Assembly: GCF_001584165.1 (NCBI RefSeq)
Contig: NZ_CP013233.1
Location: forward strand, 4,410,620-4,474,619
DNA from: Collimonas arenae
GTDB lineage: Bacteria > Pseudomonadota > Gammaproteobacteria > Burkholderiales > Burkholderiaceae_D
Length of the DNA stretch: 64,000 nt
Direction: 5' to 3'
Part shown: positions 1 to 64,000 of the stretch, piece by piece
How the letters are laid out: each line of letters starts with the position of its first letter
Position numbering within the stretch: the first letter of the stretch is position 1
The notes under the pieces: model-generated
Database searches by the model: none
What the model was told of the DNA's origin: nothing
What the model saw: the letters and a program-made list of their open reading frames with translations, nothing else
Translations under genes and position numbers: made by a program

Positions 1-1
1 A

Positions 2-1312
2 CCAGCCGTTTCATTAACTTTGAGTCAGCCGAAAACAAGTATCGGATCGCCTGTAACCGTTGCATGGTCATCCACCAATGCGACAAGCTGCACGGCTTCG
101 GGTGCATGGAGTGGCATACAGTCGATTTCAGGATCGGCCATACAAACGCCAACAGCATCCGGTGTTGGCACATATACCCTTACTTGTTCTGGCGCCGGTG
201 GAAGTGCCAATCAGTCAGTCTCATTGACTGTGCCAATTCCGGTATTGAAATCTTCGTATGAGAACAAGGCCGCAGCAGGCGAATCGATTGGCGCTCAAAC
301 TCTTCCGAGTGAAGTAGCCGCTGGCAATGCAGTGGCGTTTGCCGACTTCTTTCAAGACGGCACGTATTCAATGGTGACGCATACGCTTGAATACAATTCA
401 CAAGACCCATCCACAGCTAGTAAATTCGGACACATTCATTTCTGGCAGAAAGTTAATGGCACATGGGTAGACCATACGTCTACCTTGTTAGCAAATAACA
501 CTGGATGTCTCCACCCACGCAAGGCGGTTGTGGCCGATTTCAATGGCGACGGCAAACCAGATATTTTCTTCGCTTGCCACGGCTTCGATGCATCGCCGTT
601 TTCAGGTGAGCAGCCTCATGTCCTACTTAGCCAGCCTGACGGCACTTACAAGAACGTAACCATTCCGGTAACTTGCTACTGCCACAGCGCATCCGCAGCA
701 GATATACACGGCAATGGCTATGCCGATGTTTTGGTGACGGATCAATTCGTCCAGAAAACACCATTTTTCTTTACCAACAACAAAGACGGCACCTTCAATA
801 GTGATTTCTCTCACTTCCCGAAAGTAATCAATGCTTACCAGTCGAACGGACAGCAAGGCATTACAGGATCGAATACTGGACTACCCGAGATATTCACTTC
901 CGAGTTGATCGATTTTTCTGGCACAGGTCATTTCGATGCATTTTTAGCTGGCAATGCACCGGACAATAGTTTCGGAAACTGGCCGCCGACCATTTTTAAA
1001 AATGACGGTAGCGGAGTGTATTCAGCATCCAACGCAACCGTTCTGCCATATAGCCAGCAATATCAAACGACGCTTGATATTGTGTATCAAGGCGGCTTTG
1101 TCTATTTAACTGCCGTGCAGGACACCTATTCCTCCAACCCATACGGCTTCAGCAACATCGTCAAAATTAATCCAGCGACGATGGCATCAACCCAAATCTA
1201 CGCGAACACTGCGAATTTTTCTAACGGCCGTACCTGGCTGAACTGGATTGTTCCAAACAACGGCCACATCACCAGTCTCGATACGACCTACGGCGTGTCG
1301 GTATCTCAATAA
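2..1312 (+). CDS. FG-GAP/VCBS-type repeat protein, 5' end outside window
   Basis: The frame is open back to base 2, so the gene begins upstream of the window; the TTG at 20 is only an internal codon. The visible part starts with an Ig-like stretch rich in Ser/Thr/Gly (about 70 residues), followed by a region with FG-GAP-like calcium-binding signatures such as 'DFNGDGKPDIFF' near residue 175. Such repeats form beta-propellers in exported or surface proteins. No signal peptide can be judged because the N-terminus is missing. It is followed by an unrelated membrane protein gene. An exported function is inferred from repeat type and composition only. Confidence 0.6.
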   Translation, partial: PAVSLTLSQPKTSIGSPVTVAWSSTNATSCTASGAWSGIQSISGSAIQTPTASGVGTYTLTCSGAGGSANQSVSLTVPIPVLKSSYENKAAAGESIGAQTLPSEVAAGNAVAFADFFQDGTYSMVTHTLEYNSQDPSTASKFGHIHFWQKVNGTWVDHTSTLLANNTGCLHPRKAVVADFNGDGKPDIFFACHGFDASPFSGEQPHVLLSQPDGTYKNVTIPVTCYCHSASAADIHGNGYADVLVTDQFVQKTPFFFTNNKDGTFNSDFSHFPKVINAYQSNGQQGITGSNTGLPEIFTSELIDFSGTGHFDAFLAGNAPDNSFGNWPPTIFKNDGSGVYSASNATVLPYSQQYQTTLDIVYQGGFVYLTAVQDTYSSNPYGFSNIVKINPATMASTQIYANTANFSNGRTWLNWIVPNNGHITSLDTTYGVSVSQ

Positions 1313-1395
1313 CTCAAAGCACATGGCAATCTATTGCGAAAAGTCATCGCAATGGATTGTCATGTCCATAGTCACATCATACGGGGAATAAAAAA

Positions 1396-2301
1396 ATGAT
1401 CGTATCAATGAAGAACGACGCGGGTTTAGTCCGGCAGGTCAAAGTAGGATTTTGTTGGACTGCATTTTTCTTTGGCGCATTGCCGTTCTTCTTTCGCGGT
1501 ATGCCATCAACAGGATTTCTATGGTGCTGTACGTTATTCATCGGGAATTTCGTACTGCCATTCAAGATGAACAAATACACCGCGCAATATTATTTGGAGC
1601 ATGGCTACAAGCCATACGGGAAAGGCTGGCATAAAGCTGCTTTAGCTTGGGGTGTGGCGATACCATCCACTGGCGAAGAGACAACGAATGACGCATTCAG
1701 CGATGAACCAGAGTCTTCGAAATATGTATTTAAGATTTGGCATGCGCTTGTTGCCGTCACTGTCATCCCAGGAATTTTGATGGCAATGTTCGGTTCACAT
1801 GAAAACAAGTCTGCAAAATCCGAACCCGTAGAACAAGTGGTGCATATTCAACCGACTGAACCTGTCGCGCCAGCCATCATCGATACGCCTGCCGCTTTGG
1901 ATAAGGCCGTTGTGACTCAAATGGCTGAAATCGCCTCATCGCAAAATCCGATTGCAGAAACTCCGCGTAACGACATAGCCAAATCCGAATCGCCAAAAAC
2001 GGAAGCAGATATTCCGCCTGCGAACGCCAATAACGCAGTTCAATCTTGGACACCGAGCTTTGACTGTGCCAAAGCCTCGAATGGCCCTGAACGATTAATC
2101 TGCTCCAGTCCTGAACTATCGGCAGCAGACGTAAGGCTTGGTCAAGTATACAAATCAGCACTTAACAATGCCAAAGATACAGGCGCTCTCAGGAAACGAC
2201 AGAACGAATGGCGCAAGCTTGAACGCGACGGATGTTCAGATGTGAGTTGCATGTTGAAGGCATACCAAAATCGAATTACTGAATTGGCTGCGTCCGAGTG
2301 A
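1396..2301 (+). CDS. Membrane protein with N-terminal DUF2628-like and C-terminal LprI-like domain
   Basis: The 301-residue protein has two hydrophobic segments in the first 60 residues, a third around residues 117-135, a Pro/Ala/Glu-rich linker (about 140-220), and a C-terminal domain from 'FDCAKASNGPERLIC' to the end. That domain carries four cysteines and the 'RQNEWRKLERDGC' pattern of the LprI/DUF1311 family, several members of which inhibit lysozyme. A membrane-anchored periplasmic LprI-like domain is the likely layout. The start ATG follows a GGGGAATA purine stretch; a second ATG four codons later is equally possible. It may be cotranscribed with the next small membrane protein. A lysozyme-inhibitor role is inferred from family only. 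Confidence 0.65.
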   Translation: MIVSMKNDAGLVRQVKVGFCWTAFFFGALPFFFRGMPSTGFLWCCTLFIGNFVLPFKMNKYTAQYYLEHGYKPYGKGWHKAALAWGVAIPSTGEETTNDAFSDEPESSKYVFKIWHALVAVTVIPGILMAMFGSHENKSAKSEPVEQVVHIQPTEPVAPAIIDTPAALDKAVVTQMAEIASSQNPIAETPRNDIAKSESPKTEADIPPANANNAVQSWTPSFDCAKASNGPERLICSSPELSAADVRLGQVYKSALNNAKDTGALRKRQNEWRKLERDGCSDVSCMLKAYQNRITELAASE

Positions 2302-2308
2302 AATTAAA

Positions 2309-2548
2309 TTGGCTGGGCCGACTGGATTACGGAACGACATCGATTCAATCGGCCAATCACTGGAAAAATTGATGGGTACACTATTCCTGCTGGTGCTTTA
2401 TCTGTATTTACTATATCGGCTGCTGGTGACAGTGATTGCGATTTTGAAGAACTTCTCGGCGGCGCCATTCCTAGCTACGTGCTATCTGCTGTTACTGGCT
2501 GGCTTTGGCAGCGGCTGTTACTGGCTGTATAAAGCAATGTTCGGTTGA
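2309..2548 (+). CDS. Small two-segment membrane protein, function unknown
   Basis: This 79-residue frame begins with TTG eight bases after the previous stop and contains two clear hydrophobic segments (about residues 23-45 and 50-75). I do not recognise a family. The close spacing suggests translation coupled to the upstream LprI-like gene. The TTG start and lack of a strong ribosome binding site make the exact N-terminus uncertain. Confidence 0.45.
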   Translation: MAGPTGLRNDIDSIGQSLEKLMGTLFLLVLYLYLLYRLLVTVIAILKNFSAAPFLATCYLLLLAGFGSGCYWLYKAMFG

Positions 2549-2581
2549 TGGGTTGGATTCGGTGCCGGTGATGGCATCGTA

Positions 2582-2794
2582 TCAGAGCACTATCGGAACG
2601 CCATTGATAAGCCAGTTTTGCGCCTTCATTTGCAGTACCCATTCCCGAAATTCACGCCTTTCTTCGCAATCACGATCATAGGCCGCATCTTCTTCCATTG
2701 TCGAATGTCGGTTTTCTCTTTTTTCGGGCCCGAGTATTTTTCTCATAAGTGCTTCGTGCCTGGCGAGTGTAGCTTCAAGGTCATAATTCTTCAT
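2582..2794 (-). CDS. Small charged protein, function unknown
   Basis: A 70-residue protein rich in Glu, Arg and Asp. The frame extends three codons upstream to a TTG, but ATG at 2794 is the more likely start, with a GGGG stretch a short distance upstream. No family recognised. It faces away from the three small genes that follow and could be an accessory gene of the island. Confidence 0.4.
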   Translation of the reverse strand: MKNYDLEATLARHEALMRKILGPEKRENRHSTMEEDAAYDRDCEERREFREWVLQMKAQNWLINGVPIVL

Positions 2795-2950
2795 GTCTGG
2801 CAATCCCCTATCTGGCCTGTAGGTTGTTGTTCAAGCCATAGGTATTTATCTCTATCCGCACCGGCCTTCAAACGTCCTGAAGTGTCCCTGGTCTCGCCCT
2901 TGAGCTAAATACCATCAGTTAAGATTGCCGGGCCTTGATCGATGCCGGAC

Positions 2951-3003
2951 GGTGCTAACGGATGCACTTTAGTATTTACCAGTTTTAAAAATGAGTTAGC
3001 ACC
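2951..3003 (+). repeat. Dispersed palindrome-bounded repeat, copy 1
   Basis: A 53 bp unit bounded by GGTGCTAAC and its exact reverse complement GTTAGCACC, with the internal string TAGTATTTA shared with the other copies. It lies in the 355 bp gene-free stretch between 2794 and 3150; I see nothing else there. See the finding on this repeat family. Confidence 0.85.
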
Positions 3004-3149
3004 GGATTCGGACGGTCAAAGAGGCCAATTCGGTTGCTTCCTATAAAAACTCCGCCAAAGAGCTTTGTGGGTTCGTTGCAGCTCATATTGTTGGCAGCAA
3101 CTCACTAGTCCACTATCAGTGAATTTCTCTTTGTCCATGATATGTTCTT

Positions 3150-3335
3150 TTAATGCAACGGTAATTCAGAGTCATTATCAAACATTGCTTGCATCTGTTC
3201 CTTGGTCAAAGTCATTCCACTCGGCTTGTTTGCGATCCGCTCAGTCAAACGAATAATTTTTTCGCGATCTGCATCAGTCATTTCTGCGCATGCGTCCAAA
3301 AATTCCTGCTCTTGCTCAGTTCTATCGTTAGGCAT
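3150..3335 (-). CDS. Small acidic protein, function unknown
   Basis: A 61-residue protein whose ATG is preceded by AGGAAG at good spacing. It contains 'DADREKIIRLTERIANKPSGM', an amphipathic stretch, and no recognised domain. It is the last of three tightly spaced small genes on the minus strand (3881 to 3150) that probably form one operon. No function can be assigned. Confidence 0.5.
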   Translation of the reverse strand: MPNDRTEQEQEFLDACAEMTDADREKIIRLTERIANKPSGMTLTKEQMQAMFDNDSELPLH

Positions 3336-3350
3336 GATGCTTCCTGGAGG

Positions 3351-3548
3351 TTATGGATGCTCAAATCTGCTAGCAAGATAAGCACGAAGATCGGTAGGTG
3401 AAGATGAATCGGCATCTTTCCTTGCGTCGAACCATGTCTCCGCGTACGCTTCAACGCGACCTTCATTTACATTTTCGTCAGTCGCAAAATCACGTGCGAT
3501 TTGCAGCGCTTCCATATTGGTCTTTACCTGATCGACAGCCATTTTCAT
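3351..3548 (-). CDS. Small protein, function unknown
   Basis: A 65-residue protein beginning MKMAVDQ; either of two ATG codons could be the start. It is the middle gene of the three-gene minus-strand operon and is separated from its neighbours by about 15 bases on each side. No recognisable domain. Confidence 0.5.
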   Translation of the reverse strand: MKMAVDQVKTNMEALQIARDFATDENVNEGRVEAYAETWFDARKDADSSSPTDLRAYLASRFEHP

Positions 3549-3563
3549 TTTTCTCAGTGGGCT

Positions 3564-3881
3564 CTAAAAATCGTCGATATACGTAGAGGAAGGGACTGGC
3601 CAGTTAGCTTTGATCACTTTGTAGAGGCGATCAATCCGTGCGGTATTTTTAGCAGCGTCCGGCCCTACATAGCCATTTCCGGCCGTATTCGTTTCAAGGC
3701 GAAACAGTAAATCATCTATCTCCTTTGAACCAACTGTTTCCGACACGTACAATTTTCCTACCTTCGAAACGCGTATTTGCGTGTGAACCGAGTCGTCGCC
3801 TGTCGCGACTAAGGCAGCAATATTCGCCTTCGTAAGTTCGCCCGGCTGATTTAAATCAATTTCAAAATTTTTGTTGGTCAT
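3564..3881 (-). CDS. Hypothetical protein, first gene of a small operon
   Basis: A 105-residue protein with an AGAAAAG stretch ahead of the ATG. It has a soluble, mixed composition with 'SKVGKLYVSETVGSKEIDDLLF' in the middle and no recognised domain. It leads a three-gene operon of small proteins and lies divergent from the promoter and structured leader at 4268, with repeat copy 2 in the space between. Confidence 0.5.
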   Translation of the reverse strand: MTNKNFEIDLNQPGELTKANIAALVATGDDSVHTQIRVSKVGKLYVSETVGSKEIDDLLFRLETNTAGNGYVGPDAAKNTARIDRLYKVIKANWPVPSSTYIDDF

Positions 3882-4117
3882 AATTCACTTTTCTAGGATT
3901 GACTAAAGCATTTATGCCACTGGACTGACAACGCATCAGCACCAGATTGTCACAATCAGAATGAGCGCCAGCGAGGGGGGTTGATCTACATGAGGGCGAT
4001 CAGGGCAATGCCCCGACCGTATATAAAAATATATAGTTTTTTAATGACGCCGTATAGTGGCTGCGAACAAAAAATTTGCTGCTATGTATGCAGAAATGTA
4101 CTTTACATGAAAGTGTT

Positions 4118-4170
4118 GGTGCTAACGCGAGCACTTTAATATTTAACTGATTTAGAAACGGGTTAGCACC
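4118..4170 (+). repeat. Dispersed palindrome-bounded repeat, copy 2
   Basis: A 53 bp unit with the same GGTGCTAAC/GTTAGCACC ends and orientation as copy 1; the internal string reads TAATATTTAAC. It sits in the divergent intergenic region between the small-gene operon and the promoter at 4268. Confidence 0.85.
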
Positions 4171-4267
4171 GGACTCGCCCGATCTCTTCAGCCCGAAGGT
4201 GCTTGTGCTGGTCTCTTGCTGTTCGATGGGTACACGCCTAGGCAAACGTGAATCTTTTATAAAGTTG

Positions 4268-4296
4268 TTGACAAGAAAAGTTGTCTTATGTATAGT
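4268..4296 (+). promoter_or_regulatory. Near-consensus sigma70 promoter
   Basis: TTGACA at 4268-4273 and TATAGT at 4291-4296 are separated by exactly 17 bases. The -35 box is perfect and the -10 box is close to consensus. Transcription would start near 4303, about 365 bases before the first credible start codon at 4667, which leaves an unusually long leader. Confidence 0.75.
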
Positions 4297-4300
4297 AAAA

Positions 4301-4511
4301 GAAGCGTTAGTGCTTCAACCCAGCTTTCGCTGCCAGATTTTGCGGATACTCTCCGCGCCCTGTGGGTAACACGGCCGACATTGAGCGGTACCGTCATGTA
4401 GTTAGATTTATGACGGAAGGGGCAGGCTTGAAATTCTTTCATTCGGTATTCCGGATGCAGGAGTTCGCCTGCGAGTCTGACAGAGTCACAAAAGATGGTA
4501 TCCCTACCGTC
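4301..4511 (+). ncRNA. Candidate structured RNA or long structured leader
   Basis: Directly downstream of the strong promoter, a series of short inverted repeats follow each other: GAAGC/GCTTC (4301-4316), GCGGA/TCCGC (4342-4356), a bulged GTG/CAC stem (4359-4376), CCGTCAT/ATGACGG (4391-4416), CGG/CCG (4444-4453), GCAGG/CCTGC (4457-4472) and GATGGTA/TACCGTC (4494-4511, one G-U pair). I see no convincing coding frame here on either strand. It could be an independent small RNA, an antisense-type copy-control RNA or an attenuating leader of the gene at 4667. The RNA nature is inference from the promoter and the density of hairpins. Confidence 0.45.
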
Positions 4512-4666
4512 TTCACTTCTCCGTACGCTCATAGGCACTCAGCCTGCTAAATTTCCGTTTTCCCGATTGGTTTCGTTCGACTTTGCTTTCGTCCGCATTT
4601 GGGCTGCGCATTGTCTGCCGATGGAATTTCACTTTTAATTTTCCTATTAAATCTGAAAGGCATCAA

Positions 4667-5317
4667 ATGAAGAAAATCGTTACTAATAATTCGTCGACAC
4701 TGCGTAGTCTCCAGTTAGAGCCCTTTGATGGTCTCTCCAAGGGACCTTATTATTATCACTCGCTGAATATTTCAGTCTTTGAGAATTTTGAAGACGATCG
4801 GCCTGAGTTGTTGCAGAGAGATTGGGGTACTCTATCTGCATTTCTCACTGCTATTACTAGCAATTCGAGTGAAGACACCGCTGGCTTCAGCCCGTGGATC
4901 AATGGCACGTCAACTGCCAAGACGAACGCTATAACAGCGCTGGTGATTGACTTCGACACCAAATTCGATATCAATCAATTGGCCCCTCAGTTCCGTGACA
5001 TTGAGCGCGCCAGCTATATGGCGCGCGATCCAGAAACCGGCAACGAAATTTTCCGCGTGCTGCTTCCGCTGCTCAACCCTATCTCGCTCGAAAAATTTCT
5101 GATCCTGAAACCCACAATCCAAAATTGGGCTGATGGCATCGGCAATCATCCTGCATCCAATCCATCTAGCTACCGAGTCGGACGCTTTTGCTGCTACCCC
5201 AGCTATAACAAAGCTGACCCCGCTAGTCCACGCGTCGAATTTGCTTCTCCTGGCTGGATGCTGGACGAAAGCGCGTTTGACGAGCTGAGGGAAACTGGCG
5301 TACTGACGCTCATATAA
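4667..5317 (+). CDS. Primase-like (AEP-type) protein, divergent
   Basis: I chose ATG 4667 because it is preceded by GAAAGG; the frame runs further upstream without a good start. The 216-residue protein has the layout of an archaeo-eukaryotic primase-type domain: 'ALVIDFDTKF' (hhhDhD motif) around residue 88, then 'FRVLLPLLNP', then 'SSYRVGRFCCYP'. The same order of motifs occurs in the better preserved primase at 6886 of the same module. The expected histidine of the second motif is not evident, so the site may be degenerate. It lies downstream of the long structured leader and ahead of the replication-type genes. A role in initiation of replication is inferred from motifs and context. Confidence 0.45.
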   Translation: MKKIVTNNSSTLRSLQLEPFDGLSKGPYYYHSLNISVFENFEDDRPELLQRDWGTLSAFLTAITSNSSEDTAGFSPWINGTSTAKTNAITALVIDFDTKFDINQLAPQFRDIERASYMARDPETGNEIFRVLLPLLNPISLEKFLILKPTIQNWADGIGNHPASNPSSYRVGRFCCYPSYNKADPASPRVEFASPGWMLDESAFDELRETGVLTLI

Positions 5318-5406
5318 ACAGTTATCGCATTAGGAGCGTAATTGGGAAATTTCTGCCCAGTCCAGTCTCGGCTCCTGAAATAAAAAACACGCGGTAAACC
5401 ATCGTG

Positions 5407-5438
5407 ACCGTACTGGCGACAATGATCGCCGGTACGGT
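5407..5438 (+). other. Strong hairpin upstream of the 170-residue gene
   Basis: ACCGTACTGGCGA and TCGCCGGTACGGT pair at 12 of 13 positions around a six-base loop. No T-run follows, so it is not a standard terminator. It lies in the 172 bp gap between the primase-like gene and the gene at 5490 and could attenuate or protect the transcript. Confidence 0.5.
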
Positions 5439-5489
5439 GCCAGCGCCGCATCGTCTATCACAGAAAAATAACAATGTAAGGACTAAAAA

Positions 5490-6002
5490 ATGAAACAAAA
5501 AAATCAAGCAGTAAAAAATATGGCGGCTAGCTTTATAGGGATTGGCATCGAACAGATGCTGGCTAGATTGCATAGCGAAATCAGCTTGGCAACACAGTTC
5601 TCTCCAGCCCTTCCTCGACGCATTAACTTTGGCGTATCTCTTTGGACTTCCACTGACGTGCCATTTCCAACCTATTCTGCTTTTGAATCGGAAATTCAAC
5701 AAACTCAGCTTTGGCAGTTTGATACGTCCGACTGGAATCCTGACCTCATTGTCTACCCAACATCTCGAATTCGCGTCCGGATACCGTGTTGGGAAGGCGA
5801 GGTGCGGTGCTGGAAAAACGTTGAGTTCGCGAGCGACGACGGCACACCCTTCAAGACTGGCGAACTGCTTTTCAAACTTCACAGCGCGGTTGTGAAAAAT
5901 TCACGCGGCGCTGGTGATGTTGTTGTGGTGTCAGCCTTGAGTATGCATCGCTACCACAATCGCAAAGAGCCCCAACTGTATATCTTGGATGAAGACTACT
6001 GA
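5490..6002 (+). CDS. Unknown protein, paralogue 1 of a tandem pair
   Basis: A 170-residue soluble protein that clearly resembles the next gene: both share the order 'P.SRI.(I/V).(V/I)P', a following 'F.(S/T)(D/N)DG.PF.(T/S)GEL..K.H.A(V/L)V' segment in the C-terminal half, and a Trp-rich middle. I do not recognise the family. The start follows GTAAGGAC at normal spacing. Hairpins lie on both sides of it. Tandem duplication within a replication-type module suggests a structural or DNA/RNA-associated accessory role, but nothing in the sequence proves this. Confidence 0.6.
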   Translation: MKQKNQAVKNMAASFIGIGIEQMLARLHSEISLATQFSPALPRRINFGVSLWTSTDVPFPTYSAFESEIQQTQLWQFDTSDWNPDLIVYPTSRIRVRIPCWEGEVRCWKNVEFASDDGTPFKTGELLFKLHSAVVKNSRGAGDVVVVSALSMHRYHNRKEPQLYILDEDY

Positions 6003-6012
6003 TCTGTCGAGC

Positions 6013-6036
6013 GTATCGGCCATTCGTAGCCGATAC
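6013..6036 (+). other. Perfect 8 bp stem hairpin
   Basis: GTATCGGC and GCCGATAC pair perfectly around an eight-base loop just after the stop at 6002. There is no T-run. It precedes repeat copy 3 by seven bases. Confidence 0.5.
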
Positions 6037-6043
6037 ATCCTCG

Positions 6044-6095
6044 GGTGCTAACACACGTCACTTAGTATTTACTGATTGAGAATTGTGTTAGCACC
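6044..6095 (+). repeat. Dispersed palindrome-bounded repeat, copy 3
   Basis: A 52 bp unit with GGTGCTAAC/GTTAGCACC ends and internal TAGTATTTAC, same orientation as copies 1 and 2. It lies between the two paralogous genes at 5490 and 6137. Confidence 0.85.
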
Positions 6096-6136
6096 GCATC
6101 GTCCGCCGACAAAATAAAAACAACCTTGGAAATAAT

Positions 6137-6697
6137 ATGAACAATATCAGTCAACAAAAAAATATGACCGCGCTGGATAAAATTCGCAACAAAATTGAAA
6201 GCAATATATTGGCTGCACAACAGCCTGAACCAGTTCAACGGACATGTCGCGTCTTTGAGCCACCATTGTCACCGAAACGGGAGAGGCCACCTCATCCTGC
6301 TCGCATCACCTTCCCTACATTTTTCTGCACATTCGTCAACGTGGCGTTTCGCTGCTATTCCGATTTTGACGACATGATCGAGCACAGCCACTGGAATCAG
6401 AAACGGATCGTTTTTCCTGAGTCGCGTATTCATATTCATGTGCCACATGGATTAATGGCAAAAGATATTCCATTTCCATCACGTGTCGAACTTACGACCA
6501 ACGATGGCAGGCCATTCACGTCAGGCGAATTGTTCTACAAAATTCATAAAGCCCTGGTTGAACCCGCAGCAAACCCGTCCAGACTCCTTCACGGAGCGAA
6601 GCTCACTGCGCACCCAAACCAGTGGCCGAATGACGGCAAGCCGTATCTGTACGGATTTTATACGAAGGATAAGTGGAGCATGAATTACCCGTACTGA
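6137..6697 (+). CDS. Unknown protein, paralogue 2 of a tandem pair
   Basis: A 186-residue protein related to the preceding gene (see there), with a longer, basic, proline-rich N-terminal part (about residues 25-60) and a conserved core ending in 'TSGELFYKIHKALVE'. The start follows a GGAAATA stretch. The two copies are clearly diverged rather than a recent duplication. The 188 bp gap behind it contains a small GTCGG/CCGAC stem before the primase gene. Function unknown. Confidence 0.6.
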   Translation: MNNISQQKNMTALDKIRNKIESNILAAQQPEPVQRTCRVFEPPLSPKRERPPHPARITFPTFFCTFVNVAFRCYSDFDDMIEHSHWNQKRIVFPESRIHIHVPHGLMAKDIPFPSRVELTTNDGRPFTSGELFYKIHKALVEPAANPSRLLHGAKLTAHPNQWPNDGKPYLYGFYTKDKWSMNYPY

Positions 6698-6885
6698 TCC
6701 AAATATCACGATAAATATACCGAGTGCAATGGACAGCTGGCTAGGCACGCTGCTTCGCGAAAAGTTACCAAACGATTCGTGCCTGGCTTGCTGTCACATG
6801 CCTCGTCGGATTGGTAACCGACCAAATAACGCGAAGCGAAATCTATGTGCAGATTTCCGCCGACTAAATCGAAGGGGACTTCAAT

Positions 6886-7902
6886 ATGACGCACATGCTT
6901 AAACTTGCCATCAATCGGCACATCATCAACAAAATAGAATCTCAATCTGATCCACGCTGGGAAATATTTACAGCGCAATGCGAAAACGTCGAACTCACGC
7001 TCGATGAATTTTCTGACCATATCAATCAGGGTCACGCATTCTGCGCTCAGCATAAAAATCGCAAAAAAAATGCTAACTTCGTCGGCACCAATATTGTGAC
7101 TGTCGATATTGACAAGGGCATGACTGTCGAGCAGGCGTTGGTCGATCCATTCGTCCAGCAGTACGGCACATTGCTCTACACAACACCATCACATATGCCT
7201 GACCAGCATCGGTTTCGCCTTATCTTCATGTCGGATCGCACCATCACCGATAGCGAAGAAATGAAGCTGGCCTATAAAGGTATAATCCGAAAATTCGGCG
7301 GTGACGACTCGTGCAGCGACGCATGCCGTGGATTCTTCGGCTCGACCGGTAGCAATCCAATCATCCTCGGCAATATTTTGCCTAACGACGAACTGACTAA
7401 GCTCATTGTGCTTGGCGGCGAAAAGAGAGTATCCGCGACGATTTGTTCTGACACTGGCGGTGAGCTTGGTGGCAAATCAACTCAAACTTCGTCCGATCCG
7501 CTGGAAAAAAACCAAATGGTCAAGTTGGCGCGCGGGTTGGGTCATATGGTCTTGCTTGCGGATTTGCCGAAATGGACATCTATTCATTGCCCGAAGCATT
7601 CCGACAATAAGCCGAGCGCATTCGTCGTCACCAATAAAGATGGGATCAATGGTGTGCGCTGCCATAAGTGCCATGCCAGCTTTTGGCCACAATCTGAGCT
7701 TTGGAAAAAGCGTAAGTCCTACAATTTCTATGAGATCGAAGATTTTGTTCGCGAACAGGACTACGCTCAAACCCCCGAAAATTTCTACGACATGGATGCC
7801 GAAGATGCTCAGCCGAGCTTGCTTGATGAAACGCCGAGCGAACGGAACCATCACATTTTGAATGAAAAATATCTACCGAATATCCCGTTACATGAAGGGT
7901 AA
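6886..7902 (+). CDS. Primase part of a split primase-helicase replication protein
   Basis: This 338-residue frame holds an AEP-type primase core: 'IVTVDIDKGM' (DxD) near residue 70, 'YTTPSHMPDQHRFRLIF' (second motif) near 105, and 'DSCSDACRGFFGS' near 145. A zinc ribbon follows around residues 245-265 ('HCPKH...CHKCH'). Its last residues 'YLPNIPLHEG' run directly into a stop at 7900, while the next frame continues with 'VTFVRSPKGSGKT' if read from just before 7900. One extra G in the run at 7897-7899 fuses both into a protein of about 1000 residues like plasmid/phage primase-helicases (CyRepA-like or herpes ori-binding-like). So this is probably the N-terminal half of one gene. Confidence 0.65.
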   Translation: MTHMLKLAINRHIINKIESQSDPRWEIFTAQCENVELTLDEFSDHINQGHAFCAQHKNRKKNANFVGTNIVTVDIDKGMTVEQALVDPFVQQYGTLLYTTPSHMPDQHRFRLIFMSDRTITDSEEMKLAYKGIIRKFGGDDSCSDACRGFFGSTGSNPIILGNILPNDELTKLIVLGGEKRVSATICSDTGGELGGKSTQTSSDPLEKNQMVKLARGLGHMVLLADLPKWTSIHCPKHSDNKPSAFVVTNKDGINGVRCHKCHASFWPQSELWKKRKSYNFYEIEDFVREQDYAQTPENFYDMDAEDAQPSLLDETPSERNHHILNEKYLPNIPLHEG

Positions 7903-7907
7903 CGTTT

Positions 7908-9878
7908 GTGCGCAGTCCCAAGGGTTCAGGAAAAACAGAGTGGCTGCAAAAAATCGTCACTCAGTGTCGCCAAAAAAACCTGTCCGTGCTGCTGGTCGGC
8001 CATCGGCAATTACTCATTCAAGGGTTGGCAAAGCGTCTTGGTCTGATTTGCTATTTCTATACCCAGGGAGAAAAGTTAAAAAATAACCAGTCCGACGAAT
8101 ACTATAGTGTTTGTGTGGACAGCATCGGCAAGCTTCTTCGGCCGGATTTAGATCAATACGATGTCATCATCATGGATGAATCTGAGCAGGTTTTTTCGCA
8201 TCTGACTTCCGATACGCTCCGTGGAAAACGTCGCACTTGCTATCAGAAATTATTTTATTTTTTGCGATCAGCAAAATCAGTTATCTTCACCGATGCCGAT
8301 CTCGGACCAGTCACTATAGTGGCTGCCTGCGAATCCGTGAAAGCGAACATGCCGTATCAATTTTATCTCAACGAATTCAAGGAGAGCCGCTGCGATTTCC
8401 ATTACTACGAGAGCGACGATCATCTTGTACAAGAAATGATCAACACAATCCGAGCCGGTGGCCGTCACTACGTTTGCACGAATTCAAAAAAGAAAGCTGA
8501 AAATTTGCTGGAAGCGATTCGCTACGAATTCGGCACCAAGCGAAAAACAATGTTAGTCACTTCCGATACAGCCGGCAACGCAGACGTAAAGCATTTTGTG
8601 AATAACATTAAGACCGAAATCTTGAATTACGATGTGGTGGTCGCTTCGCCGACGTTGGGTACCGGCATCGATATTACATTCATGGAACAAGCGCAGCATA
8701 TTGATACGGTGTACGGTTTTTTTGTATCACGTGTGAACACGCATTTCGACATCGATCAGCAGCTTTCCCGCGTTCGACATCCCAAACTGATCAAGGCATG
8801 CGTTGCACCAGAGCGCTTTAACTTCGAAACCGAAGCAGATGTAATTCGCAATGAGGTGCGTGACAATGCTGCGCTTAACGATGTGTTGATTGGCTATGAA
8901 GATGATGGTCAACCGAAGTTAGATGACAGCTACCTGAATGTGTATGCCGCCGTCACTGCAATGCAACGGGCGTCGAAGAACAACCTGCGTGCGAATCTTC
9001 TGAATCTGCGAGTCAGAAATGGCTGGACTGTTCAAAACGTGGCGATGCTACCCGAACTTGCTAAAGACGGAAAGCGCCGGACGAAGGAAGCGAAAGATGT
9101 ACTGGCGGAAAAGCGCGCCGAACAAATTTGTGCCGCCGGAAAAGTCACACCCGAGACATACCAAGAACTCTACGCCATCAGCAAACAAGGCATCAAGCTA
9201 ACGCGTGATGAGGAACATGCTATGCGTCGACATGAAATCGAGGCGTTCTATCGCGAAGACATCTCCAAAGAATTAATTGACATTGATGATAATGGCAAGT
9301 ATCGCGATCAGGTACGAATGATGCAGATTTACCTGACCCCGCTGGAAAACCTGATTGATAAATCATCGGCAGAGCGGAAGGCAGGACGTTTTGTTACTGA
9401 CATGACTACTGAGCCGCTAAAAAAGACGATGCTATACGATTTACTGGAAGCTGCGGGTCTTGCTGATACGACGACGCTGATCAAAACCGGTGTAATCGTT
9501 TCGGAGAAATCATTGACGGCCTTTACTGATATGTGTCGTGCGCGTGCTTCGAAAATCCAGGAACTGTTCGGCCTGAAAGTTCACAAGAATACTGTGCAAA
9601 CGTTAGGTAGGATTTTCGACCTTATTGGGCTAAAGAATTGTCCGGCGATTCGGGAAAAAGTGAACGGTATAACAACGTACTATTATGAGCTTGATGTTGG
9701 CACGTTGAACTCGGTTCGCAACATCATCGACAAGCGTATGAGTACGTCCACTAGCTCAGCGCCTGAAATCATGGACTCTAGCAGCGGTGATAGTGGTATT
9801 GCACTCGGGCAGGCGATGAGGATGCGAGAACGGAAAATGCGTACCGACATGCCGGCGGTGCTAACGGAACTAGTCTAG
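7908..9878 (+). CDS. SF2 helicase part of the split primase-helicase
   Basis: A 656-residue frame; the GTG at 7908 leaves only two residues before Walker A ('SPKGSGKT'), which is too short for a free-standing helicase and supports fusion to the preceding primase frame. A DEAD-type box reads 'VIIMDESEQV' near residue 85, a motif resembling helicase motif V reads 'SPTLGTGIDI' near 250, and 'QQLSRVRHP' fits motif VI near 285. These features match the origin-binding / CyRepA-type replication helicases of plasmids and phages. The C-terminal 300 residues are not recognised. The stop codon lies inside repeat copy 4. It probably unwinds the origin of the island or an ancestral plasmid. Confidence 0.7.
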   Translation: MRSPKGSGKTEWLQKIVTQCRQKNLSVLLVGHRQLLIQGLAKRLGLICYFYTQGEKLKNNQSDEYYSVCVDSIGKLLRPDLDQYDVIIMDESEQVFSHLTSDTLRGKRRTCYQKLFYFLRSAKSVIFTDADLGPVTIVAACESVKANMPYQFYLNEFKESRCDFHYYESDDHLVQEMINTIRAGGRHYVCTNSKKKAENLLEAIRYEFGTKRKTMLVTSDTAGNADVKHFVNNIKTEILNYDVVVASPTLGTGIDITFMEQAQHIDTVYGFFVSRVNTHFDIDQQLSRVRHPKLIKACVAPERFNFETEADVIRNEVRDNAALNDVLIGYEDDGQPKLDDSYLNVYAAVTAMQRASKNNLRANLLNLRVRNGWTVQNVAMLPELAKDGKRRTKEAKDVLAEKRAEQICAAGKVTPETYQELYAISKQGIKLTRDEEHAMRRHEIEAFYREDISKELIDIDDNGKYRDQVRMMQIYLTPLENLIDKSSAERKAGRFVTDMTTEPLKKTMLYDLLEAAGLADTTTLIKTGVIVSEKSLTAFTDMCRARASKIQELFGLKVHKNTVQTLGRIFDLIGLKNCPAIREKVNGITTYYYELDVGTLNSVRNIIDKRMSTSTSSAPEIMDSSSGDSGIALGQAMRMRERKMRTDMPAVLTELV

Positions 9879-9909
9879 TATTTAACCGTTTTAAAATTGA
9901 GTTAGCACC
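9857..9909 (+). repeat. Dispersed palindrome-bounded repeat, copy 4
   Basis: A 53 bp unit with GGTGCTAAC/GTTAGCACC ends and internal TAGTATTTAAC. It overlaps the last 22 bases of the helicase gene, whose stop codon it supplies, and separates it from the convergent gene at 9945. Confidence 0.85.
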
Positions 9910-9944
9910 GGGTGGCTGAGAATTTTCAACCACTTCCGGTCGCC

Positions 9945-10292
9945 TCAATATTCGATCAGGTTTTTCCGTGATTTCTTATTGAGAATGTCGTCCAGTTCGG
10001 CGATCAAGCTTTTGTTCTCATGCATCGGCTCGACAGGGAATTCTTCAGTTTCGATTTTAATATCTACCAAAAGCACAACTCTGTTGTTGCGGACTGGACG
10101 GCTACCGGCACCACTATTCATTTCCTTGCGTTGAAGTTCTGCGTTCACTGCACGATAGACCCCTGCCATTAGCTTGTCTGTTAAATCTTTGCGGGCACGT
10201 TTAATCTGATCTCGGCGCCCCTTGAAGGTGATGGGATTTCGTACTATGTCTACCAGAGTTTGCCAGGTAGTTTGGACTGCTCGAATTTGCAT
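9945..10292 (-). CDS. Basic hypothetical protein
   Basis: A 115-residue protein with a strongly basic N-terminal half ('KGRRDQIKRARKDLTDKL' around residues 24-41) and an acidic C-terminal half. No family recognised. It is the last gene of a three-gene minus-strand group (11060 to 9945) and is preceded by a long perfect hairpin. The basic helix could bind nucleic acid, but this is only a guess from composition. Confidence 0.5.
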   Translation of the reverse strand: MQIRAVQTTWQTLVDIVRNPITFKGRRDQIKRARKDLTDKLMAGVYRAVNAELQRKEMNSGAGSRPVRNNRVVLLVDIKIETEEFPVEPMHENKSLIAELDDILNKKSRKNLIEY

Positions 10293-10319
10293 ATTTTTCC
10301 TGTTCTTAAAATCGTTGTG

Positions 10320-10347
10320 ATCTGCGCTGCCCTGTGGCAGCGCAGAT
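10320..10347 (-). other. 12 bp perfect hairpin between two genes
   Basis: ATCTGCGCTGCC and GGCAGCGCAGAT form an unbroken 12 bp stem with a four-base loop. No T-run follows on either strand. It lies between the stop of the 139-residue gene and the start of the 115-residue gene, so it could set differential expression within the operon. Confidence 0.6.
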
Positions 10348-10377
10348 ATTCAATATTTGGGGAAGCCCTGTTCGCGA

Positions 10378-10797
10378 CTAAGTGAGTACCAGTGGCTCGC
10401 TGATCGAGCTGCTGGTAATAACGTCAGATGCGTTTGCCAATGCGGCACGCGCCAACGCCTGTTGAAGATTTACCTCCATACCGGTATCTGGCCACCAAAT
10501 CACATCTTCATCGTGGAGAATCTCCCAATTCGGGTATGGATCGCGGCTGAACGTCACGCACAACGATCCGTCGTCCAACTCGTCGAAGTCGCAATCAGCA
10601 ATCAGTCCGATATCATCCTCCTTAATGTTCTGCCAAATGAGTATCCGAAAGTTGCGAAGACCGTATTTTTTCTCCAGTACGACGGCAATTCGCTGAGCAA
10701 CCCAAACGTGGAATGCGTTGAGCGAATGCTCGTCACTCAGGTCGTAAAAATCGCGGTAGCGGGAATTGACAACGTATTTGCATGTCATATCGCCCAT
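10378..10797 (-). CDS. Hypothetical protein
   Basis: I place the start at ATG 10797, preceded by GGAGG seven bases upstream; the open frame continues 19 codons further without a better signal. The 139-residue protein is acidic and soluble, with 'SLNAFHVWVAQRIAVVLEKKYGL' in the N-terminal half. No domain recognised. The start lies just after the stop of the preceding 86-residue gene, so the two are probably translated together. Confidence 0.5.
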   Translation of the reverse strand: MGDMTCKYVVNSRYRDFYDLSDEHSLNAFHVWVAQRIAVVLEKKYGLRNFRILIWQNIKEDDIGLIADCDFDELDDGSLCVTFSRDPYPNWEILHDEDVIWWPDTGMEVNLQQALARAALANASDVITSSSISEPLVLT

Positions 10798-10799
10798 GA

Positions 10800-11060
10800 T
10801 CAAGCCTCCAACCGAAATGTGGCGACGTTGCCTGAGCCGGAATCGTCTATGCAACGGCAGTAGTCATGCCGGAGAATGTCGGGCTTCGGCTTCGCTTCCA
10901 AGATTTCGAAATCATGGTAGACGTAGCGATACAAGAATGACGGCTTGCGCAGGTATTGAACCGGCTTAGAGGTGGTACAAGGGAATATGTTAAGTGACAT
11001 AGAAAGTCCATGAAAATTTGTAGTTGTGTTCAGTCCTCCAAAAACGTCTCGGATAAACAT
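10800..11060 (-). CDS. Small hypothetical protein
   Basis: An 86-residue frame; an internal ATG at 11000 would give 66 residues and neither start has a strong binding site. The conserved-looking part is 'PSFLYRYVYHDFEILEAKPKPD' followed by 'RHDYCRCID'. Its stop is next to the ribosome binding site of the gene at 10797. No function assigned. Confidence 0.4.
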   Translation of the reverse strand: MFIRDVFGGLNTTTNFHGLSMSLNIFPCTTSKPVQYLRKPSFLYRYVYHDFEILEAKPKPDILRHDYCRCIDDSGSGNVATFRLEA

Positions 11061-11414
11061 GAACTTCTAACGCCCACCAAATTCGGCATAAAGCGGCGTG
11101 CCAGCTCGGGACTGGCTACAAATCAACATGGCTTGGGCGGGGACAACCCGCGGACAATCGCCACCAACAGGTGATTAAATCTGTCAGCGCTAGCAAGCAT
11201 ATAGAAATAGTTTCTTTTTGTCAATGCCAATTTAGCGCGGGTTAATTTATGTTGCAACCATCTCGCTCATCCGCTGACTGGCATCCGCCGTACCTACCTC
11301 ACACTTTAAGTTGCCTACTTATATGTTCTTATCTGGCGGCCTATAGAAATGGTCCTGACGGCGTATAGGACGGCCGGTCTGATGGTCGACGGCAACCTCT
11401 CTGCGTGTCAGTAC
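11061..11414. other. Gene-free stretch
   Basis: I see no credible gene here. A GTCCT/AGGAC inverted repeat with a ten-base spacer lies near 11353-11372. The stretch ends at the 129 bp repeat that precedes the tyrosine recombinase. Confidence 0.5.
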
Positions 11415-11543
11415 AAATGTTTACTTAAAACAATTAGTAAACAAGCCTATGCCTGGCGCCATCTTTCCGATGTACGAAACAAAATAGGCTGGATAGAATG
11501 TTTTTAAGATTGAAAATTTGGCAATTTAATAAACATTCTGGAG
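11415..11543 (+). repeat. 129 bp inverted-repeat arm A with recombinase-type core site
   Basis: This unit contains TGTTTACT-N10-AGTAAACA (11418-11443), an eight-base inverted repeat around a ten-base spacer of the kind bound by tyrosine recombinases. It also holds a promoter-like TGTACG-N17-TAGAAT (11471-11499) and ends at the ribosome binding site of the recombinase gene. A related copy of the same length (by eye roughly 70 percent identical) lies in inverted orientation at 25936-26064. Confidence 0.65.
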
Positions 11544-11549
11544 AGCTTT

Positions 11550-12143
11550 ATGAAGGAAGGCCAAGCCAAGGTGCTGTCGGAGACAGAATTCAGGCGCGTA
11601 GTAAATTTAGTCAAAAAGAAGGCGCATGCAAAACGGAATATCGCATTGCTCTATTGTTCGTTTGGACTCGGACTACGCGCCAAAGAAATGGCATCGCTAA
11701 AAGTGAAGCATGTCCTCGGCATCGATGGCGAGTTGCTGGAAGAAATCAACCTCGATAGTTCGATGACCAAAGGCCGGAAACAGCGTCATGTTTTTTTAAC
11801 GAACTCTCGGGTCATCGACGCCTTCCGTTACTATTTGCATGACCGGCAAAAGCAAGAAGGAATTTTGTTCAACTACGATGCTGCGCTGTTCCTATCGCAG
11901 AAAGGCGATGCGTTTTCGCCGAACACTCTGCAACAGCTATTTCATCGCATGTTCCGAGAGGCCCGATTACAGGGAGCATCAAGCCATTCTGGGCGCCGAT
12001 CATTCGCGACAGCATTGATAGAAAAAGGGATAGACATCAAAGCAGTCTCGACGTTGATGGGGCATTCCAGTATCGCCATGACAGCGAAGTATGTTCAGGA
12101 TAATCCAGTGCGATTGAAACAGATATGCACTGATTTATTCTAA
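11550..12143 (+). CDS. Short tyrosine recombinase (catalytic domain only)
   Basis: A 197-residue site-specific recombinase with the full catalytic set: Arg in 'GLGLRAKEM' (near residue 43), the beta-hairpin Lys region 'TKGRKQRH', 'SHSGRRSFAT' (HxxR, near 151), 'LMGHSSIAM' (His, near 174) and Tyr in 'TAKYVQ' (near 183). The N-terminal core-binding domain of phage and Xer recombinases is absent, so its size is that of FimB/FimE-type invertases. The ATG follows GGAGAG. A core-like inverted repeat lies about 105 bases upstream. It may act on the 129 bp inverted pair, the dispersed GGTGCTAAC repeats, or neither. Confidence 0.85.
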   Translation: MKEGQAKVLSETEFRRVVNLVKKKAHAKRNIALLYCSFGLGLRAKEMASLKVKHVLGIDGELLEEINLDSSMTKGRKQRHVFLTNSRVIDAFRYYLHDRQKQEGILFNYDAALFLSQKGDAFSPNTLQQLFHRMFREARLQGASSHSGRRSFATALIEKGIDIKAVSTLMGHSSIAMTAKYVQDNPVRLKQICTDLF

Positions 12144-12212
12144 TCATTCGATGCCATCACTGTCGAAAGGTAGCCTGAACTTTCAAATTCAGGACAGCTA
12201 ATATTTCAGATC

Positions 12213-12557
12213 TTAGGCACCGAAAAATTTTATCAAAGTGCCGATAATACTAGAAAAATTCGAGCCAATAGCGCTTGCCTTTTCCATCTTTTCAATGCCG
12301 CTAACAGCTGCCACGTCATTTGCATTTGATGTGTAGAAATTTACAGTCCCAATGTGACTAGCTAACAGAGAATTTTTTGGTTGCTCTGACTCCACCGCAT
12401 TTTCTTTTTTTTCTGAATTTCTGGGAGCGTAACGTTCTTTTGAAACAAGGAAGGTGTTAGCTTGAAGATTGTCATATGCAAGCTCACCCCCTAGCTCAAC
12501 GGTTCTTAGAAGGCGTTGCAATTCCGCGTCAATGCGAATTGCAATTGAGGCATACAT
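12213..12557 (-). CDS. Hypothetical protein downstream of the CDI-like locus
   Basis: A 114-residue protein overlapping the end of the preceding gene in another frame. It starts 'MYASIAIRIDAELQRLL' and ends with a short hydrophobic 'SSIIGTLIKFFGA' tail. No family recognised. It lies at the end of the minus-strand run that begins with tpsB/tpsA, where extra toxin/immunity genes are often found. Confidence 0.45.
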   Translation of the reverse strand: MYASIAIRIDAELQRLLRTVELGGELAYDNLQANTFLVSKERYAPRNSEKKENAVESEQPKNSLLASHIGTVNFYTSNANDVAAVSGIEKMEKASAIGSNFSSIIGTLIKFFGA

Positions 12558-12844
12558 TTCATGGCTGATTTTATTTTTTTAACCTCGCTACGCCAGGTAT
12601 ATAAATCGACAGGGTTATCGAAAGAATAGAGGATATCAAAACCGATATGAAAGAAACGCTCTTGCGCGGTTTTTCCCAAGGCGATGAGACATGAATGGGC
12701 CTCTATCGCAAGATCACATAGTTTGTTATCCCAGTTTAAAAAAATCTGATTTTCCTCATAGCTTTTCGGAAAATCCTTAATAAATTCATGGCAATATTTG
12801 TTGTGCGCCGCTTGCAGCGCATTGATCAGCTCAAGTTTGTTCAT
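12506..12844 (-). CDS. Hypothetical protein, possible accessory immunity gene
   Basis: A 112-residue acidic, mostly helical-looking protein ('IEAHSCLIALGKTAQERFFHIGFDILYSF'). It lies two genes downstream of the CDI-like exoprotein. Small genes in this position are often immunity or orphan immunity proteins, but there is no family evidence. The last 17 codons overlap the next gene in a different frame. Confidence 0.45.
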   Translation of the reverse strand: MNKLELINALQAAHNKYCHEFIKDFPKSYEENQIFLNWDNKLCDLAIEAHSCLIALGKTAQERFFHIGFDILYSFDNPVDLYTWRSEVKKIKSAMKCMPQLQFALTRNCNAF

Positions 12845-12991
12845 TTATTATCTCGCGTCGATTTTGACGCAGTGACTACCCGCGGTCGCACTCACGAGGT
12901 ATATTCTTCATTCCCTCAACTAGTTTCCACGTACCAGTGTATGCAATCGGAAAAATTAACTTGAATAACTAATGCTAGTTCAGGTTTTCCT

Positions 12992-13408
12992 TTACGATTG
13001 ATAGTAAAGGCGCAATATGAATATTGCTGCCACCACGCCAACAAACGTTGATACACCAACAACAGCGCCGATCAGCAATCTTCCACGAGCAAACATTCCC
13101 TCTTCGCTCAGATATTTATTGGAAAATACGTAGAACGAATTAAGTGGTGGCGCATCCCCAAGAGATGCCCCATTCTTTGGCGATAAAACCATTTTAATAA
13201 AATAAACAATGGATACTAGCCACGAAATCCCGCCAATAACTGCGAGAATAGTTATCCAACCAAATAACATACTGAATATAATTGGAGCTTCTGGCATCTC
13301 CGCTAACGCCTTACTATAGAAAAGCGACGAAACAACTACAAATACAATTAGAAAAATTGCAATCAGCAACATAATTTTTCCGGCCATAGTTGTTTTTTTT
13401 ACTTGCAT
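12992..13408 (-). CDS. Three-segment membrane protein, candidate CDI immunity protein
   Basis: A 138-residue protein with hydrophobic segments at about residues 10-30, 42-72 and 110-133. Its start overlaps the last codons of the exoprotein gene by ten bases, the standard position of an immunity gene following the toxin end of a CdiA-type protein. A membrane immunity protein would suit a toxin acting on the inner membrane. I do not recognise the family, so the role rests on position and topology. Confidence 0.6.
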   Translation of the reverse strand: MQVKKTTMAGKIMLLIAIFLIVFVVVSSLFYSKALAEMPEAPIIFSMLFGWITILAVIGGISWLVSIVYFIKMVLSPKNGASLGDAPPLNSFYVFSNKYLSEEGMFARGRLLIGAVVGVSTFVGVVAAIFILRLYYQS

Positions 13409-16400
13409 GGCGATGCTCCTTGTACAACTGAAACCACATTACTTATACCCACAGTGCAGGTAGTCATCAAAGTGGTCGACGCTGTTCCTCCAGGTACTGC
13501 CGGAATACCTCTGATACCCAAATTATATGCGCCACCAGCTACTTGCCCGTTAGTAATAACTGTCGTTCCTGAGGCGCCCACACCACCAAAATCAACACCC
13601 AAATTAATGTTCGTAGATTGCCCTCGCAAATCTGCTGCAGTACCTTTGTTCGCACCCAACGCAATGCTGGCCGAGGGATCAAAACCAAAACCTTTGCCAT
13701 ATGTCCAGTAACTGCCCGTATCAAATGTATTTTGGCCGAGGGTAAGGTATACCCCCGCTCCAGCTGAAACACCATAACCTACAACTATTGTCCCGTTAGG
13801 GCCAACCGTAAATGTTAATGGCTGCTTAGATGGGTTGCTTGGCAACCCTGTCGAATATTCGCCAGTATTCCAGCCCGCCGCAAACGGATTAACGTATGGT
13901 TGAGGCACTGCACCTGGCGTTGCCACATTACTCCACGTGTACATACTACCGCCATTAGCTTGAATAAAATTTCTCAGATCTGCCGGCGGTGTTTGCAGCA
14001 TTGCTGAATTTTGCGCCAGAGAATTATTCCCTTTCCCATCGCCTGTCAGCACCATTCCGGTAGTGTCATAGATAGCGCTTGCCGGTGTGTTTGAGTTCAA
14101 TGGCACAACAGCCGTACTTAGGGTTGTCTCACCCAGTTGGATATTATTCGCCGCGCGTAATGCATTCTCAAAATCTCCTGCCGTATACGCCGACCCGTCA
14201 GACTTCACCAATCCTTGTGCATTGGCCTTATCTGCGAGTTGTTTCGCCAATGTTTTTTCTTTAGCCTTGCTATCTTCATGCAATTGGCGATTGTTTTGGT
14301 CCGCAATCAATCCAACATTCGCGCCAGTCGTAGCACCCTGCGTGCCACCGCCAGCCAGCATGCCTGAAGCAGCCCCAACCAAAGTCGCACCCAGATTCAT
14401 CATGTCGTTGAAGGCTTGCGAACCAGGTTTATAGCCTTGGCTGACCAGATAATCGCTCATAATTGGCACCATCGCTTCATGCGTCATTCCAGCAATAGCA
14501 CCAGCGGCAGCGCTACCGCCGCCGATTTTGGCTTCGATCAATCCGACGATCCCGTGCAAGGCGATCTTTTCCGGGGAACCGTCTGGCCATTTTCCTTGTG
14601 CCATATCGCCGACCATACCGGCCAACGTCGCACCAACTAGCCCTGCAGCACGCTGATTCTCTTGCGCTTTCTGCTGTTGTGCCTGCAGATCCTGCGCTTG
14701 CTGCAGAGTCAAGGTGTTCGCCAGCGACTGATTCGCCGTAGCCGCATCGCGGCTGGTCAGCGTCGTTGCGTTCGCCTGGCTCTGCGCATCTTTCGCACCG
14801 TCGCCGGTACCAGTGATGGTGACATTGGCCGGACTGATCACGCTGTTGGTGCTACTGGTCTGATCACCGCTCTTTGGCATGCCGATACCGCCGTTCAGAT
14901 TACCCAACACATTATTCATGACATTGCTGGCGATGCTACTGGTCGAGGCACTGGCACTGACGCTCTGCGAATCAGTATGTTGCGTGTTCGTCAGATCGCT
15001 ATAGGTCAAGCTGGCCGTCTGCAGGCTGTTTTTGTCAGGCGTGGCCGTGCTGGTGATGGCTGCGCCTTTCAGGTCGGTATTGCCCTTGACCTTGATATCG
15101 AAGCCATCGCTGCCAGCAACGATGCCGCTTTGTCCGACCGCGCTCTGATAGTTGTGATCAACTGATTGCTTTGCATAGCTGACACTGCCGCTTACCATTT
15201 GTCCGACACAGATCGGCGGAACGCAGATACTCAGACTGAAGCCACCGCTTTCCTGCTTGCTGTCGAAGTTGCTGACGTTTTGCAGGGTCCAGATATTGAG
15301 ATCACCGCCCACATCTGCAGTCACCTTGTTGCCGGCCAGTTGCGCGCCCTTCATGTTGAGATCGCCGCCGCTCTTAACGCTCAACTGATTGGTGGCGCTG
15401 ATCTGCGTGTTGTCGTAGGTGGTTTCGGTGCCGTTGGCATGGCCCTTCGAAACCGATGCACCAATCTGGAAACTCAAGCCGGTCTGCTGACCGTTGGAGC
15501 CGAGCGTGGCGCCGATACCGGCACTGCTGCCGCTATTGGAAGATTGCAGATCGGCGGTGCTCTTGGCTGCGCTCAGGTTAATATTTTTAGCGGCATCAAG
15601 ACTGATGTCTTGCGCCTGCAGCTTGGCGCCTTCCATATTGATATCGCCCTCTCTGGCGGCGATATCAATGCTACCGGCTTGCGCCGTGGTGCCGCGTGCC
15701 TGGGTGGCGCTATTCTTGCTGTCCTGCTTGCTTTGGCTCGTGCCGAGATTGACGCTGATGCCGAAGCCCGCACCCGCACCTGCATTGGCGGGATTGTCCT
15801 TTCCGACCAGACCATCCTGCGTTGCGCCGACGCTATTCTGGACAGCGTTGCCTACACCGGGAAGAGCACCGGCAAGTTTGTAAGCGTCATAGCCCGCTTT
15901 CAAGGCCAGCGCGCCCTTGAGGCGGTCATTGCTGGTGTTCTGACGTTCGGTCGCCATATCCCCTATGTTGGTGAGCGCACCGCCGATAGCACCCGTTAAA
16001 CTGCTGCCCAAGGTGACGCTGTGGGTCTCAGCATGGAACTGACTATTGCTGCTGTCCTGGATTGCCTGCAAATCAACGGCATTACCGCCGATGCTGAGCT
16101 TGTCCTTGGCAATGAGTTCCGCACCCTGGGTGGTCACGTTACCCTGTCCGGTGCCCTTGTATTGTTTGTCCAGTCCGGCTTGCATGTTCAGATTACCGCC
16201 ATTGGCCGAGATCAGGCTGGTGCTCTGCGTCGTGCTGTTGCCGGTGCCGTTTTGTTCCGCGCTAGTCTGACTGTAATTCGTGAAGCGGAAGTTGGCGCCG
16301 CCCATGACACCGATGCTGGTGCCGCTGCTGTGACTGTCGCTCTGCGAAGTTTGTGTATTGGCAGCAGCCAGCACGTTGATATTGCGTCCGGCGTTAATGC

Positions 16401-17097
16401 CGATGTTTTGATCAGCGGTCACGGCGCTAGCGGTAATGGTAGTGTCGCGCCCGCTGCTGGTGTGCACATTGGCGCCGCTGACGTCGCTGCCGATCTGGTT
16501 GACGCTCGTACCATTCTGGTGCTGATCCTGCGCATTGCTGCCGAAGCTGACGCCAGTCAATACGCTACCGGAGAAACCGGATTTCTTTTCTTCAGCGGAG
16601 AAGCTTTGCTGACTAGTCTGCTGCGCACTGACGATATTCAAATCGCGCCCAGCATTGATATTCAAATCGCTCTTGGCGATCACCTGGCTGCCTTGCACGG
16701 TGGTATCGCGGCCGGACTGGATAGCAATGCCGTCGCCGGTGAAACTGCTGCCGATGGCGTCTGTGGTGTGCAGGTTCTGTTGCGAACGGCTGGATGACGA
16801 GGAGAACATGCCGCTGGAAGTGGTATGAATCGCCCGGTCAGCTGTTGTTTCCTGCTGCGCAGTACCGATATTCACATCGCGTCCAGCCACGGCGGTCAGC
16901 TGACCGCCGGCATTGGCCGTGGCTGCTGCAGCATTCAAATCTTGCCCTGCGACCAACGACAGTTTACCGCCGGCGTTGATCGCCGTGCCGTTGACTTGGG
17001 TCTGATTCAGGTACAAATGGTTATCGCTGTTGTAGGCGACGTTATAGCTGCTTTGGGTATTCACCGCCTTGAGGTTCAGATCCCGCCCTGCCGACAA
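13399..17097 (-). CDS. TpsA/CdiA-like exoprotein, C-terminal segment
   Basis: This 1232-residue frame holds the C-terminal third of the exoprotein: filamentous haemagglutinin repeats with 'SAGRDLNLKA' and 'INAGRDLNIVS' motifs, then a pretoxin-like region around residues 890-960 ('NLGATLVGAASGMLAGGG', followed by 'LIADQNNRQLH' in the place of a VENN-type motif). The last 230 residues form a Gly/Thr-rich variable tip, which would be the toxin of a CDI-type protein. The frame joins the preceding segment if one G is added to the run complementary to 17149-17151, restoring 'SIQAGRDVNLVAAAVNTTG'. The candidate immunity gene follows at once. Confidence 0.75.
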   Translation of the reverse strand: MSAGRDLNLKAVNTQSSYNVAYNSDNHLYLNQTQVNGTAINAGGKLSLVAGQDLNAAAATANAGGQLTAVAGRDVNIGTAQQETTADRAIHTTSSGMFSSSSSRSQQNLHTTDAIGSSFTGDGIAIQSGRDTTVQGSQVIAKSDLNINAGRDLNIVSAQQTSQQSFSAEEKKSGFSGSVLTGVSFGSNAQDQHQNGTSVNQIGSDVSGANVHTSSGRDTTITASAVTADQNIGINAGRNINVLAAANTQTSQSDSHSSGTSIGVMGGANFRFTNYSQTSAEQNGTGNSTTQSTSLISANGGNLNMQAGLDKQYKGTGQGNVTTQGAELIAKDKLSIGGNAVDLQAIQDSSNSQFHAETHSVTLGSSLTGAIGGALTNIGDMATERQNTSNDRLKGALALKAGYDAYKLAGALPGVGNAVQNSVGATQDGLVGKDNPANAGAGAGFGISVNLGTSQSKQDSKNSATQARGTTAQAGSIDIAAREGDINMEGAKLQAQDISLDAAKNINLSAAKSTADLQSSNSGSSAGIGATLGSNGQQTGLSFQIGASVSKGHANGTETTYDNTQISATNQLSVKSGGDLNMKGAQLAGNKVTADVGGDLNIWTLQNVSNFDSKQESGGFSLSICVPPICVGQMVSGSVSYAKQSVDHNYQSAVGQSGIVAGSDGFDIKVKGNTDLKGAAITSTATPDKNSLQTASLTYSDLTNTQHTDSQSVSASASTSSIASNVMNNVLGNLNGGIGMPKSGDQTSSTNSVISPANVTITGTGDGAKDAQSQANATTLTSRDAATANQSLANTLTLQQAQDLQAQQQKAQENQRAAGLVGATLAGMVGDMAQGKWPDGSPEKIALHGIVGLIEAKIGGGSAAAGAIAGMTHEAMVPIMSDYLVSQGYKPGSQAFNDMMNLGATLVGAASGMLAGGGTQGATTGANVGLIADQNNRQLHEDSKAKEKTLAKQLADKANAQGLVKSDGSAYTAGDFENALRAANNIQLGETTLSTAVVPLNSNTPASAIYDTTGMVLTGDGKGNNSLAQNSAMLQTPPADLRNFIQANGGSMYTWSNVATPGAVPQPYVNPFAAGWNTGEYSTGLPSNPSKQPLTFTVGPNGTIVVGYGVSAGAGVYLTLGQNTFDTGSYWTYGKGFGFDPSASIALGANKGTAADLRGQSTNINLGVDFGGVGASGTTVITNGQVAGGAYNLGIRGIPAVPGGTASTTLMTTCTVGISNVVSVVQGASPCK

Positions 17098-20000
17098 TAC
17101 CGCGTCGCCGGTGGTATTGACTGCAGCAGCAACCAGATTGACATCGCGCCCGCCTGGATCGACAACTGATCGGCGGTCACGCTCGCCACCCGGCCCAGCA
17201 CCGTGTTCGTACCCTGCACGCTGGTGGCCGAAATAGCATCGGTGCCCATCGTTACATCGCGTCCGGCTAGCACGCCGACACGGTGGCCGGAAATACTGCC
17301 GCCATTGTTCAACACGTCGTTCTGCGCCACCAGGATGGTCGTGCCGTCTTTCCCTGTGCTGCGGATATCGCCGGTATTGGCAATGTCCGTCGCCTGAATA
17401 ATCATGTTGTTGGAGGCCTGCAGCGTGCCGCCGTTTTTCAACGTCCCGTTGATGGTCAGATCGATGTCTTTACCGGAGATCAACGCGCCAGTCGGCGACA
17501 AATCACCGGCATCGGCACGCGTCAGATACACGACCGGCGCCAGCACCTGCGCATGACTGCCATCGGGCAAGGTCACATCCTGATTGACCATCCAGACAAT
17601 ATCGGAGGTCAGCGAAGCCATTTGCGCATCGGTCAGCGCAATGCCTGGCGTCAGCTGGAACTGTTTAGCCGTAGCCACACCAGATACCATCAGCGCTTTG
17701 TATTCGTCTTCGTTACTGGCGTAGTCACCCAGGAAGCGCTTGCCGGTCAACTGAGCGACCTGGTCAGTGACTAACTTCTGTTCATAGAAGCCATCGCCCA
17801 GACGTTTTTCGGTGACCGCCGGATTCAAGCCAAGCAAGCCCAGCATGTAGTCGCTGGAAATGAAATTACCGTAATTCGTGAACTTCGGGTCAGTTTGGAT
17901 CAGATACGGCTGCCCCGGCTGTGCGTGAACTGTGAACAGCTGGTTATTCGGTAAGACCAGATTCGGCAACGGCTGTGTAGGCGTGCCGAGAGTCTGATGA
18001 CTGCCAGTCGTGGCGGTCACCTGGCCAGCGCTACCGCTGCCAGTGGCGACGGTTTGCGCACCACCACCGACACCAGTCGCCCCCACGCCACCGGCGACAC
18101 TCCCAACCGATTTACCGCTGCCGGCGCCAACCGATAGACCGGACTGATTCGCGCCCACCAAGAGGCCGCCGAAGGTCGGCACAGCATTGCCGCCGACACC
18201 GTTACCGACAGCCTGGTTCGGGCCGGTCACGGGTTGGGTGTTTTGCTGTACGGTCCAGACCTGCAGGGCCAACGGGGTCGAAGGTAAGACGTTATCGTAG
18301 GCAGCGCCGTTATTGACGAGATCGTAGTGGTTCTGATGCGGATGGCCGTCGACGTAGTGATAGTAATTTTCACCAGCAGTCATGTGCTGAACGGTGTCTG
18401 TGGTCCCTGTCGCACCGATATTGTTGATGGAACCAGTTGTGCCGCCCAAGGTGCCGCCGGCAATGATCGTGCTTTTATCGTTGGTGACATTACCGGACAG
18501 AGTCATATTGCCGGCCGAGCTAATCTTGCCAGGGTCACTGCTGGTGACGACTGTTTTAGATACTTCCTGGGTGTAGTCTTTTTTAGAGAATTTTTCGTAA
18601 CGGCCGCCCATCGGATCAATCAGCACGACGCCACCGTCGCCACTGTCTCCCCAAGTCACTTGATTCGGTGTATACCAAATGGTCGGGTCATACCACGGAT
18701 TGTATTCGGTCACGTGCGTAGTTTGCGTCGGATCGACCTGCTGAGTCGTCGAAAAATGATTATTCTGGTTCGTCAAAGATGCCGTTTGCAGGAATAATGC
18801 GCCGCCGGAATCGATGGTCGCCGAACTGTTCAGAATGCTGGCGGCACTACCAGTCACATTGTTGTTGGCATCGAGCGCGCCGCCCAGGGCCATGTCGCTC
18901 AGGCTCTGGATAAGCGCGTGTTCGCGGTTGGTGATCTGTTGCGCGCCGATCTGCAGCGTGTTGCGCGAAGCGATCACGCCGGCCTGATTGGTGGTCGTGT
19001 CGACATCGTTGGTCAGCGTTTGCGCACCGATGGCAATATCGCCGCCGTAAATCCGACCGGTGTTGGTCACGGCATTGGACGAATGGATGACGGTCTCGCC
19101 ATTGCCGGCATTGATGAGGCCGGTGCTTTGATTGTCGACATTGGCTGCATTCAAGGTCAGATTGCGCACCGCCTCCAGATTGCCGGTATTGGTCAAGTTG
19201 CCGGTGATCGACAAGGTTAAATCGCGGTTGGCGGCCAACAGGTTGCTTGTCGCCATATTGGCATAGTCGCCCTGCAGGCTGATCGCCGCATCCTGTCCAG
19301 CCACCACTTTACCGTTACCGGTCAGGGTCGGCGCCGTCAGTGCCAGGTTATGATCGCTAGCTATGGTCCCCGCCGCATTATTGAAATTACTAGCGGTCGA
19401 CAATGCAATATCGCCGCCGGCGCCGGCGGTCGTCGCAATCAAACCGAAGGTGTTGTCGACGCTAGCCACCGCCACATTGATATTACCCGTCGCACTGACC
19501 ACACCGCCGACGTTGGTGACCGCCGCACCAGGTTGATTCAATTGCAGGTTTTTACCAGCAAACAGCTTGCCGGCATTGTTGTTGACCGTGCCACCCTGGT
19601 TCAATGTCAGATTACCGGCAGCGATCACCTGGCCACCGCTGCTGTTATCCAGATTGGTACTGGTCAGCGCCACATCGCCGTTGCCGCCGATGGTGCCCAT
19701 ATTGGGCGTATTGGCGGCGTTAGTGTTCGTGATCTGGCTGCCGCCATTGATGTTAGTCAAACCAGTGCCGCTGTTGGCGATGCGGCCCGAGGTATTGTCC
19801 AGGCTGGAGCCAGAGACCGTCATGGTCGCCGTGCTGCCATTGGCCTCGATACGGCCATTGGCATTGACGACCGCACCGTTGGCGGTCGCGCTCAGGTTGC
19901 TGCCGCTCTGGATCACGCCGTAGGAATTGGTCAGCTGGCCGTTCGCTTGCAGCGTCAGCGCATCTTTCGCATACAAAGTGCCGCCCGTGTTATCGACCGG

Positions 20001-21950
20001 ACCAGCGTTGATATCGACGTCGCCAGCACTGCCGATAAAACCGCCGACGCCATTGGCGACACCGTTGCTGATACCTTGCGCAGCCGTGATCGAGAGCGGC
20101 GCACCGCCCAGACTCTGGACAGTGCCCGCAGCATTATTGAGGCTGTTCGCGCTGAGCGTGAGGCCGGACTGCGTGCCTTCTATTTTTCCACTCGTGTTGT
20201 CGACGGCCCCTGCCGCATTGACAGTCAGCTGGCTGCCGCCCAGATAACCGCCGGCGCTGTTGTTGATATCGCCCTGGGTGGCGGCGATGGTCGTGGCTTT
20301 CTGACCAAAAATACTACCGCCCTGGTTGGTAATACTGAGCGCGCTGACATTCGTCAGTCCGTTGCCGCCAATGCTGCCCTGCTGGTTCTGCAAGACGCCA
20401 CTAGCGGCGGTGACGGTCAACGTTCCGCTGCCCGCCAGCGCAATGGTACCGCCGGCGTTGTTCAGGGTCTGCGGCGTCAGCGTCAGATCCGCGCTATTGG
20501 TTTGAATGACACCACCGGCGCTGTTGTCGAGCGCATTGGCGACAGCAATAACATTGGTGCTTGTGCCAAATTGGGCGATCTGCCCCGCTTCATTCGTCAG
20601 GTTCGTGCTGTGGATTGTCAGCTGGTCGGCGGTAATTTTACCGCCGCTGTTGTTCAACTGTGGAATCGTGAGCGCGACAGTCGACGCATCGATCACACCG
20701 GCGTTGTTGACCATTGTTCCCGCGTTGGCTTGCAACGCATGGCCGGCAGCGAGGCGACCGCCGCTGTTGTCAAACGTGCCGCTGACATTCGTGGTCAGAT
20801 TATTGTTGGCAGTGATACTGCCAGCGTTGGTCGCATTCGCGGCAGATACCGCTACATTGCCATTGCCGCCGATCACGCCAGCGGCGCCATTGGTCAACTG
20901 GCCGGTGCTGGTGAGCGTCAAGCCGCTGGCGTCGAGCGACACCATATGACCGGCGCTGTTATCGATGCTGCCTGCATTCACTTGTAAAGCGTTGGCAGCC
21001 TGGACAGTTCCCTGCACGTTGTTAAGCGCGCCAGCGACGTTCAATGTCTCGCCAGCATTGGCCGTCAGTTTCCCGGCCTGGTTATTGACGCTGCCAGCGG
21101 TCACAGCCAGCTGGCCATTCGTGGCGATACTGCCGTTTTGATTCTGCACCGCACCGCTGCCGGTATTCACCGTCAGGGTGCCGGACCCCGCATGCGCAAT
21201 AGTTCCGCCAGAATTGTTCAACGTCTGCGGCGTCAGCGTCAGGTCGGTGCTATTGGTTTGAATCAGGCCGCCCGCACTGTTGTCCAGCGTAGCGGCGACA
21301 TCGATCACGTTGGCGCCCGTGCCGAACTGCAGCAGTTGACCCGCTTCATTGGTCAGATTCGTGCTATGGATCGTCAGCTGGTCCGCGCTGACTTTGCCGT
21401 GAGAATTGTCCAGCTGCGCAACGGTCAACCCGACGTTGGCCGCATCGATAGCGCCAGCGTTATTTTTCAGCGCCGCCGCATTGGCTTGCAGCGTCTGTCC
21501 GGCGGCAAGATGGCCGCCGCTGTTGTCGAGCAGGCCGCTGACGTTGGTGGTCAGATTATTGGTGGCGGTGATCTGGCCGCTGTTGCTCGCGTTCGCCGCC
21601 GTCACGGATACGTTGCCGTTACCGCCAATCACGCCTCCTGCCACACCGCCTGCCGTCGTGCCCGCCGCATTGGTGAGTTGACCGGTGGTGGACAGTGTGA
21701 GGCCACTGGTGTCAAGGGACGTGATCCGGCCGGCACTGTTATCGATGGCGCCCGCCTGCACGGTCATGCCTGTGCCCGATTGCAATATGCCCTGGTTATT
21801 GGCGACGTTGCCGGTTATTTGGAAATTTTCGGCACCGGCGGCGATCACTTGACCGCGCTGATTATTCAAACTCGATGCATTGACGGCCAGCTGGCCGCCA
21901 GTCGCTATGTTACCGGCGACGTTGCTCAGTGCGCCGCTGTTCACGGTCAA
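17076..21950 (-). CDS. TpsA/CdiA-like exoprotein, central repeat segment
   Basis: A 1624-residue frame made almost entirely of filamentous haemagglutinin repeats with the 'LDNSGG', 'LTNEAGQ' and 'GNGNVAVSAAN' patterns, followed by the conserved FHA/CdiA central region with 'YNPWYDPTIWYTPNQVTWGD' and later 'LVTDQVAQLTGKRFLGDY'. These are seen in long two-partner exoproteins. It continues the preceding segment if one G is added opposite 21996-22000. Long frames on the opposite strand across this region are by-products of the repeats. Confidence 0.8.
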   Translation of the reverse strand: MTVNSGALSNVAGNIATGGQLAVNASSLNNQRGQVIAAGAENFQITGNVANNQGILQSGTGMTVQAGAIDNSAGRITSLDTSGLTLSTTGQLTNAAGTTAGGVAGGVIGGNGNVSVTAANASNSGQITATNNLTTNVSGLLDNSGGHLAAGQTLQANAAALKNNAGAIDAANVGLTVAQLDNSHGKVSADQLTIHSTNLTNEAGQLLQFGTGANVIDVAATLDNSAGGLIQTNSTDLTLTPQTLNNSGGTIAHAGSGTLTVNTGSGAVQNQNGSIATNGQLAVTAGSVNNQAGKLTANAGETLNVAGALNNVQGTVQAANALQVNAGSIDNSAGHMVSLDASGLTLTSTGQLTNGAAGVIGGNGNVAVSAANATNAGSITANNNLTTNVSGTFDNSGGRLAAGHALQANAGTMVNNAGVIDASTVALTIPQLNNSGGKITADQLTIHSTNLTNEAGQIAQFGTSTNVIAVANALDNSAGGVIQTNSADLTLTPQTLNNAGGTIALAGSGTLTVTAASGVLQNQQGSIGGNGLTNVSALSITNQGGSIFGQKATTIAATQGDINNSAGGYLGGSQLTVNAAGAVDNTSGKIEGTQSGLTLSANSLNNAAGTVQSLGGAPLSITAAQGISNGVANGVGGFIGSAGDVDINAGPVDNTGGTLYAKDALTLQANGQLTNSYGVIQSGSNLSATANGAVVNANGRIEANGSTATMTVSGSSLDNTSGRIANSGTGLTNINGGSQITNTNAANTPNMGTIGGNGDVALTSTNLDNSSGGQVIAAGNLTLNQGGTVNNNAGKLFAGKNLQLNQPGAAVTNVGGVVSATGNINVAVASVDNTFGLIATTAGAGGDIALSTASNFNNAAGTIASDHNLALTAPTLTGNGKVVAGQDAAISLQGDYANMATSNLLAANRDLTLSITGNLTNTGNLEAVRNLTLNAANVDNQSTGLINAGNGETVIHSSNAVTNTGRIYGGDIAIGAQTLTNDVDTTTNQAGVIASRNTLQIGAQQITNREHALIQSLSDMALGGALDANNNVTGSAASILNSSATIDSGGALFLQTASLTNQNNHFSTTQQVDPTQTTHVTEYNPWYDPTIWYTPNQVTWGDSGDGGVVLIDPMGGRYEKFSKKDYTQEVSKTVVTSSDPGKISSAGNMTLSGNVTNDKSTIIAGGTLGGTTGSINNIGATGTTDTVQHMTAGENYYHYVDGHPHQNHYDLVNNGAAYDNVLPSTPLALQVWTVQQNTQPVTGPNQAVGNGVGGNAVPTFGGLLVGANQSGLSVGAGSGKSVGSVAGGVGATGVGGGAQTVATGSGSAGQVTATTGSHQTLGTPTQPLPNLVLPNNQLFTVHAQPGQPYLIQTDPKFTNYGNFISSDYMLGLLGLNPAVTEKRLGDGFYEQKLVTDQVAQLTGKRFLGDYASNEDEYKALMVSGVATAKQFQLTPGIALTDAQMASLTSDIVWMVNQDVTLPDGSHAQVLAPVVYLTRADAGDLSPTGALISGKDIDLTINGTLKNGGTLQASNNMIIQATDIANTGDIRSTGKDGTTILVAQNDVLNNGGSISGHRVGVLAGRDVTMGTDAISATSVQGTNTVLGRVASVTADQLSIQAGAMSIWLLLQSIPPATRYCRQGGI

Positions 21951-23131
21951 GGTGCCCGTGCCGGTCTGGTTGATCTGTCCCGCGTCGTTGGAAAGCCCCC
22001 GACTTGCAGGGTCGCGTTTTGCGCGGCGGTGGTGATCGCACCAGAACTATTGTCCAACAGGCCGCTGGTCGAAATACTGGTAGCGCCATTGCCCGATTGA
22101 TTTAACGTGCCGCCATGGTTCGACAAGCTGGTGGAGGTGCTGGTCAACTGCGCGGCATTGATCACCGCAGCATCGTTGAGAATAGCTCCACTGGCGTTGA
22201 GACTCGCGCCGCCACCAGCCTGTAGATTACCGCCGGTATGGTTGATATCGCCGGCCCGCGCCGTCAACGCCACATTCCCCGCCGCGCTGGTGCTGGCATG
22301 CGAAATATCGAGGCTCGCGCCATTCATCGTCACATTCGCGCCGGCCACGTTCTGGCCGGTCGCGCTCAGGCTGCCTGCCGCCACCAGGTTGACACTACCA
22401 GGCTGGCTGGCCTGGTTGTTCGCATCAATGCCGGCACCCAGCACGCCAGTCGACGCGATACTGCCAGCGAATAAGGTCAAATCGCTTTTTGAAGCAATCG
22501 TGCCGGAGTTGGCGACCTGGTTGTCGCTGGAAACCAACACCGCTTGCTGACCATATACCGTACCGCTGTTGACGACGCCATCATGGCTGTGTATCGTCAC
22601 TGAACCGACTGCGCTCGTTTGGCCGGCCAAGGTAATTTGGCCTTGGCTGTCCAAGCTCAGATCACCGGCCTGCGAGGCAATTCCACCCAGGCTCCTAACG
22701 CCGACGCCGTTTTCTGTGCCCACGAGGCGGATCTTGTTGGCATACATGCCGCCAAGCGAGGCAACGTCTATCGCCACGGTCGGCTTGTTATTGTCGCTCT
22801 GGATGGTCTGTACACCTAAATCAGCAAAATTGACTTGGTTCGTGCCCGTGATGACATTGAGCTGGTTAGCCCACAATTGCCCATTGATGGCGACGGATCG
22901 AGAAATTAAATCTGTCTGGTCCGTATTGGCTGCGTTGAGGCCGTTGATTTGAATATCACCACGCGTCACGCGAAACGCTTGCAGACTGCCATCGCCGCCA
23001 AAGACTGGCGCACCCGTACTGAGAACACCTCTGCTCGTATTGATCCAGCCACATCCGCTGCATGTGATGCCATTTTCGTTACTAATAATGACTTGCGCCT
23101 TCTGGCCCGCCACTTCCAGATAACCATTCAA
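21947..23131 (-). CDS. TpsA/CdiA-like exoprotein, secretion-domain segment
   Basis: A 394-residue frame containing most of the TPS secretion domain, including 'NGYLEVAGQKAQVIISNENG' and 'CSGCGWINTSRGVLSTG', both highly conserved in haemagglutinin activity domains. Upstream the same frame reads 'RSQL' before NGYL, and one G added to the run opposite 23145-23149 restores 'NEVVGGSRSQLNGYLEVAG' with the first segment. The end is also displaced: one G added opposite 21996-22000 leads into the repeat segment. Confidence 0.8.
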   Translation of the reverse strand: MNGYLEVAGQKAQVIISNENGITCSGCGWINTSRGVLSTGAPVFGGDGSLQAFRVTRGDIQINGLNAANTDQTDLISRSVAINGQLWANQLNVITGTNQVNFADLGVQTIQSDNNKPTVAIDVASLGGMYANKIRLVGTENGVGVRSLGGIASQAGDLSLDSQGQITLAGQTSAVGSVTIHSHDGVVNSGTVYGQQAVLVSSDNQVANSGTIASKSDLTLFAGSIASTGVLGAGIDANNQASQPGSVNLVAAGSLSATGQNVAGANVTMNGASLDISHASTSAAGNVALTARAGDINHTGGNLQAGGGASLNASGAILNDAAVINAAQLTSTSTSLSNHGGTLNQSGNGATSISTSGLLDNSSGAITTAAQNATLQVGGFPTTRDRSTRPARAP

Positions 23132-23610
23132 CTGGCTGCGGCTGCCCCCACCACCTCATTCAAAATGATGTTGGCGCTGCCGCCCGATAGATTGGGGTTG
23201 CCCTGAATTTGCCCTGCGAGCTGGGTTCCGACAACCACTCTGGAATTGTTCAGGACCGCGCCCTGGCTCCCCACTGAGAAGGAGTTAAATTGATTGTGCG
23301 ACAAGCCGGTGGAATTCGGGCTGGCAATCTGCACCAAGGGAATGCCGCTGGCCGTTTGCGTCACGGTCGGACGTATGTTCGGCGCGGCATTCGGGTTGGC
23401 GACGATCTGAGCGTTGACCCCGCTGACACATCCGAACAGCGCTAAGACAGCAACGACCAGGTGCGCGAAGCGCATCAGCGGCGCATGAATCACGCCAGAA
23501 CTGCTCGACTCACTACCGCTGCCCTTGGACTGATTGGAAATATTTTCTGCCACGACGACCAGAGCGTTACGTGGTTTGCTGAAAATCACGCGGAAATTTT
23601 GCTTGTTCAT
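23128..23610 (-). CDS. TpsA/CdiA-like exoprotein, N-terminal segment
   Basis: I place the start at ATG 23610, which opens an extended signal peptide region beginning 'MNKQNFRVIFSKPRNALVVVAE', typical of very large two-partner and autotransporter proteins, with a hydrophobic core and cleavage near 'VSGVNAQ'. The TPS domain then begins ('QFNSFSVGSQGAVLNNS') and breaks off after 'NIILNEVVGAAAAS'. With the three one-base repairs, the whole gene would run from 23610 to 13399, about 3400 residues, exported across the outer membrane by the TpsB encoded just upstream. Confidence 0.8.
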   Translation of the reverse strand: MNKQNFRVIFSKPRNALVVVAENISNQSKGSGSESSSSGVIHAPLMRFAHLVVAVLALFGCVSGVNAQIVANPNAAPNIRPTVTQTASGIPLVQIASPNSTGLSHNQFNSFSVGSQGAVLNNSRVVVGTQLAGQIQGNPNLSGGSANIILNEVVGAAAAS

Positions 23611-23648
23611 TTTATTTTTCCAATGCAGGGAATTTGAATCTGCAGCAC

Positions 23649-25070
23649 TTAATATTGATAGGTCAAGTTGAAGCCAACAGCAGGCATGGCGGTATTGAAA
23701 CCTTGCGGCTTGTATAGCGCCCAACTGGAAAACACGTCATAGCTCAAACCATAGAAGCCGCCGCGCAAGCCAAGGGCAGCGCCGGCCAGCTTATTGCCGA
23801 GCAAACCAGAATTACCCGCTCTATCGGCTGTCTGCGGCCAACCGGCAACACTAGGTCCGTAGACTTGTCCATAGTCGAGGCCGACATAGGCAGATTGGCC
23901 GCTATTAGCGATTGGCAGATTCAGTTCATTGCGCAGATAAAATCCGCGTTCAGCGGCCAGGGTCAGCTCTCCATCGAAACCGCGCACCGTGTATCGGTTG
24001 CCGATGCTGAATTGATCCGCCAGGATGAGCTGCGAACGCGAGGTTTGACCGTGCAGTGTGCCAATGTAGGTCACCGGCTGATCAGCGATCTTGAACGGTA
24101 CGCTCAAGGTGGCGTCGATGGTCTGCAAGGTGTAGTGCAGGTTATTGGTGGTGGGATTTTCTTGTCCGGCGAGATCCTTCAAATACGTCTGACCGTTGAA
24201 CCAATTCACACCCCATCTGTTAGCTATCGACAGATCCAGTTGCGCGCTGCCGAAGTAATGGGTGTGCACCCAAGCCAGCTCAGCGTAAGTGGTATCGCGG
24301 TTTTGCAACTGGATTTCGGCATCATCCACATAGGCATGGCTCCAGCGCTTGCCGACTTTGAATTGCCAGCTGTTCTTTTGCTGCTGGTCACGCTGGAACA
24401 GTTGCGAAATCTTCAGTTCCAGATTGCGCGATTTTCCGTGAGAAATAAATGGCTGACTCGCTTGCGCCACCGCTTGATGATAATCATAGGTGCTGCCCGA
24501 GACCGCGAAGTTCCAATATCCGAAAGGGATAGCGTAGTAAATATTGTTGCCGGTGGTGCCGCGCTGGCCAGCCTTGCGGTCAGCATCGGTGCTGATGCCG
24601 ATATTGAACAGATCATTAAGTCCCAAGGGATTGTCGACGGCTAGATTCAGGCCCGCTTGCAGCTTACCGGTGCCCTTGGCGCCGCTGTCGTCCAGCGTGC
24701 CAGTCAGCTTCCACGGCGTGCTGCGCTTTACCGAAATCACCACATCGCTTTCACCAGGCGTATCGCCCGGCACGATCTGCATGTCCACATCCTGGCTCGG
24801 AACACGTTTCATCTGTTCCAGCCCTTGCTCCAGGTCGCGCAGATTGAGCAGCTTGCCGGGACCAGTCGGGAAAGCCGTCTTCCAAGTGCCGTACAGGCTC
24901 GGATCGCTAAAGCGAATCGCGTGGATCACACCAGGGATCAGCGTCAACGTGAGGGTGCCGGCGGCAATATCTTGTCCTGGAATACCCACACGCGTAGTGC
25001 TGTAGCCCGCTCTAAAATCCGGTTGGTCAGACGCTTGACGATCACGTTCAAGCCGTTTTTCCCAACACAA
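23649..25070 (-). CDS. TpsB/CdiB-type outer membrane transporter, C-terminal segment
   Basis: The 473-residue frame carries the second POTRA domain and the ShlB/FhaC barrel, ending in an aromatic residue ('NLTYQY') as expected for outer membrane beta-barrels, and the conserved 'SIGNRYTVRGFDGE' loop (VRGY/F motif, near residue 375). Its first 20 codons are out of frame with the real protein: one G added opposite 25006-25008 joins 'TNRILERGYSTTRVGIPGQD' across the two frames. It exports the TpsA protein encoded immediately downstream. Confidence 0.85.
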   Translation of the reverse strand: MCWEKRLERDRQASDQPDFRAGYSTTRVGIPGQDIAAGTLTLTLIPGVIHAIRFSDPSLYGTWKTAFPTGPGKLLNLRDLEQGLEQMKRVPSQDVDMQIVPGDTPGESDVVISVKRSTPWKLTGTLDDSGAKGTGKLQAGLNLAVDNPLGLNDLFNIGISTDADRKAGQRGTTGNNIYYAIPFGYWNFAVSGSTYDYHQAVAQASQPFISHGKSRNLELKISQLFQRDQQQKNSWQFKVGKRWSHAYVDDAEIQLQNRDTTYAELAWVHTHYFGSAQLDLSIANRWGVNWFNGQTYLKDLAGQENPTTNNLHYTLQTIDATLSVPFKIADQPVTYIGTLHGQTSRSQLILADQFSIGNRYTVRGFDGELTLAAERGFYLRNELNLPIANSGQSAYVGLDYGQVYGPSVAGWPQTADRAGNSGLLGNKLAGAALGLRGGFYGLSYDVFSSWALYKPQGFNTAMPAVGFNLTYQY

Positions 25071-25465
25071 GCGCCATCGTAGCGCCGCAGGTAATCCTGA
25101 GCAAAGCGGAAGGGATCGTGCGGTAAATCACTGGCGCCGACAGCACGGACCGATGGCGATAACTGCGCCGGCACATCCAGGACGAATTGATGAATGGTAA
25201 AACAAGGAGTTTCGGCCGGCAGAGCTAGGCTGTCTATGTCCTCCGCTGGCGTAGCGGCTTGCAAAGTGACGTTCGGCGCCTGCAACTGGCGCTGCCTCTC
25301 CTGCGCTTCAGCCTGGCTGCGGCGGCGCTGTTCTTCACTATCGGGCGTTTGCACCGATTGGGCATGCAAGTTGGGTATGGCGCCGGCCAATAGCAAAGCC
25401 AGGCTAACGCCCTTGGCAAAGCCGTACGGATTCCCCTTACGTCTAAAACGCTTCCCCATTTCCAC
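24944..25465 (-). CDS. TpsB/CdiB-type outer membrane transporter, N-terminal segment
   Basis: This frame has a signal peptide (hydrophobic 'VSLALLLAGAIPNLHAQ') and the first POTRA domain with 'YDGACVGKNGLNVIVKRLTNRIL', a conserved stretch in ShlB/FhaC proteins. The GTG at 25465 or the ATG two codons later can be the start; AGGAAAG precedes both. The frame leaves the family pattern after 'RILER', where one G is missing. Together with the next segment it would make a transporter of about 575 residues. Confidence 0.8.
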   Translation of the reverse strand: MEMGKRFRRKGNPYGFAKGVSLALLLAGAIPNLHAQSVQTPDSEEQRRRSQAEAQERQRQLQAPNVTLQAATPAEDIDSLALPAETPCFTIHQFVLDVPAQLSPSVRAVGASDLPHDPFRFAQDYLRRYDGACVGKNGLNVIVKRLTNRILERATALRVWVFQDKILPPAPSR

Positions 25466-25751
25466 TGCTTTCCTGTTGTTTTTGTTTGGAAAGAGAGAGT
25501 GTGAGAGAACTTGAATGTTATTTGCTGGTTAACGACAGGAATTTGCCAAAGTTCACCTTTGTGGTTGCAATAAAACAACGATTGCCATAAGGGAATAGGC
25601 CTTACAGGCTATCGGCAACCAAAAAAATCCATAGAAATGCAGCAAAAAACGCGTTATTTTGCGTCACGTTGATGTAGTCGATTGCCCGCGACCCCCACGT
25701 GCCTTGGACGCTTTGCATTTTGGCGAGTTTGGAGGCGTATCCAGAATTGAC

Positions 25752-25803
25752 GGTGCTAACACTCGCCGTCTAGTATTTAACAGTATGGAATTGTGTTAGC
25801 ACC
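25752..25803 (+). repeat. Dispersed palindrome-bounded repeat, copy 5
   Basis: A 52 bp unit with GGTGCTAAC/GTTAGCACC ends and internal TAGTATTTAAC, same orientation as the other four although it lies 16 kb from copy 4. It is in the 830 bp gene-free stretch upstream of tpsB. Confidence 0.85.
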
Positions 25804-25935
25804 ATGCTGGGGGGCTGAATCTGGAATTTAAGAGTTGGCCGAGGCATCTCATGCTTGGGGGGCATATGCATTTTTCTAGTCCATCCTCTACTACATGCAG
25901 GTCCGATATCCTGTAATGACCTTTTTACATGATTT

Positions 25936-26064
25936 TCCCCAGAATGTTTATTTATTCTCTATAGAGCAATTTTTTAAATATTCTATCCAGGTGAACTTGC
26001 GTCAGACATCAACAGGGCGGCTCCAGGTATAGGCATGTTTACTAATTGCATTTAGTAAATATTT
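25936..26064 (-). repeat. 129 bp inverted-repeat arm B
   Basis: Read on the minus strand, this unit follows the recombinase leader at 11415-11543 from AAATRTTTACT through CAATTAGTAAACA, GCCTATRCCTGG and CTGGATAGAAT to AAACATTCTGGRGA. It retains the core-like TTTACT/AGTAAA inverted repeat but no recombinase gene follows it. Apart from repeat copy 5 and this arm, I see nothing in 25466-26298. Confidence 0.65.
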
Positions 26065-26298
26065 CCTGCCGGTTGGGGGTAACTATGTACCAGACCAAAA
26101 GCTGACAATCGCAGGACGCCGCCAGGGACAATTTGGTAGGTGTGCCGATATGTTGCTGTCAGTGCGCGGCAGGTAGATGTCAGACGGTTATGCTCGTGCA
26201 GACAGCGAAGATTTTTGGGAAGATGAAAGTCAGGGCCATCAATTTAATGACATGGACGCCAGCTCAATGCTGCTGGACCCTGATCTACTTCAAGCGCA

Positions 26299-26505
26299 TT
26301 AAGGTTTCCGCCACTGATCAGGCTTCCCCTTTGATGTATGCCGTACACGCTCAACGTGCGGCGCGACACCATTGTTCAGCTCGCGGGCGCGTTGGATTGC
26401 CTCTCCTTGAGTTGCCTTCACATCACTTGCTCGATCAGAGTTTGCTCGCCTGACGGCATAGTCACCCTGTTCACGTTGTTCAACGTACATTCTCTTGTCA
26501 GCCAT
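26299..26505 (-). CDS. Small DUF2188-family protein under a CIRCE operator
   Basis: A 68-residue protein with the DUF2188 layout: 'DYAVRRANSDRAS', then 'TQGEAIQRARELNN' and a short C-terminal strand. The family is widespread in bacteria and of unknown function. AGGAAATTGAA precedes the ATG. Its upstream region holds three successive palindromes, including a perfect CIRCE, so it is a candidate member of the HrcA heat-shock regulon carried on a mobile island. Confidence 0.7.
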   Translation of the reverse strand: MADKRMYVEQREQGDYAVRRANSDRASDVKATQGEAIQRARELNNGVAPHVERVRHTSKGKPDQWRKP

Positions 26506-26557
26506 TTCAATTTCCTTTCAATTTAAAGAAAATACTAGATGTAGTGCCGTGGCACTG

Positions 26558-26578
26558 TTTTCCACTATAGGTGGAAAA
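26558..26578 (-). promoter_or_regulatory. Inverted repeat overlapping the DUF2188 promoter
   Basis: TTTTCCAC and GTGGAAAA flank a five-base centre. Read on the minus strand the centre and right arm hold a TATAGT -10 box, with TTGCCT 16 bases upstream as -35 candidate. A second, shorter palindrome (AGTGCC-GT-GGCACT, 26543-26556) follows in the leader. A repressor site is inferred. Confidence 0.5.
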
Positions 26579-26598
26579 TTCGGAAAGGCAAGAATTTT

Positions 26599-26625
26599 TT
26601 AGCACTCATGCGGCCAGAGTGCTAA
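26599..26625 (-). promoter_or_regulatory. Perfect CIRCE element (HrcA operator)
   Basis: TTAGCACTC-N9-GAGTGCTAA matches the established CIRCE consensus at all 18 arm positions with the canonical nine-base spacer. It lies just upstream of the -35 region of the DUF2188 gene and behind the DUF3892 gene. CIRCE is bound by HrcA, normally at groESL or dnaK operons, none of which is visible here. Confidence 0.85.
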
Positions 26626-26642
26626 TACCTTGAAAATCGACT

Positions 26643-26948
26643 TCATTTCTGAGGTAACGACAGCAGATTATCGGTCTTTCGGCCATCCGCGACGGTTTGG
26701 ACATACTTGATGCGCCCGTTATTGTGAACATGCACCCATGCGCCAGTGAGTTGAGGATTGCGGTCGGGGCACCATACCGAAAAATTGCCGTTCTTCTCAA
26801 TGTAGGTAACCATTTCTTCCCGCGTGCAGTTACCACGCTCGGTTACATTTCCCGACTCATCAACCCTGTCCCACCAGAGGTGGCTGATGTGTTCATGCCC
26901 TGTGCCTCCCGCCATCCGGCGAGCCGTACATTTAACTGTTGTTGCCAT
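26643..26948 (-). CDS. DUF3892-family protein
   Basis: I start this at ATG 26948, preceded by AAGGG; the open frame extends 26 codons further without a good signal. The 101-residue protein begins 'MATTVKCTARRMAGGTGHEHI' and continues with Trp-rich strands, as in DUF3892 proteins, which occur often in mobile elements and have no known function. The CIRCE element and the DUF2188 gene lie behind it. Confidence 0.65.
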   Translation of the reverse strand: MATTVKCTARRMAGGTGHEHISHLWWDRVDESGNVTERGNCTREEMVTYIEKNGNFSVWCPDRNPQLTGAWVHVHNNGRIKYVQTVADGRKTDNLLSLPQK

Positions 26949-27079
26949 GGTGAAGCCCTTTATGAAAGCGCCAAAAATGGAAAGTTCGGCATAGGCGCAC
27001 TTTAAGTATCGGCCCAAAGAATTCACTTGTCAAGCAAAAAAATACGTCTACTCTGAACATTGTAAATGGAGGATTAGAA

Positions 27080-27403
27080 TTGAAAACTGTACTTGGTGAA
27101 AAAATACGAGCACAGCGGAAACGATTGAAGTTGACGTTGGATCAGCTTGCTGAAAAAACAGGTTCCAGCAAGAGTTACATTTGGGAATTGGAAAATAAGC
27201 CAGTGGTACGCCCTTCGGCAGAAAAAATTACTCGCATAGCCGAGGTCTTCGGCGTCACTGTTGAATTCTTACTTGATGACGGTAAGCAAGACTTTGCGGA
27301 GTCGGATGCCGATCAGGTTTTTTTTCGGCGAATCTCGCAGCTAGATGCAACAAAACGAGCGCAACTAGAAAAATTTCTGAAAGCAATCGACGACGATGAG
27401 TGA
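27080..27403 (+). CDS. XRE-family transcriptional regulator
   Basis: A 107-residue protein with an N-terminal Cro/CI-type helix-turn-helix ('LDQLAEKTGSSKSYIWELE', about residues 20-40) and a charged C-terminal tail. The TTG start follows GGAGG. The gene overlaps the metallopeptidase gene behind it by eight bases. This XRE-ImmA pairing is the regulatory switch of ICEBs1 and many prophages, where the peptidase cleaves the repressor after DNA damage. It is probably the control switch of the island. Confidence 0.8.
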   Translation: MKTVLGEKIRAQRKRLKLTLDQLAEKTGSSKSYIWELENKPVVRPSAEKITRIAEVFGVTVEFLLDDGKQDFAESDADQVFFRRISQLDATKRAQLEKFLKAIDDDE

Positions 27404-28286
27404 TCCGACCACGCCAGTTGCATGGGGTATTCAACTAGCCAAGCTCTGGCTGGCAAGTGGGCAAGGATTTCCTGTGCGCGTGAAGGATATCGCTCTCGAA
27501 GTTACGAAACAGAAGTTCCCTACTGATCCAGTCGGCTGTGTCGTGCCGCACGGGATTAGTGGAATCGATGGCATGCTGTCGAAGCGTCAAAAGCACAAGG
27601 ACTGGTGCATATCTTACGACGAAGCTGTCACTGTTCCTGGCCGAATAAATTTTACGATTGCCCACGAGCTGGGACACTACCTTCTCCATCGCAAGGTACG
27701 CGATACGTTTCAGTGCGGTGTGACTGAGATGATGGACTATGGCAGCCTAGAATCTAAGCGGCTCGAATCACAGGCCAATACGTTTGCGTCATATCTGCTG
27801 ATGCCGCGCAATGATTTCGACGATCAGATAAAAGGGCAAGAAATATCGTTTGAGCTGCTGGGACATTGCGCCGAACGCTACCAGACTTCGCTAACGGCTA
27901 CGGCCTTGAAGTGGTTAGAGTTTACTGCTGAGCCTGCAATGCTGGTGGTGGCCGACCACGATGAATTTATTCGGTGGTCATTTTGCAGCCAGTCAGCTAA
28001 GCGACTCGGTGCATATAAGTCACCGGGCGAAATGGTTCCATCGTCGGCGCTCGATTATCTAAAAGAAAACACATCGAGTTCCCGTTCGCCACGGCGAGTG
28101 GAAGCTGGAGTGTGGCACCCTACGGAAGAAGCAATAGAATCGGCGATAGTGTCCGATCAATTCGAACAGTTAATTTTCTTAATTCGTTTTCCATGCGCGA
28201 CAACTCCCGATCACGCGGAAGAGCCTGAGTCGGATGCGTTCACGGTGCTGTCAGAAAAATCCCAAAGATTAAACTGGAAGAAATGA
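27396..28286 (+). CDS. ImmA/IrrE-family metallopeptidase
   Basis: A 296-residue protein with the zinc-peptidase motif 'IAHELGHYLLH' near residue 88 and a second conserved 'ESQANTFASYLLMP' segment near residue 127 that supplies the third ligand (Glu). Both are hallmarks of ImmA/IrrE (DUF955) proteins. The C-terminal 130 residues are not recognised. It is translationally coupled to the XRE regulator, its likely substrate. Confidence 0.85.
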   Translation: MSDPTTPVAWGIQLAKLWLASGQGFPVRVKDIALEVTKQKFPTDPVGCVVPHGISGIDGMLSKRQKHKDWCISYDEAVTVPGRINFTIAHELGHYLLHRKVRDTFQCGVTEMMDYGSLESKRLESQANTFASYLLMPRNDFDDQIKGQEISFELLGHCAERYQTSLTATALKWLEFTAEPAMLVVADHDEFIRWSFCSQSAKRLGAYKSPGEMVPSSALDYLKENTSSSRSPRRVEAGVWHPTEEAIESAIVSDQFEQLIFLIRFPCATTPDHAEEPESDAFTVLSEKSQRLNWKK

Positions 28287-28369
28287 ATTATATTTTTCCA
28301 CGTTTTGTAGATAAATTTTGAGTGAGGCAATCCAACCACATTGAAATTGAAGAGAAATCAGGAATATTT

Positions 28370-28792
28370 ATGGAGTGGAATCTTTCGTACAAAAATTTCA
28401 AATTGTATGGCCCCGACCACCCGTCGGTGGACGTATTGAATTCACATTTTCAAACTGATGGCGCATGGCTAGTGTGGCTCACTTTAGAACAGCTCAGCCA
28501 GATTGTTGATGATCGCAGAATGTCAGTAAACATTGCAGAAATAGAGGCCGACGTTGTTGGGGACGTAAAATGGAATGGTCTTTTAGATTTTCTTGCATCA
28601 AATAAGTCTGTAGCACCTCCTTGGGCGACAATCATCGCCGATACTGAGAAACTAGGACCTGCACACGGGTTGCATAGATTTCAATACGCGATTTTTATGC
28701 AAATGAAATCTATCCCGGTAGTGGTAAATTTTGTGGATGCGCGCTTATTGAATTCTAAATTTGGGTGTCGTATTGAGAAAATGGCACCATAG
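28370..28792 (+). CDS. Hypothetical protein
   Basis: I prefer ATG 28370 (AGGAATATTT upstream) over a GTG 16 codons earlier. The 140-residue soluble protein contains 'YGPDHPSVDVLNSHFQTDGAWLVWLTLEQ' divided over two strands and a helix, and resembles no family I recognise. It follows the XRE-ImmA pair after 80 bases and may share its transcript. Confidence 0.5.
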   Translation: MEWNLSYKNFKLYGPDHPSVDVLNSHFQTDGAWLVWLTLEQLSQIVDDRRMSVNIAEIEADVVGDVKWNGLLDFLASNKSVAPPWATIIADTEKLGPAHGLHRFQYAIFMQMKSIPVVVNFVDARLLNSKFGCRIEKMAP

Positions 28793-28987
28793 CTTCTGTT
28801 TGTAAGCAGGTCTGCCTTTCGAGCGGCCATCTGCGACTTAACCCATCGGCAGAATCCATTGCTGTATTGCTAAATATGTGTATTTTAATTTGTCACTCAC
28901 CAATAAAAGTGCGGCGTGGCCGCACTGAACCATAGGAAATTTACGAACTGGCGGGCGATTCAAAGTGCCGGACAACCCTCCTAATAC

Positions 28988-29980
28988 TTAGAAAAGTTGC
29001 CCATCCTCCTCCGGAACGGCATCATCTGCGCCCCGGATTTGTGGCTCGTGAATTGCCTGCGCCTGCTGTTGTGCAAGCGCCACCCATTCTTGAACTAAAC
29101 TTGGAAGGCGTTCAACCACCTCGTAACCGAACAGCACTTCGTCGACGTACCCCATATGCAGCATGTCAATGATTCGGCAAAGGTAGCTGCGACCCTTCAC
29201 CCACCACGTAAAGTGCGCGTCCAGCGCCAGCATATGCTCTACGTTTCGCCCCTCATGCTCGCGCATTTCCTCTAATTCCATGCCATCTAAGAGCGTCTCG
29301 TACACCCCGTCCGCAACACGAGAGCCGAAAGTAGTTGTGTAGTAGTACTCCTTGATTTCCCAGAGCGCAACCGGGTTTACGACGCCAGGCAGCGCACCAT
29401 CGACTCGCCGGGACAGTGTGCGAAGCGGCATAGCGCCTCTAGTGAATGTCGTCAACTGGCCAGGGTTGTAATTGAATCCGTCCAAGCCGGCCACGCTCTC
29501 GACAATCATGTTTACGATGGCTGTCAGGTAAGCGATTTTCTTCATCTCGCCAGACTGCTTGTTCATCGTCACACTGAGCTTCGGACGCAAACGCGCCTTC
29601 AATTCGTTGTAGACAGTTTCCGCGCGCGTCGCATCCATCAAACGCGGTTGAACAAAATTGTCCAACACGTCAGCACGATATGCAAAATATCGGCAGAGAA
29701 CGACGCCACGCTCGGTCAGTTGTCCACCGTAAACCAGATGATCGCTCGAAAGTCCCAGCTTGCGAAACGCTGCTACAATCCCTGCTGCTGTCAAAGTCTT
29801 GATTACACCCGCGCCTCGGACGGTGTAGCCTTGTGCTTCCGATATACTACGGACATGGGCCCAGAAGCCTTTGTCCAATCCGATAAATTCCTTATTTGCT
29901 CGCAAAAGTGTCTCCTCAATGTCGAACTTGCTTGACCAACCACAGTCTACCGCTTTGACCTCGATGTTGTTGGTCGTCAA
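28988..29980 (-). CDS. PD-(D/E)XK nuclease, candidate restriction endonuclease
   Basis: A 330-residue protein with 'RRVDGALPG' followed by 'ALWEIKEYY', spaced like the catalytic D...(D/E)xK of type II restriction enzymes (around residues 190-210). The start is TTG 29980, preceded by GGAGGGAGG. It is divergent from a Dam-type adenine methyltransferase, the usual pairing of a restriction-modification system. I do not recognise the specificity. The two starts lie very close or overlap, so both must share a tight control region. Confidence 0.6.
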   Translation of the reverse strand: MTTNNIEVKAVDCGWSSKFDIEETLLRANKEFIGLDKGFWAHVRSISEAQGYTVRGAGVIKTLTAAGIVAAFRKLGLSSDHLVYGGQLTERGVVLCRYFAYRADVLDNFVQPRLMDATRAETVYNELKARLRPKLSVTMNKQSGEMKKIAYLTAIVNMIVESVAGLDGFNYNPGQLTTFTRGAMPLRTLSRRVDGALPGVVNPVALWEIKEYYYTTTFGSRVADGVYETLLDGMELEEMREHEGRNVEHMLALDAHFTWWVKGRSYLCRIIDMLHMGYVDEVLFGYEVVERLPSLVQEWVALAQQQAQAIHEPQIRGADDAVPEEDGQLF

Positions 29981-30829
29981 CAGACCGCCCTCCCTCCGCT
30001 AAAGGGGCAACTGCTGAAGTGGATTGGTAACAAGCAGAAATTCGCGCTGGAGATATGCAGTTACTTCCCTAAGCTGTACGGCACGTATTTCGAGCCATTC
30101 ATCGGGAGTGGAGCCGTCCTCGCAACTTTGGCGCCAAAAGTCGCTATTGCGGGCGACGTGTTTGCTCCCCTGATTCAGATTTGGCAGAAGCTGCATGACG
30201 ACACCGAAGAGTTAATTCAGTGGTATGCCGAACGGCATGCCCTCATTGACGTCATGGGGAAGAAAGAAGCCTATGCAAAGGTGCTGGCGGACTACAACGC
30301 CAGTCCGAGCGGTGCCGACCTGCTCTTCTTGAGTCGAGTTTGCTATGGTGGCGTTGTGCGCTTCCGCAAATCGGACGGACATATGAGCACGCCATGCGGA
30401 CCGCACCGTCCAATGCCCGTCGAGAACTTTGCCGACCGCGCTCACATTTGGGCTGCACGCACACGCGGCGCTCGCTTCATGCACGCGGACTTCGAAGAAA
30501 CGATGAAGTTGGCCAAACCAGGCGACTTGGCGTATTTCGATAGCCCTTACGTGGACAGCCAGACTATTATTTATGGTGCACAGTCATTCAGCGTCGAGCG
30601 CCTATTCAAGGTCGTGGGCGACCTTAAGGCTCGCGGAGTGTACGTTGCAGTCAGTTTGGATGGAACGAAAAAATCCGGCGACCACAAAGTGTCCCTGCCA
30701 ATTCCCGATGGGTTGTTCGAACGTGAGGAATTAGTTCACCTGGGCTCGTCGATGCTGAAACGCTACCAACTGAAAGATCAAACGGCCGAAGACCACCACG
30801 TGGTCGACCGCTTGCTGCTAACATATTGA
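29964..30829 (+). CDS. Dam-type (D12 class) DNA adenine methyltransferase, start frameshifted
   Basis: The coding frame is clear from about 29999: 'LKGQLLKWIGNK' near the N-terminus, 'YFEPFIGSGAV' (SAM-binding motif) and 'LAYFDSPYVDSQ' (catalytic motif IV, here DSPY rather than DPPY). The frame has no ATG, GTG or TTG upstream before a stop at 29933. ATG 29964 in another frame reads into it if one C is added to the CCC run at 29988-29990, giving 'NRPPLPPLKGQLLKW', the typical opening of this family. The enzyme would protect the host from the divergent nuclease. The start is therefore provisional. Confidence 0.7.
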
Positions 30830-30860
30830 AGAGCCCCGGCCCAGTGCCAGGGCGTGTGAA

Positions 30861-31073
30861 TCAATTCATCAGTGGCAGAACTTGGGCTGCTACGACCTGA
30901 AGTGCATCGAGTCGCTCAGCGTGCGTAGGTGGCACCTTATGCATGTCGAGTAACGCGCAGATGTCCAGCACCTTCTGATGTGTCAGTCCGGCTTCCAGCT
31001 GGTGCAGGTGCGCCTGCAGAATAAGCTGTAAACAAAGCCGAACGTGCTCCCGGGTTGGACCGGTTCTTTCCAT
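30861..31073 (-). CDS. Small hypothetical protein
   Basis: The ATG at 31073 is preceded by GGAGAG; the open frame begins eight codons earlier. The 70-residue protein is leucine- and histidine-rich and probably helical ('REHVRLCLQLILQAHLHQLEAG'). No family recognised. It could be a small regulator of the neighbouring restriction-modification genes, but shows no clear DNA-binding motif. Confidence 0.45.
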   Translation of the reverse strand: MERTGPTREHVRLCLQLILQAHLHQLEAGLTHQKVLDICALLDMHKVPPTHAERLDALQVVAAQVLPLMN

Positions 31074-31108
31074 AATGCTCTCCAGTGGTTGTCGCATTTG
31101 GTATAGAT

Positions 31109-31131
31109 AAAAAAAGCCCTTCTAAGAGGGT
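31109..31131 (-). terminator. Rho-independent terminator (minus strand)
   Basis: On the minus strand a CCCT/AGGG stem with a small loop is followed by GC and seven T. It lies behind the stop of the 103-residue gene at 31179 and would end that two-gene transcript. Confidence 0.5.
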
Positions 31132-31178
31132 CATGTGGTCAGTCTTCCGCCGCCGGCACCGATGTGAATGGCTTTCTC

Positions 31179-31490
31179 TCAATATTCATCCGGCAGCAGG
31201 AGTGTCGTTGACGAACGGTCGGCTTCGGTAATGATCCAGATTTTTGTCGAAGCACTAATCTTGTAGCTGCAAAATATGCGCATGCCTGAGCGTATTGCCA
31301 GCAGGTTTTGCTGTTGATCTTCTGCGCCCAAATCGCCCCAATCGCCAGTGATGTGCCGATGAATTAATTCATCCGGCGAAACGCCGAGTTCGATCATCGC
31401 GTTCAATGCGCCACGTGTTGCGACAACTTGGCCGAGCGAGAACAAAGGCTTGCCTTTAGCCGGTGACGGTTTTACATCCTCACTCATCAT
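31179..31490 (-). CDS. Conserved plasmid/ICE-type hypothetical protein
   Basis: A 103-residue protein with 'VATRGALNAMIELGVSPDEL', 'HITGDWGDLGAEDQQQN' and a 'KIWIITEADRSSTTLLLPDEY' ending. I recognise this pattern as a small family common on plasmids and integrated elements of proteobacteria; its function is unknown. Its start overlaps the end of the gene upstream, so the two form an operon. Confidence 0.7.
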   Translation of the reverse strand: MMSEDVKPSPAKGKPLFSLGQVVATRGALNAMIELGVSPDELIHRHITGDWGDLGAEDQQQNLLAIRSGMRIFCSYKISASTKIWIITEADRSSTTLLLPDEY

Positions 31491-31905
31491 GGTCCTTCGC
31501 CTTGATCGAATATCCTTCTGAAATCAGATTGCCGAGCCATGTATACAGACTGTCGTTCAGCGCGCGTTTTGCCAGAATATCGATGTGATTCTTGCGTGGC
31601 GAATAAACCGAGTCAGACATATAAGCGTCGTGATACGTCAGAGCTTCGGCCATATCACGATCAAGGTAGATGGCAACGGTCATTTCCGTACTAGTAAAAA
31701 CCTCGCCAGATTTGTGCCGGTCGATGTGACTCAACGCGATAGTCAACTTTTCGTGCGTGCGGTCTAGGACGTCAAAAGTAAGTGGCATCAATCCATCTAC
31801 TTCAGTTAGGCCAATGTCACCAATGGTGCGCAAATCAGGTATCACATCGAGTAGCCTATGAAAGATTCGAGTGTGGATGTTCTCGAATGAATAGTCGTGA
31901 GTCAT
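31480..31905 (-). CDS. Hypothetical protein, mobile-element type
   Basis: A 141-residue soluble protein ('IGLTEVDGLMPLTFDVLDRT', 'TEMTVAIYLDRDMAEAL') that resembles small accessory proteins next to the preceding family on plasmids. No domain is certain. Its last codons overlap the start of the 103-residue gene. Confidence 0.5.
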   Translation of the reverse strand: MTHDYSFENIHTRIFHRLLDVIPDLRTIGDIGLTEVDGLMPLTFDVLDRTHEKLTIALSHIDRHKSGEVFTSTEMTVAIYLDRDMAEALTYHDAYMSDSVYSPRKNHIDILAKRALNDSLYTWLGNLISEGYSIKAKDHDE

Positions 31906-31985
31906 CGTAGTCCCTAAACAGTTGATGATCGTCAGGCGACACAGAAGTTAAACTTCCATAGTCGCCGTATGTTGACGATAGCAAT

Positions 31986-32339
31986 TTAGATTTCGATGAT
32001 TTGATGAACGATGGTCTGCACTTCCGGGCCGCTCTTTTTCAGCAGGGAGGCGAAGCGGGCGACGATCAGGCGGTTCTTCTTCGTTTCCAGCTTGTTTATT
32101 TCGCGGACTACACTCAGGTCGAGTGGCTTACCCGGCTTGATGTTCTCGATAGTGTTCTTGACCAGTTCGGTGCGCTCGGCATCGAGGGCCTTGATGACTT
32201 CGCGCAGATTTTCGGAGGCGTTCTTCTCGGGCGTGCCGCCGCTGGATTGCGCGGCGTCTACCAATGGAGAGGCCGTATCGGTAGTGGTGACCCTCTTGTC
32301 GAGAGTAATCGTAGGCTTTTTGTCGGTGGCTGCATTCAT
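31986..32339 (-). CDS. Hypothetical charged protein
   Basis: A 117-residue protein with a Thr/Ser-rich N-terminus and a long charged, probably coiled helical C-terminal half ('NKLETKKNRLIVARFASLLKK'). AAGGGATTTACT precedes the ATG. Its promoter region shares a distinctive motif with that of the tyrosine recombinase. No function assigned. Confidence 0.5.
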   Translation of the reverse strand: MNAATDKKPTITLDKRVTTTDTASPLVDAAQSSGGTPEKNASENLREVIKALDAERTELVKNTIENIKPGKPLDLSVVREINKLETKKNRLIVARFASLLKKSGPEVQTIVHQIIEI

Positions 32340-32377
32340 AGTAAATCCCTTGTTTATTTGTCAAATCGACAAGAGAA

Positions 32378-32406
32378 ATTCTATCCAGCCTATCGAAAAT
32401 CGTACA
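32378..32406 (-). promoter_or_regulatory. Promoter-like motif shared with the recombinase leader
   Basis: On the minus strand TGTACG and TAGAAT are spaced by 17 bases, and the spacer ends ATAGGCTGGA, exactly as in the recombinase leader at 11471-11499. Conservation of spacer as well as boxes suggests an element-specific regulator rather than a simple promoter. Confidence 0.5.
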
Positions 32407-32467
32407 TAGATTTATTGCCATAATGCAAATATTTGTGGGATTTGGCGGAAAGCAAAATCTCGATTCA

Positions 32468-32496
32468 GTTAAATACTAGATAGCTCGGTTAGCACC
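32468..32496 (-). repeat. Half copy of the dispersed repeat, inverted
   Basis: On the minus strand this reads GGTGCTAAC, nine variable bases, then TAGTATTTAAC, i.e. the left half of the repeat family; the closing GTTAGCACC is absent. It is the only copy in this orientation. The surrounding 32407-32735 stretch holds nothing else I can support. Confidence 0.65.
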
Positions 32497-32735
32497 GATC
32501 AGTACAGGCGCGAAACGGATGTAATTCAGTTTCAGTGTTGGCCGAGTGCTGCCATTTCCGGTATAGTGGACTCAATGGCATAGCTGTCCAGTGGACGTGA
32601 TCGACCTAAATTCAGCTGCCTTACCCAATCGCCTTACTTAGCTTTTCCAACCAGTGACAGCTAAAGCAGTGCAATTAAATGATCACATGGGTTCGCCTCG
32701 CTGCTGAGCACGTCACGATTGAGAAAGGTTATGTC

Positions 32736-33338
32736 ATGTCTAAAAATTCCCAAGAGTTCCAAACTGTCGACGTTGTGAAAGAGGCTGTGGATTATTCCCG
32801 GACTACACTTCATCGCAACGGCTTCAATGTCGGACCTGCACATTTGCACGAGGCGGTAGCTGGTTATCTCGGCTACCAGTCCAAAGTCGCGCTGAATGCT
32901 GATTATTTTTCGTCAGATGATCCAAACATTATCCTGAGCATAAAGCCAAACATGGAGCAGATGACTAACAACATTTCCCGCCAGAAGGAGAGTCCCCTAA
33001 AGCAAGTTGCACCTAGTCTTATGGCGGGAATCATTAGAACAGGATTGACACCGGCCTGTGCTTGTTGCGGCGAAAAAAATCCGCACATGACGCCAGTGGC
33101 GGATGCGGAGCATGCATCTATTGATGGCTATGACCCTGTTGAATGGGTATGCCCGAAATGTTCGACAAACGAAGAGTATGGTCATTGCCATTACTGCGGG
33201 GATGAGCTTCGCTATCGTCTGAGTCATCTCAACGAAAATTGCGAATGCAGCATTCACGCTGGCGAATCCTCGATGGATCCCGAGGAGGCGGAGGACTGGG
33301 AAAGCTACATCGAAAACCGTATGAATAACGCTGACTAG
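32736..33338 (+). CDS. Zinc-ribbon hypothetical protein
   Basis: I start at ATG 32736 (GAAAGG upstream) rather than 19 codons earlier. The 200-residue protein has an N-terminal helical region with 'HLHEAVAGYLGYQSKVAL' and a C-terminal metal-binding region with paired cysteines: 'CACCGEKNPH', 'CPKC', 'CHYC' and 'CECSIH' (about residues 110-180), then an acidic tail. The N-terminal motif recurs in small plasmid proteins. A DNA- or RNA-binding role is possible. A good terminator follows. Confidence 0.55.
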   Translation: MSKNSQEFQTVDVVKEAVDYSRTTLHRNGFNVGPAHLHEAVAGYLGYQSKVALNADYFSSDDPNIILSIKPNMEQMTNNISRQKESPLKQVAPSLMAGIIRTGLTPACACCGEKNPHMTPVADAEHASIDGYDPVEWVCPKCSTNEEYGHCHYCGDELRYRLSHLNENCECSIHAGESSMDPEEAEDWESYIENRMNNAD

Positions 33339-33369
33339 ACATATAGTTGCTTAATCGCAATATTGGCTA

Positions 33370-33395
33370 AAGGGTGAGGTTTCTCACCCTTTTTT
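33370..33395 (+). terminator. Rho-independent terminator
   Basis: AGGGTGAG and CTCACCCT form an eight-base stem followed by a run of T. It lies 32 bases behind the zinc-ribbon gene and in front of the convergent serine recombinase. Confidence 0.85.
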
Positions 33396-33501
33396 ATTAG
33401 ATGAAACGTACTTGGCGAATAAATTTTGCGCTATCAATTTCCCTACGCACCTCAAGCAATTCAACGTAAAAGGCTTCAATGGAACCCTGGCAAACAATCC
33501 T

Positions 33502-35316
33502 TCACTGCACAGCCTTCATTCGGTTGTCGAGCACCTGCTTGAGCAGGCCAATGCTTTCTGCGTGAATTCGCATGTTTGCCGCGACATCAGCGTCGGGCGT
33601 CTCAAGATGCAGGATCTCAGGATTTTCAGCACTTGGCTGAATCATTCGAATCGATCCGGTACGAGACGCGGCGATGAAAAATCGCTTGCCTGGGTTCGGT
33701 ACGAGATTGTATTTGGCCGAGATGTGCTCGTTGATATCATCAGGGCTATAGCTTTTGGACAGTAAGTGTTCTCTCAGCGCTGCGATATAGACCGGCTTTT
33801 CGACGTAGCCACCGGGATAAATCATGATTCGTCCAATCAGTCGCTTAACCTGCTGGCTGAGCTCGGCCCGCAAGTTATACAGTTCGTCTCCGGTCAGTTC
33901 ATTCATTCGCGATACGAGATCGTCGATGGTTGCTCGTAGAGCCGCAATATCGACTTTCATGCTGGCCGACCGCTCATATTTTTTCTGAGCAGATTGCAAC
34001 TCGAATTCTATATGAGTGCGCTCCTGCTCAAGCTGTCTTGCGCGCACTTCGAATTGCTGGAACTTTGCGCCGGACTCGATTGCAGAAAGAATGTTCGACT
34101 CCTTGCTTTGGATGGATTCGACGGAAGCTTTCAGCAACGCAATTCTTTCTGCCAGCGACGTGATTTCGGACGCCGCTGCATCGTCCAGTTGAAGAAAATG
34201 TTCTACATCTAGGCCTGTGCAATACGTCAGCATACTTTTCTCAAAGAAAGTATATTCCCACGGCACGTAGTGGCAGTCTTTTCCACCCTTTGCATTTGAG
34301 CACACGAGCAATTTGCCGCGCGGGCCGACATGACCCTTGTTCACGTAGACCATCGACCCTTGGCAATAGCCACACCTGAGCAGGCCGGAAAATAAGTTCG
34401 AAAGCCCTACTCCCTTGCGGCCGGCGCCGCCTACCCTGCGTGACTGTTGCGACGAAGTCGCTAACAAGAAAATCTCATCCGAAATGATGCGCGGGAAGTA
34501 GTCGAGGATAGGTTCGCCTTCCGGCACACGTTTGCCATCGAGCATGACGTGTGGCTGAAACTCTCCAAGCACTGATCGGTTGGAAAGGATTTTCTTAATG
34601 TATGAGGTATGCCACATGTTTTTGGCACGCGCTCCAAACGTCGGCACGTTTTGCTGGTTAAGGCGTTTCGCAACTGACGCAGTTCCCATACCGTTCCGAG
34701 TCCAGTCGAAGATGTCCTGCACGAGTTGGACTTTGTGCGGCACTGGGATATATCTGGATCGATCTTCGCTGATTTCCAACCAGCCGGGAGCCAGCGATGT
34801 GAGTTTTTTCGTGTCGAGATTCGCCCGCTTTGAACGCCATGCTTCCTTGATCCGCTTGCTTTTCATCAGCGACTCTTCGTGAGCACGGGACATGATCGCG
34901 ATGGAAATGATAATGTCGGTGAATTGCTTATTAATCTTGTCTTTGCTGTATTCCATGCCGTCGGCAAGCGTGACGAGAGTAACGCCACGATTGATGATTG
35001 CCATGAAAATTTCGAGCGCATCGGTGATCTTCGCTCTTGATATTCTATCAAGAGATTCGACCAACAGGTATGAGCCAATCGGCACAGCCCCAGATTCAAT
35101 CGCCTTTAGAAATGCACCAAGTTGGCCATCGCGCACATTTGACTTGTCGAAAGCCGACACTCCAAGATCACGATACGTAAGGCGCTCGTCCAGAATAAGG
35201 CCATGCAGTTCAGCATAGGCAAGTGAAAGCTCGTATTGGCGCCGGAACGAATCGCCGGTCTGTTGCTCAGGGGTGGAAAATCGGATGTATGAATATGCTT
35301 TAGGAGCGATTGTCAC
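33502..35316 (-). CDS. Large serine recombinase (integrase of the left island)
   Basis: A 604-residue protein with the resolvase-type catalytic domain ('YSYIRFSTPEQ' with the active-site Ser near residue 14, 'LLVESLDRISR' near 83), the Recombinase domain, a zinc ribbon ('CGYCQG' and 'CSNAKGGKDC', about residues 315-350) and a coiled-coil C-terminal half. This is the full layout of large serine integrases. It lies about 90 bases from the point where comM homology begins, the expected position at one end of an integrated element. The start is GTG with no clear ribosome binding site. It probably catalysed insertion of the left island into comM. Confidence 0.9.
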   Translation of the reverse strand: MTIAPKAYSYIRFSTPEQQTGDSFRRQYELSLAYAELHGLILDERLTYRDLGVSAFDKSNVRDGQLGAFLKAIESGAVPIGSYLLVESLDRISRAKITDALEIFMAIINRGVTLVTLADGMEYSKDKINKQFTDIIISIAIMSRAHEESLMKSKRIKEAWRSKRANLDTKKLTSLAPGWLEISEDRSRYIPVPHKVQLVQDIFDWTRNGMGTASVAKRLNQQNVPTFGARAKNMWHTSYIKKILSNRSVLGEFQPHVMLDGKRVPEGEPILDYFPRIISDEIFLLATSSQQSRRVGGAGRKGVGLSNLFSGLLRCGYCQGSMVYVNKGHVGPRGKLLVCSNAKGGKDCHYVPWEYTFFEKSMLTYCTGLDVEHFLQLDDAAASEITSLAERIALLKASVESIQSKESNILSAIESGAKFQQFEVRARQLEQERTHIEFELQSAQKKYERSASMKVDIAALRATIDDLVSRMNELTGDELYNLRAELSQQVKRLIGRIMIYPGGYVEKPVYIAALREHLLSKSYSPDDINEHISAKYNLVPNPGKRFFIAASRTGSIRMIQPSAENPEILHLETPDADVAANMRIHAESIGLLKQVLDNRMKAVQ

Positions 35317-35405
35317 AGGAGGATGAGTAGGCAGGGAGAGGGTTTAATATAACATATTGTCTTTATATTATGTCCTATAGAACCCAAATTTTGACAGGCT
35401 CAATA

Positions 35406-35618
35406 GGCCACAGTGCCCTGCTGATAGGGCCGCCCGGCACCGGTAAATCGATGCTGGCGCTGCGCTTTCCCGGCATCCTGCCGCCGATGAGCGATCTCGA
35501 AGCACTGGAGTCGGCGGCGGTGCAATCGTTGACCAAGGGATTTTCTGGAGAGGCATGGAAAATCCGTCCTTATCGCGCACCGCATCACACAGCATCCGCG
35601 GTGGCGCTGGTCGGCGGT
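35406..35618 (+). pseudogene. comM: comM, central fragment left of the Tn7-like element
   Basis: This short piece encodes 'GHSALLIGPPGTGKSMLALR' (Walker A of the ComM/YifB AAA+ ATPase) through 'RPYRAPHHTASAVALVGG'. Homology to the family stops abruptly around 35406, next to the serine integrase. It ends with GCGGT at 35614-35618, the target duplication of the transposon. The reading frame continues exactly at 60343 on the other side. The N-terminal third of comM is not in the window. ComM is a helicase needed for efficient natural transformation. Confidence 0.85.
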
Positions 35619-36026
35619 TATGAATTCCAACGATAAAAGCTACTAGATATCGATCTCGGCTACCCTATATTAATAATCACTACCGTTGAGCCACTGAGAT
35701 GCTCTTGCGACTTTTCCTAGCTCGACATCTGATGATCCAGGTTTGGCTGGGTAGACCAGTTTAACGAACGTACCTTATCCCTCAAATAATCCGCACTTCT
35801 CATCTCAGTCACCGAAATTTAAATCCTCAACTCCCCCGCTCGAATATTTTGTTATTTGCAATATATTTCATATTTTATATCGGGCAAATAGCGTTGGTTA
35901 AGCACCTGATTTCTTTTCAGTTGCCTTAAACAATGTAGGTAACATTGATATTTGTTACCAGATTGCAATCTGTCAGGTAGAGTATAGATTTGCTAACTAT
36001 TATTCGTGTAATTTGAGATCATCAGA
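35619..36026. other. Left end of the Tn7-like element, gene-free
   Basis: About 400 bases between the left terminus and the TnsE-like gene. They are AT-rich and should hold TnsB binding sites; I see scattered ACTAC/ACTGAG-like words but no clean repeat set as at the right end. No gene is visible. Confidence 0.4.
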
Positions 36027-37853
36027 ATGGCTGAAAAAATTACATTGTCGGAAGTAGCAATCCCGTTGCTCACCGAGGGGGATGGATACTGGCGTATCGA
36101 CTGGCTTGGCAATCTATCGTATCCAGACAGGATTCAACGGCATAGTCAACCTAGCGTTCGTGTCATGCTTTCCAAGCTACAAGGCCCGCCTCGGCAAGTA
36201 GATCTCAATCACAAACGTTGCTCAAACTATGAGCAGCAACGCTCGATTTCACTCCCTATCGCTGTTCTACCCCTATTGCGGATAGGGGATATATGGCGTA
36301 AGGAACACTATGTTGCCAGCCCTACCTATGCAACAGAGACGTTTGAAAATATTCAAATCAATAATGAACATTGTCAGCAAATTGAAGCTGGAAGCTACGA
36401 ACTTGATGAAGAAACGGGATCAAAAAGATATTTCTTACCTAGTTCGCACCACCCCTACCATATGGCGCATAGAAATTCTAAGTGCGTCGTGATATCTCAA
36501 CCAGAGAGCACAACAAAGATTGTTGTTCCTCAATTGGAATTAGCACGCTTTTATTTTGGTTCTTCTGCTGCACTAATTTCAAAACTCTTTAGTTACGGCA
36601 TGATCCTCGATGGGATATATGCTTACAACGAAACAATTCCACAACAGGAAGATGGGTCAGCATTTGTGCAATTGAGGCCAAAGATGAAGGACAAATCAGC
36701 CGCAGATATCGCGCGTATCGCCTTGGACCCATACGCGAAACATGCAGCGATACTCATCAGTAAATCTATTGTTAAATGCGCGAAGGAAAAGCGATCAATA
36801 TATGCCGAGACTGATTTTCCTTTTAGGGGGGAGACCACACTTACTCTTATAGGAAAGTGGCTACCTTACACAACAGAGGGAAGAATATTTTGTTGTTATC
36901 GCATAGTTCGTTGCACCGCCGCGTTCCCGTTTGAATCCCTGAAATTTTTTAGAGACAACGCAGGAAACAAAGATGGCACGAATGACCCCTCTCGTCCCAT
37001 AGCATACGAAGGAAGCGGTCCCCGACTCACTCCAAACCATATTGATGGCGCAGCTCTACTGACAGATGAAGAACCTTACGCGTTCTTAGATGACACAGAA
37101 ATATTGATTCCTGAAGAAACACCGTTTCCGGATTTAACAATAAAAACTGTCGAAAAGGAACGTCAGAAACCGTGTGAATATCAGGCGGCAGAGCACACTG
37201 AAATTATACCTATCGATACAGGTGGATTGGGGGTAGGTGAAGGTGGCACCGACAAAGCTATTAGCCCTGCCGATTTAGGCAAGGAAGATCAAAAAGGGGT
37301 TGAAGCAGTTTCGACATCCGAAAAATTGTCGGCAGACTTCGAGACTTTTTTTTCCATTTTGGATGAACTCAATCGTCGTGAAGGCGTAGAAGGTATTTCG
37401 TTTGAATGCCCATATCCAGGTGCCACTGACCCACGTTGTTCAATCTTCCCATTAATAAGCACAGAAACAGGGCGGAAGAGCACATGGCCGTTCATTGATT
37501 ACATCAAAGGCACATGTCATGAGACGAAATTGCGCAGACGTGTAGTTATTGCAAAAATTCGTTTTGAAAAGAAAATTCGATATTTTATGGAGATAGAACG
37601 ACGTGTGGACGGGGATGGAAAGGACTTGGATAAATGCTCGATGCTACTGCTCCACAGTCATACTAATGGAATCGTTTCGGAAATAGATCTCAGGGCTATC
37701 CTTACCGAATGTGCAGAAAGACGCGGTCAATGGCTAACCGATGAGAGCCTTACTCATCTTCATCGACATCCAATCAAGCACACATTTTCGAATAGAAAAT
37801 TAGAGCAGGAAACGATCTCAGAATTTGCCAATAAAATTTGGGCGAAGCTCTAA
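36027..37853 (+). CDS. TnsE-like transposition protein
   Basis: The 608-residue protein shows the landmarks I know from Tn7 TnsE: an N-terminal region with a 'YWRIDWLGNLSYPDR' strand, a central 'IVVPQLELARFYF' motif (near residue 172) matching the 'IPQLELAR' of TnsE, a low-complexity linker (about 370-430), and a C-terminal domain with 'RYFMEIER...CSMLLLHSH' and 'HRHPIKHTFSNRKLEQETIS'. TnsE directs Tn7 to lagging strands of replicating, often mobile, DNA by binding the sliding clamp. Here it stands alone at the left end, away from tnsABC-tniQ. The assignment is from remembered motifs and was not tested by a search. Confidence 0.7.
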   Translation: MAEKITLSEVAIPLLTEGDGYWRIDWLGNLSYPDRIQRHSQPSVRVMLSKLQGPPRQVDLNHKRCSNYEQQRSISLPIAVLPLLRIGDIWRKEHYVASPTYATETFENIQINNEHCQQIEAGSYELDEETGSKRYFLPSSHHPYHMAHRNSKCVVISQPESTTKIVVPQLELARFYFGSSAALISKLFSYGMILDGIYAYNETIPQQEDGSAFVQLRPKMKDKSAADIARIALDPYAKHAAILISKSIVKCAKEKRSIYAETDFPFRGETTLTLIGKWLPYTTEGRIFCCYRIVRCTAAFPFESLKFFRDNAGNKDGTNDPSRPIAYEGSGPRLTPNHIDGAALLTDEEPYAFLDDTEILIPEETPFPDLTIKTVEKERQKPCEYQAAEHTEIIPIDTGGLGVGEGGTDKAISPADLGKEDQKGVEAVSTSEKLSADFETFFSILDELNRREGVEGISFECPYPGATDPRCSIFPLISTETGRKSTWPFIDYIKGTCHETKLRRRVVIAKIRFEKKIRYFMEIERRVDGDGKDLDKCSMLLLHSHTNGIVSEIDLRAILTECAERRGQWLTDESLTHLHRHPIKHTFSNRKLEQETISEFANKIWAKL

Positions 37854-37974
37854 TTGGAATAACGAATATTTGACATGTACAAGATGAAATCACAATTCAC
37901 CTCAAAGTGAATCTATGCATGTTTACGCTCTTTATACGCAACACCAACAGTAGAATAAAAACAGGGAGTGGAAA

Positions 37975-39570
37975 ATGAGTGAAAGCACAAGCAAACATAA
38001 AATCATCTCGATTGCGTCGGTTGAAAGAAGCAAAACAAAATCTGTAGATCGCTTGCACGGCCGCGCATCAAAGGAATTAATTGTCGCCTTTATGGGTGCG
38101 GTAGGGTGCGGCTTAGCTCGTATCGTAACCGAATGCGAAAAGCAACTCGAGGAACTTGGATATAAGGTCATCAAGATAAAATTAAGCGATTTCATCAAGA
38201 GTCAAATAGATGCAAAAAAAATTGAAATACCAGTACCAGATAAGACAAATCGCTACCTGTCCTACCAAAGTGGGGGCAATTTACTGCGTAAGGAATATGG
38301 CAATGAAATTATGGCGGAATACGCGTTAAATCAAATTGGCCGCCACCGTATAGCGATCGACACAGAACTTGCAGATCTAACTAAAGAACCTCCTCGGGTA
38401 GCTTATCTTATTGATCAAATTAAGCATCCAGAAGAGGTCATGCTTTTTCGCATGGTCTACAGAAATTTGTTCTATCTCATCGGTGTTATGAGTATTCACG
38501 AAGATAGAAAGTCGCGTTTGGTGGACGAGGGGCTACAGCATGATCTCATCGAATCCATCATAAATAGAGACCGTAAAGAATCCGATAAATTTGGCCAGCA
38601 GCTGGAAAGATCTTTCAAGTTGGCCGACTATTTCATGCACAATCCGCTTGGAAATGTGGAGCTCATCCCGCAGCAGGCAAGTAGATTTTTCAATTTAGTT
38701 CATGGCCACAACGGCATCACTCCGACAAAACATGAACACGCTATGTATGTTGCCCACTCAACAGCATTGAAGTCCAGTTGCCTCTCACGACAAGTCGGTG
38801 CTGTGATTACAGACAAATCCAACCGAGTTATAGCAGTAGGCACGAATGACGTGCCGCAATATGGCGGAGGCCTCTATACGACCGAAAGTGGTACTGACGA
38901 CAGATGTTTCCAGCATAGACGTATTTGTGAAAATTCTGCTGAAAAAAAATTACGTAAGCAACGTATTAAGGAAGGGATTGCCAAGGAATTTCCGACAATT
39001 TTTTCAGACAAAAAAATGTTAAAGGTAGCTGACAGTAAAATTGATGAGCTAGTTGAATTGGTTTTTGCACAGTCAGGAATACCCGATCTAATCGAATTTT
39101 CTCGAGCAGTCCATGCCGAAATGGATGCGATCGTCTCATTGTCACGTGGCGGCGGTGGATCAACAGTTGGCGCAAGCCTTTATGCCACGACCTTTCCCTG
39201 CCACAACTGCGCGCGACACATAATTGCTGCGGGGATAGAAAAAGTTTACTACATCGAACCATATGAGAAAAGCCTTGCCCCAGAAGCGCACAATGACTCC
39301 GTCATTGTGCTCGATCACGACCATGACGAGGCGACGCAAGGCAAAATTGAAAAAGTGAAATTTATTCACTTTTCTGGCGTTGGCCCAAGATTATTTCCCG
39401 AACTGTTCCTGCGAGAGAGGGGGCGGAAGGATGATGATGGCAAATTTATACCGTTTGACTCATCTGCACAAAATCCCCCAGACAAGATGATCAACGAGTA
39501 TATTGATTCATATAGAACTTTCGAATTGAAAATTGCTGCGCTATTTACAGATGATTTTCCACCCGCCTGA
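37975..39570 (+). CDS. Anti-phage dCTP deaminase (AvcD-type)
   Basis: A 531-residue protein with the two-domain layout of AvcD/DCD defence proteins. The N-terminal domain is a nucleotide-kinase-like fold with a degenerate P-loop ('FMGAVGCGLARIV', near residue 40). The C-terminal deaminase has 'RAVHAEMDAIVSLSRGG' (zinc His and catalytic Glu) and 'TTFPCHNCARHII' (zinc cysteines). These enzymes deplete dCTP on infection and stop phage replication. In known systems activity is held back by the small RNA AvcI next to the gene; the 121-base gap upstream (37854-37974) is where it could be looked for. It is the first cargo gene after tnsE. Confidence 0.85.
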   Translation: MSESTSKHKIISIASVERSKTKSVDRLHGRASKELIVAFMGAVGCGLARIVTECEKQLEELGYKVIKIKLSDFIKSQIDAKKIEIPVPDKTNRYLSYQSGGNLLRKEYGNEIMAEYALNQIGRHRIAIDTELADLTKEPPRVAYLIDQIKHPEEVMLFRMVYRNLFYLIGVMSIHEDRKSRLVDEGLQHDLIESIINRDRKESDKFGQQLERSFKLADYFMHNPLGNVELIPQQASRFFNLVHGHNGITPTKHEHAMYVAHSTALKSSCLSRQVGAVITDKSNRVIAVGTNDVPQYGGGLYTTESGTDDRCFQHRRICENSAEKKLRKQRIKEGIAKEFPTIFSDKKMLKVADSKIDELVELVFAQSGIPDLIEFSRAVHAEMDAIVSLSRGGGGSTVGASLYATTFPCHNCARHIIAAGIEKVYYIEPYEKSLAPEAHNDSVIVLDHDHDEATQGKIEKVKFIHFSGVGPRLFPELFLRERGRKDDDGKFIPFDSSAQNPPDKMINEYIDSYRTFELKIAALFTDDFPPA

Positions 39571-39582
39571 AAATAAACGCTA

Positions 39583-39604
39583 AAATTTAAACGCGTTTAA
39601 ATTT
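39583..39604. promoter_or_regulatory. 22 bp perfect palindrome, candidate operator
   Basis: The arm AAATTTAAACG is followed directly by its exact reverse complement. It lies 60 bases upstream of the small gene at 39665, next to a TATAAT-like TCGTATAAT, and just after the deaminase stop. Its symmetry and position suggest a dimeric repressor site. Confidence 0.55.
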
Positions 39605-39664
39605 GGTCGTATAATTAGCGGTTTTCAAATTTGGCAGGGCATCATGAACTTGACGGAGGTACCT

Positions 39665-39907
39665 ATGAGTAACGATCGTCACGACGTGAAACAACTAGCG
39701 CTTGATTTTGAATCAAGAATTCAGAACCAACAGTCCTGCCAAGATGTTTCCTCTGAGCCAACAAAAACTCTAACTTCCTCTAACCGCCTGTCTCTTGTAG
39801 TCGACAACTCGACCATAATACGCCGGCAGTCTACGACTACGTTAGAGCCAAATTCACCTGAGATTACTCGCATTATTCGTGATCTGGGGAAAACATTGAG
39901 CTGGTAG
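39665..39907 (+). CDS. Small Ser/Thr-rich protein, function unknown
   Basis: I start at ATG 39665, preceded by GGAGG five bases away; an ATG seven codons earlier lacks such a site. The 80-residue protein is Ser/Thr/Asn-rich and soluble, with a possible short helix at the end ('ITRIIRDLGKTL'). No family recognised. It has its own palindromic operator candidate and lies between the deaminase and the Wadjet-like operon. Confidence 0.5.
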   Translation: MSNDRHDVKQLALDFESRIQNQQSCQDVSSEPTKTLTSSNRLSLVVDNSTIIRRQSTTTLEPNSPEITRIIRDLGKTLSW

Positions 39908-40107
39908 GTGTCTACGATTGTCGACTCATTGGTGAACTCGAATTTCACTGAACGGCACTTTCTAATGACAGAACCTCTCAATATCTTCCGTGGCTAAGCT
40001 TTTTCATCAATCGTTAGTGCCATTGCATTGAGTGATGAAATTGTAGAGAATACGAGCAACAACTAATCCGCAATGCTGGCGTGGCTTGACCATCTAGGAT
40101 GCGGAGG

Positions 40108-40132
40108 AAAAAGCCGGCGAAAGCCGGTTTTT
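40108..40132 (+). terminator. Rho-independent terminator
   Basis: A GCCGGC-GAAA-GCCGG hairpin flanked by A and T runs, ending in TTTTT. It could serve both the small gene to the left and, on the other strand, jetD to the right. I see nothing else in the 447 bp between 39908 and 40354. Confidence 0.8.
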
Positions 40133-40354
40133 CTATTTCCAAAAGAGAAGCTGCGAGTTGCCGCCCGCCAGAGCTCGACACTTTGTACCAGCTCCTGCTA
40201 TTCACGGTGAAAAAAGGGCAGCTAACCGCTCTACGTCACATCATGGGTCAGCGACCTCATTGGTTCACGCTCGTGTGTGCTACTTTGCGCGCGCACCTTC
40301 ACGAAAGCTCGTTTCAATGTTTCATTGTGACATCACGGTTTAGAGAATTTTACT

Positions 40355-41503
40355 TTAAAAAAAACGATCAATTGGTGGGGGATTACCATAGGGGAGTGCT
40401 CCCAGAGCCAGGATCGTTGATTCATCAACAGCCTCTTGATCAACGGCGCGGTGCTGGCAAGAATGCCAGAGCGACAAAGCCGCCTCATTAAGTGACTTAG
40501 CCTGTTTCATCTCGCTTCTCCGGAGGCTTATAGTTTGGCCGTCTTTCTCAAAGAGCTTTGCATAGGGGTGCGACGTTTGTGGATTACGCAGCATGGGCGT
40601 CATTGCCTCATAAATCTTGCTCAGACGCAGATGAGGAATAGCGCTCTTGAGTGATATATATATGTCGAATGCTGCCACGTCGAGATCCCCCCACATGAAG
40701 ACGTTCGACGCTTTGAGCATCTGATCAAGGGTAGGAGGTTCTCCACAGCGTACGATCATCACAGGACAATCTGATTCTGGAGTGTCCTTGGAGTGCAGCC
40801 ACTCCTGGCCGAGGTAAGACAGGCCGAAGCCGAAAGAGCAGATGAGTGCCACCTCTCTTGCTAGTCCGCTTTGGACAGCGTTTTCAAAAGCGCGTGGGTT
40901 CTCAATCAGCAGTGTTGCCGTCGGAGAATTGGGGCCGGCGCAGACCACATACTTTGGCGATGAGTTGTGTAGACGAGTCGGCAGGTTAATCGCTTGCAGC
41001 ATGCGTCTTGACATGATGCTCAATACCTTCGAGCCACCCATCAGGTGCTTTGCGCTAACGTTGAAGCCAGCGTCGTTGGTGGTCGTATCACCTGCCTGAC
41101 TGAGTTTTTTTAAGCCGCTAGCCAGGATTGCCATATCTTCGAACTGCAAGTCTGCAACGTGATCAGATAATTGCGCCAAGATCGATATTTTTTCGGGAGC
41201 GAACTCTAGCGCTGAAAGCGCTGCCAGCCAATTGGTATAGTGTTCCTGAGCGACGAACGTTTCCGGACTGATGGTGATGTACCCCGAGACAGGTAGCTCG
41301 CGACCGTCGGCCTGATATTGCAGAAGGTTAGCTCGGTAGAGGTCACGGATCGCTTCGTCAATGGCAAGGCGGGGCATGTCGAGCTTTGCAGCGAGTTTGG
41401 GCAGGGCAGATGAGGCTCTCACTCTGCAGCTGGCACCGGCAATGCGCCGGAGTTCCTTGAGCACCAGAGGTGAGTGCTCTGCTTCCAGCGTTGGGGTCAT
41501 CAT
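40355..41503 (-). CDS. jetD: JetD-like toprim nuclease subunit of a Wadjet-like system
   Basis: A 382-residue protein with N-terminal winged-helix-like arms and a C-terminal toprim domain: 'TATLLIENPRAFENAV' supplies the conserved Glu (near residue 215) and 'NVFMWGDLDVAAFDIY' the DxD (near 285), as in JetD (DUF3322/DUF2220 type). JetD cuts plasmid DNA extruded by the JetABC condensin. Its start overlaps the stop of jetC, and it is the last gene of the jetABCD order on the minus strand. Confidence 0.75.
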   Translation of the reverse strand: MMTPTLEAEHSPLVLKELRRIAGASCRVRASSALPKLAAKLDMPRLAIDEAIRDLYRANLLQYQADGRELPVSGYITISPETFVAQEHYTNWLAALSALEFAPEKISILAQLSDHVADLQFEDMAILASGLKKLSQAGDTTTNDAGFNVSAKHLMGGSKVLSIMSRRMLQAINLPTRLHNSSPKYVVCAGPNSPTATLLIENPRAFENAVQSGLAREVALICSFGFGLSYLGQEWLHSKDTPESDCPVMIVRCGEPPTLDQMLKASNVFMWGDLDVAAFDIYISLKSAIPHLRLSKIYEAMTPMLRNPQTSHPYAKLFEKDGQTISLRRSEMKQAKSLNEAALSLWHSCQHRAVDQEAVDESTILALGALPYGNPPPIDRFF

Positions 41504-44500
41504 GCGGACGCCGTCTGTGTTGAGGATTGTGTAATGGTGGAGAAAAATCCCACCGTTCCTGTTTGCCGCCCTGTCTCCCTAAATGAGACCAATCCATCGC
41601 CAGCGCCGTTGGTCAGCTTTTTGCCGACATGGTAAACAGGAAAAACAGTGTAATCATTGGTCCATGTGGGCGAGTGCAGAAAGCCGATGATCTGAAAATT
41701 TCCGCCCAAGCCTCGAAGCCCATTGAGGGCCTCCTTGATAATCTTGCGATCAGACAAGGTGCTGAATATTCCGTCGATCAGGATGACTCGGTTGGCTTTG
41801 GCGCGCGACTTGGCAGCTTGTTTGCTGGAGAGCTCCGTTAGACTTCGTTCGATCTCATATTCAGCTTGGCGAACGATCCACATGAATTCCAGTGCTATCT
41901 TCTGTCCTGTAGACAGTTTTTCGGACACGGGGCGTTGCTTACCAGACCATATGCCCGCGTTTACAAATTCAACCTCAGTGTTGGTGAAAACGCACTCGAT
42001 GAGCTTATCTCGCAAGATTCTTTTGATCTGGGTGTCGTTGTTACGACGAAGAGACCTGCTGCGGGCGTCTACATCGCGGTTAGCGCGCTCGACTTCCAGC
42101 TTGAGATCATCAATAATGGCCTTGATTTCGTCGTCCTTATTGATTTGAGTCTCAATAAAGAATCGCCCGCCGGGGTAACGCTGCATCACCTTGTTGAGAA
42201 TCTTCAGGTTGTCTTCCGCACTTGAAATGAGTCTGGAGAGTTGGCTGATAGTGTCTTCATTGGTTTCTTCAGCAACTCGTTTTGCTCTTTGTGCTTCGTC
42301 ACGATCCTTGATGAGGCTATCCTGCAAGCGCCCAAAAAGCTCGGCTAGCACGCGCATGGTGCTGGGCGTTGCCTTTCTGATTTCCTCGATTTCCAGAGTA
42401 TTGAACGCTGCGTCGTTTGAGCCCACAGTCTTCTCAGCTTCTTCGCAAAATGCCGAATTCAACTTGGTGTAGTTGCTGAGCGCGACCTTGTATTCACCAT
42501 CGATTCGCTTGTGATTGCTCAGCCCATCGTTAATCGCGATCCCCTGGATTAGCTGTGTGACTTCATCGATCTGCTCAATCAGCTTTCCCGTCGCGTCTAG
42601 GTCTGGTTTGTGAAGAGCCCGCAGCAACATTTCGGTGTGCGGGTAAGCAGGATGTGTCTCGGGGACGGCTTTACCCTCCTCAAGCTCGAAGGCTTGCTCT
42701 GCAACATTGTCAGTCTGTGCAACCCGGTGACCCAGTTCGTAGGCCAAATCATGAATGGCCTTTCCCAGACGCGACCAGGTGGGAATCTCAGCCCCTTTCA
42801 GACGGCTGATGGTTGCGCTTCTTTGGTTGACGATATTTTGCTGTTCGAGCGACTCTTGCTTCTTTTTAGCAATTTCTAGGTTCAGGTCTAGATCGTTCTT
42901 GCCCTGGTTGAGCTTGAAAGATTCTGCCCGAGTGTAATTGACGCCCAGGGCATTGGTTAGTGATGTTTCCTTACTCGACAACTCATCGTCGACTTTCTTG
43001 AAGTTCATCATGAACTTCAAATTGTCTTCGTCGTCAGCCAGATCCAATGCTCGCGCAAGGCGATCAATTTCAGCCACACCTTGTTCCCGTTCGAACTCTT
43101 CAGCTTCGGTTTCGACCACTTTCCTCTGTTCGATAAAGCCATCAACCAGTTCCCCCGCCTCATGCACTTTCTCTTTGACCATCTCGAGTTCCTTGTTGCT
43201 CTGACTCACTGCTTCTGAAGCATCCTGGTAAGCAGAGCTACCACCCATTCCCAGATACTTCGATGCCGCATCGCGCGCATTGAGACTTTCCTGAGAAGCG
43301 CGTGCTTTCGCGACCTCTTCGGCCGACTCCAGTGTAAGGACTTCAGCTTTCAGGGACGGGAGTTCTTCTTCGAGTCCGATCAACCGGGCAGCTCCGTCTC
43401 TGCCTATGAAGGATCTGGCGCAACGCAAGACATCTAACGCCTGCTGCGTCACTCGATAAGCGATCTTGATCAGCTCTTTACCAGCAGCCTTGGCTTGAAT
43501 TTCATAGGCCAAATACTTCTCACGCGCGCTACTGGCTAGAGCATCTCTTGCCTTGCACGCGAGCTGGTAGTCTATGTTGGTGGTCAGAAAAATGGGCAAG
43601 CGGTCATTGATCCGTTTCAGCTCCGTTTCACAGAGACTCAGATCTACATTGAGGCGATCCAATTCGGTACGAGCATATTCGAGGTCTAACAGGATGCGTA
43701 CACGGCGAGAAAAATTACCGCCGAGAAAACCAAAAAGCCGAATATCACCATGCCTGGAGACGCCGTTCTGAATGTCTTGCAGCAATGCACTCTTGAGAAG
43801 AAGGGGCACCGATGCGTTTGCGGCCTGCAAAGTGTTAGCGGCAGTCTGCATTTCCTGCATAGAGTCGAACACTGGCGCCGATAGCATGCCTGAGAAAGCA
43901 CTCATGATGTCGGTGCGTAGCTCAAGCGAGTAACCTGCAGATAGGACGGTTTCGTGCAGCCGCTGCGCCTTCGACCTCTCGGAGGTGAGCACTGCCCACG
44001 CTTTCTCGAACGCACCGTCTTCAACGGAGCGCATCTCTTCGATGGCTTTGATTTCTTTTTTGAGATCGTAGTGGCGGGATTCTTGCTTGCTCTTTGCATT
44101 AAGAAGCTCATCCCGTGTCTGGTCGGCAGTAACAATCCAGGCTACGGGAGTTGTGCCTGGATGCAAGTCTTCGAATTGCTCAATGGCTTCTTTCTTGTCA
44201 TTGAGCGCTGCCATGGACTGTCGAGCGGCCGATTCGTGCTCAATCCAGATGCGTTGATCATTGAGCGGGTCGCACTTCAATGGATCGGCATCTTCGCCAA
44301 AGATGGCCTTGAATGTACTGGCTTGGCTCTGCAAAGACCGCAGGTCATCGGCTTCATCGGTGTTTCGTTTGACACCGAGCCGTGTTTCGGCAAGCATCTT
44401 GGTTACGCTCCGGAGGTCTTCCAGTGGATTGACAGCCTTAGGGTCAATACTTCCGAAGATTTTTTGAAATTGCTCAAATCCCTCTTTGAACTTGCTTAAT

Positions 44501-45207
44501 TCCTCCAGCAATTTGATGGCGTCAGTAGCTTTCTTAGTCAAGGGGCCGATTGCGGCCTGTGTTGTACGCAATGCGGCGTTCGCTGTATCAAGTGCTTTAT
44601 CAATCCTTGTACGCTCTGCCTTGATCCGGTCTCGTTGAGTTACGAGCGCAACGTGATGCTCACGAACACCGTCGATGCCCTGAAGTCCGTGTTGTTCCAT
44701 GACCGCGAGGTAATTGCTCCAAGCCTCGCGAAGTTCCCCCAGTCGCTCGCTTCGTTTGGCAATCTCCTGCTTGAGGGTGTGGAGCTCCTTATCGATCCAC
44801 AGCTTGGTTTGTGCAGGCTCTGCACGCAGTTCGTTGGGCAGCAAGTTGCCAACTTTAATGAAATCGTCCCACGCTCCCTGATTGTCCTGGCGGTCCTTGA
44901 TCTGGGTCTCGAGTCCCGCGATGGCTATTTTCAGTGTCTCAATCTGCTCCAAGGCAGCCTCTGCTTCCCCTGCGAGTGCTCTGCATTGCGCCTGTAGCCT
45001 GCGAACGGTGTGAGAACCGGGGTTAGTGTCAATCTGCGCTTCGGCAATACTGAAGGCCAATGTGAGCACCTCTCGTAGACCTGGTGTCCTCGAGCCTGAG
45101 AGACTGCTAATGATATCGGGAATGGCAAGTGCGGAATCTTTGGAGTAACCCTTTCTAATATGTCCGCCGCCTTGGAACCCAGATCCGGAAATCACAAAAA
45201 GACACAT
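41500..45207 (-). CDS. jetC: JetC-like SMC/MukB-type ATPase, main C-terminal segment
   Basis: A 1235-residue frame that is mostly coiled coil, with the SMC C-terminal ATPase half at the end: signature 'EKLSTGQKIALEF' (variant of LSGGQ) and Walker B 'RVILIDGIFSTLSD', followed by 'GGNFQIIGFLHSP'. It continues the frame of the N-terminal segment after a one-base shift; upstream of its ATG the frame already reads 'NPSSLSKSQAIDF', so translation is not expected to begin there. Joined, the protein is about 1635 residues, much longer than type I JetC as I know it (about 1100) and closer to MukB. Confidence 0.75.
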   Translation of the reverse strand: MCLFVISGSGFQGGGHIRKGYSKDSALAIPDIISSLSGSRTPGLREVLTLAFSIAEAQIDTNPGSHTVRRLQAQCRALAGEAEAALEQIETLKIAIAGLETQIKDRQDNQGAWDDFIKVGNLLPNELRAEPAQTKLWIDKELHTLKQEIAKRSERLGELREAWSNYLAVMEQHGLQGIDGVREHHVALVTQRDRIKAERTRIDKALDTANAALRTTQAAIGPLTKKATDAIKLLEELSKFKEGFEQFQKIFGSIDPKAVNPLEDLRSVTKMLAETRLGVKRNTDEADDLRSLQSQASTFKAIFGEDADPLKCDPLNDQRIWIEHESAARQSMAALNDKKEAIEQFEDLHPGTTPVAWIVTADQTRDELLNAKSKQESRHYDLKKEIKAIEEMRSVEDGAFEKAWAVLTSERSKAQRLHETVLSAGYSLELRTDIMSAFSGMLSAPVFDSMQEMQTAANTLQAANASVPLLLKSALLQDIQNGVSRHGDIRLFGFLGGNFSRRVRILLDLEYARTELDRLNVDLSLCETELKRINDRLPIFLTTNIDYQLACKARDALASSAREKYLAYEIQAKAAGKELIKIAYRVTQQALDVLRCARSFIGRDGAARLIGLEEELPSLKAEVLTLESAEEVAKARASQESLNARDAASKYLGMGGSSAYQDASEAVSQSNKELEMVKEKVHEAGELVDGFIEQRKVVETEAEEFEREQGVAEIDRLARALDLADDEDNLKFMMNFKKVDDELSSKETSLTNALGVNYTRAESFKLNQGKNDLDLNLEIAKKKQESLEQQNIVNQRSATISRLKGAEIPTWSRLGKAIHDLAYELGHRVAQTDNVAEQAFELEEGKAVPETHPAYPHTEMLLRALHKPDLDATGKLIEQIDEVTQLIQGIAINDGLSNHKRIDGEYKVALSNYTKLNSAFCEEAEKTVGSNDAAFNTLEIEEIRKATPSTMRVLAELFGRLQDSLIKDRDEAQRAKRVAEETNEDTISQLSRLISSAEDNLKILNKVMQRYPGGRFFIETQINKDDEIKAIIDDLKLEVERANRDVDARSRSLRRNNDTQIKRILRDKLIECVFTNTEVEFVNAGIWSGKQRPVSEKLSTGQKIALEFMWIVRQAEYEIERSLTELSSKQAAKSRAKANRVILIDGIFSTLSDRKIIKEALNGLRGLGGNFQIIGFLHSPTWTNDYTVFPVYHVGKKLTNGAGDGLVSFRETGRQTGTVGFFSTITQSSTQTASA

Positions 45208-46415
45208 AAAATCAATAGCTTGCGATTTACTGAGTGAAGAGGGATTTGCTTTCTTTCTGCGTATTTGCTTAGAGTGCCGACATCTACCCCGGACAACTCA
45301 CTCAAGGTCTTGTCCAGGAGAAGAATTCCCTCATCTCGCGTGATTACCATCCCCTTCAGGGCTACAAGGATCCTCGGATCCTGATCTCCCATTTTGGGTA
45401 GTTTCCTAGGAAGGCCCGGTATTGTGGTGGATTCACCTTGAAGACCAAAATGCCAAAGGAAAACTACGTCCTTACGCAGATCCCGCAAAGTAGTGTCTCG
45501 CTGCCTTTTAAGGTTCTCCGCTGTTGTGCCGACCTCCAAAATGGGTTCAAGCTTGGCGATGCCGCTCTCTCGGATGGCCAAGTGTTGTCCCTTCCTGGCG
45601 ATTTCTCTGTCGGCATCCACGATGCGCGAGAGGCTCTTGAGCAGTGTATCCTCCACTGCTGTTTCATCTTCGTCAGAGAATGTGCTTAGTAAGTTATTCA
45701 GCAAATCGGGGGCGATCACTGACCGGAAGAAGGCACTGTCATAAGACTCGCCCCCTTTGGGAGTGAAGTCGAAGAAGCTGGCGTTCTTGTCGTCAGACCC
45801 CTTGAGCTGGTACACCACGTTGCGCCGAATCACCTCAACAGGCAAGAACAGACGGATATGGTCCTCCCACTCGCGACGGCTGGTAAATTTGTTCCATTTG
45901 CAGCCGCGCAGGGATTTTGTTTTGGCAATGAACTCGGCATCCGGGACCGGGGTAAGACTTTTACCATCGAAGATGTAACAGGGTGAGTCCTCCAGTGTCC
46001 CGCTGTAGGAGTATAAGATCGGTGGGTCGTTGATGTCGTCGTTGAGGACCACGCCGACGACATGCGTCTCACCAGGTAGGTTCAGGGAATCGATCTCCAA
46101 TAGGCTGGGCGCGGAGTAGTTGTCCTCGGGGGGCGCGCGGAACTCGATTCTTGCGTGGGTGAAGCCCCGCCCCTTTGGTGCTACCTTCTCTCGGATTTTC
46201 TTGAGCAGACGCGAGTCGCGGCTGAGTAGGAACAGTAGTATTTCTACCAATGATGTCTTGCCCCCGCCGTTCGTGATATTCACCAGTGCGGATTTACCAC
46301 TATCCATGCGCAGAGTGATACCCGTGAGCATAGGCTTCCAGTCAGCCGAGCGTCGGTGAACATTGATGCCCTCGGTAAGGTAGTTGGTCACCTCCACGCG
46401 TGAAATCAGGCCCAT
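45192..46415 (-). CDS. jetC: JetC-like SMC/MukB-type ATPase, N-terminal segment
   Basis: A 407-residue frame carrying the N-terminal ATPase half with Walker A 'NITNGGGKTSLVEILLFLL' near residue 50, and a MukB-like continuation. It ends out of frame after 'SELSGVDVGTLSKYAERK'. Adding one G to the run opposite 45287-45290 changes this to 'SELSGGRCRHSKQIRRKKANPSSLSKS' (split over two stretches) and joins the main segment. A slip at AAAGAAAG (near 45257) is an alternative. Without the join there is no complete ATPase, so the system's activity depends on this site. Confidence 0.75.
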   Translation of the reverse strand: MGLISRVEVTNYLTEGINVHRRSADWKPMLTGITLRMDSGKSALVNITNGGGKTSLVEILLFLLSRDSRLLKKIREKVAPKGRGFTHARIEFRAPPEDNYSAPSLLEIDSLNLPGETHVVGVVLNDDINDPPILYSYSGTLEDSPCYIFDGKSLTPVPDAEFIAKTKSLRGCKWNKFTSRREWEDHIRLFLPVEVIRRNVVYQLKGSDDKNASFFDFTPKGGESYDSAFFRSVIAPDLLNNLLSTFSDEDETAVEDTLLKSLSRIVDADREIARKGQHLAIRESGIAKLEPILEVGTTAENLKRQRDTTLRDLRKDVVFLWHFGLQGESTTIPGLPRKLPKMGDQDPRILVALKGMVITRDEGILLLDKTLSELSGVDVGTLSKYAERKQIPLHSVNRKLLILCVFL

Positions 46416-47215
46416 TGCGTACCTCCATTGGATTCTTCTTCTGCAGTTTTAGTGAGTAGTGCATCCGAGAGAGTGGCTAGGCGAACACGTTCGGTCAACA
46501 TATCTGCATCTATCATCAAAGGTGCCAGGGTGCGGTCGTAGTTCTCTTTCATCTCAACTGCTGAGAGAAGGGACTGTCGGTAGACGCCATCGCCACGTTC
46601 ATCGAGCATTCCGCATTCGCACATCAGGTCGAGGAAGCGTTTGGTGTATCTGGCAATGTCGGTACCTTTTTCCGCTGTCAGCACTTCGTACACGTCACTC
46701 TGCATCAGCTCGTTAGGGTTGAGGCGACGTACAAAGCCGTTGATGTGTTCGCGCACCGCTTGTTCAAGCATCTCTTTAGTGAACGTGGCGTCAATCCACT
46801 GGTTACGTTCGTGCGGACCGCGGTCGCGTTGGGTGTAGAGCAAATCCAGGTGCGCCAACCATATTTGCGTAAACCAGATCTTGGCTGCGGTGGCTCTGCC
46901 GTTGGCGGCATCCATCTTCTCGACCAGCTGACTCGTGCTAAGCAATGAACACAGATTGTCTGACTTGCGCGCCAGGATATACACTCGAGAGCCTTGTCCA
47001 ATGCCCGCAACATCAAAGCTGTTGAGGGTAACGAGCACGAATCCCTGACCGCTCATCAGTTCCTCGAGATCTCGAATATTTTCCATGGATGCTTCACGAA
47101 GTACGACTGCCAAATCCTTCTCGTCACGTTGCATCCCTCGCTTGTCCTGACGATCCTCCAGTTTACGGTGTTTGATTAGGAAGGAACTAATCCGTCCCAT
47201 TTCATATGGCGTCAT
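46406..47215 (-). CDS. jetB: JetB-like (MukE/KITE-type) subunit
   Basis: A 269-residue protein with a winged-helix-like composition and no enzymatic motif, placed between the kleisin-like and SMC genes as jetB is in Wadjet operons (and mukE in mukFEB). The start overlaps the end of jetA and its end overlaps jetC by ten bases. In the complex it would bind the kleisin and modulate the ATPase. The assignment comes mainly from order, size and overlap. Confidence 0.65.
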   Translation of the reverse strand: MTPYEMGRISSFLIKHRKLEDRQDKRGMQRDEKDLAVVLREASMENIRDLEELMSGQGFVLVTLNSFDVAGIGQGSRVYILARKSDNLCSLLSTSQLVEKMDAANGRATAAKIWFTQIWLAHLDLLYTQRDRGPHERNQWIDATFTKEMLEQAVREHINGFVRRLNPNELMQSDVYEVLTAEKGTDIARYTKRFLDLMCECGMLDERGDGVYRQSLLSAVEMKENYDRTLAPLMIDADMLTERVRLATLSDALLTKTAEEESNGGTQWA

Positions 47216-48573
47216 GTTTGATCCTCTGGGCTATCGGCCCGTTTTTTTAGTTCCAGCGTTGAAAACATCACGTCCAGGCCGGGAACCTGGGACCGCCCAA
47301 GTTCGGGACCGAATTTTCCCTCGACGTGTGTATTTACCCATTCATCGGGCGTAGTCAAAGCCGTGACAAGGCAGTTCAAAGCGGCCTCTCCATTGAGCTC
47401 ACCCAAGCCTTGCTTCAGAGCATCCAGAATGTTCAACCTGCCGTTATTAAGCTGCTGATCAAGCGCGGATTGGTTGATCAGCAACCATTCGAGAAACTGG
47501 TCCTCGATGGGCGCCGTAAATCCCTCTAGTTCGACGTTCTGTAGTGCCGCGATCTTTGCCGATCTGGCCTTGATGATGCCAGCGAAGTCGGTTCCAATCG
47601 GAATAACGCCGACGACGAATGCGGGGCCAAGGACCGCCAGCACTATGTTCAACTGCGAATTTGTGGGCTGCGTCTTTACCCATTTCTTGGCCAGATCCAT
47701 GAAGGAAGGAGCTTGAACTGACGAGGAGGTACTACGCATGGACAGTTCAGCCAAGTGCGTAAGTTCTCGCCCATAGCGAACAATGCCGCCTGAGAGCTCC
47801 TTGACCTTTGCTTTAATCAGTCCAATCGGTACGTCGTCGGTCAATGGAATCTCTCTACGAATGATCTCGTCAACTTTGCCTCTCGCCACTTCGACCAGAT
47901 CCACTGCTCTGCTCATCGTCTGCCGGTGCAGCTCCAGATCGGAAACCGCATCGGTTCGGGACCTGCGACCACCTGACGCCTGTTCTATCAGGGCGATCAG
48001 CGACAAGTGTTCAGTTCGCATTTGTTGGAGCAATCGTTCGACAAAACCCAAGGCCGACGTTAGGCGGCCCGCTTCAATGGCCCGGATCAGCTTGGTGACA
48101 TCACCTTCGATGTAGGTGATGTCCAGGTTGTCAGACGCAATTGCCAGAGCCGTCTTGCCTACTCTGGAGAGTCGGTATTCGACGATATGAGCAGCTTTCT
48201 CCACAAGGTTTGTCTCCTTGTCACCGATGATATGCGCCGGCGCACCGTCCTCACTGTGAAGCAGCTTGAGTTCGGTGGGTCGCGACAAAACATTGAGAAC
48301 GTATTCGATGTCGAGATCGGTCGCCCATTCAATTTGATCCTGGACTGCCTGCTGAATGGAAGCCAGCGACGAATACTCCTCGCCTGAGCGTGTTCCCTGC
48401 TCTTGGAGGATGAGTAGGACTTCTTCAGCGATGGCGAAGTAACGACCATCTCCCAGACCTGGTCTATCTTCGCTCTGATATTGGGCCGATTCACCTGAGC
48501 TGCGACGCGAGTCATGAAGGTCCAGCAACCTAGCTGCAATTTTCAGGATGGGAGAGAGAGAGAGATCTGGCAT
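47212..48573 (-). CDS. jetA: JetA-like (MukF/kleisin-type) subunit
   Basis: A 453-residue protein and first gene of the four-gene operon. An N-terminal winged-helix-like part ('ILKIAARLLDLHD', 'FAIAEEVLLILQEQG'), a long helical middle ('ELHRQTMSRAVDLVEVARGKV') and a globular C-terminus fit a kleisin that bridges the SMC heads. No catalytic motif is visible. The overlapping stops and starts of all four genes support one transcript, probably read from the gap before 48573. Confidence 0.65.
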   Translation of the reverse strand: MPDLSLSPILKIAARLLDLHDSRRSSGESAQYQSEDRPGLGDGRYFAIAEEVLLILQEQGTRSGEEYSSLASIQQAVQDQIEWATDLDIEYVLNVLSRPTELKLLHSEDGAPAHIIGDKETNLVEKAAHIVEYRLSRVGKTALAIASDNLDITYIEGDVTKLIRAIEAGRLTSALGFVERLLQQMRTEHLSLIALIEQASGGRRSRTDAVSDLELHRQTMSRAVDLVEVARGKVDEIIRREIPLTDDVPIGLIKAKVKELSGGIVRYGRELTHLAELSMRSTSSSVQAPSFMDLAKKWVKTQPTNSQLNIVLAVLGPAFVVGVIPIGTDFAGIIKARSAKIAALQNVELEGFTAPIEDQFLEWLLINQSALDQQLNNGRLNILDALKQGLGELNGEAALNCLVTALTTPDEWVNTHVEGKFGPELGRSQVPGLDVMFSTLELKKRADSPEDQT

Positions 48574-48662
48574 GGAGATTGAGCTTAATTTATTTTACGC
48601 AATGGCTATTTCTAAAATTCATCTTACGCGGATGCGTAGTCCCAGTGGATTTCGGTAAGCCG

Positions 48663-50558
48663 TCAAGATTCATCGTCTATTTCGTCTTCGGCGAACCAAC
48701 TTCTAGCAAGAACATGGGCTTTCATTGCTGCAGGATTTTCCGTATAGACCACGAGCGCTAGGCTCTTCTCCGCACGACTGCATGTCACATAAAATAGCCG
48801 GCGAGTCCGATCCAACCCGGTTTCCTTGCCCTCTTGAGCATTTTTAATGTCGGTACTTGAGGGAGCTTTCGCACCGAAAAGCTTCTCGTAGTTGAACATG
48901 AAGCCTCGTGTCTCGGCATCGTCCATGAGAACCATGACGCGATCAAACTCCAGCCCTTTGACGCCTTGATGGGTGTCGAAAGAAGCCTGGCCAGAAACAT
49001 ACGTGTTATAGGTACCGACTTGCTCAAATGGGGCGTCTAAAAAGCCCAATAGAGCGGTAGTTTCTTCCGTAACTGGATCCGCCTTCTCGGCCTCATCCGT
49101 TTGCGGGTTCCCTTGAGAAGATCGCAATGCGACAATGGCTTTCAGGACCTCGGGAAGAGTGAAAAGCCCGCTCGCAGCAACACTGTCGAGAATCTGACCA
49201 CAGGTAGGCAGGCCATTTTTCCATAGGGACATTAGCGCGGTGACCGCATCTTGTGCTCGGCGCAGGAGTGCGCCCGGATCGGGGGAATCCTTTAGCGCTT
49301 CAACAGTCAATAATGGTGAGCGGGAACGCACGATTCTCGCGACAGCAAACTTGTCGCGACGTTGCTCAGCTTCGATTAATGGCAGGATATTCTGTGTAAA
49401 AAACCGCGTGGCAGGCAGGCTTCCATCGAGAAGACTCGTCCGCCACGCCTCAACAGCAAGCAGCGGTTCCAAAATACCTTCGAAGCCAAGCCGCGTAGCA
49501 GCCATATGATGTTCGAGCGTAAGGATTTTGCAATCATCGAGTGATCGCCATTGTTCGTCGTCGGTAATATCTGCCATCTGAGCACGGATGGCGCTCTCGA
49601 CAGCCTGGCGATTTTGAGTGTTCGCAGGTCGGATAAAGAGTCGGACAAAACCTTCGATGGCATCGCTTCTGGACTCCTGATCATGGTCATCAACAGCGGA
49701 TCGAATCTGATTAATCAGTCGTACAATGCGTTTTGGGCATCGATGATTTAGTTTTTTGGATGGCCTTGCCCATGACTCTGGCAAACCTTGCTCAATTTTC
49801 TCTTTGCCGTCGGCATAGATGCGTTGCATCACGTCTCCGACCAGGCCAAGAGCGAAGCGTTCTGGATGTTTGACGGCCGTAGCGAAGAACGCATCGACTA
49901 GACGCTTGTTCGTATCTTGGCTTTCATCGATTAGCAAAAATGGGAACCGCCCTACTAGTATCCATTGCATTAACGGCTTAGACAAAAGAAAGTCTGCGCA
50001 AAGTTCTATGACCTCTGAATGATTCAGAGAATTGGCCTCCCGGTTCTCGCCGGTCGGGCTGTAAACGAATGATTTGATCGTATCGAGCTGCAGACGGCGC
50101 CTCGTTTTGGAGTCAATCTGAGCAAGACGCGTAATTGAAGCTTGCGTTCCTGCGCGACCTTTTGCTTCTGCCTTCTGAAGTTCGACAATGTCCGCGGCGA
50201 GCTTCGTTCGCAACCATTCTCTGATATCGTAGCTAAAGTCTTGAATTAGCTCCCATGCGAAGCGATGAATCGTCGCCACGTAAAACAACGGATCGAAATC
50301 GATCCGTCGCGTGATCTCGTCACATGCTGCATTAGTGTAAGTGATGACACCAACCCTCTGCCCACGAAATACGAGTTGGCGTCCGTGTGTACTACGGATG
50401 TGGCTTAGCGCTTTGACTAAAGATCTCGTTTTCCCTGACCCAGCTCCAGCAAAGAGGAAGAAGCTGCGTGGTTTATCTAGATTGATATATTCGGCAATCT
50501 CATTGTCGACGTGATCATCTAGATCAGTATTTGACGCGGCCAATGGTGCGGCGGTCAT
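48663..50558 (-). CDS. UvrD/PcrA-like helicase, GajB-type
   Basis: I start at ATG 50558, which overlaps the stop of the upstream gene and follows GGAGGAA; the frame is open 29 codons further. The 631-residue SF1 helicase has Walker A 'FAGAGSGKTRSLV', motif Ia 'GVITYTNAACDEI', Walker B 'FLLIDESQDTN', motif III 'GLVGDVMQRIY', 'THQGVKGLEFDRVMVL' and 'RLFYVTCSRAEKSLAL'. Paired with an OLD-toprim gene it matches Gabija GajB, though it is longer than the about 500 residues of the reference protein. Confidence 0.8.
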   Translation of the reverse strand: MTAAPLAASNTDLDDHVDNEIAEYINLDKPRSFFLFAGAGSGKTRSLVKALSHIRSTHGRQLVFRGQRVGVITYTNAACDEITRRIDFDPLFYVATIHRFAWELIQDFSYDIREWLRTKLAADIVELQKAEAKGRAGTQASITRLAQIDSKTRRRLQLDTIKSFVYSPTGENREANSLNHSEVIELCADFLLSKPLMQWILVGRFPFLLIDESQDTNKRLVDAFFATAVKHPERFALGLVGDVMQRIYADGKEKIEQGLPESWARPSKKLNHRCPKRIVRLINQIRSAVDDHDQESRSDAIEGFVRLFIRPANTQNRQAVESAIRAQMADITDDEQWRSLDDCKILTLEHHMAATRLGFEGILEPLLAVEAWRTSLLDGSLPATRFFTQNILPLIEAEQRRDKFAVARIVRSRSPLLTVEALKDSPDPGALLRRAQDAVTALMSLWKNGLPTCGQILDSVAASGLFTLPEVLKAIVALRSSQGNPQTDEAEKADPVTEETTALLGFLDAPFEQVGTYNTYVSGQASFDTHQGVKGLEFDRVMVLMDDAETRGFMFNYEKLFGAKAPSSTDIKNAQEGKETGLDRTRRLFYVTCSRAEKSLALVVYTENPAAMKAHVLARSWFAEDEIDDES

Positions 50559-52882
50559 TTTTCCTCCGCTTCTGGTACTCCATTTAACGTTGACGTAGCA
50601 ACGCCAAGCTCTTGCTGTTGCTTCCTGAGCTGGCTTGCAAGCCATAGCAAGCCCTCCTTGATATAGAGCGGAGGACGTAAGGCGTTCGGATCCTGTATAT
50701 CGAGCAGATCGAGTGCAAACTCCGCTTTGCCCCCACCCTTCAGGTCCTCAAAGAGTGCGCTACCAAGCTCGGTGACCGTTTTACTCTTTTCGATGGAGAT
50801 CTTGAAGCGAGAGAATAGACCGTTACCGTTGGTTTTCGCAAAAAAATCGAGATTCTGGAAGACAAGCGCATCTTCAAGCGTGTTTGAAATTGCTTCAGTC
50901 TTGTTCCCGTTGAATTCAATATCTATCGGACATTGATACGCAACCCGAATCGCGAAGCGCTCGTTGGCATAGACTTTAATTTTTTCGTCGGATTTGACGT
51001 CGAGAAGTACATCCAAATCGTCCTTACCGGGCCACCAACTACCCAACGTGGTATTGCGTGATTTTTGACCAGCACCTCTCAGGGGAGCGATGGTCTTCCT
51101 CTCTGCTGTCATGGCGTCAAGATCGGTCACTACGAGCGTCGTTAGCCCGAGATGCTCGATCAATGGGCGTAGTCGGTGAGCGTGACTCCCTCCGATTTCC
51201 AGCCAGGTGACATAGCATTCTGCCAGGTCATGAAGGTCAGGTTGATTACGCATAAAGAAGGGGACTAGAATCCGCTCCGCAGGCCCTTCGACCAAAACTG
51301 CAGCATCCGCGAAGAAAAGGTCGCAATGAGTGACATTCAGATATCTGGTAACGAAGCGTCTTGTGTCTTGGTCGGCTCCGAACACATTTCCTAGGTTGAC
51401 GACACACGATGTCGGTACACTGCGGACACTCGCAGGCAAGCGACGAAAATAGCGCAGTGTATCGAACTCGCATTCATGAGCGACATGACTCGAATGTGTG
51501 CTCACAACCATCTGAGTGGAGAGGATAGATCCGTTTTTTTCAAGCTCAGGGTGTTTTCTGAGAATATCGTAGGCCTGTCGAATGAAGACCTGTTGCACCT
51601 GCGTATGCAAGTGAGCTTCTGGCTCCTCGATCAATACGAGATGCAAGGGCGGTACAAGTGCGCCTGGCATATCAGTTTTCGTCGAACTCGCTTTGCCGAC
51701 ACGCATCCACGCATCCCTAAAACTCATCAGCCGGAACACCATAGAGATCAGGTTCTGATATCCCAGTCCGTTGGAGTCTTCCGGAAGGTTCAGATCGAAT
51801 GAATTTTCTCCATCGACTATCTGAATCATATATTGGACCGCGGCCTCATGATTCAGACCGTCAATTGGCCTGAGGCGTGTCGAAATGTTTAGGCGTGGAT
51901 CTGTCACACCTGGATAACCGAGCCCTTCAACCTCCTTGAGAGCTGGCGCGAATCCTTCTCTTAGGCGATCGTCAAATGCTTTTTGCGCATCCTCGATCGC
52001 CTTTAGCGCCCGTAAATCCCGAGCGTCTGGATTTTCATAAGGGTCTAGATGCCGGTTCCAGTAGCGCCGTAATTGATCCGACATTTTGCGAGTTGCCGAC
52101 GCACCTGCTGCTGCATTGTCGTCTTCCGAATCTTTTATTCCATCCGACTGTCCAAAGCCTCGTTGAGCACTAATCTCATCAATTCGGATGAGGCCCTTGA
52201 AGGGCTCCCCATCGATTGGTTCCGCATCGCTTCCTATGACTTGAGGATGTGCAACGCCGAACTCCGGGTCAACTAGTTTGGTCGGATCGAGAATATACGA
52301 TTTGACTACAAAGAGTTTTCCCAGCCGGCGTTGGAGAAACTCGCTCAAGCTTCTGGGCCAGAGCATGATCGATTTCGCAACCGGCACGCCATCGTCATTG
52401 AGCTGAGGTTCGTCAACGGCCTGAATGGCCTTGGCATCCTCGCGAGCAGCAAGGAAATCTTTCTGAAACTGCAATCCCTCTCGAGGCTCAAATCTTAAAC
52501 GAACTCCGAGACGACCTCCATCCCAATCAAGCGTGGGAATAAGTTTCTGAACATAGTGAGCCTCGGTTTTTGCGACGGTCAACCAAACATCAAGATACGG
52601 AAGTACAGGACTCAAATCCGGCACAGGAAGCTCTGCGTCCGCGGCCTTTGCAGCTTCCCATGCTTTACCCATCGCGTCGATTGTCGGCCAGTGCGAAAGC
52701 GTGAAGTCATTAAGCGAAAACTTTGCTCGTTCCCGATCCACTAAGAAGTGCCGTAACGCTATCATTGCCGAGGTCTTGCCACTATTATTGGCACCAACAA
52801 AGATGGTTTTTTCTTTAGATAGACCAATACGGACTCCAAGTAATTTTCTGAAGTTTCCGATTTCAACAATCTCGATATGCAT
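50555..52882 (-). CDS. OLD-family ATPase/toprim nuclease, GajA-type
   Basis: A 775-residue protein with the OLD layout: Walker A 'FVGANNSGKTSAM' near residue 30, signature region 'LGYQNLISMVF' near 370, Walker B 'LVLIEEPEAHLH' near 412, H-loop 'VVSTHSSHVAHE', then a toprim domain with 'AVLVEGPAERIL' (Glu) and 'LVVTDLDAM' (DxD). Class 2 OLD nucleases next to a UvrD-type helicase form the Gabija system, which cleaves phage DNA when nucleotide levels fall. It is about 200 residues longer than reference GajA, mainly in the ATPase half, so it is a divergent Gabija or a close relative. Confidence 0.75.
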   Translation of the reverse strand: MHIEIVEIGNFRKLLGVRIGLSKEKTIFVGANNSGKTSAMIALRHFLVDRERAKFSLNDFTLSHWPTIDAMGKAWEAAKAADAELPVPDLSPVLPYLDVWLTVAKTEAHYVQKLIPTLDWDGGRLGVRLRFEPREGLQFQKDFLAAREDAKAIQAVDEPQLNDDGVPVAKSIMLWPRSLSEFLQRRLGKLFVVKSYILDPTKLVDPEFGVAHPQVIGSDAEPIDGEPFKGLIRIDEISAQRGFGQSDGIKDSEDDNAAAGASATRKMSDQLRRYWNRHLDPYENPDARDLRALKAIEDAQKAFDDRLREGFAPALKEVEGLGYPGVTDPRLNISTRLRPIDGLNHEAAVQYMIQIVDGENSFDLNLPEDSNGLGYQNLISMVFRLMSFRDAWMRVGKASSTKTDMPGALVPPLHLVLIEEPEAHLHTQVQQVFIRQAYDILRKHPELEKNGSILSTQMVVSTHSSHVAHECEFDTLRYFRRLPASVRSVPTSCVVNLGNVFGADQDTRRFVTRYLNVTHCDLFFADAAVLVEGPAERILVPFFMRNQPDLHDLAECYVTWLEIGGSHAHRLRPLIEHLGLTTLVVTDLDAMTAERKTIAPLRGAGQKSRNTTLGSWWPGKDDLDVLLDVKSDEKIKVYANERFAIRVAYQCPIDIEFNGNKTEAISNTLEDALVFQNLDFFAKTNGNGLFSRFKISIEKSKTVTELGSALFEDLKGGGKAEFALDLLDIQDPNALRPPLYIKEGLLWLASQLRKQQQELGVATSTLNGVPEAEEK

Positions 52883-53348
52883 TCCCGCTCCCTAATGATG
52901 AATCTATCCTGAGCTTGCTTGCTACAACCGGTCGGAGCAAGCTGCGTTGCTCGCTGATAGCATCAAAAACGGATGGATGAGGCATGCGGAAGGCATGCCT
53001 ATTGGAAACTGTATACTTTTATTGATTAATTGGAAAGATTATTTTCATCGACTCTGAGGCATTGAGAATCATTAAAAACCGGGCAATGACTACCGTTTTC
53101 GCGAGGATTGGGAGCCTTCAGTGACCGTACTTGTGATTTCATTGTGGATTTCTATACTGAGTATGAATTCACGAATTGCAGCACAGCGGCTGCGGTAGTT
53201 GCGCCTATAAACGGTAGGCGACATAGCGACGTTACACTTCGAAAGATCTGCCCATTGCTTCGCTGTTATAATCCACAAATTGCTCGAAGATATTGCATTT
53301 TACTTAACTCCAGCCCAAAGACGCTATGCCACTCTTCAGAGTACGTAA
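52883..53348. other. Gene-free divergent region
   Basis: About 470 bases between the divergent GajA-like and MOSC genes. It should hold both promoters; I see no repeat, terminator or credible small gene. Confidence 0.4.
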
Positions 53349-54332
53349 ATGTTGACGGCAAGCTACAATCAAGACATAGGCACAGTACGCGACGTCAAGA
53401 TACGCCGCTTGCGCAGTGTTGAACCGCAATCCTTGCCGCAGGTTAATGCTATAAGTGGTATCGGACTCGAGGGCGACATGCATGCCGACCCGTTGTCGCC
53501 TCGCCAGGTCCTCCTTGCAAGTACAAGTGCATATGAATCGTTTGATCTAAACCCAAACTCGCTTCGGGAGAACCTACTTCTAGATGCCGATGTCTCGAGA
53601 TTGAAATCCGGAGGCGTGTTGTGTATTGGCTCGTCTGTTGCGTTGTGGCTTATGTTTCAGTGCGAAGCCTGCGGGCACCTTAATGTTCAAAAGGCTGACT
53701 TATCCAAGGTAATTGGCAACCAGCGTGGCATGCTTTCGCGAGTCTTGCGAGGAGGCGAAATTAGACCTGGGGATCGGGTCAGGTATTTCGAATTGTTAAT
53801 GCCATCTTGGTCTCTGGATTGGCGCGACAGGATTAGAATGATCTTGTCGTCAATGCCATCTGGCCAAGTGGTCGAGTACAAGCAATTGGCACGCATTGCC
53901 GGCGTGCCCTCAGGCTATTGCCGTGTGTTTCCTCGTGTGTTGAAGGAGATGGGTACCGGTTATTCAAGCAAAGCCGTTTCCGTCCGCAGTCAGTCGACTA
54001 GACCGCGTTGGCTTGGAAGTGAGCTGTTCAACGTGAGCACAAACTTTATCGACGGTGTTTCCGAAATTCGTAGCACTCCTCATCATGTCACTCCTCATTT
54101 GGAGAATAAAATGCAAAAAGAAGACAACACGTACGCACAAGTCAAACATCAAATGACAAAATCGCTATCTGACTCCGGCCGCACGGAAGATGCACTCAAT
54201 TTCGGCGCAGTAAATGTTCTCTTGACCAAAGGCCGATCGCTAAAGAACGATACGGCACAAAATTTTAATCCCAAGCCTTACCCAGAAGTCAGTGATGCGC
54301 TACCCAGCGACTACGATAGCTGGCTGAGCTAA
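53349..54332 (+). CDS. MOSC domain fused to an alkyltransferase-like domain
   Basis: Residues about 15-150 form a MOSC domain: 'ISGIGLEGDMHADP', 'SPRQVLLAS', 'LRENLLLD', the cysteine pair 'MFQCEACGHLN' and 'VLRGGEIRPGDRVRYFE'. MOSC domains handle sulfur or N-hydroxylated bases using a conserved Cys. Residues about 158-250 resemble the DNA-binding part of MGMT/ATL proteins ('RIRMILSSMPSGQVVEYKQLARIAGVPS...CRVFPRVLKE') but no PCHR active-site motif is present, as in non-catalytic ATL proteins. The last 73 residues may be a separate protein. I know no defence system with this fusion; given its neighbours, sensing or processing of modified phage DNA bases is a reasonable inference. Confidence 0.65.
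   Translation: MLTASYNQDIGTVRDVKIRRLRSVEPQSLPQVNAISGIGLEGDMHADPLSPRQVLLASTSAYESFDLNPNSLRENLLLDADVSRLKSGGVLCIGSSVALWLMFQCEACGHLNVQKADLSKVIGNQRGMLSRVLRGGEIRPGDRVRYFELLMPSWSLDWRDRIRMILSSMPSGQVVEYKQLARIAGVPSGYCRVFPRVLKEMGTGYSSKAVSVRSQSTRPRWLGSELFNVSTNFIDGVSEIRSTPHHVTPHLENKMQKEDNTYAQVKHQMTKSLSDSGRTEDALNFGAVNVLLTKGRSLKNDTAQNFNPKPYPEVSDALPSDYDSWLS
54111..54332 (+). CDS. Possible separate 73-residue protein within the MOSC gene
   Basis: ATG 54111 lies in the same frame as the MOSC-ATL protein and is preceded by GGAG at ideal spacing (six bases). The part behind it, 'MQKEDNTYAQVKHQMTKSL' onward, has no similarity to MOSC or ATL and is separated from the ATL-like domain by an apparently unstructured stretch. 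It could be an internally started small protein or simply the C-terminal extension of the fusion. Confidence 0.35.
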   Translation: MQKEDNTYAQVKHQMTKSLSDSGRTEDALNFGAVNVLLTKGRSLKNDTAQNFNPKPYPEVSDALPSDYDSWLS

Positions 54333-55193
54333 TTGAACAAACCAAAGAAGACAAACACCCGGGCAAAACGCGATGTCACGAGAACGATTAGCGATACGGA
54401 TAGTCGATCTTTTCCGTCATTCGACAGTTTGGCGACATGGGCTGTGGAGGCGGGGCGAGCGGAAAGCGTTGCATCGGTACGTGAAAACGAACGACACCTT
54501 TGGGGCGATCTCCTTTTTGAGTGGTATGCACAAGGACAAATTGCTTGCCTTTTTGCTGTAGCCCTGGCTCGCGACACCGAAGCGGTCCGATGGTATTCAG
54601 CCGTGGTAGCTGGGCCATGGGAAGCAGACCATGTCACCGGGATAATTGATGCCGCAGCGGAATCGGGCGCAGAAGCCATCCAACTTCTCTTCCCCGCGGA
54701 AGGCACTGTCGAAGAGGCGGTTGAGATCGTACGAAAACTCGGCGGGCATGATCGTTGGAGTTGCGTCGACACCGGATGGCTTCAAAGCGAATCTGGAGAA
54801 TCGATTCAAGTTGGCTTGCGGTGGATTGCTCCCAATCGAGAGTATGAATCGTGGGCACTGGGAATCGCATCATTTGAGCCGATGCCCTTTACGCGCTGCT
54901 TCAAAGGCGCACCGTTTATCGCCCTGGTAATTAGGCCGAGCCCGCCGGCCCCCGAGCGAGCGCCTGTTCCGACGGGAACTACCGGCCTGGCAGCATCTCA
55001 TCTTGCACACATGGATGACGGACTTGGAACGGACGATGAGAAACGTCAAAAATGGACTCATTCGACCAAGACAGGAAAACATGCATTGATTCGTCCTGAG
55101 CCGTTGTCGCGCGCGCGCGCCAAAGTGACGTTTGCATTTCCAGCCAGTGCACGCGCCTCCCTGGGAGACGTCTTGACCGCTGAGGGGCATTAA
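54333..55193 (+). CDS. Unknown protein coupled to the MOSC-ATL gene
   Basis: The TTG start follows the previous stop with no gap, so translation is coupled. The 286-residue protein has a soluble alpha/beta-looking core of about 170 residues ('IACLFAVALARDTEAVRWYSA', 'GIIDAAAESGAEAIQLLFP', 'ALGIASFEPMPFTRCFKGAPF') and a Pro/Ala-rich, positively charged C-terminal tail. I recognise no domain. Its direct coupling to the MOSC-ATL protein and position in a cargo otherwise made of defence genes make it a candidate effector or partner. Confidence 0.55.
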   Translation: MNKPKKTNTRAKRDVTRTISDTDSRSFPSFDSLATWAVEAGRAESVASVRENERHLWGDLLFEWYAQGQIACLFAVALARDTEAVRWYSAVVAGPWEADHVTGIIDAAAESGAEAIQLLFPAEGTVEEAVEIVRKLGGHDRWSCVDTGWLQSESGESIQVGLRWIAPNREYESWALGIASFEPMPFTRCFKGAPFIALVIRPSPPAPERAPVPTGTTGLAASHLAHMDDGLGTDDEKRQKWTHSTKTGKHALIRPEPLSRARAKVTFAFPASARASLGDVLTAEGH

Positions 55194-55580
55194 GTGAGCG
55201 GCCGTCGATAGCTTGTCGAATATATCTTCGCTGATGCGGAGTTGCGCCCATCGATATGATAAAAAACGTCAAAAAACTCCGATGACGAATTATTGTCACC
55301 GCCAAACCGAGATCAAAAAAACTTAGGTGCCTTGTCGTTGAGAGCAGCTATCTGTCAACGAGTTGCACTCAGCATCTGTTGAGATCTGGATTGGTATGAC
55401 CTTGGGCCAGAAAGTGAAATTGCATCTGCGTTTGCCCCATTTTTGCTCTTGGCAAAAAGCCCGCCACGCACTTGAAACTTCTAGCGCACACACATTTTCC
55501 ATGCATGCGCCGGGATCCATGCCAAATACAAAACTGGATCAGTGCAGCGTGTAAATCCAAAACGTGCATCAGATTAATTA
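55194..55580. other. Gene-free stretch between cargo and transposition genes
   Basis: I see no gene, terminator or repeat here. Convergent ends of the cargo gene and tniQ meet across it. Confidence 0.4.
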
Positions 55581-56738
55581 TTATGCAGTTTGTTTTTTTC
55601 CATTTCCCTTAGCAACTATTTTTTTAACAAGTTTTGAATCACGAACCCCAAGAAGTCGACTTACTCGTTGCGCACTGACTCGTATACTTTCACTCTGCAG
55701 CCATGAAACAACGCTATCAACTTCATTCTTGTTGGGGCGATAACTCGCGTGTATCAGGTTCCACTTCACAGGCGCTGCATACCACCATGGCGCATTTTCA
55801 AAATCTTTCATTAGATAGGCCATGTAAAGATTTGCTTTCTTGCAGTCATTAATAAATATTATCGGCCAATCTAAAATCATCTCAGCCACACTTCGTGTCG
55901 CCTCATAACGAGCGTCAATATCCAAATATTCGATGCTTCGCCCTCTCACATTTTTGCTGAGATCGGTCACCAACCCAATATTCCTAAGTCGCTGTGAGCA
56001 GTATTTATCTGTCGTCACTAATTTCATCAAATGTCTTATACCTTCAAAATACAAAACCGAATACACAACTCCAAATTGAGGTAACTCGCCCCATCCCTGG
56101 GACAATATTTGCGTAACAGATTGAAGAAAACGTACAACCGAATCATCCGAGTTGATTCGTGGAGAAAAGATCAAATCGAAGCCACAAGCATGACAGCTTG
56201 TAAGCGACTCGTGATCAGGATTTTCCTTATCCTGGAAATCGCGTCGATGGAACATCACCACCGCACCGCATTCCGGACAGCGATCTAACAGTCGGCATCC
56301 GTGCAGTGGACATGCGGTATAGAGTGCGATGCGCCAGGATCGACGAAAATATGGCTCGTTATCACTAGCTAGGCATTGCGGACAAAATTGCAATCCGTAG
56401 CGGCGACGAACACGATGATATACCCCTGCCGGTAAGATCCATGGTGTTGTACCACTGGGATTATGCTGCTCGTACAAGTACCCCTCAAATGAAGCAAGTG
56501 AAGTTTGCTGTGCGCGTTGGTAACTGGTACCGGTTTCTCCAGCCAACACCGCAAGGATGTTTGGCGTTACTGATTTATCTATATCACGATTCCAAATAGA
56601 TATTTCACCGAATGCCATACGGCAAAAAGTATGCAGTTTCTGTCCATTTGCTCTTGCGACTCTCGCCAACCATGAACTAAAGAGCTCGTCGGATTGCGGC
56701 TTCGGGTGCGCCGGTAATAATCCTCCTGATAACATCAC
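55581..56738 (-). CDS. tniQ: TniQ/TnsD-family target-site protein
   Basis: A 385-residue TniQ protein: N-terminal 'DELFSSWLARVARANG' motif (near residue 17), then zinc fingers 'FCPQC', 'CPLHGC', 'CPEC' and 'CHACG' around residues 118-190. TniQ/TnsD proteins bind the chromosomal target and recruit TnsC; for this element the target is comM. It is short compared with Tn7 TnsD (about 508 residues) and near TniQ length. The ATG overlaps the end of tnsC, closing a tnsA-tnsB-tnsC-tniQ operon. Confidence 0.85.
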   Translation of the reverse strand: MMLSGGLLPAHPKPQSDELFSSWLARVARANGQKLHTFCRMAFGEISIWNRDIDKSVTPNILAVLAGETGTSYQRAQQTSLASFEGYLYEQHNPSGTTPWILPAGVYHRVRRRYGLQFCPQCLASDNEPYFRRSWRIALYTACPLHGCRLLDRCPECGAVVMFHRRDFQDKENPDHESLTSCHACGFDLIFSPRINSDDSVVRFLQSVTQILSQGWGELPQFGVVYSVLYFEGIRHLMKLVTTDKYCSQRLRNIGLVTDLSKNVRGRSIEYLDIDARYEATRSVAEMILDWPIIFINDCKKANLYMAYLMKDFENAPWWYAAPVKWNLIHASYRPNKNEVDSVVSWLQSESIRVSAQRVSRLLGVRDSKLVKKIVAKGNGKKQTA

Positions 56739-57640
56739 AATACCTTATCGGCGTGACGTTTTCTCTCTGACGGTGCCACCCAACCTAATGAATCGACTAA
56801 TTTGGCATCTATCTTTTCCTTGCCAGTCTCTACTGCCCGCACGGCGGCCTGTACGAGTAGCCTGGAAAGCTCGCCAATATAGCCTTCACTCACGGCCAGA
56901 AGTTTCATTGCCAACTCACTTTCATGCAAGTTAGATGGCTCTCGGAGTGGCAACATGCGCTCAAAACTCACTAACAATCGCAGAAAATTATTATCGAATG
57001 ACCAGCGTTGCAGAACAACAGGCTCGAACCGATTGGCAAGTTGTGGGTCGGTCTGGATAGCACGAAATGCATCTTTGGTCCCGACCCCCACAATGGGGAT
57101 TTGCAATTCGTTACCAAGGTACTTAACTACGTTCAGGAAAGTCCGTTGCTTGTTCAAATTACCCGCCAGTATCGAGTGAATTTCGTCGATTACTAAGACC
57201 TTCAAATTTATATAACGCAGCAATTTGATCACCTGGTATTGCTTCTTTTCCACTCGATCATTATGTCGAAATGATGCGAAAAGTTGCTCGAGAATTTCAC
57301 TATAAAAACGGCTTTCATCAGGTACTGGAGGTGCCTGCACTACCATTACTGGCGCTATGATTGCATCGCCATCCGGAGCATCATATGACGGATGAAGCTG
57401 ATTGAAGCGTTGCACAAGCATTGTTTTACCATTGTTGGTATCACCAATGATTAGCAAGTTAGGCATGCGATGCATCTTTGGGTAAACGAGCAAATCTTCA
57501 AGTTTCGCGAGAATCTCTTTGGCTTTTGGATAGCCAATCCAACGCGATGACCGGATACGATTAATCCGTTCAACGTCGCTAAGTTCCAGCAACTTAGCGG
57601 CACTCTCGTTAAGGTGGGAATAATCTACTACTTTATTCAT
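56735..57640 (-). CDS. tnsC: TnsC/TniB-type AAA+ ATPase
   Basis: A 301-residue regulator with Walker A 'IIGDTNNGKTMLV' near residue 65, Walker B 'VLVIDEIHSIL' near 150 and a sensor region 'IVGVGTKDAF'. Its size matches TniB rather than the 555-residue TnsC of Tn7. It links the target-bound TniQ to the TnsAB transposase. It starts four bases after the tnsB stop. Confidence 0.85.
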   Translation of the reverse strand: MNKVVDYSHLNESAAKLLELSDVERINRIRSSRWIGYPKAKEILAKLEDLLVYPKMHRMPNLLIIGDTNNGKTMLVQRFNQLHPSYDAPDGDAIIAPVMVVQAPPVPDESRFYSEILEQLFASFRHNDRVEKKQYQVIKLLRYINLKVLVIDEIHSILAGNLNKQRTFLNVVKYLGNELQIPIVGVGTKDAFRAIQTDPQLANRFEPVVLQRWSFDNNFLRLLVSFERMLPLREPSNLHESELAMKLLAVSEGYIGELSRLLVQAAVRAVETGKEKIDAKLVDSLGWVAPSERKRHADKVL

Positions 57641-57643
57641 TGT

Positions 57644-59536
57644 TCAATACTCCTCCATCTCATCAAATGGCGCAATTGGCTCGCGCCGCTGTGAAGCGTC
57701 TTTCGATTCATTTGTCGAAGTTTGGATCTGAGATGAGTGGAGAAGCGAATTTTTGGGAGACAAATCGGTTTGTCCATTCGGTCGGCGTTGCACCGCCTTC
57801 CTAACCTGCTTAGTTGCAGCTTTCGCACCTAGCTCAATTTCGCGCATCCGTTCGTAAGCGTCAAAAATCAACCGCTCGTTGATATCCTGCTTACCTTCCA
57901 ATTCCAATTGCTTACGAATTTTCCGCAATTCCCAAATACTAATTGGTGGATGCGATGTATCTCGGTAGGGAATTGGGAAATAAATATTGAGCTCAGGATC
58001 GAAGAACCAGATTGTGCTGATATCGCGAGGATCTCGTTTGAATATGAACTTGCGCTTGAGTTTCGCCTTGCCTGGTATAGTTGCGCTAATCCAGCGGCGT
58101 AGCACATCATGGTAGTAATGAATTTCATCAATTACCACGCCGTAATCCTGAACAGTCCGCTCTTCAAATGGCATGAAATCCTGCCGTAGCCGATCCTCGT
58201 CAAGAATCTTAGCTGGCATGCCAATGCCTGGACGGCTCTTTGTCCCGAAAATTCCTTCCTCGTATTTTCTAATAGGAGGCATGCCAATGCCAGTGTGCGT
58301 ACGTTGATGATAGACCTCGGTGATATACGTTGCTAACCATTTTTCCAATTCTGCCAACGTCAGCGCGGCATTCCCCTCTGAATCATATTCTCCACGCGCG
58401 TTAGGATTCGAGAACGTCGAACCTGGAAGTGTGTGGACCTCTCGAAGAAGTGTCCCCAGCAACCGCTCAATGTGCCCTCCAAAATGTGGTCTCGCCACAG
58501 GGCGCCATTCGATGTTAATACCATATTCGCTGCACGCCCGCTGTAGCATGGCTCCACGAAACTCCTTGGCATTGTCCATGTGCAAAGTCTTTGGTAATCC
58601 CCAGCATGGCCAGGAAGTTCCGATGCCATGTTTAGCAAGCCATTTATCTTTGGACAAAATCGCTTGTGCAAGACATAGGCCTGTTGAGAGAGCTCCGGGT
58701 GGATCAAATGAAATATAGAAGCCGTATACCATCCTGCTGAACACATCAATCGCAAGGGTAATCCATGGTCGGTCGAGTGGCTGCCGATACACGTCATCGA
58801 CCAAAATGATGTCCAGTTTGGTATGGTCAATTTGCACTACCGCTAGCGGCCAATCCGCGTTAGGGAAGTTACCTTCGATTGGCGCAAAGCGCTCTTCCGC
58901 GGCGCGTCTGCCACGCCGCCGCGATAGCTTAAGCTCTTCCGACAACTTAGCAATTCGGTTGCGGACAGTATTACAATGAGGCGGCGTAATTCCAGCGTTT
59001 GTGCAGAGACGACGAACTTCATCACACACTTTTTGGATGGATTTTTGTTGTTTGCTAAGATATTCCTCCTCAATCACTGATTTGATAATAATTTCAAGCT
59101 CAGTCGGCAACTTGGTAGAACCTAAGTCACTCCGTTGACGAGGCATTAAGGAAGTTAATGTGCCGCTCTCTTCATACAGCTTGATCCAACCATATAACGT
59201 ATTGGTATGCAGATCGAATTCGACAGAACGATTCTCGACATCGGTTCGCGTTCTTTCCGGCATATTAACCAGCGGCTGTATTATTTCGAATCGCTGCTGG
59301 GCGACCTGCCAGTCCTCGTCTGGAATTGCGTTGAGATCCGGACGCTTAGCCAGCGCCGTTCCAGACGGTTTGCCGGACAGCTCAGCAATTGGCAGACGAG
59401 TGACCTCTCCACTTTCTATTTCACGTCCCAAGATGGACTCAAGGTCCATGATGTACGTAATGGTGTATTGATGGCCCTTATGATAAACAATGCTTCCTTG
59501 CTGCAGCGTAAGCAAGGCGGGTTGCAGTATTTTCAT
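57644..59536 (-). CDS. tnsB: TnsB/TniA-type DDE transposase
   Basis: I start at ATG 59536, which overlaps the tnsA stop (ATGA). The 630-residue transposase has helix-turn-helix regions in the N-terminal third and an integrase core with the DDE triad: Asp in 'VVQIDHTKLD', Asp in 'LHMDNAKEFRG' and Glu in 'FGGHIERLLGTL'. A mu-type C-terminal domain follows. TnsB binds the transposon ends and joins the 3' ends to the target, giving the 5 bp duplication seen at comM. Confidence 0.9.
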   Translation of the reverse strand: MKILQPALLTLQQGSIVYHKGHQYTITYIMDLESILGREIESGEVTRLPIAELSGKPSGTALAKRPDLNAIPDEDWQVAQQRFEIIQPLVNMPERTRTDVENRSVEFDLHTNTLYGWIKLYEESGTLTSLMPRQRSDLGSTKLPTELEIIIKSVIEEEYLSKQQKSIQKVCDEVRRLCTNAGITPPHCNTVRNRIAKLSEELKLSRRRGRRAAEERFAPIEGNFPNADWPLAVVQIDHTKLDIILVDDVYRQPLDRPWITLAIDVFSRMVYGFYISFDPPGALSTGLCLAQAILSKDKWLAKHGIGTSWPCWGLPKTLHMDNAKEFRGAMLQRACSEYGINIEWRPVARPHFGGHIERLLGTLLREVHTLPGSTFSNPNARGEYDSEGNAALTLAELEKWLATYITEVYHQRTHTGIGMPPIRKYEEGIFGTKSRPGIGMPAKILDEDRLRQDFMPFEERTVQDYGVVIDEIHYYHDVLRRWISATIPGKAKLKRKFIFKRDPRDISTIWFFDPELNIYFPIPYRDTSHPPISIWELRKIRKQLELEGKQDINERLIFDAYERMREIELGAKAATKQVRKAVQRRPNGQTDLSPKNSLLHSSQIQTSTNESKDASQRREPIAPFDEMEEY

Positions 59537-60201
59537 CGCACGATATCCTTGCTCCAAATTCTCGAAAACATTGTCAATGGCAGACCGAGATCCGTACCTA
59601 TTCGCCGATTTGCTATAAGGTGCCAAAGTGCCGGCAGCAACTCAGCACGCGCCCAGCGGTCACGAAATACTGCGCTACCCAAACTATTTGGGTCAGCTTC
59701 ACGCATCTCCGACAAGCGCCCCAGCAGTAGCTCCGCATGAACCTCGTTCAGTTCTTGACGCATATAGGTGAGTAGAAAACGAGCGTTATCCAAATATGGC
59801 GTTCGAATTTCCTCTTCAGTAAAAATCTTGAATCGCCATCCATGCTGTTTGGCATATTTAAAGCCAGCTTTTAATTTGGGACGTATTTCGGCCCATTCTT
59901 CTCGAAGATCTTCTCGGTACTTGACCTCGCAAAGCATCGGGCGAAAATTCTTGGCGGGCACGATATCACGGCGATATTCCACCAAAACATCCGGCGTATA
60001 GCGTCGCGGCTGTCCTTCGGAGTCACTCCAATCAATTTGAACTGGCTGTACTTCAAACTGCTGAACGTTCAAATCGAACTCGAGCACCATCAAGAAATCA
60101 CGCTCTAGAGTAGACTCGAATGCAGCCGATCCGTCGGCTTTTACACTTGTAGCAATACCTGTAACGTTACGATAATTTTTCGGGATTTGGCGTATTGGCA
60201 T
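59533..60201 (-). CDS. tnsA: TnsA endonuclease
   Basis: A 222-residue protein with the TnsA-type nuclease pattern: 'FESTLERDFL' (Glu, near residue 29), 'RYTPDVLVEY' (PD, near 69) and 'MLCEVKYRED' (ExK, near 90). TnsA cuts the 5' ends of the element so that it moves by cut-and-paste. It is the first gene of the right-end operon, reading inwards from the transposon end 136 bases away. Confidence 0.85.
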   Translation of the reverse strand: MPIRQIPKNYRNVTGIATSVKADGSAAFESTLERDFLMVLEFDLNVQQFEVQPVQIDWSDSEGQPRRYTPDVLVEYRRDIVPAKNFRPMLCEVKYREDLREEWAEIRPKLKAGFKYAKQHGWRFKIFTEEEIRTPYLDNARFLLTYMRQELNEVHAELLLGRLSEMREADPNSLGSAVFRDRWARAELLPALWHLIANRRIGTDLGLPLTMFSRIWSKDIVR

Positions 60202-60213
60202 AGCGAATCTTAA

Positions 60214-60316
60214 TCAGTACACGTGATCGATAGAAAATATAACTCAGTAAACGATATCGTTGTTTATCAGTAACATTGATCGTTATGAGATTATTACTTT
60301 GACGTCACTACAGTAC
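60214..60316 (-). repeat. Right-end direct repeats, candidate TnsB binding sites
   Basis: Read inwards from the right end, TACTG occurs four times in the same orientation (complement of 60214-60220, 60244-60250, 60267-60273 and 60311-60316), three times as TACTGA, often preceded by GT. Tn7-like ends carry several such TnsB sites. They overlap the space where the tnsA promoter must lie, so TnsB could autoregulate the operon. Confidence 0.5.
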
Positions 60317-60337
60317 AGATTAACGAAGGAAATGTCA

Positions 60338-60999
60338 GCGGTGGTAGCCCACCGCGCCCCGGCGAGATTTCGCTGGCGCATAGGGGCGTTTTATTCCTTG
60401 ATGAACTGCCGGAGTTCGATCGTCGTGTCCTCGAGGTGTTGCGCGAACCGCTCGAATCAGGTCACATCACCATTTCAAGGGCTGCCCGTCAGGCCGATTT
60501 TCCCGCTCGCTTTCAATTGATTGCAGCGATGAATCCCTGCCCCTGCGGCTATCAGGGCCACGCAACCAAGGAATGCCGCTGTACGCCGGACAACATCGCC
60601 CGCTATCAGAATAAAATCTCCGGGCCGCTGCTGGATCGCATCGACATGCAGATCCAGGTGCCGGCGCTGCCCCACGAGCAATTGCTGCAGCAAGCCGATG
60701 GCGAATCGTCGGCGCTGATCGCAGCTCGCGTCGAACAGGTGCACGCGATTCAGCTGTCGCGCCAAGGCAAGCAGAACCAGGCCTTGTCGACCGCTGAAAT
60801 CGACCGTTTCTGCAAACCTGACAGCGCGGGTGAAAACATACTGCGCAACGCAATGACACATCTGCACTGGTCGGCGCGCGGCTATCATCGCGCGCTGAAA
60901 GTAGCGCGCACCATTGCCGATCTGGCCGGCGCGGACAACATTGCCGCGGCGCATGTGGCGGAGGCGATACAGTATCGACGGGCGCTGCGCGATACCTAG
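60338..60999 (+). pseudogene. comM: comM, C-terminal fragment right of the Tn7-like element
   Basis: From the duplicated GCGGT the frame reads 'GSPPRPGEISLAHRGVLFLDELPEF' in two stretches (Walker B region), then 'RFQLIAAMNPCPCGYQGH', 'SGPLLDRIDMQIQVPALP' and the C-terminal 'RGYHRALKVARTIADL' of ComM/YifB, ending with a normal stop. The fragment is intact over its length; the gene is broken only by the insertions. Natural transformation is probably reduced in this strain. Confidence 0.9.
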
Positions 61000-61177
61000 C
61001 CGTTGCAACTGCTTCACCGGAAATCACATCACGTCGCCATTACGCGACGGAAATTGCAAAATTCGCACAATCCAGCGAATTTAAGCTTGTTTTAATTTTA
61101 TTCTCCTATTCTGTAGTTGTGAGCTAACCCAGCTTATTCGTTGCCGTACCGACCTGCACTTTTCTGGAGGACGCATC

Positions 61178-61600
61178 ATGAACAAGCAGATTCTTTTTGC
61201 ACTAGCCGCGCTGATCACTGCCACGGCGGCTGTCGGAGCCAATGCAGCACAGGCGCAGGACACGCGCACCGCCGCAGCAGCTGCCGGCTATCTGTCCGGC
61301 GGCATCGGAGAAGACGAAGCAGCCACCATGCAGCGGGAAGCAAAAAATTATCCGCTGGAGCTTGAATTTGTCGTCAAGGCAACACCCAAAGATGAATTTA
61401 CTGCCGACGTCCACGTGAAAATCAGCGACGCCCACAGCCAGACCGTTCTCGATGCAGTATCAAAGGGCCCGTTCTTCCTGGCGCAGTTGCCTCCCGGGCG
61501 CTATCGCATCGAAGCCATCAAGAATGGACAATCGAAAACCCGCGATGTTGCCATCACCACGGGATCGCATCAGCACATCATGTTTGAATGGATTGAGTAG
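61178..61600 (+). CDS. Small secreted protein
   Basis: A 140-residue protein with a clear signal peptide (cleavage near 'NAAQAQD') and a beta-rich domain, 'PLELEFVVKATPKDEFTADVHV...LPPGRYRIEAIKNGQ', like carboxypeptidase-regulatory or transthyretin-type folds. GGAGG precedes the ATG. It is chromosomal, directly downstream of comM. Function unknown; probably periplasmic. Confidence 0.65.
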   Translation: MNKQILFALAALITATAAVGANAAQAQDTRTAAAAAGYLSGGIGEDEAATMQREAKNYPLELEFVVKATPKDEFTADVHVKISDAHSQTVLDAVSKGPFFLAQLPPGRYRIEAIKNGQSKTRDVAITTGSHQHIMFEWIE

Positions 61601-61910
61601 ATTCCAACAGCCAGGTATTGCCGATGAGGACGCTTCTTGGCAGCGTTCGGCGATATGCAAATATTGAATAGATTTTTAGTAAAAATGCATTGCGTTCATC
61701 AATATTTAGTACGTGACAAACTTGATCTCTGGCGTACTATGTAACGAAGCGATTGTGAAACAAATGCATCGATTCTTTTGTCAGTGAAATATGTCTGTCC
61801 CAACAGAAACATGTCTATCGAAAAAGGAGCTAAAAAATAATATTTTCACCAGCTGGCTTGAAAACTGCTTACTCGATCATTACCTTCTGTCTTAATTACC
61901 GGGAGCGCAT
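61601..61910. other. Gene-free stretch
   Basis: About 310 AT-rich bases. It should hold the promoter of the DUF3567 gene; I see no repeat or terminator that I can support. Confidence 0.4.
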
Positions 61911-62168
61911 ATGAACCTGATTTATAACAGTGACCAATACAGCGTCGTCGAATTTGGTGCCGATGAACAACGTGAGGCTTTGCGTTTCGGAGGCTATGAA
62001 ATCGTCGATAAATCGTTCAAGCGCGAGATTTTTATTGCTGGTGCCTTGGCAGAGTTTTTCCGTAAAGGGGTCGAAGATCTGATCGCAACAGAGCCGAGCA
62101 TCGAAGATATTGATGCTTTTCTGGGCAATTACGACTCGATGATGAGCCAGCCCGTAACCTTACAGTAA
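61911..62168 (+). CDS. DUF3567-family protein
   Basis: An 85-residue protein beginning 'MNLIYNSDQYSVVEFG' and containing 'LRFGGYEIVDKSFKREIF' and 'PSIEDIDAFLGNYD', the pattern of DUF3567 proteins, which are restricted mainly to Burkholderiales. Function unknown. GGGAG precedes the ATG. It supports the betaproteobacterial assignment. Confidence 0.8.
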   Translation: MNLIYNSDQYSVVEFGADEQREALRFGGYEIVDKSFKREIFIAGALAEFFRKGVEDLIATEPSIEDIDAFLGNYDSMMSQPVTLQ

Positions 62169-62197
62169 GCCGGACACATCCAGATCAACTCCGTTTC

Positions 62198-62240
62198 CCA
62201 CCCGCCTTGCAGCAAAAGCAGGCGGGCGGGGCGGCTTTTG
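62198..62240 (+). terminator. Likely terminator
   Basis: CCCACCCGCC pairs with GGCGGGCGGG (one G-U or mismatch) around an AAAA-containing loop, followed a few bases on by CTTTTGTTTT. It lies 30 bases behind the DUF3567 stop. Confidence 0.5.
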
Positions 62241-62355
62241 TTTTGTCCGCTCCTCTGCAACGGTTAAACTGGCGTACCTGGCACACAGCAACGCGCCGAT
62301 CGGCAGATAGTCGGCAGGCGTCCTGTAGCGTGCCCAACTCTCATCTTCACGTTTC

Positions 62356-63063
62356 ATGTTCGCCAACTCCAGTCCCATCCACAGCGCGCAAACCGGCGTC
62401 CATGACCAGCTCGCGGCAACTGTCGCCAAGCACGCAGCACACAAATTCCAGAAACCGGTCAGCAGCTATAACCAGGCTGCATTCGACACCAGCATCACCG
62501 CCTGGCGTGCTGCTGGCAGTGCTCCATTGATCCTGGACGCGGGTTGCGGGGTCGGCTTGTCGACCATGCACCTGGCGGCCGAATACCAGGATCATTTCGT
62601 GATCGGTGTCGACCAGTCGGCGGACCGGGTTGGCCGCAATACGCTGTGGTCCGGCAATACGCCGCAACCGCAAAACTTCATCCGGATCCGTGCCGACCTG
62701 GTGGATTACTGGCGCCTGTTATTGGCGGCACGGATTTATCCGGCACGCCATTACCTGCTCTATCCGAATCCGTGGCCAAAGATTGGCCAGCTGAGTCGGC
62801 GCTGGCACGGCCATCCTGTGTTTCCGGATATCGTCGCGCTGGGCGGCATTCTCGAATGCCGCAGCAATTGGCAGATCTATGTGGAGGAATGCGCCAGTGC
62901 GCTGACGCAGTTGACTGGCATCGATGTCGGCTGCGAACCATATGAAACGGCAGCACCAATCACGCCGTTCGAGAGTAAATACCTGGCTTCGGGACATCAA
63001 TTGTGGCGTTGCCAGGTACAGCTCGGCAAACCCGGGGGAAACCAGGACCGGAGCGCCACGTAG
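62356..63063 (+). CDS. TrmB-like SAM-dependent methyltransferase
   Basis: A 235-residue protein with motif I 'LILDAGCGVGLST' (near residue 59), 'VIGVDQSADRV' and the TrmB-type 'YLLYPNPWPKIGQLSRRWHG' with following 'GGILECRSNWQIYVEE'. TrmB makes m7G46 in tRNA. The sequence is close to but not identical with canonical TrmB; proteobacteria often carry such a second TrmB-like protein, so the exact substrate is open. Confidence 0.75.
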   Translation: MFANSSPIHSAQTGVHDQLAATVAKHAAHKFQKPVSSYNQAAFDTSITAWRAAGSAPLILDAGCGVGLSTMHLAAEYQDHFVIGVDQSADRVGRNTLWSGNTPQPQNFIRIRADLVDYWRLLLAARIYPARHYLLYPNPWPKIGQLSRRWHGHPVFPDIVALGGILECRSNWQIYVEECASALTQLTGIDVGCEPYETAAPITPFESKYLASGHQLWRCQVQLGKPGGNQDRSAT

Positions 63064-63086
63064 CGTGACATCCGATCCTGTGTAGA

Positions 63087-63111
63087 AGCGGAAGCCAGGA
63101 CGGCTTCCGCT
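63087..63111. terminator. Hairpin between convergent genes
   Basis: AGCGGAAGCC and GGCTTCCGCT form a perfect ten-base stem with a five-base loop between the convergent methyltransferase and kup genes. There is no T-run, so it may be a bidirectional terminator or RNA end-protecting hairpin. Confidence 0.55.
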
Positions 63112-63125
63112 GAAGGGTGTAGCGC

Positions 63126-63998
63126 TTAAATTTCGACTTTGGTGCCCAGCTCAACCACCCGATTGACCGGGATATGGAAAAAGTCGGACGGTTTGGCGGC
63201 ATTCTGATACATCCACGCAAACAGCTTTTCGCGCCACAACTGCATGCCCGGAATCTTGCTCGGGATCACAGTGTCGCGCGCCAGGAAGAACGACGTGTCC
63301 ATCACGTCAAACTCCAGGCCGAACTGGGCTGTGGTCAGCGCCATCACGGTCTGCACGTCCGGCGCTTCCTTGAAGCCGAAGGCTGCACGTAGGACATACA
63401 CATCCTTGCCCAGTTCACGCAAGGTAAGGCGTTTGCTGTCTTCAACGAAAGGCACGTCCCAGATGCTGATCTTCAGGAAGAACACACGCTTGTGCAGGAT
63501 ACGGTTGTGCTTCAGGTTGTGCAGCATCGCCACCGGCACCGTATCGACGTTGCCAGTCATGAATACGGCAGTGCCCTCGACCCGGTGCGGCGGATGGGCC
63601 AGCAGGCCTTCGACGAACGGCTCCAGCGGAATCCCTTCATCCTTGGTGCGTTCACGCAACAGCATGCGGCCGGCGTACCAGGTCATCAACAGGAAGAAAG
63701 CGAATCCACCGAGCAGCAGCGGGAACCAGCCGCCGTCGACAATCTTCAGCAGGTTGGCCGCAAAAAACGCAAAGTCGACAACGAAGAAAGCGCTGATGAC
63801 CAGCGCCACCAGGAAAGGATTCCATTTCCATACGGTGCGCATGACCACTGCCGCCAGCACCGTGGTGATCAGCATGGTGGTGGTCACCGCGACGCCATAC
63901 GCGGCAGCCAGATTGTCGGATTTCTTGAAAGCCAGCACTACTGCCACCACTAGTATCAGCAGCATCCAGTTAATCATCGGGATATAGATCTGGCCGCG
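63126..63998 (-). CDS. kup: Kup potassium transporter, 3' part
   Basis: The frame runs past the window end; visible are the last transmembrane segments ('[19 protein letters not shown]', '[22 protein letters not shown]') and the cytoplasmic C-terminal domain ('[21 protein letters not shown]', '[19 protein letters not shown]', '[14 protein letters not shown]') characteristic of Kup/HAK/KT transporters. It imports K+ with protons. Ordinary chromosomal gene. Confidence 0.9.
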
Positions 63999-64000
63999 TT

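Follow-up and report, generated by a model that had tools for sequence, protein, structure and literature searches.

Short inverted-repeat elements at gene-block joints in a family of Collimonas-related genomic islands as candidate sites of module exchange

We analyzed a 64,000-nucleotide stretch of the Collimonas arenae genome (hereafter the window) and found a dispersed short repeat, type A, that is probably a site where the gene blocks of an island are cut and rejoined, judging by comparison with related islands. Of the roles offered for the repeats by the original prediction, that of recombination sites bounding cassettes fits best because the repeats share their joints with other elements, gene content changes at the repeat edge, and type A occurs only together with a short tyrosine recombinase, Int, present in all five type A genomes; the recombination itself and the part played by Int are what we infer. 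Module-joining sites resembling dif modules or integron cassettes, with Int as the likeliest enzyme, are our leading reading, at a little under even confidence. The islands of this family, found in Oxalobacteraceae, are chromosomally integrated; they carry a large serine recombinase, a small operon, the short tyrosine recombinase, cargo of the defence or toxin kind and, often, a CyRepA1-like replication gene.

The window holds five exact type A copies of 52–53 bp, all on the forward strand and with perfect GGTGCTAAC and GTTAGCACC ends, just as predicted (Table 1), while 100 dinucleotide shuffles gave zero matches. The internal string thought to be shared by all copies, TAGTATTTA, is found in four of the five, copy 2 having TAATATTTA in its place. 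The sixth, partial and inverted copy is also present: it resembles the full copies up to ..GAGATTTTG, and its GTTAGCACC end is missing. The copies had been described as intergenic, with the fourth supplying a stop codon. The CyRepA1-like ORF does terminate inside copy 4, and no other copy in the window overlaps an ORF with a relative in other islands, but mechanically called ORFs span copy 2 (4000–4245, reverse strand) and reach across the left boundary of copy 3 (5872–6054, reverse strand).

Table 1. Repeats, genes and conserved regions of the island in window coordinates
Feature	Coordinates	Strand	Remarks
Type A copy 1	2951..3003	+	53 bp
Type A copy 2	4118..4170	+	53 bp; variant with TAATATTTA; precedes conserved leader and replication module
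Conserved leader	4303..4658	+	Upstream of replication module; no gene assigned; 74–75% identical to three other islands
ORF labelled AEP-like in the original prediction	4583..5317	+	Relatives in G315 (45%) and G356 (23%)
Type A copy 3	6044..6095	+	52 bp; between two paralogous ORFs of replication module
Primase-like ORF	6886..7902	+	Top PHROG match functionally unknown, followed by DNA primases
CyRepA1-like replication helicase	7908..9878	+	tblastn against annotated CyRepA1 plasmid genes
Type A copy 4	9857..9909	+	53 bp; contains stop codon of CyRepA1-like gene
Conserved int upstream region	11415..11544	+	Consensus TTTACTAAATGCAATTAGTAAACA ... CTGGATAGAAT
Int	11550..12143	+	197-aa tyrosine recombinase, catalytic domain only; candidate enzyme
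Type A copy 5	25752..25803	+	52 bp; adjoins TPS secretion locus
Second, inverted int upstream region	25936..26064	-	71.5% identical; adjoins copy 5; without int gene
Small operon gene 3	31179..31490	-	
Small operon gene 2 (DUF1249/DUF6908)	31480..31905	-	
Small operon gene 1	31986..32339	-	
3'-truncated type A copy	32444..32496	-	Upstream of small operon; GGTGCTAAC at 32488-32496
Large serine recombinase of island	33502..35316	-	

In the replication module, the helicase aligned to plasmid genes annotated as CyRepA1 at identities reaching 31.5% across 93% of the query, and the paralogous ORFs on either side of copy 3 were 31.5% identical over 130 aa. The ORF labelled AEP-like had no family match in our searches.

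Searches of the whole Collimonas genome (one contig of 4,723,987 bp) found no exact pair of ends beyond the five window copies and, with relaxed ends and core, no further full copy; the repeat is thus confined to the island, missing as predicted from the right half of the window and the rest of the chromosome. Eight further full copies were found in other Oxalobacteraceae (C. humicola, Massilia ST3, a Rugamonas MAG and genome G356), all in related islands, and type A is rare, occurring in 4 of 392 genomes of the family and in the Rugamonas MAG. A genome-wide scan returned 11 stretches, of which 5, from three genomes, were type A; the six single matches (two Bacteroidota, Vicingaceae, two Clostridia-type and one cyanobacterium) lacked the outer GG and were dismissed as chance. 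Three pattern scans of viral contigs gave 30 stretches, in none of which the two type A ends and the core occurred together, and plasmids gave no match to one repeat region or to the first operon gene.

Across the 13 full copies from five genomes, seven of the nine outer pairs are invariant; one pair is changed on both sides in G356 (C–G to A–T) and another is broken once, at the first base of a Massilia copy. The copies are 52–54 bp long, mostly intergenic and dispersed at one to five per genome, and their interiors are only 46–91% alike (46 equal-length pairs among the 13 copies).

Flanking sequences are conserved on one side. Among the five type A copies next to the small operon, the operon flank was homologous in 10 of 10 pairs and the opposite flank in 1 of 10. 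A pair of Rugamonas contigs parts at the repeat edge: they match at 82% identity for 1.38 kb, and this match begins 1 bp outside the repeat. Weak right-flank matches of copy 3 to a Rugamonas copy and to G356 (score 28 against a null maximum of 24) were discarded as chance among 91 pairs. The conserved flank is also the promoter side of the operon, and selection on the operon would conserve the same side. A role as operator of the small operon was rejected because the promoter region (GCAATAAA..TGTACGATTT..GCTGGATA) is alignable, by eye, in islands without an adjacent type A repeat (G265, G315 and C. humicola). With a simple ORF caller, repeat pairs enclosed a single gene at two loci (L069, 16811–17812, and L106, 6839–8070) and the operon at a third (L068, 16990–18875), and 15.9 kb separates copies 4 and 5, a distance over which genes run in both directions. 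Copy 5 is probably orthologous to a C. humicola copy whose neighboring cargo consists of RHS genes. Cargo at the joints includes Gabija-like and restriction-modification genes and TPS and RHS toxin-type loci.

A new observation is that related islands bear other inverted-repeat-ended elements, types B, C and D, at the same joints. The joint behind the CyRepA1-like gene is occupied in five islands, by type A in the window and Massilia ST3, type B in G315, type C in G265 and type D in G356; an inverted repeat at the gene end exceeded the maximum of eight shuffles in four of the five and tied with it in Massilia. The joint preceding the small operon has type A in five cases (a truncated copy in the window, full copies in two Rugamonas contigs, Massilia ST3 and G356); G265 has type C there, and no element was seen in C. 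humicola and G315. G356 thus has type D behind the helicase and type A elsewhere, and in G315 a type B element (10376–10529) and a degenerate one (15851) flank the replication module. Types C and D, similar to each other internally by eye, have neither ends nor length in common with types A and B. Type B was defined by arms shared beside Int in two genomes and independently of the inverted-repeat family scan, which also returned GC-rich or other chance families at nine loci (L067, L068, L069, L084, L086, L087, L106, L137 and L138) and, at L030, some families that stem from duplicated DNA. A type B pattern scan of the 392 genomes was discarded as too loose, since 222 of them matched and a reversed control was about equally frequent.

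The candidate enzyme aligned to XerC-like proteins and XerA. Only the C-terminal part of XerC/XerD was aligned, starting from residue 102 of the XerC-like 4a8e and residue 105 of the XerC model, and Int thus lacks the N-terminal core-binding domain. The catalytic R-K-H-R-H-Y set (R43, K74, H146, R149, H172 and Y181) is invariant in six aligned Ints including that of the window, and two tyrosine-type DNA invertase models matched below cut-off. Simple-type tyrosine recombinases comprise CB and CAT domains, according to PMC8138268. A close Int relative is present in all five type A genomes at 75–100% identity (truncated in C. humicola), and at E<=1e-40 Int was found in 10 of the 392 family genomes. 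The other two full-length Ints of at least 70% identity, in G315 and G265, have inverted-repeat elements of type B and type C, respectively, nearby. G028 retains an Int fragment (88% over 85 aa, one stop). Neither this locus nor three others, whose Ints are about 55% identical, has a type A copy, and the 12–20 kb read there gave only GC-rich chance families or none, which counts against the recombination-site reading. The viral contigs contained no Int relative. Nor does repeat type go with the similarity of the Ints, which speaks against the Int reading: the Int of Massilia, a type A genome, is 86% like a Rugamonas Int beside type B copies and 75% like that of the window.

The main rival, which we consider rather unlikely, is that the repeats are replication or maintenance sites bound by the CyRepA1-like helicase or primase (an origin, a second ori-like site or a priming hairpin) or serve dimer resolution, and have spread by duplication. 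Copies 2 and 4 flank the window replication module, as the type B elements do in G315, and element type follows helicase similarity, being the same at 70% and different at 47%; the internally similar types C and D go with helicases 41% alike. However, two of the five type A genomes (C. humicola and the Rugamonas MAG, 95% complete) have no helicase relative at E<=1e-6, G356 combines two types as described above, and five dispersed copies would seem to exceed what an origin needs. The inverted repeat behind the gene is also not general: in 29 outside CyRepA1-like loci, 24 viral (some seemingly near-duplicates) and 5 from plasmids, it was above shuffles in 4 and tied in 7. These loci and the missing gene in two genomes weaken the case for an origin behind the CyRepA1-like gene, and for CyRepA2 PMC10079941 gives the ORF and its upstream region as what is required.

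MITEs are short and dispersed and have terminal inverted repeats, as does type A, and a MITE-like non-autonomous unit, moved in trans by a transposase and inserting between genes, would account for its size, ends and mostly intergenic dispersal. We regard this as improbable, and the simple mobile unit of the original prediction as poorly supported: none of the 13 copies has a target-site duplication or other direct flanking repeat, the diverged interiors are unlike a recent burst, the joints recur with other element types in them, and the host genome has no copy outside the island. Slightly less probable still is a transcription or RNA boundary element at the ends of operons, such as a hairpin acting as terminator, antiterminator or insulator, and the structured RNA that had been proposed finds little support. 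Many copies do lie at operon ends in the sense of the neighboring gene (by eye, uncounted), and two of nine terminator-like hits in window positions 2500–12200 fall in copies 1 and 2, as a short GGTGC/GCACT stem followed by a T-rich core; yet shuffles averaged 10.8 hits, copies 3 and 4 were not hit, and the repeats have no Rfam match. The relation to transcription is not fixed either, some copies lying between divergent ORFs and the orientation behind the helicase being opposite in the window and Massilia; the parallel attC hairpins are reviewed as non-terminating in PMC8876359. Of 500 shuffles, 105 attained the covariation score of a drawn structure of outer and inner stems, and of that structure RNAalifold retained the outer stem and two pairs only; a folded site is therefore not demonstrated. 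An inner stem that had appeared conserved by eye (a bulged AGT/ACT with a paired change in one Rugamonas copy) failed the shuffle control, 66.7% of the cells of the inner helix being paired.

The favored reading, module-joining recombination sites, can be set beside known systems. The pdif site is about 28 bp long, with two 11-bp arms around a 6-bp center, and is served by the host XerCD. Type A does not have this layout: in 13 of 13 copies its 9-bp arms are separated by 34–36 bp. Its candidate enzyme, encoded by the island, is without the N-terminal domain. The likeness is to gene modules bounded by short tyrosine recombinase sites, variable in content and configuration around a replication backbone, as PMC13141974 describes for dif modules of Acinetobacter plasmids. 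Of dif-type module shuffling, one-sided flank homology and changed content at the repeat edge are observed here, and isomers were not seen. The smallest attC sites are near the type A repeat in size. As PMC8876359 describes integron attC sites, they also resemble it in inverted-repeat ends, AAC...GTT at the inner edge (types A and B), differing site sequences, probably a single active edge and repeat–gene–repeat units; that text gives the core as GTTRRRY, from which the type A core GTTAGCA departs at positions 6 and 7. Unlike integrons, the islands have blocks that reach 15.9 kb and contain genes of either strand, and types C and D lack AAC...GTT. IntI (TIGR02249) was above cut-off in none of the five type A genomes, with sub-threshold matches only, as in 14 control genomes; on these grounds and that of the core, attC membership was rejected. 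Shufflons (Rci/sfx) and Fim-type invertases likewise combine one tyrosine recombinase with several sites, but the window has no inverted full copy, and type A is not the 19-bp asymmetric sfx.

Under the recombination-site reading, site-specific recombination at the repeats would join, exchange or remove gene modules of the island, with the island's own Int as the most likely catalyst. Exchange would take place at the GGTGCTAAC edge or beside it and leave the repeat with the module on the GTTAGCACC side; the site may be active as an extruded hairpin. Several points weigh against this reading: the genomes compared showed no excised circle, no inverted isomer and no two strains differing by a block; types C and D are unlike A and B in ends and length; the conserved flank is the promoter side of the operon; copies 4 and 5 lie far apart; and an island with five directly repeated copies would lose stability if Int were highly active.

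The rebuilding of islands from interchangeable modules is usually ascribed to homologous or illegitimate recombination. The type A repeat provides a concrete candidate for a dedicated module-exchange site, short and fully specified, for which the same island encodes a candidate enzyme. It is conceivable, though unlikely, that the islands represent a further natural cassette system beyond integrons and dif modules, in which a catalytic-domain-only integrase reads its inverted-repeat-ended sites by shape rather than sequence and different lineages rely on unrelated site types, A to D, when swapping replication, defence and toxin modules at the same joints. If the repeats are replication sites instead, they would be candidates for the cis elements that CyRepA1-like replicons use outside cyanobacteria.

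The original prediction placed five copies of a 52-53 bp repeat with inverted 9-bp ends (type A, GGTGCTAAC-N34/35-GTTAGCACC) at 2951, 4118, 6044, 9857 and 25752, and we found these coordinates correct, with all copies on the forward strand and no match in 100 shuffles. The genome contains no further type A copy beyond these five, and the half copy (32444-32496, reverse strand) is a type A repeat that has lost its GTTAGCACC end. The internal string TAGTATTTA, said to be common to the five copies, is absent from copy 2, which reads TAATATTTA. Among 392 genomes of the family Oxalobacteraceae, exact type A ends were present in three and relaxed ends plus core in four, namely the genome of the window, Collimonas humicola (G186), Massilia sp. 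ST3 (G325) and G356; the genera of G325 and G356 contained one positive genome in 62 and two in 74, respectively. Scanning the GTDB species genomes turned up a further carrier, a Rugamonas MAG with four copies, bringing the total to 13 full copies in five genomes besides the half copy. Across these, seven of the nine outer pairs are invariant, while interiors share 46-91% identity (46 equal-length pairs). The fifth outer pair is altered on both sides in G356 (GGTGATAAC..GTTATCACC), and the first base of one Massilia copy breaks an outer pair.

The islands in which the type A copies sit form a family. They encode a large serine recombinase, a three-gene operon, a 197-aa tyrosine recombinase (Int) and often a replication module, which in the window is bracketed by copies 2 and 4; the module comprises a conserved leader, a primase-like ORF, a helicase and the ORF described as AEP-like. 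The window helicase (7908-9878) is related to plasmid proteins annotated as CyRepA1 family and resembles a plasmid replication protein, and lies on a chromosomal betaproteobacterial island; at least 95 of the 148 plasmid records matching it bear cyanobacterial genus names. The leader region (4268-4658) has no assigned gene, has a strong promoter-like site ahead (11/12, 4268-4296) and matched nothing in Rfam at a threshold as loose as E<=1. Its counterparts in Massilia ST3, G356 and G315 share 74-75% identity with it, and for the replication module it is a candidate origin, structured RNA or copy-control RNA. The cargo varies: the window has a TPS haemagglutinin locus, C. humicola has RHS/Ntox33 genes, and Massilia has AAA_15/OLD plus UvrD genes (L067 15314-20534, along with BamHI-like endonuclease and methylase genes), with relatives of the pair in G356 (L081 10530-14939, adjoining a methylase). 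We take this pair to be Gabija-like.

Island features of the window and elements of types B, C and D in related islands
Feature	Genome	Coordinates	Remarks
Large serine recombinase	window	33502-35316
Three-gene operon	window	31179-32339
Tyrosine recombinase Int	window	11550-12143	197 aa
Conserved leader of replication module	window	4303-4658
Mg-chelatase (comM-like) fragment	window	35370-35636	adjoins serine recombinase
Type B, GACAACAC..GTGTTGTC	G315	10484-10529	exact ends
Type B	G315	10376-10422 and 15851-15896	2-3 end changes
Type B	Rugamonas MAG		two copies, 46-48 bp, adjoining Int
Type C	G265		two 93-bp copies, 88% identical
Type D	G356		tandem elements of ~83 bp, 79.5% identical, alongside type A copy

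Different elements occupy the same joints. The joint behind the CyRepA1-like gene has type A in the window and Massilia (in opposite orientations), type B in G315, C in G265 and D in G356. Upstream of the small operon, type A is present in the window (half copy), Massilia, two Rugamonas contigs and G356, and type C in G265, with no element seen in C. humicola and G315; upstream of the leader, the window has type A and G315 a degenerate B, and inspection by eye showed none in either Massilia or G356. As a control, we scored the best inverted repeat within 300 bp around the end of the CyRepA1-like gene against eight shuffles per locus. The shuffle maximum was beaten in four of the five islands (Massilia ties; the best repeat of G315 falls between its two B copies) and at four of 29 other CyRepA1-like genes on 5 plasmids and 24 viral contigs, with seven ties. 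One viral contig (L149) has a perfect 21-bp inverted repeat +48 to +110 behind the gene, and another (L019 2995-3278) an iteron-like group of GGTGCTAAC 9-mers in direct and inverted orientation, arranged differently from the type A repeat. Two adjoining, REP-like palindromes with TGGGGTCAGAGT ends occur in C. humicola (L087 16021-16210).

Homology breaks at the repeat. Flanks of 200 bp were compared between 14 type A copies in all 91 pairings, against up to 600 shuffled comparisons. Operon-side copies number five; their GTTAGCACC-side flanks were homologous in 10/10 pairs and their GGTGCTAAC-side flanks in 1/10, a one-sided pattern part of which selection acting on the promoter of the operon could also produce. 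On the GTTAGCACC side, copy 5 matches the C. humicola copy (score 40; null maximum 24), while the other side, where the cargo differs, is not clearly alike (23; null maximum 24). Two Rugamonas contigs are 82% identical over 1.38 kb beginning 1 bp outside the repeat; directly beside it the conserved side is weakly alike (7/20 ungapped), and the repeat is therefore an island of conservation and not merely the end of a conserved block. With genes taken from a simple ORF caller, cassette-like units were seen in Rugamonas L069 (16811-17812: repeat, one same-strand 252-aa ORF, 17 bp, next repeat), in L106 (a type B copy 8 bp after the Int stop, then a 356-aa ORF and, 24 bp beyond its end, another type B copy) and in L068 (16990-18875), where two copies enclose the operon. 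L106 also carries a duplicated gene (8101-8886 and 10691-11317, 72.8% nucleotide identity) on both sides of its serine recombinase, related to the gene behind a type C copy of G265.

The best single reading is that the repeats are putative module-joining recombination sites, with Int the likeliest enzyme to act at them, since its catalytic set is complete, it is besides the serine recombinase the only recombinase among 25 window ORFs scanned against Pfam, and it accompanies the repeats where the helicase does not. Int is encoded in all five type A genomes (75-100% identity; truncated in C. humicola, 127 aa at 94%); the helicase was found in five of the 11 genomes tested but in neither C. humicola nor Rugamonas. 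At E<=1e-40, Int is present in 10 of the 392 family genomes. G315 and G265 encode full-length Int (75 and 71%) yet have no type A repeat, carrying types B and C, respectively. Reading 12-20 kb revealed no type A copy or convincing repeat family in G028, a Collimonas with an Int fragment only, or in G298, G381 and G276 (Int ~55% identity), the last two of which have one 10-bp inverted repeat just upstream of Int. Int similarity fails to track repeat type, which counts against Int acting by sequence recognition; recognition of shape would explain the mismatch, and covariation gives it no support. The rival reading of the repeats as replication sites keeps real weight, because the type of element found behind the helicase gene goes with how similar the helicases are. 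A terminator reading would fit the finding that, of nine terminator-like hits in 2500-12200, two fall within copies 1 and 2, but the scan overall was no richer than shuffles.

The int upstream region occurs twice in the window in inverted order (11415-11544 and 25936-26064, 71.5% identical), the second time without int and adjoining copy 5, and C. humicola has a similar relic next to its type A repeat. There (L030 10092-16372) the promoter relic points right and the 3' part of int is found on the opposite strand 5.8 kb off, following RHS genes, as though int had been split by an inversion.

In their putative working, the repeats come closest to dif modules (PMC13141974) and integron cassettes (PMC8876359), but lack defining features of both; titles and abstract openings in the literature searched held no earlier description. 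On plasmids the Int family is widespread, matching 428 of 72,556 records at E<=1e-15 (163 from Acinetobacter and 145 from Piscirickettsia among them), and the question can therefore be put to many more replicons.
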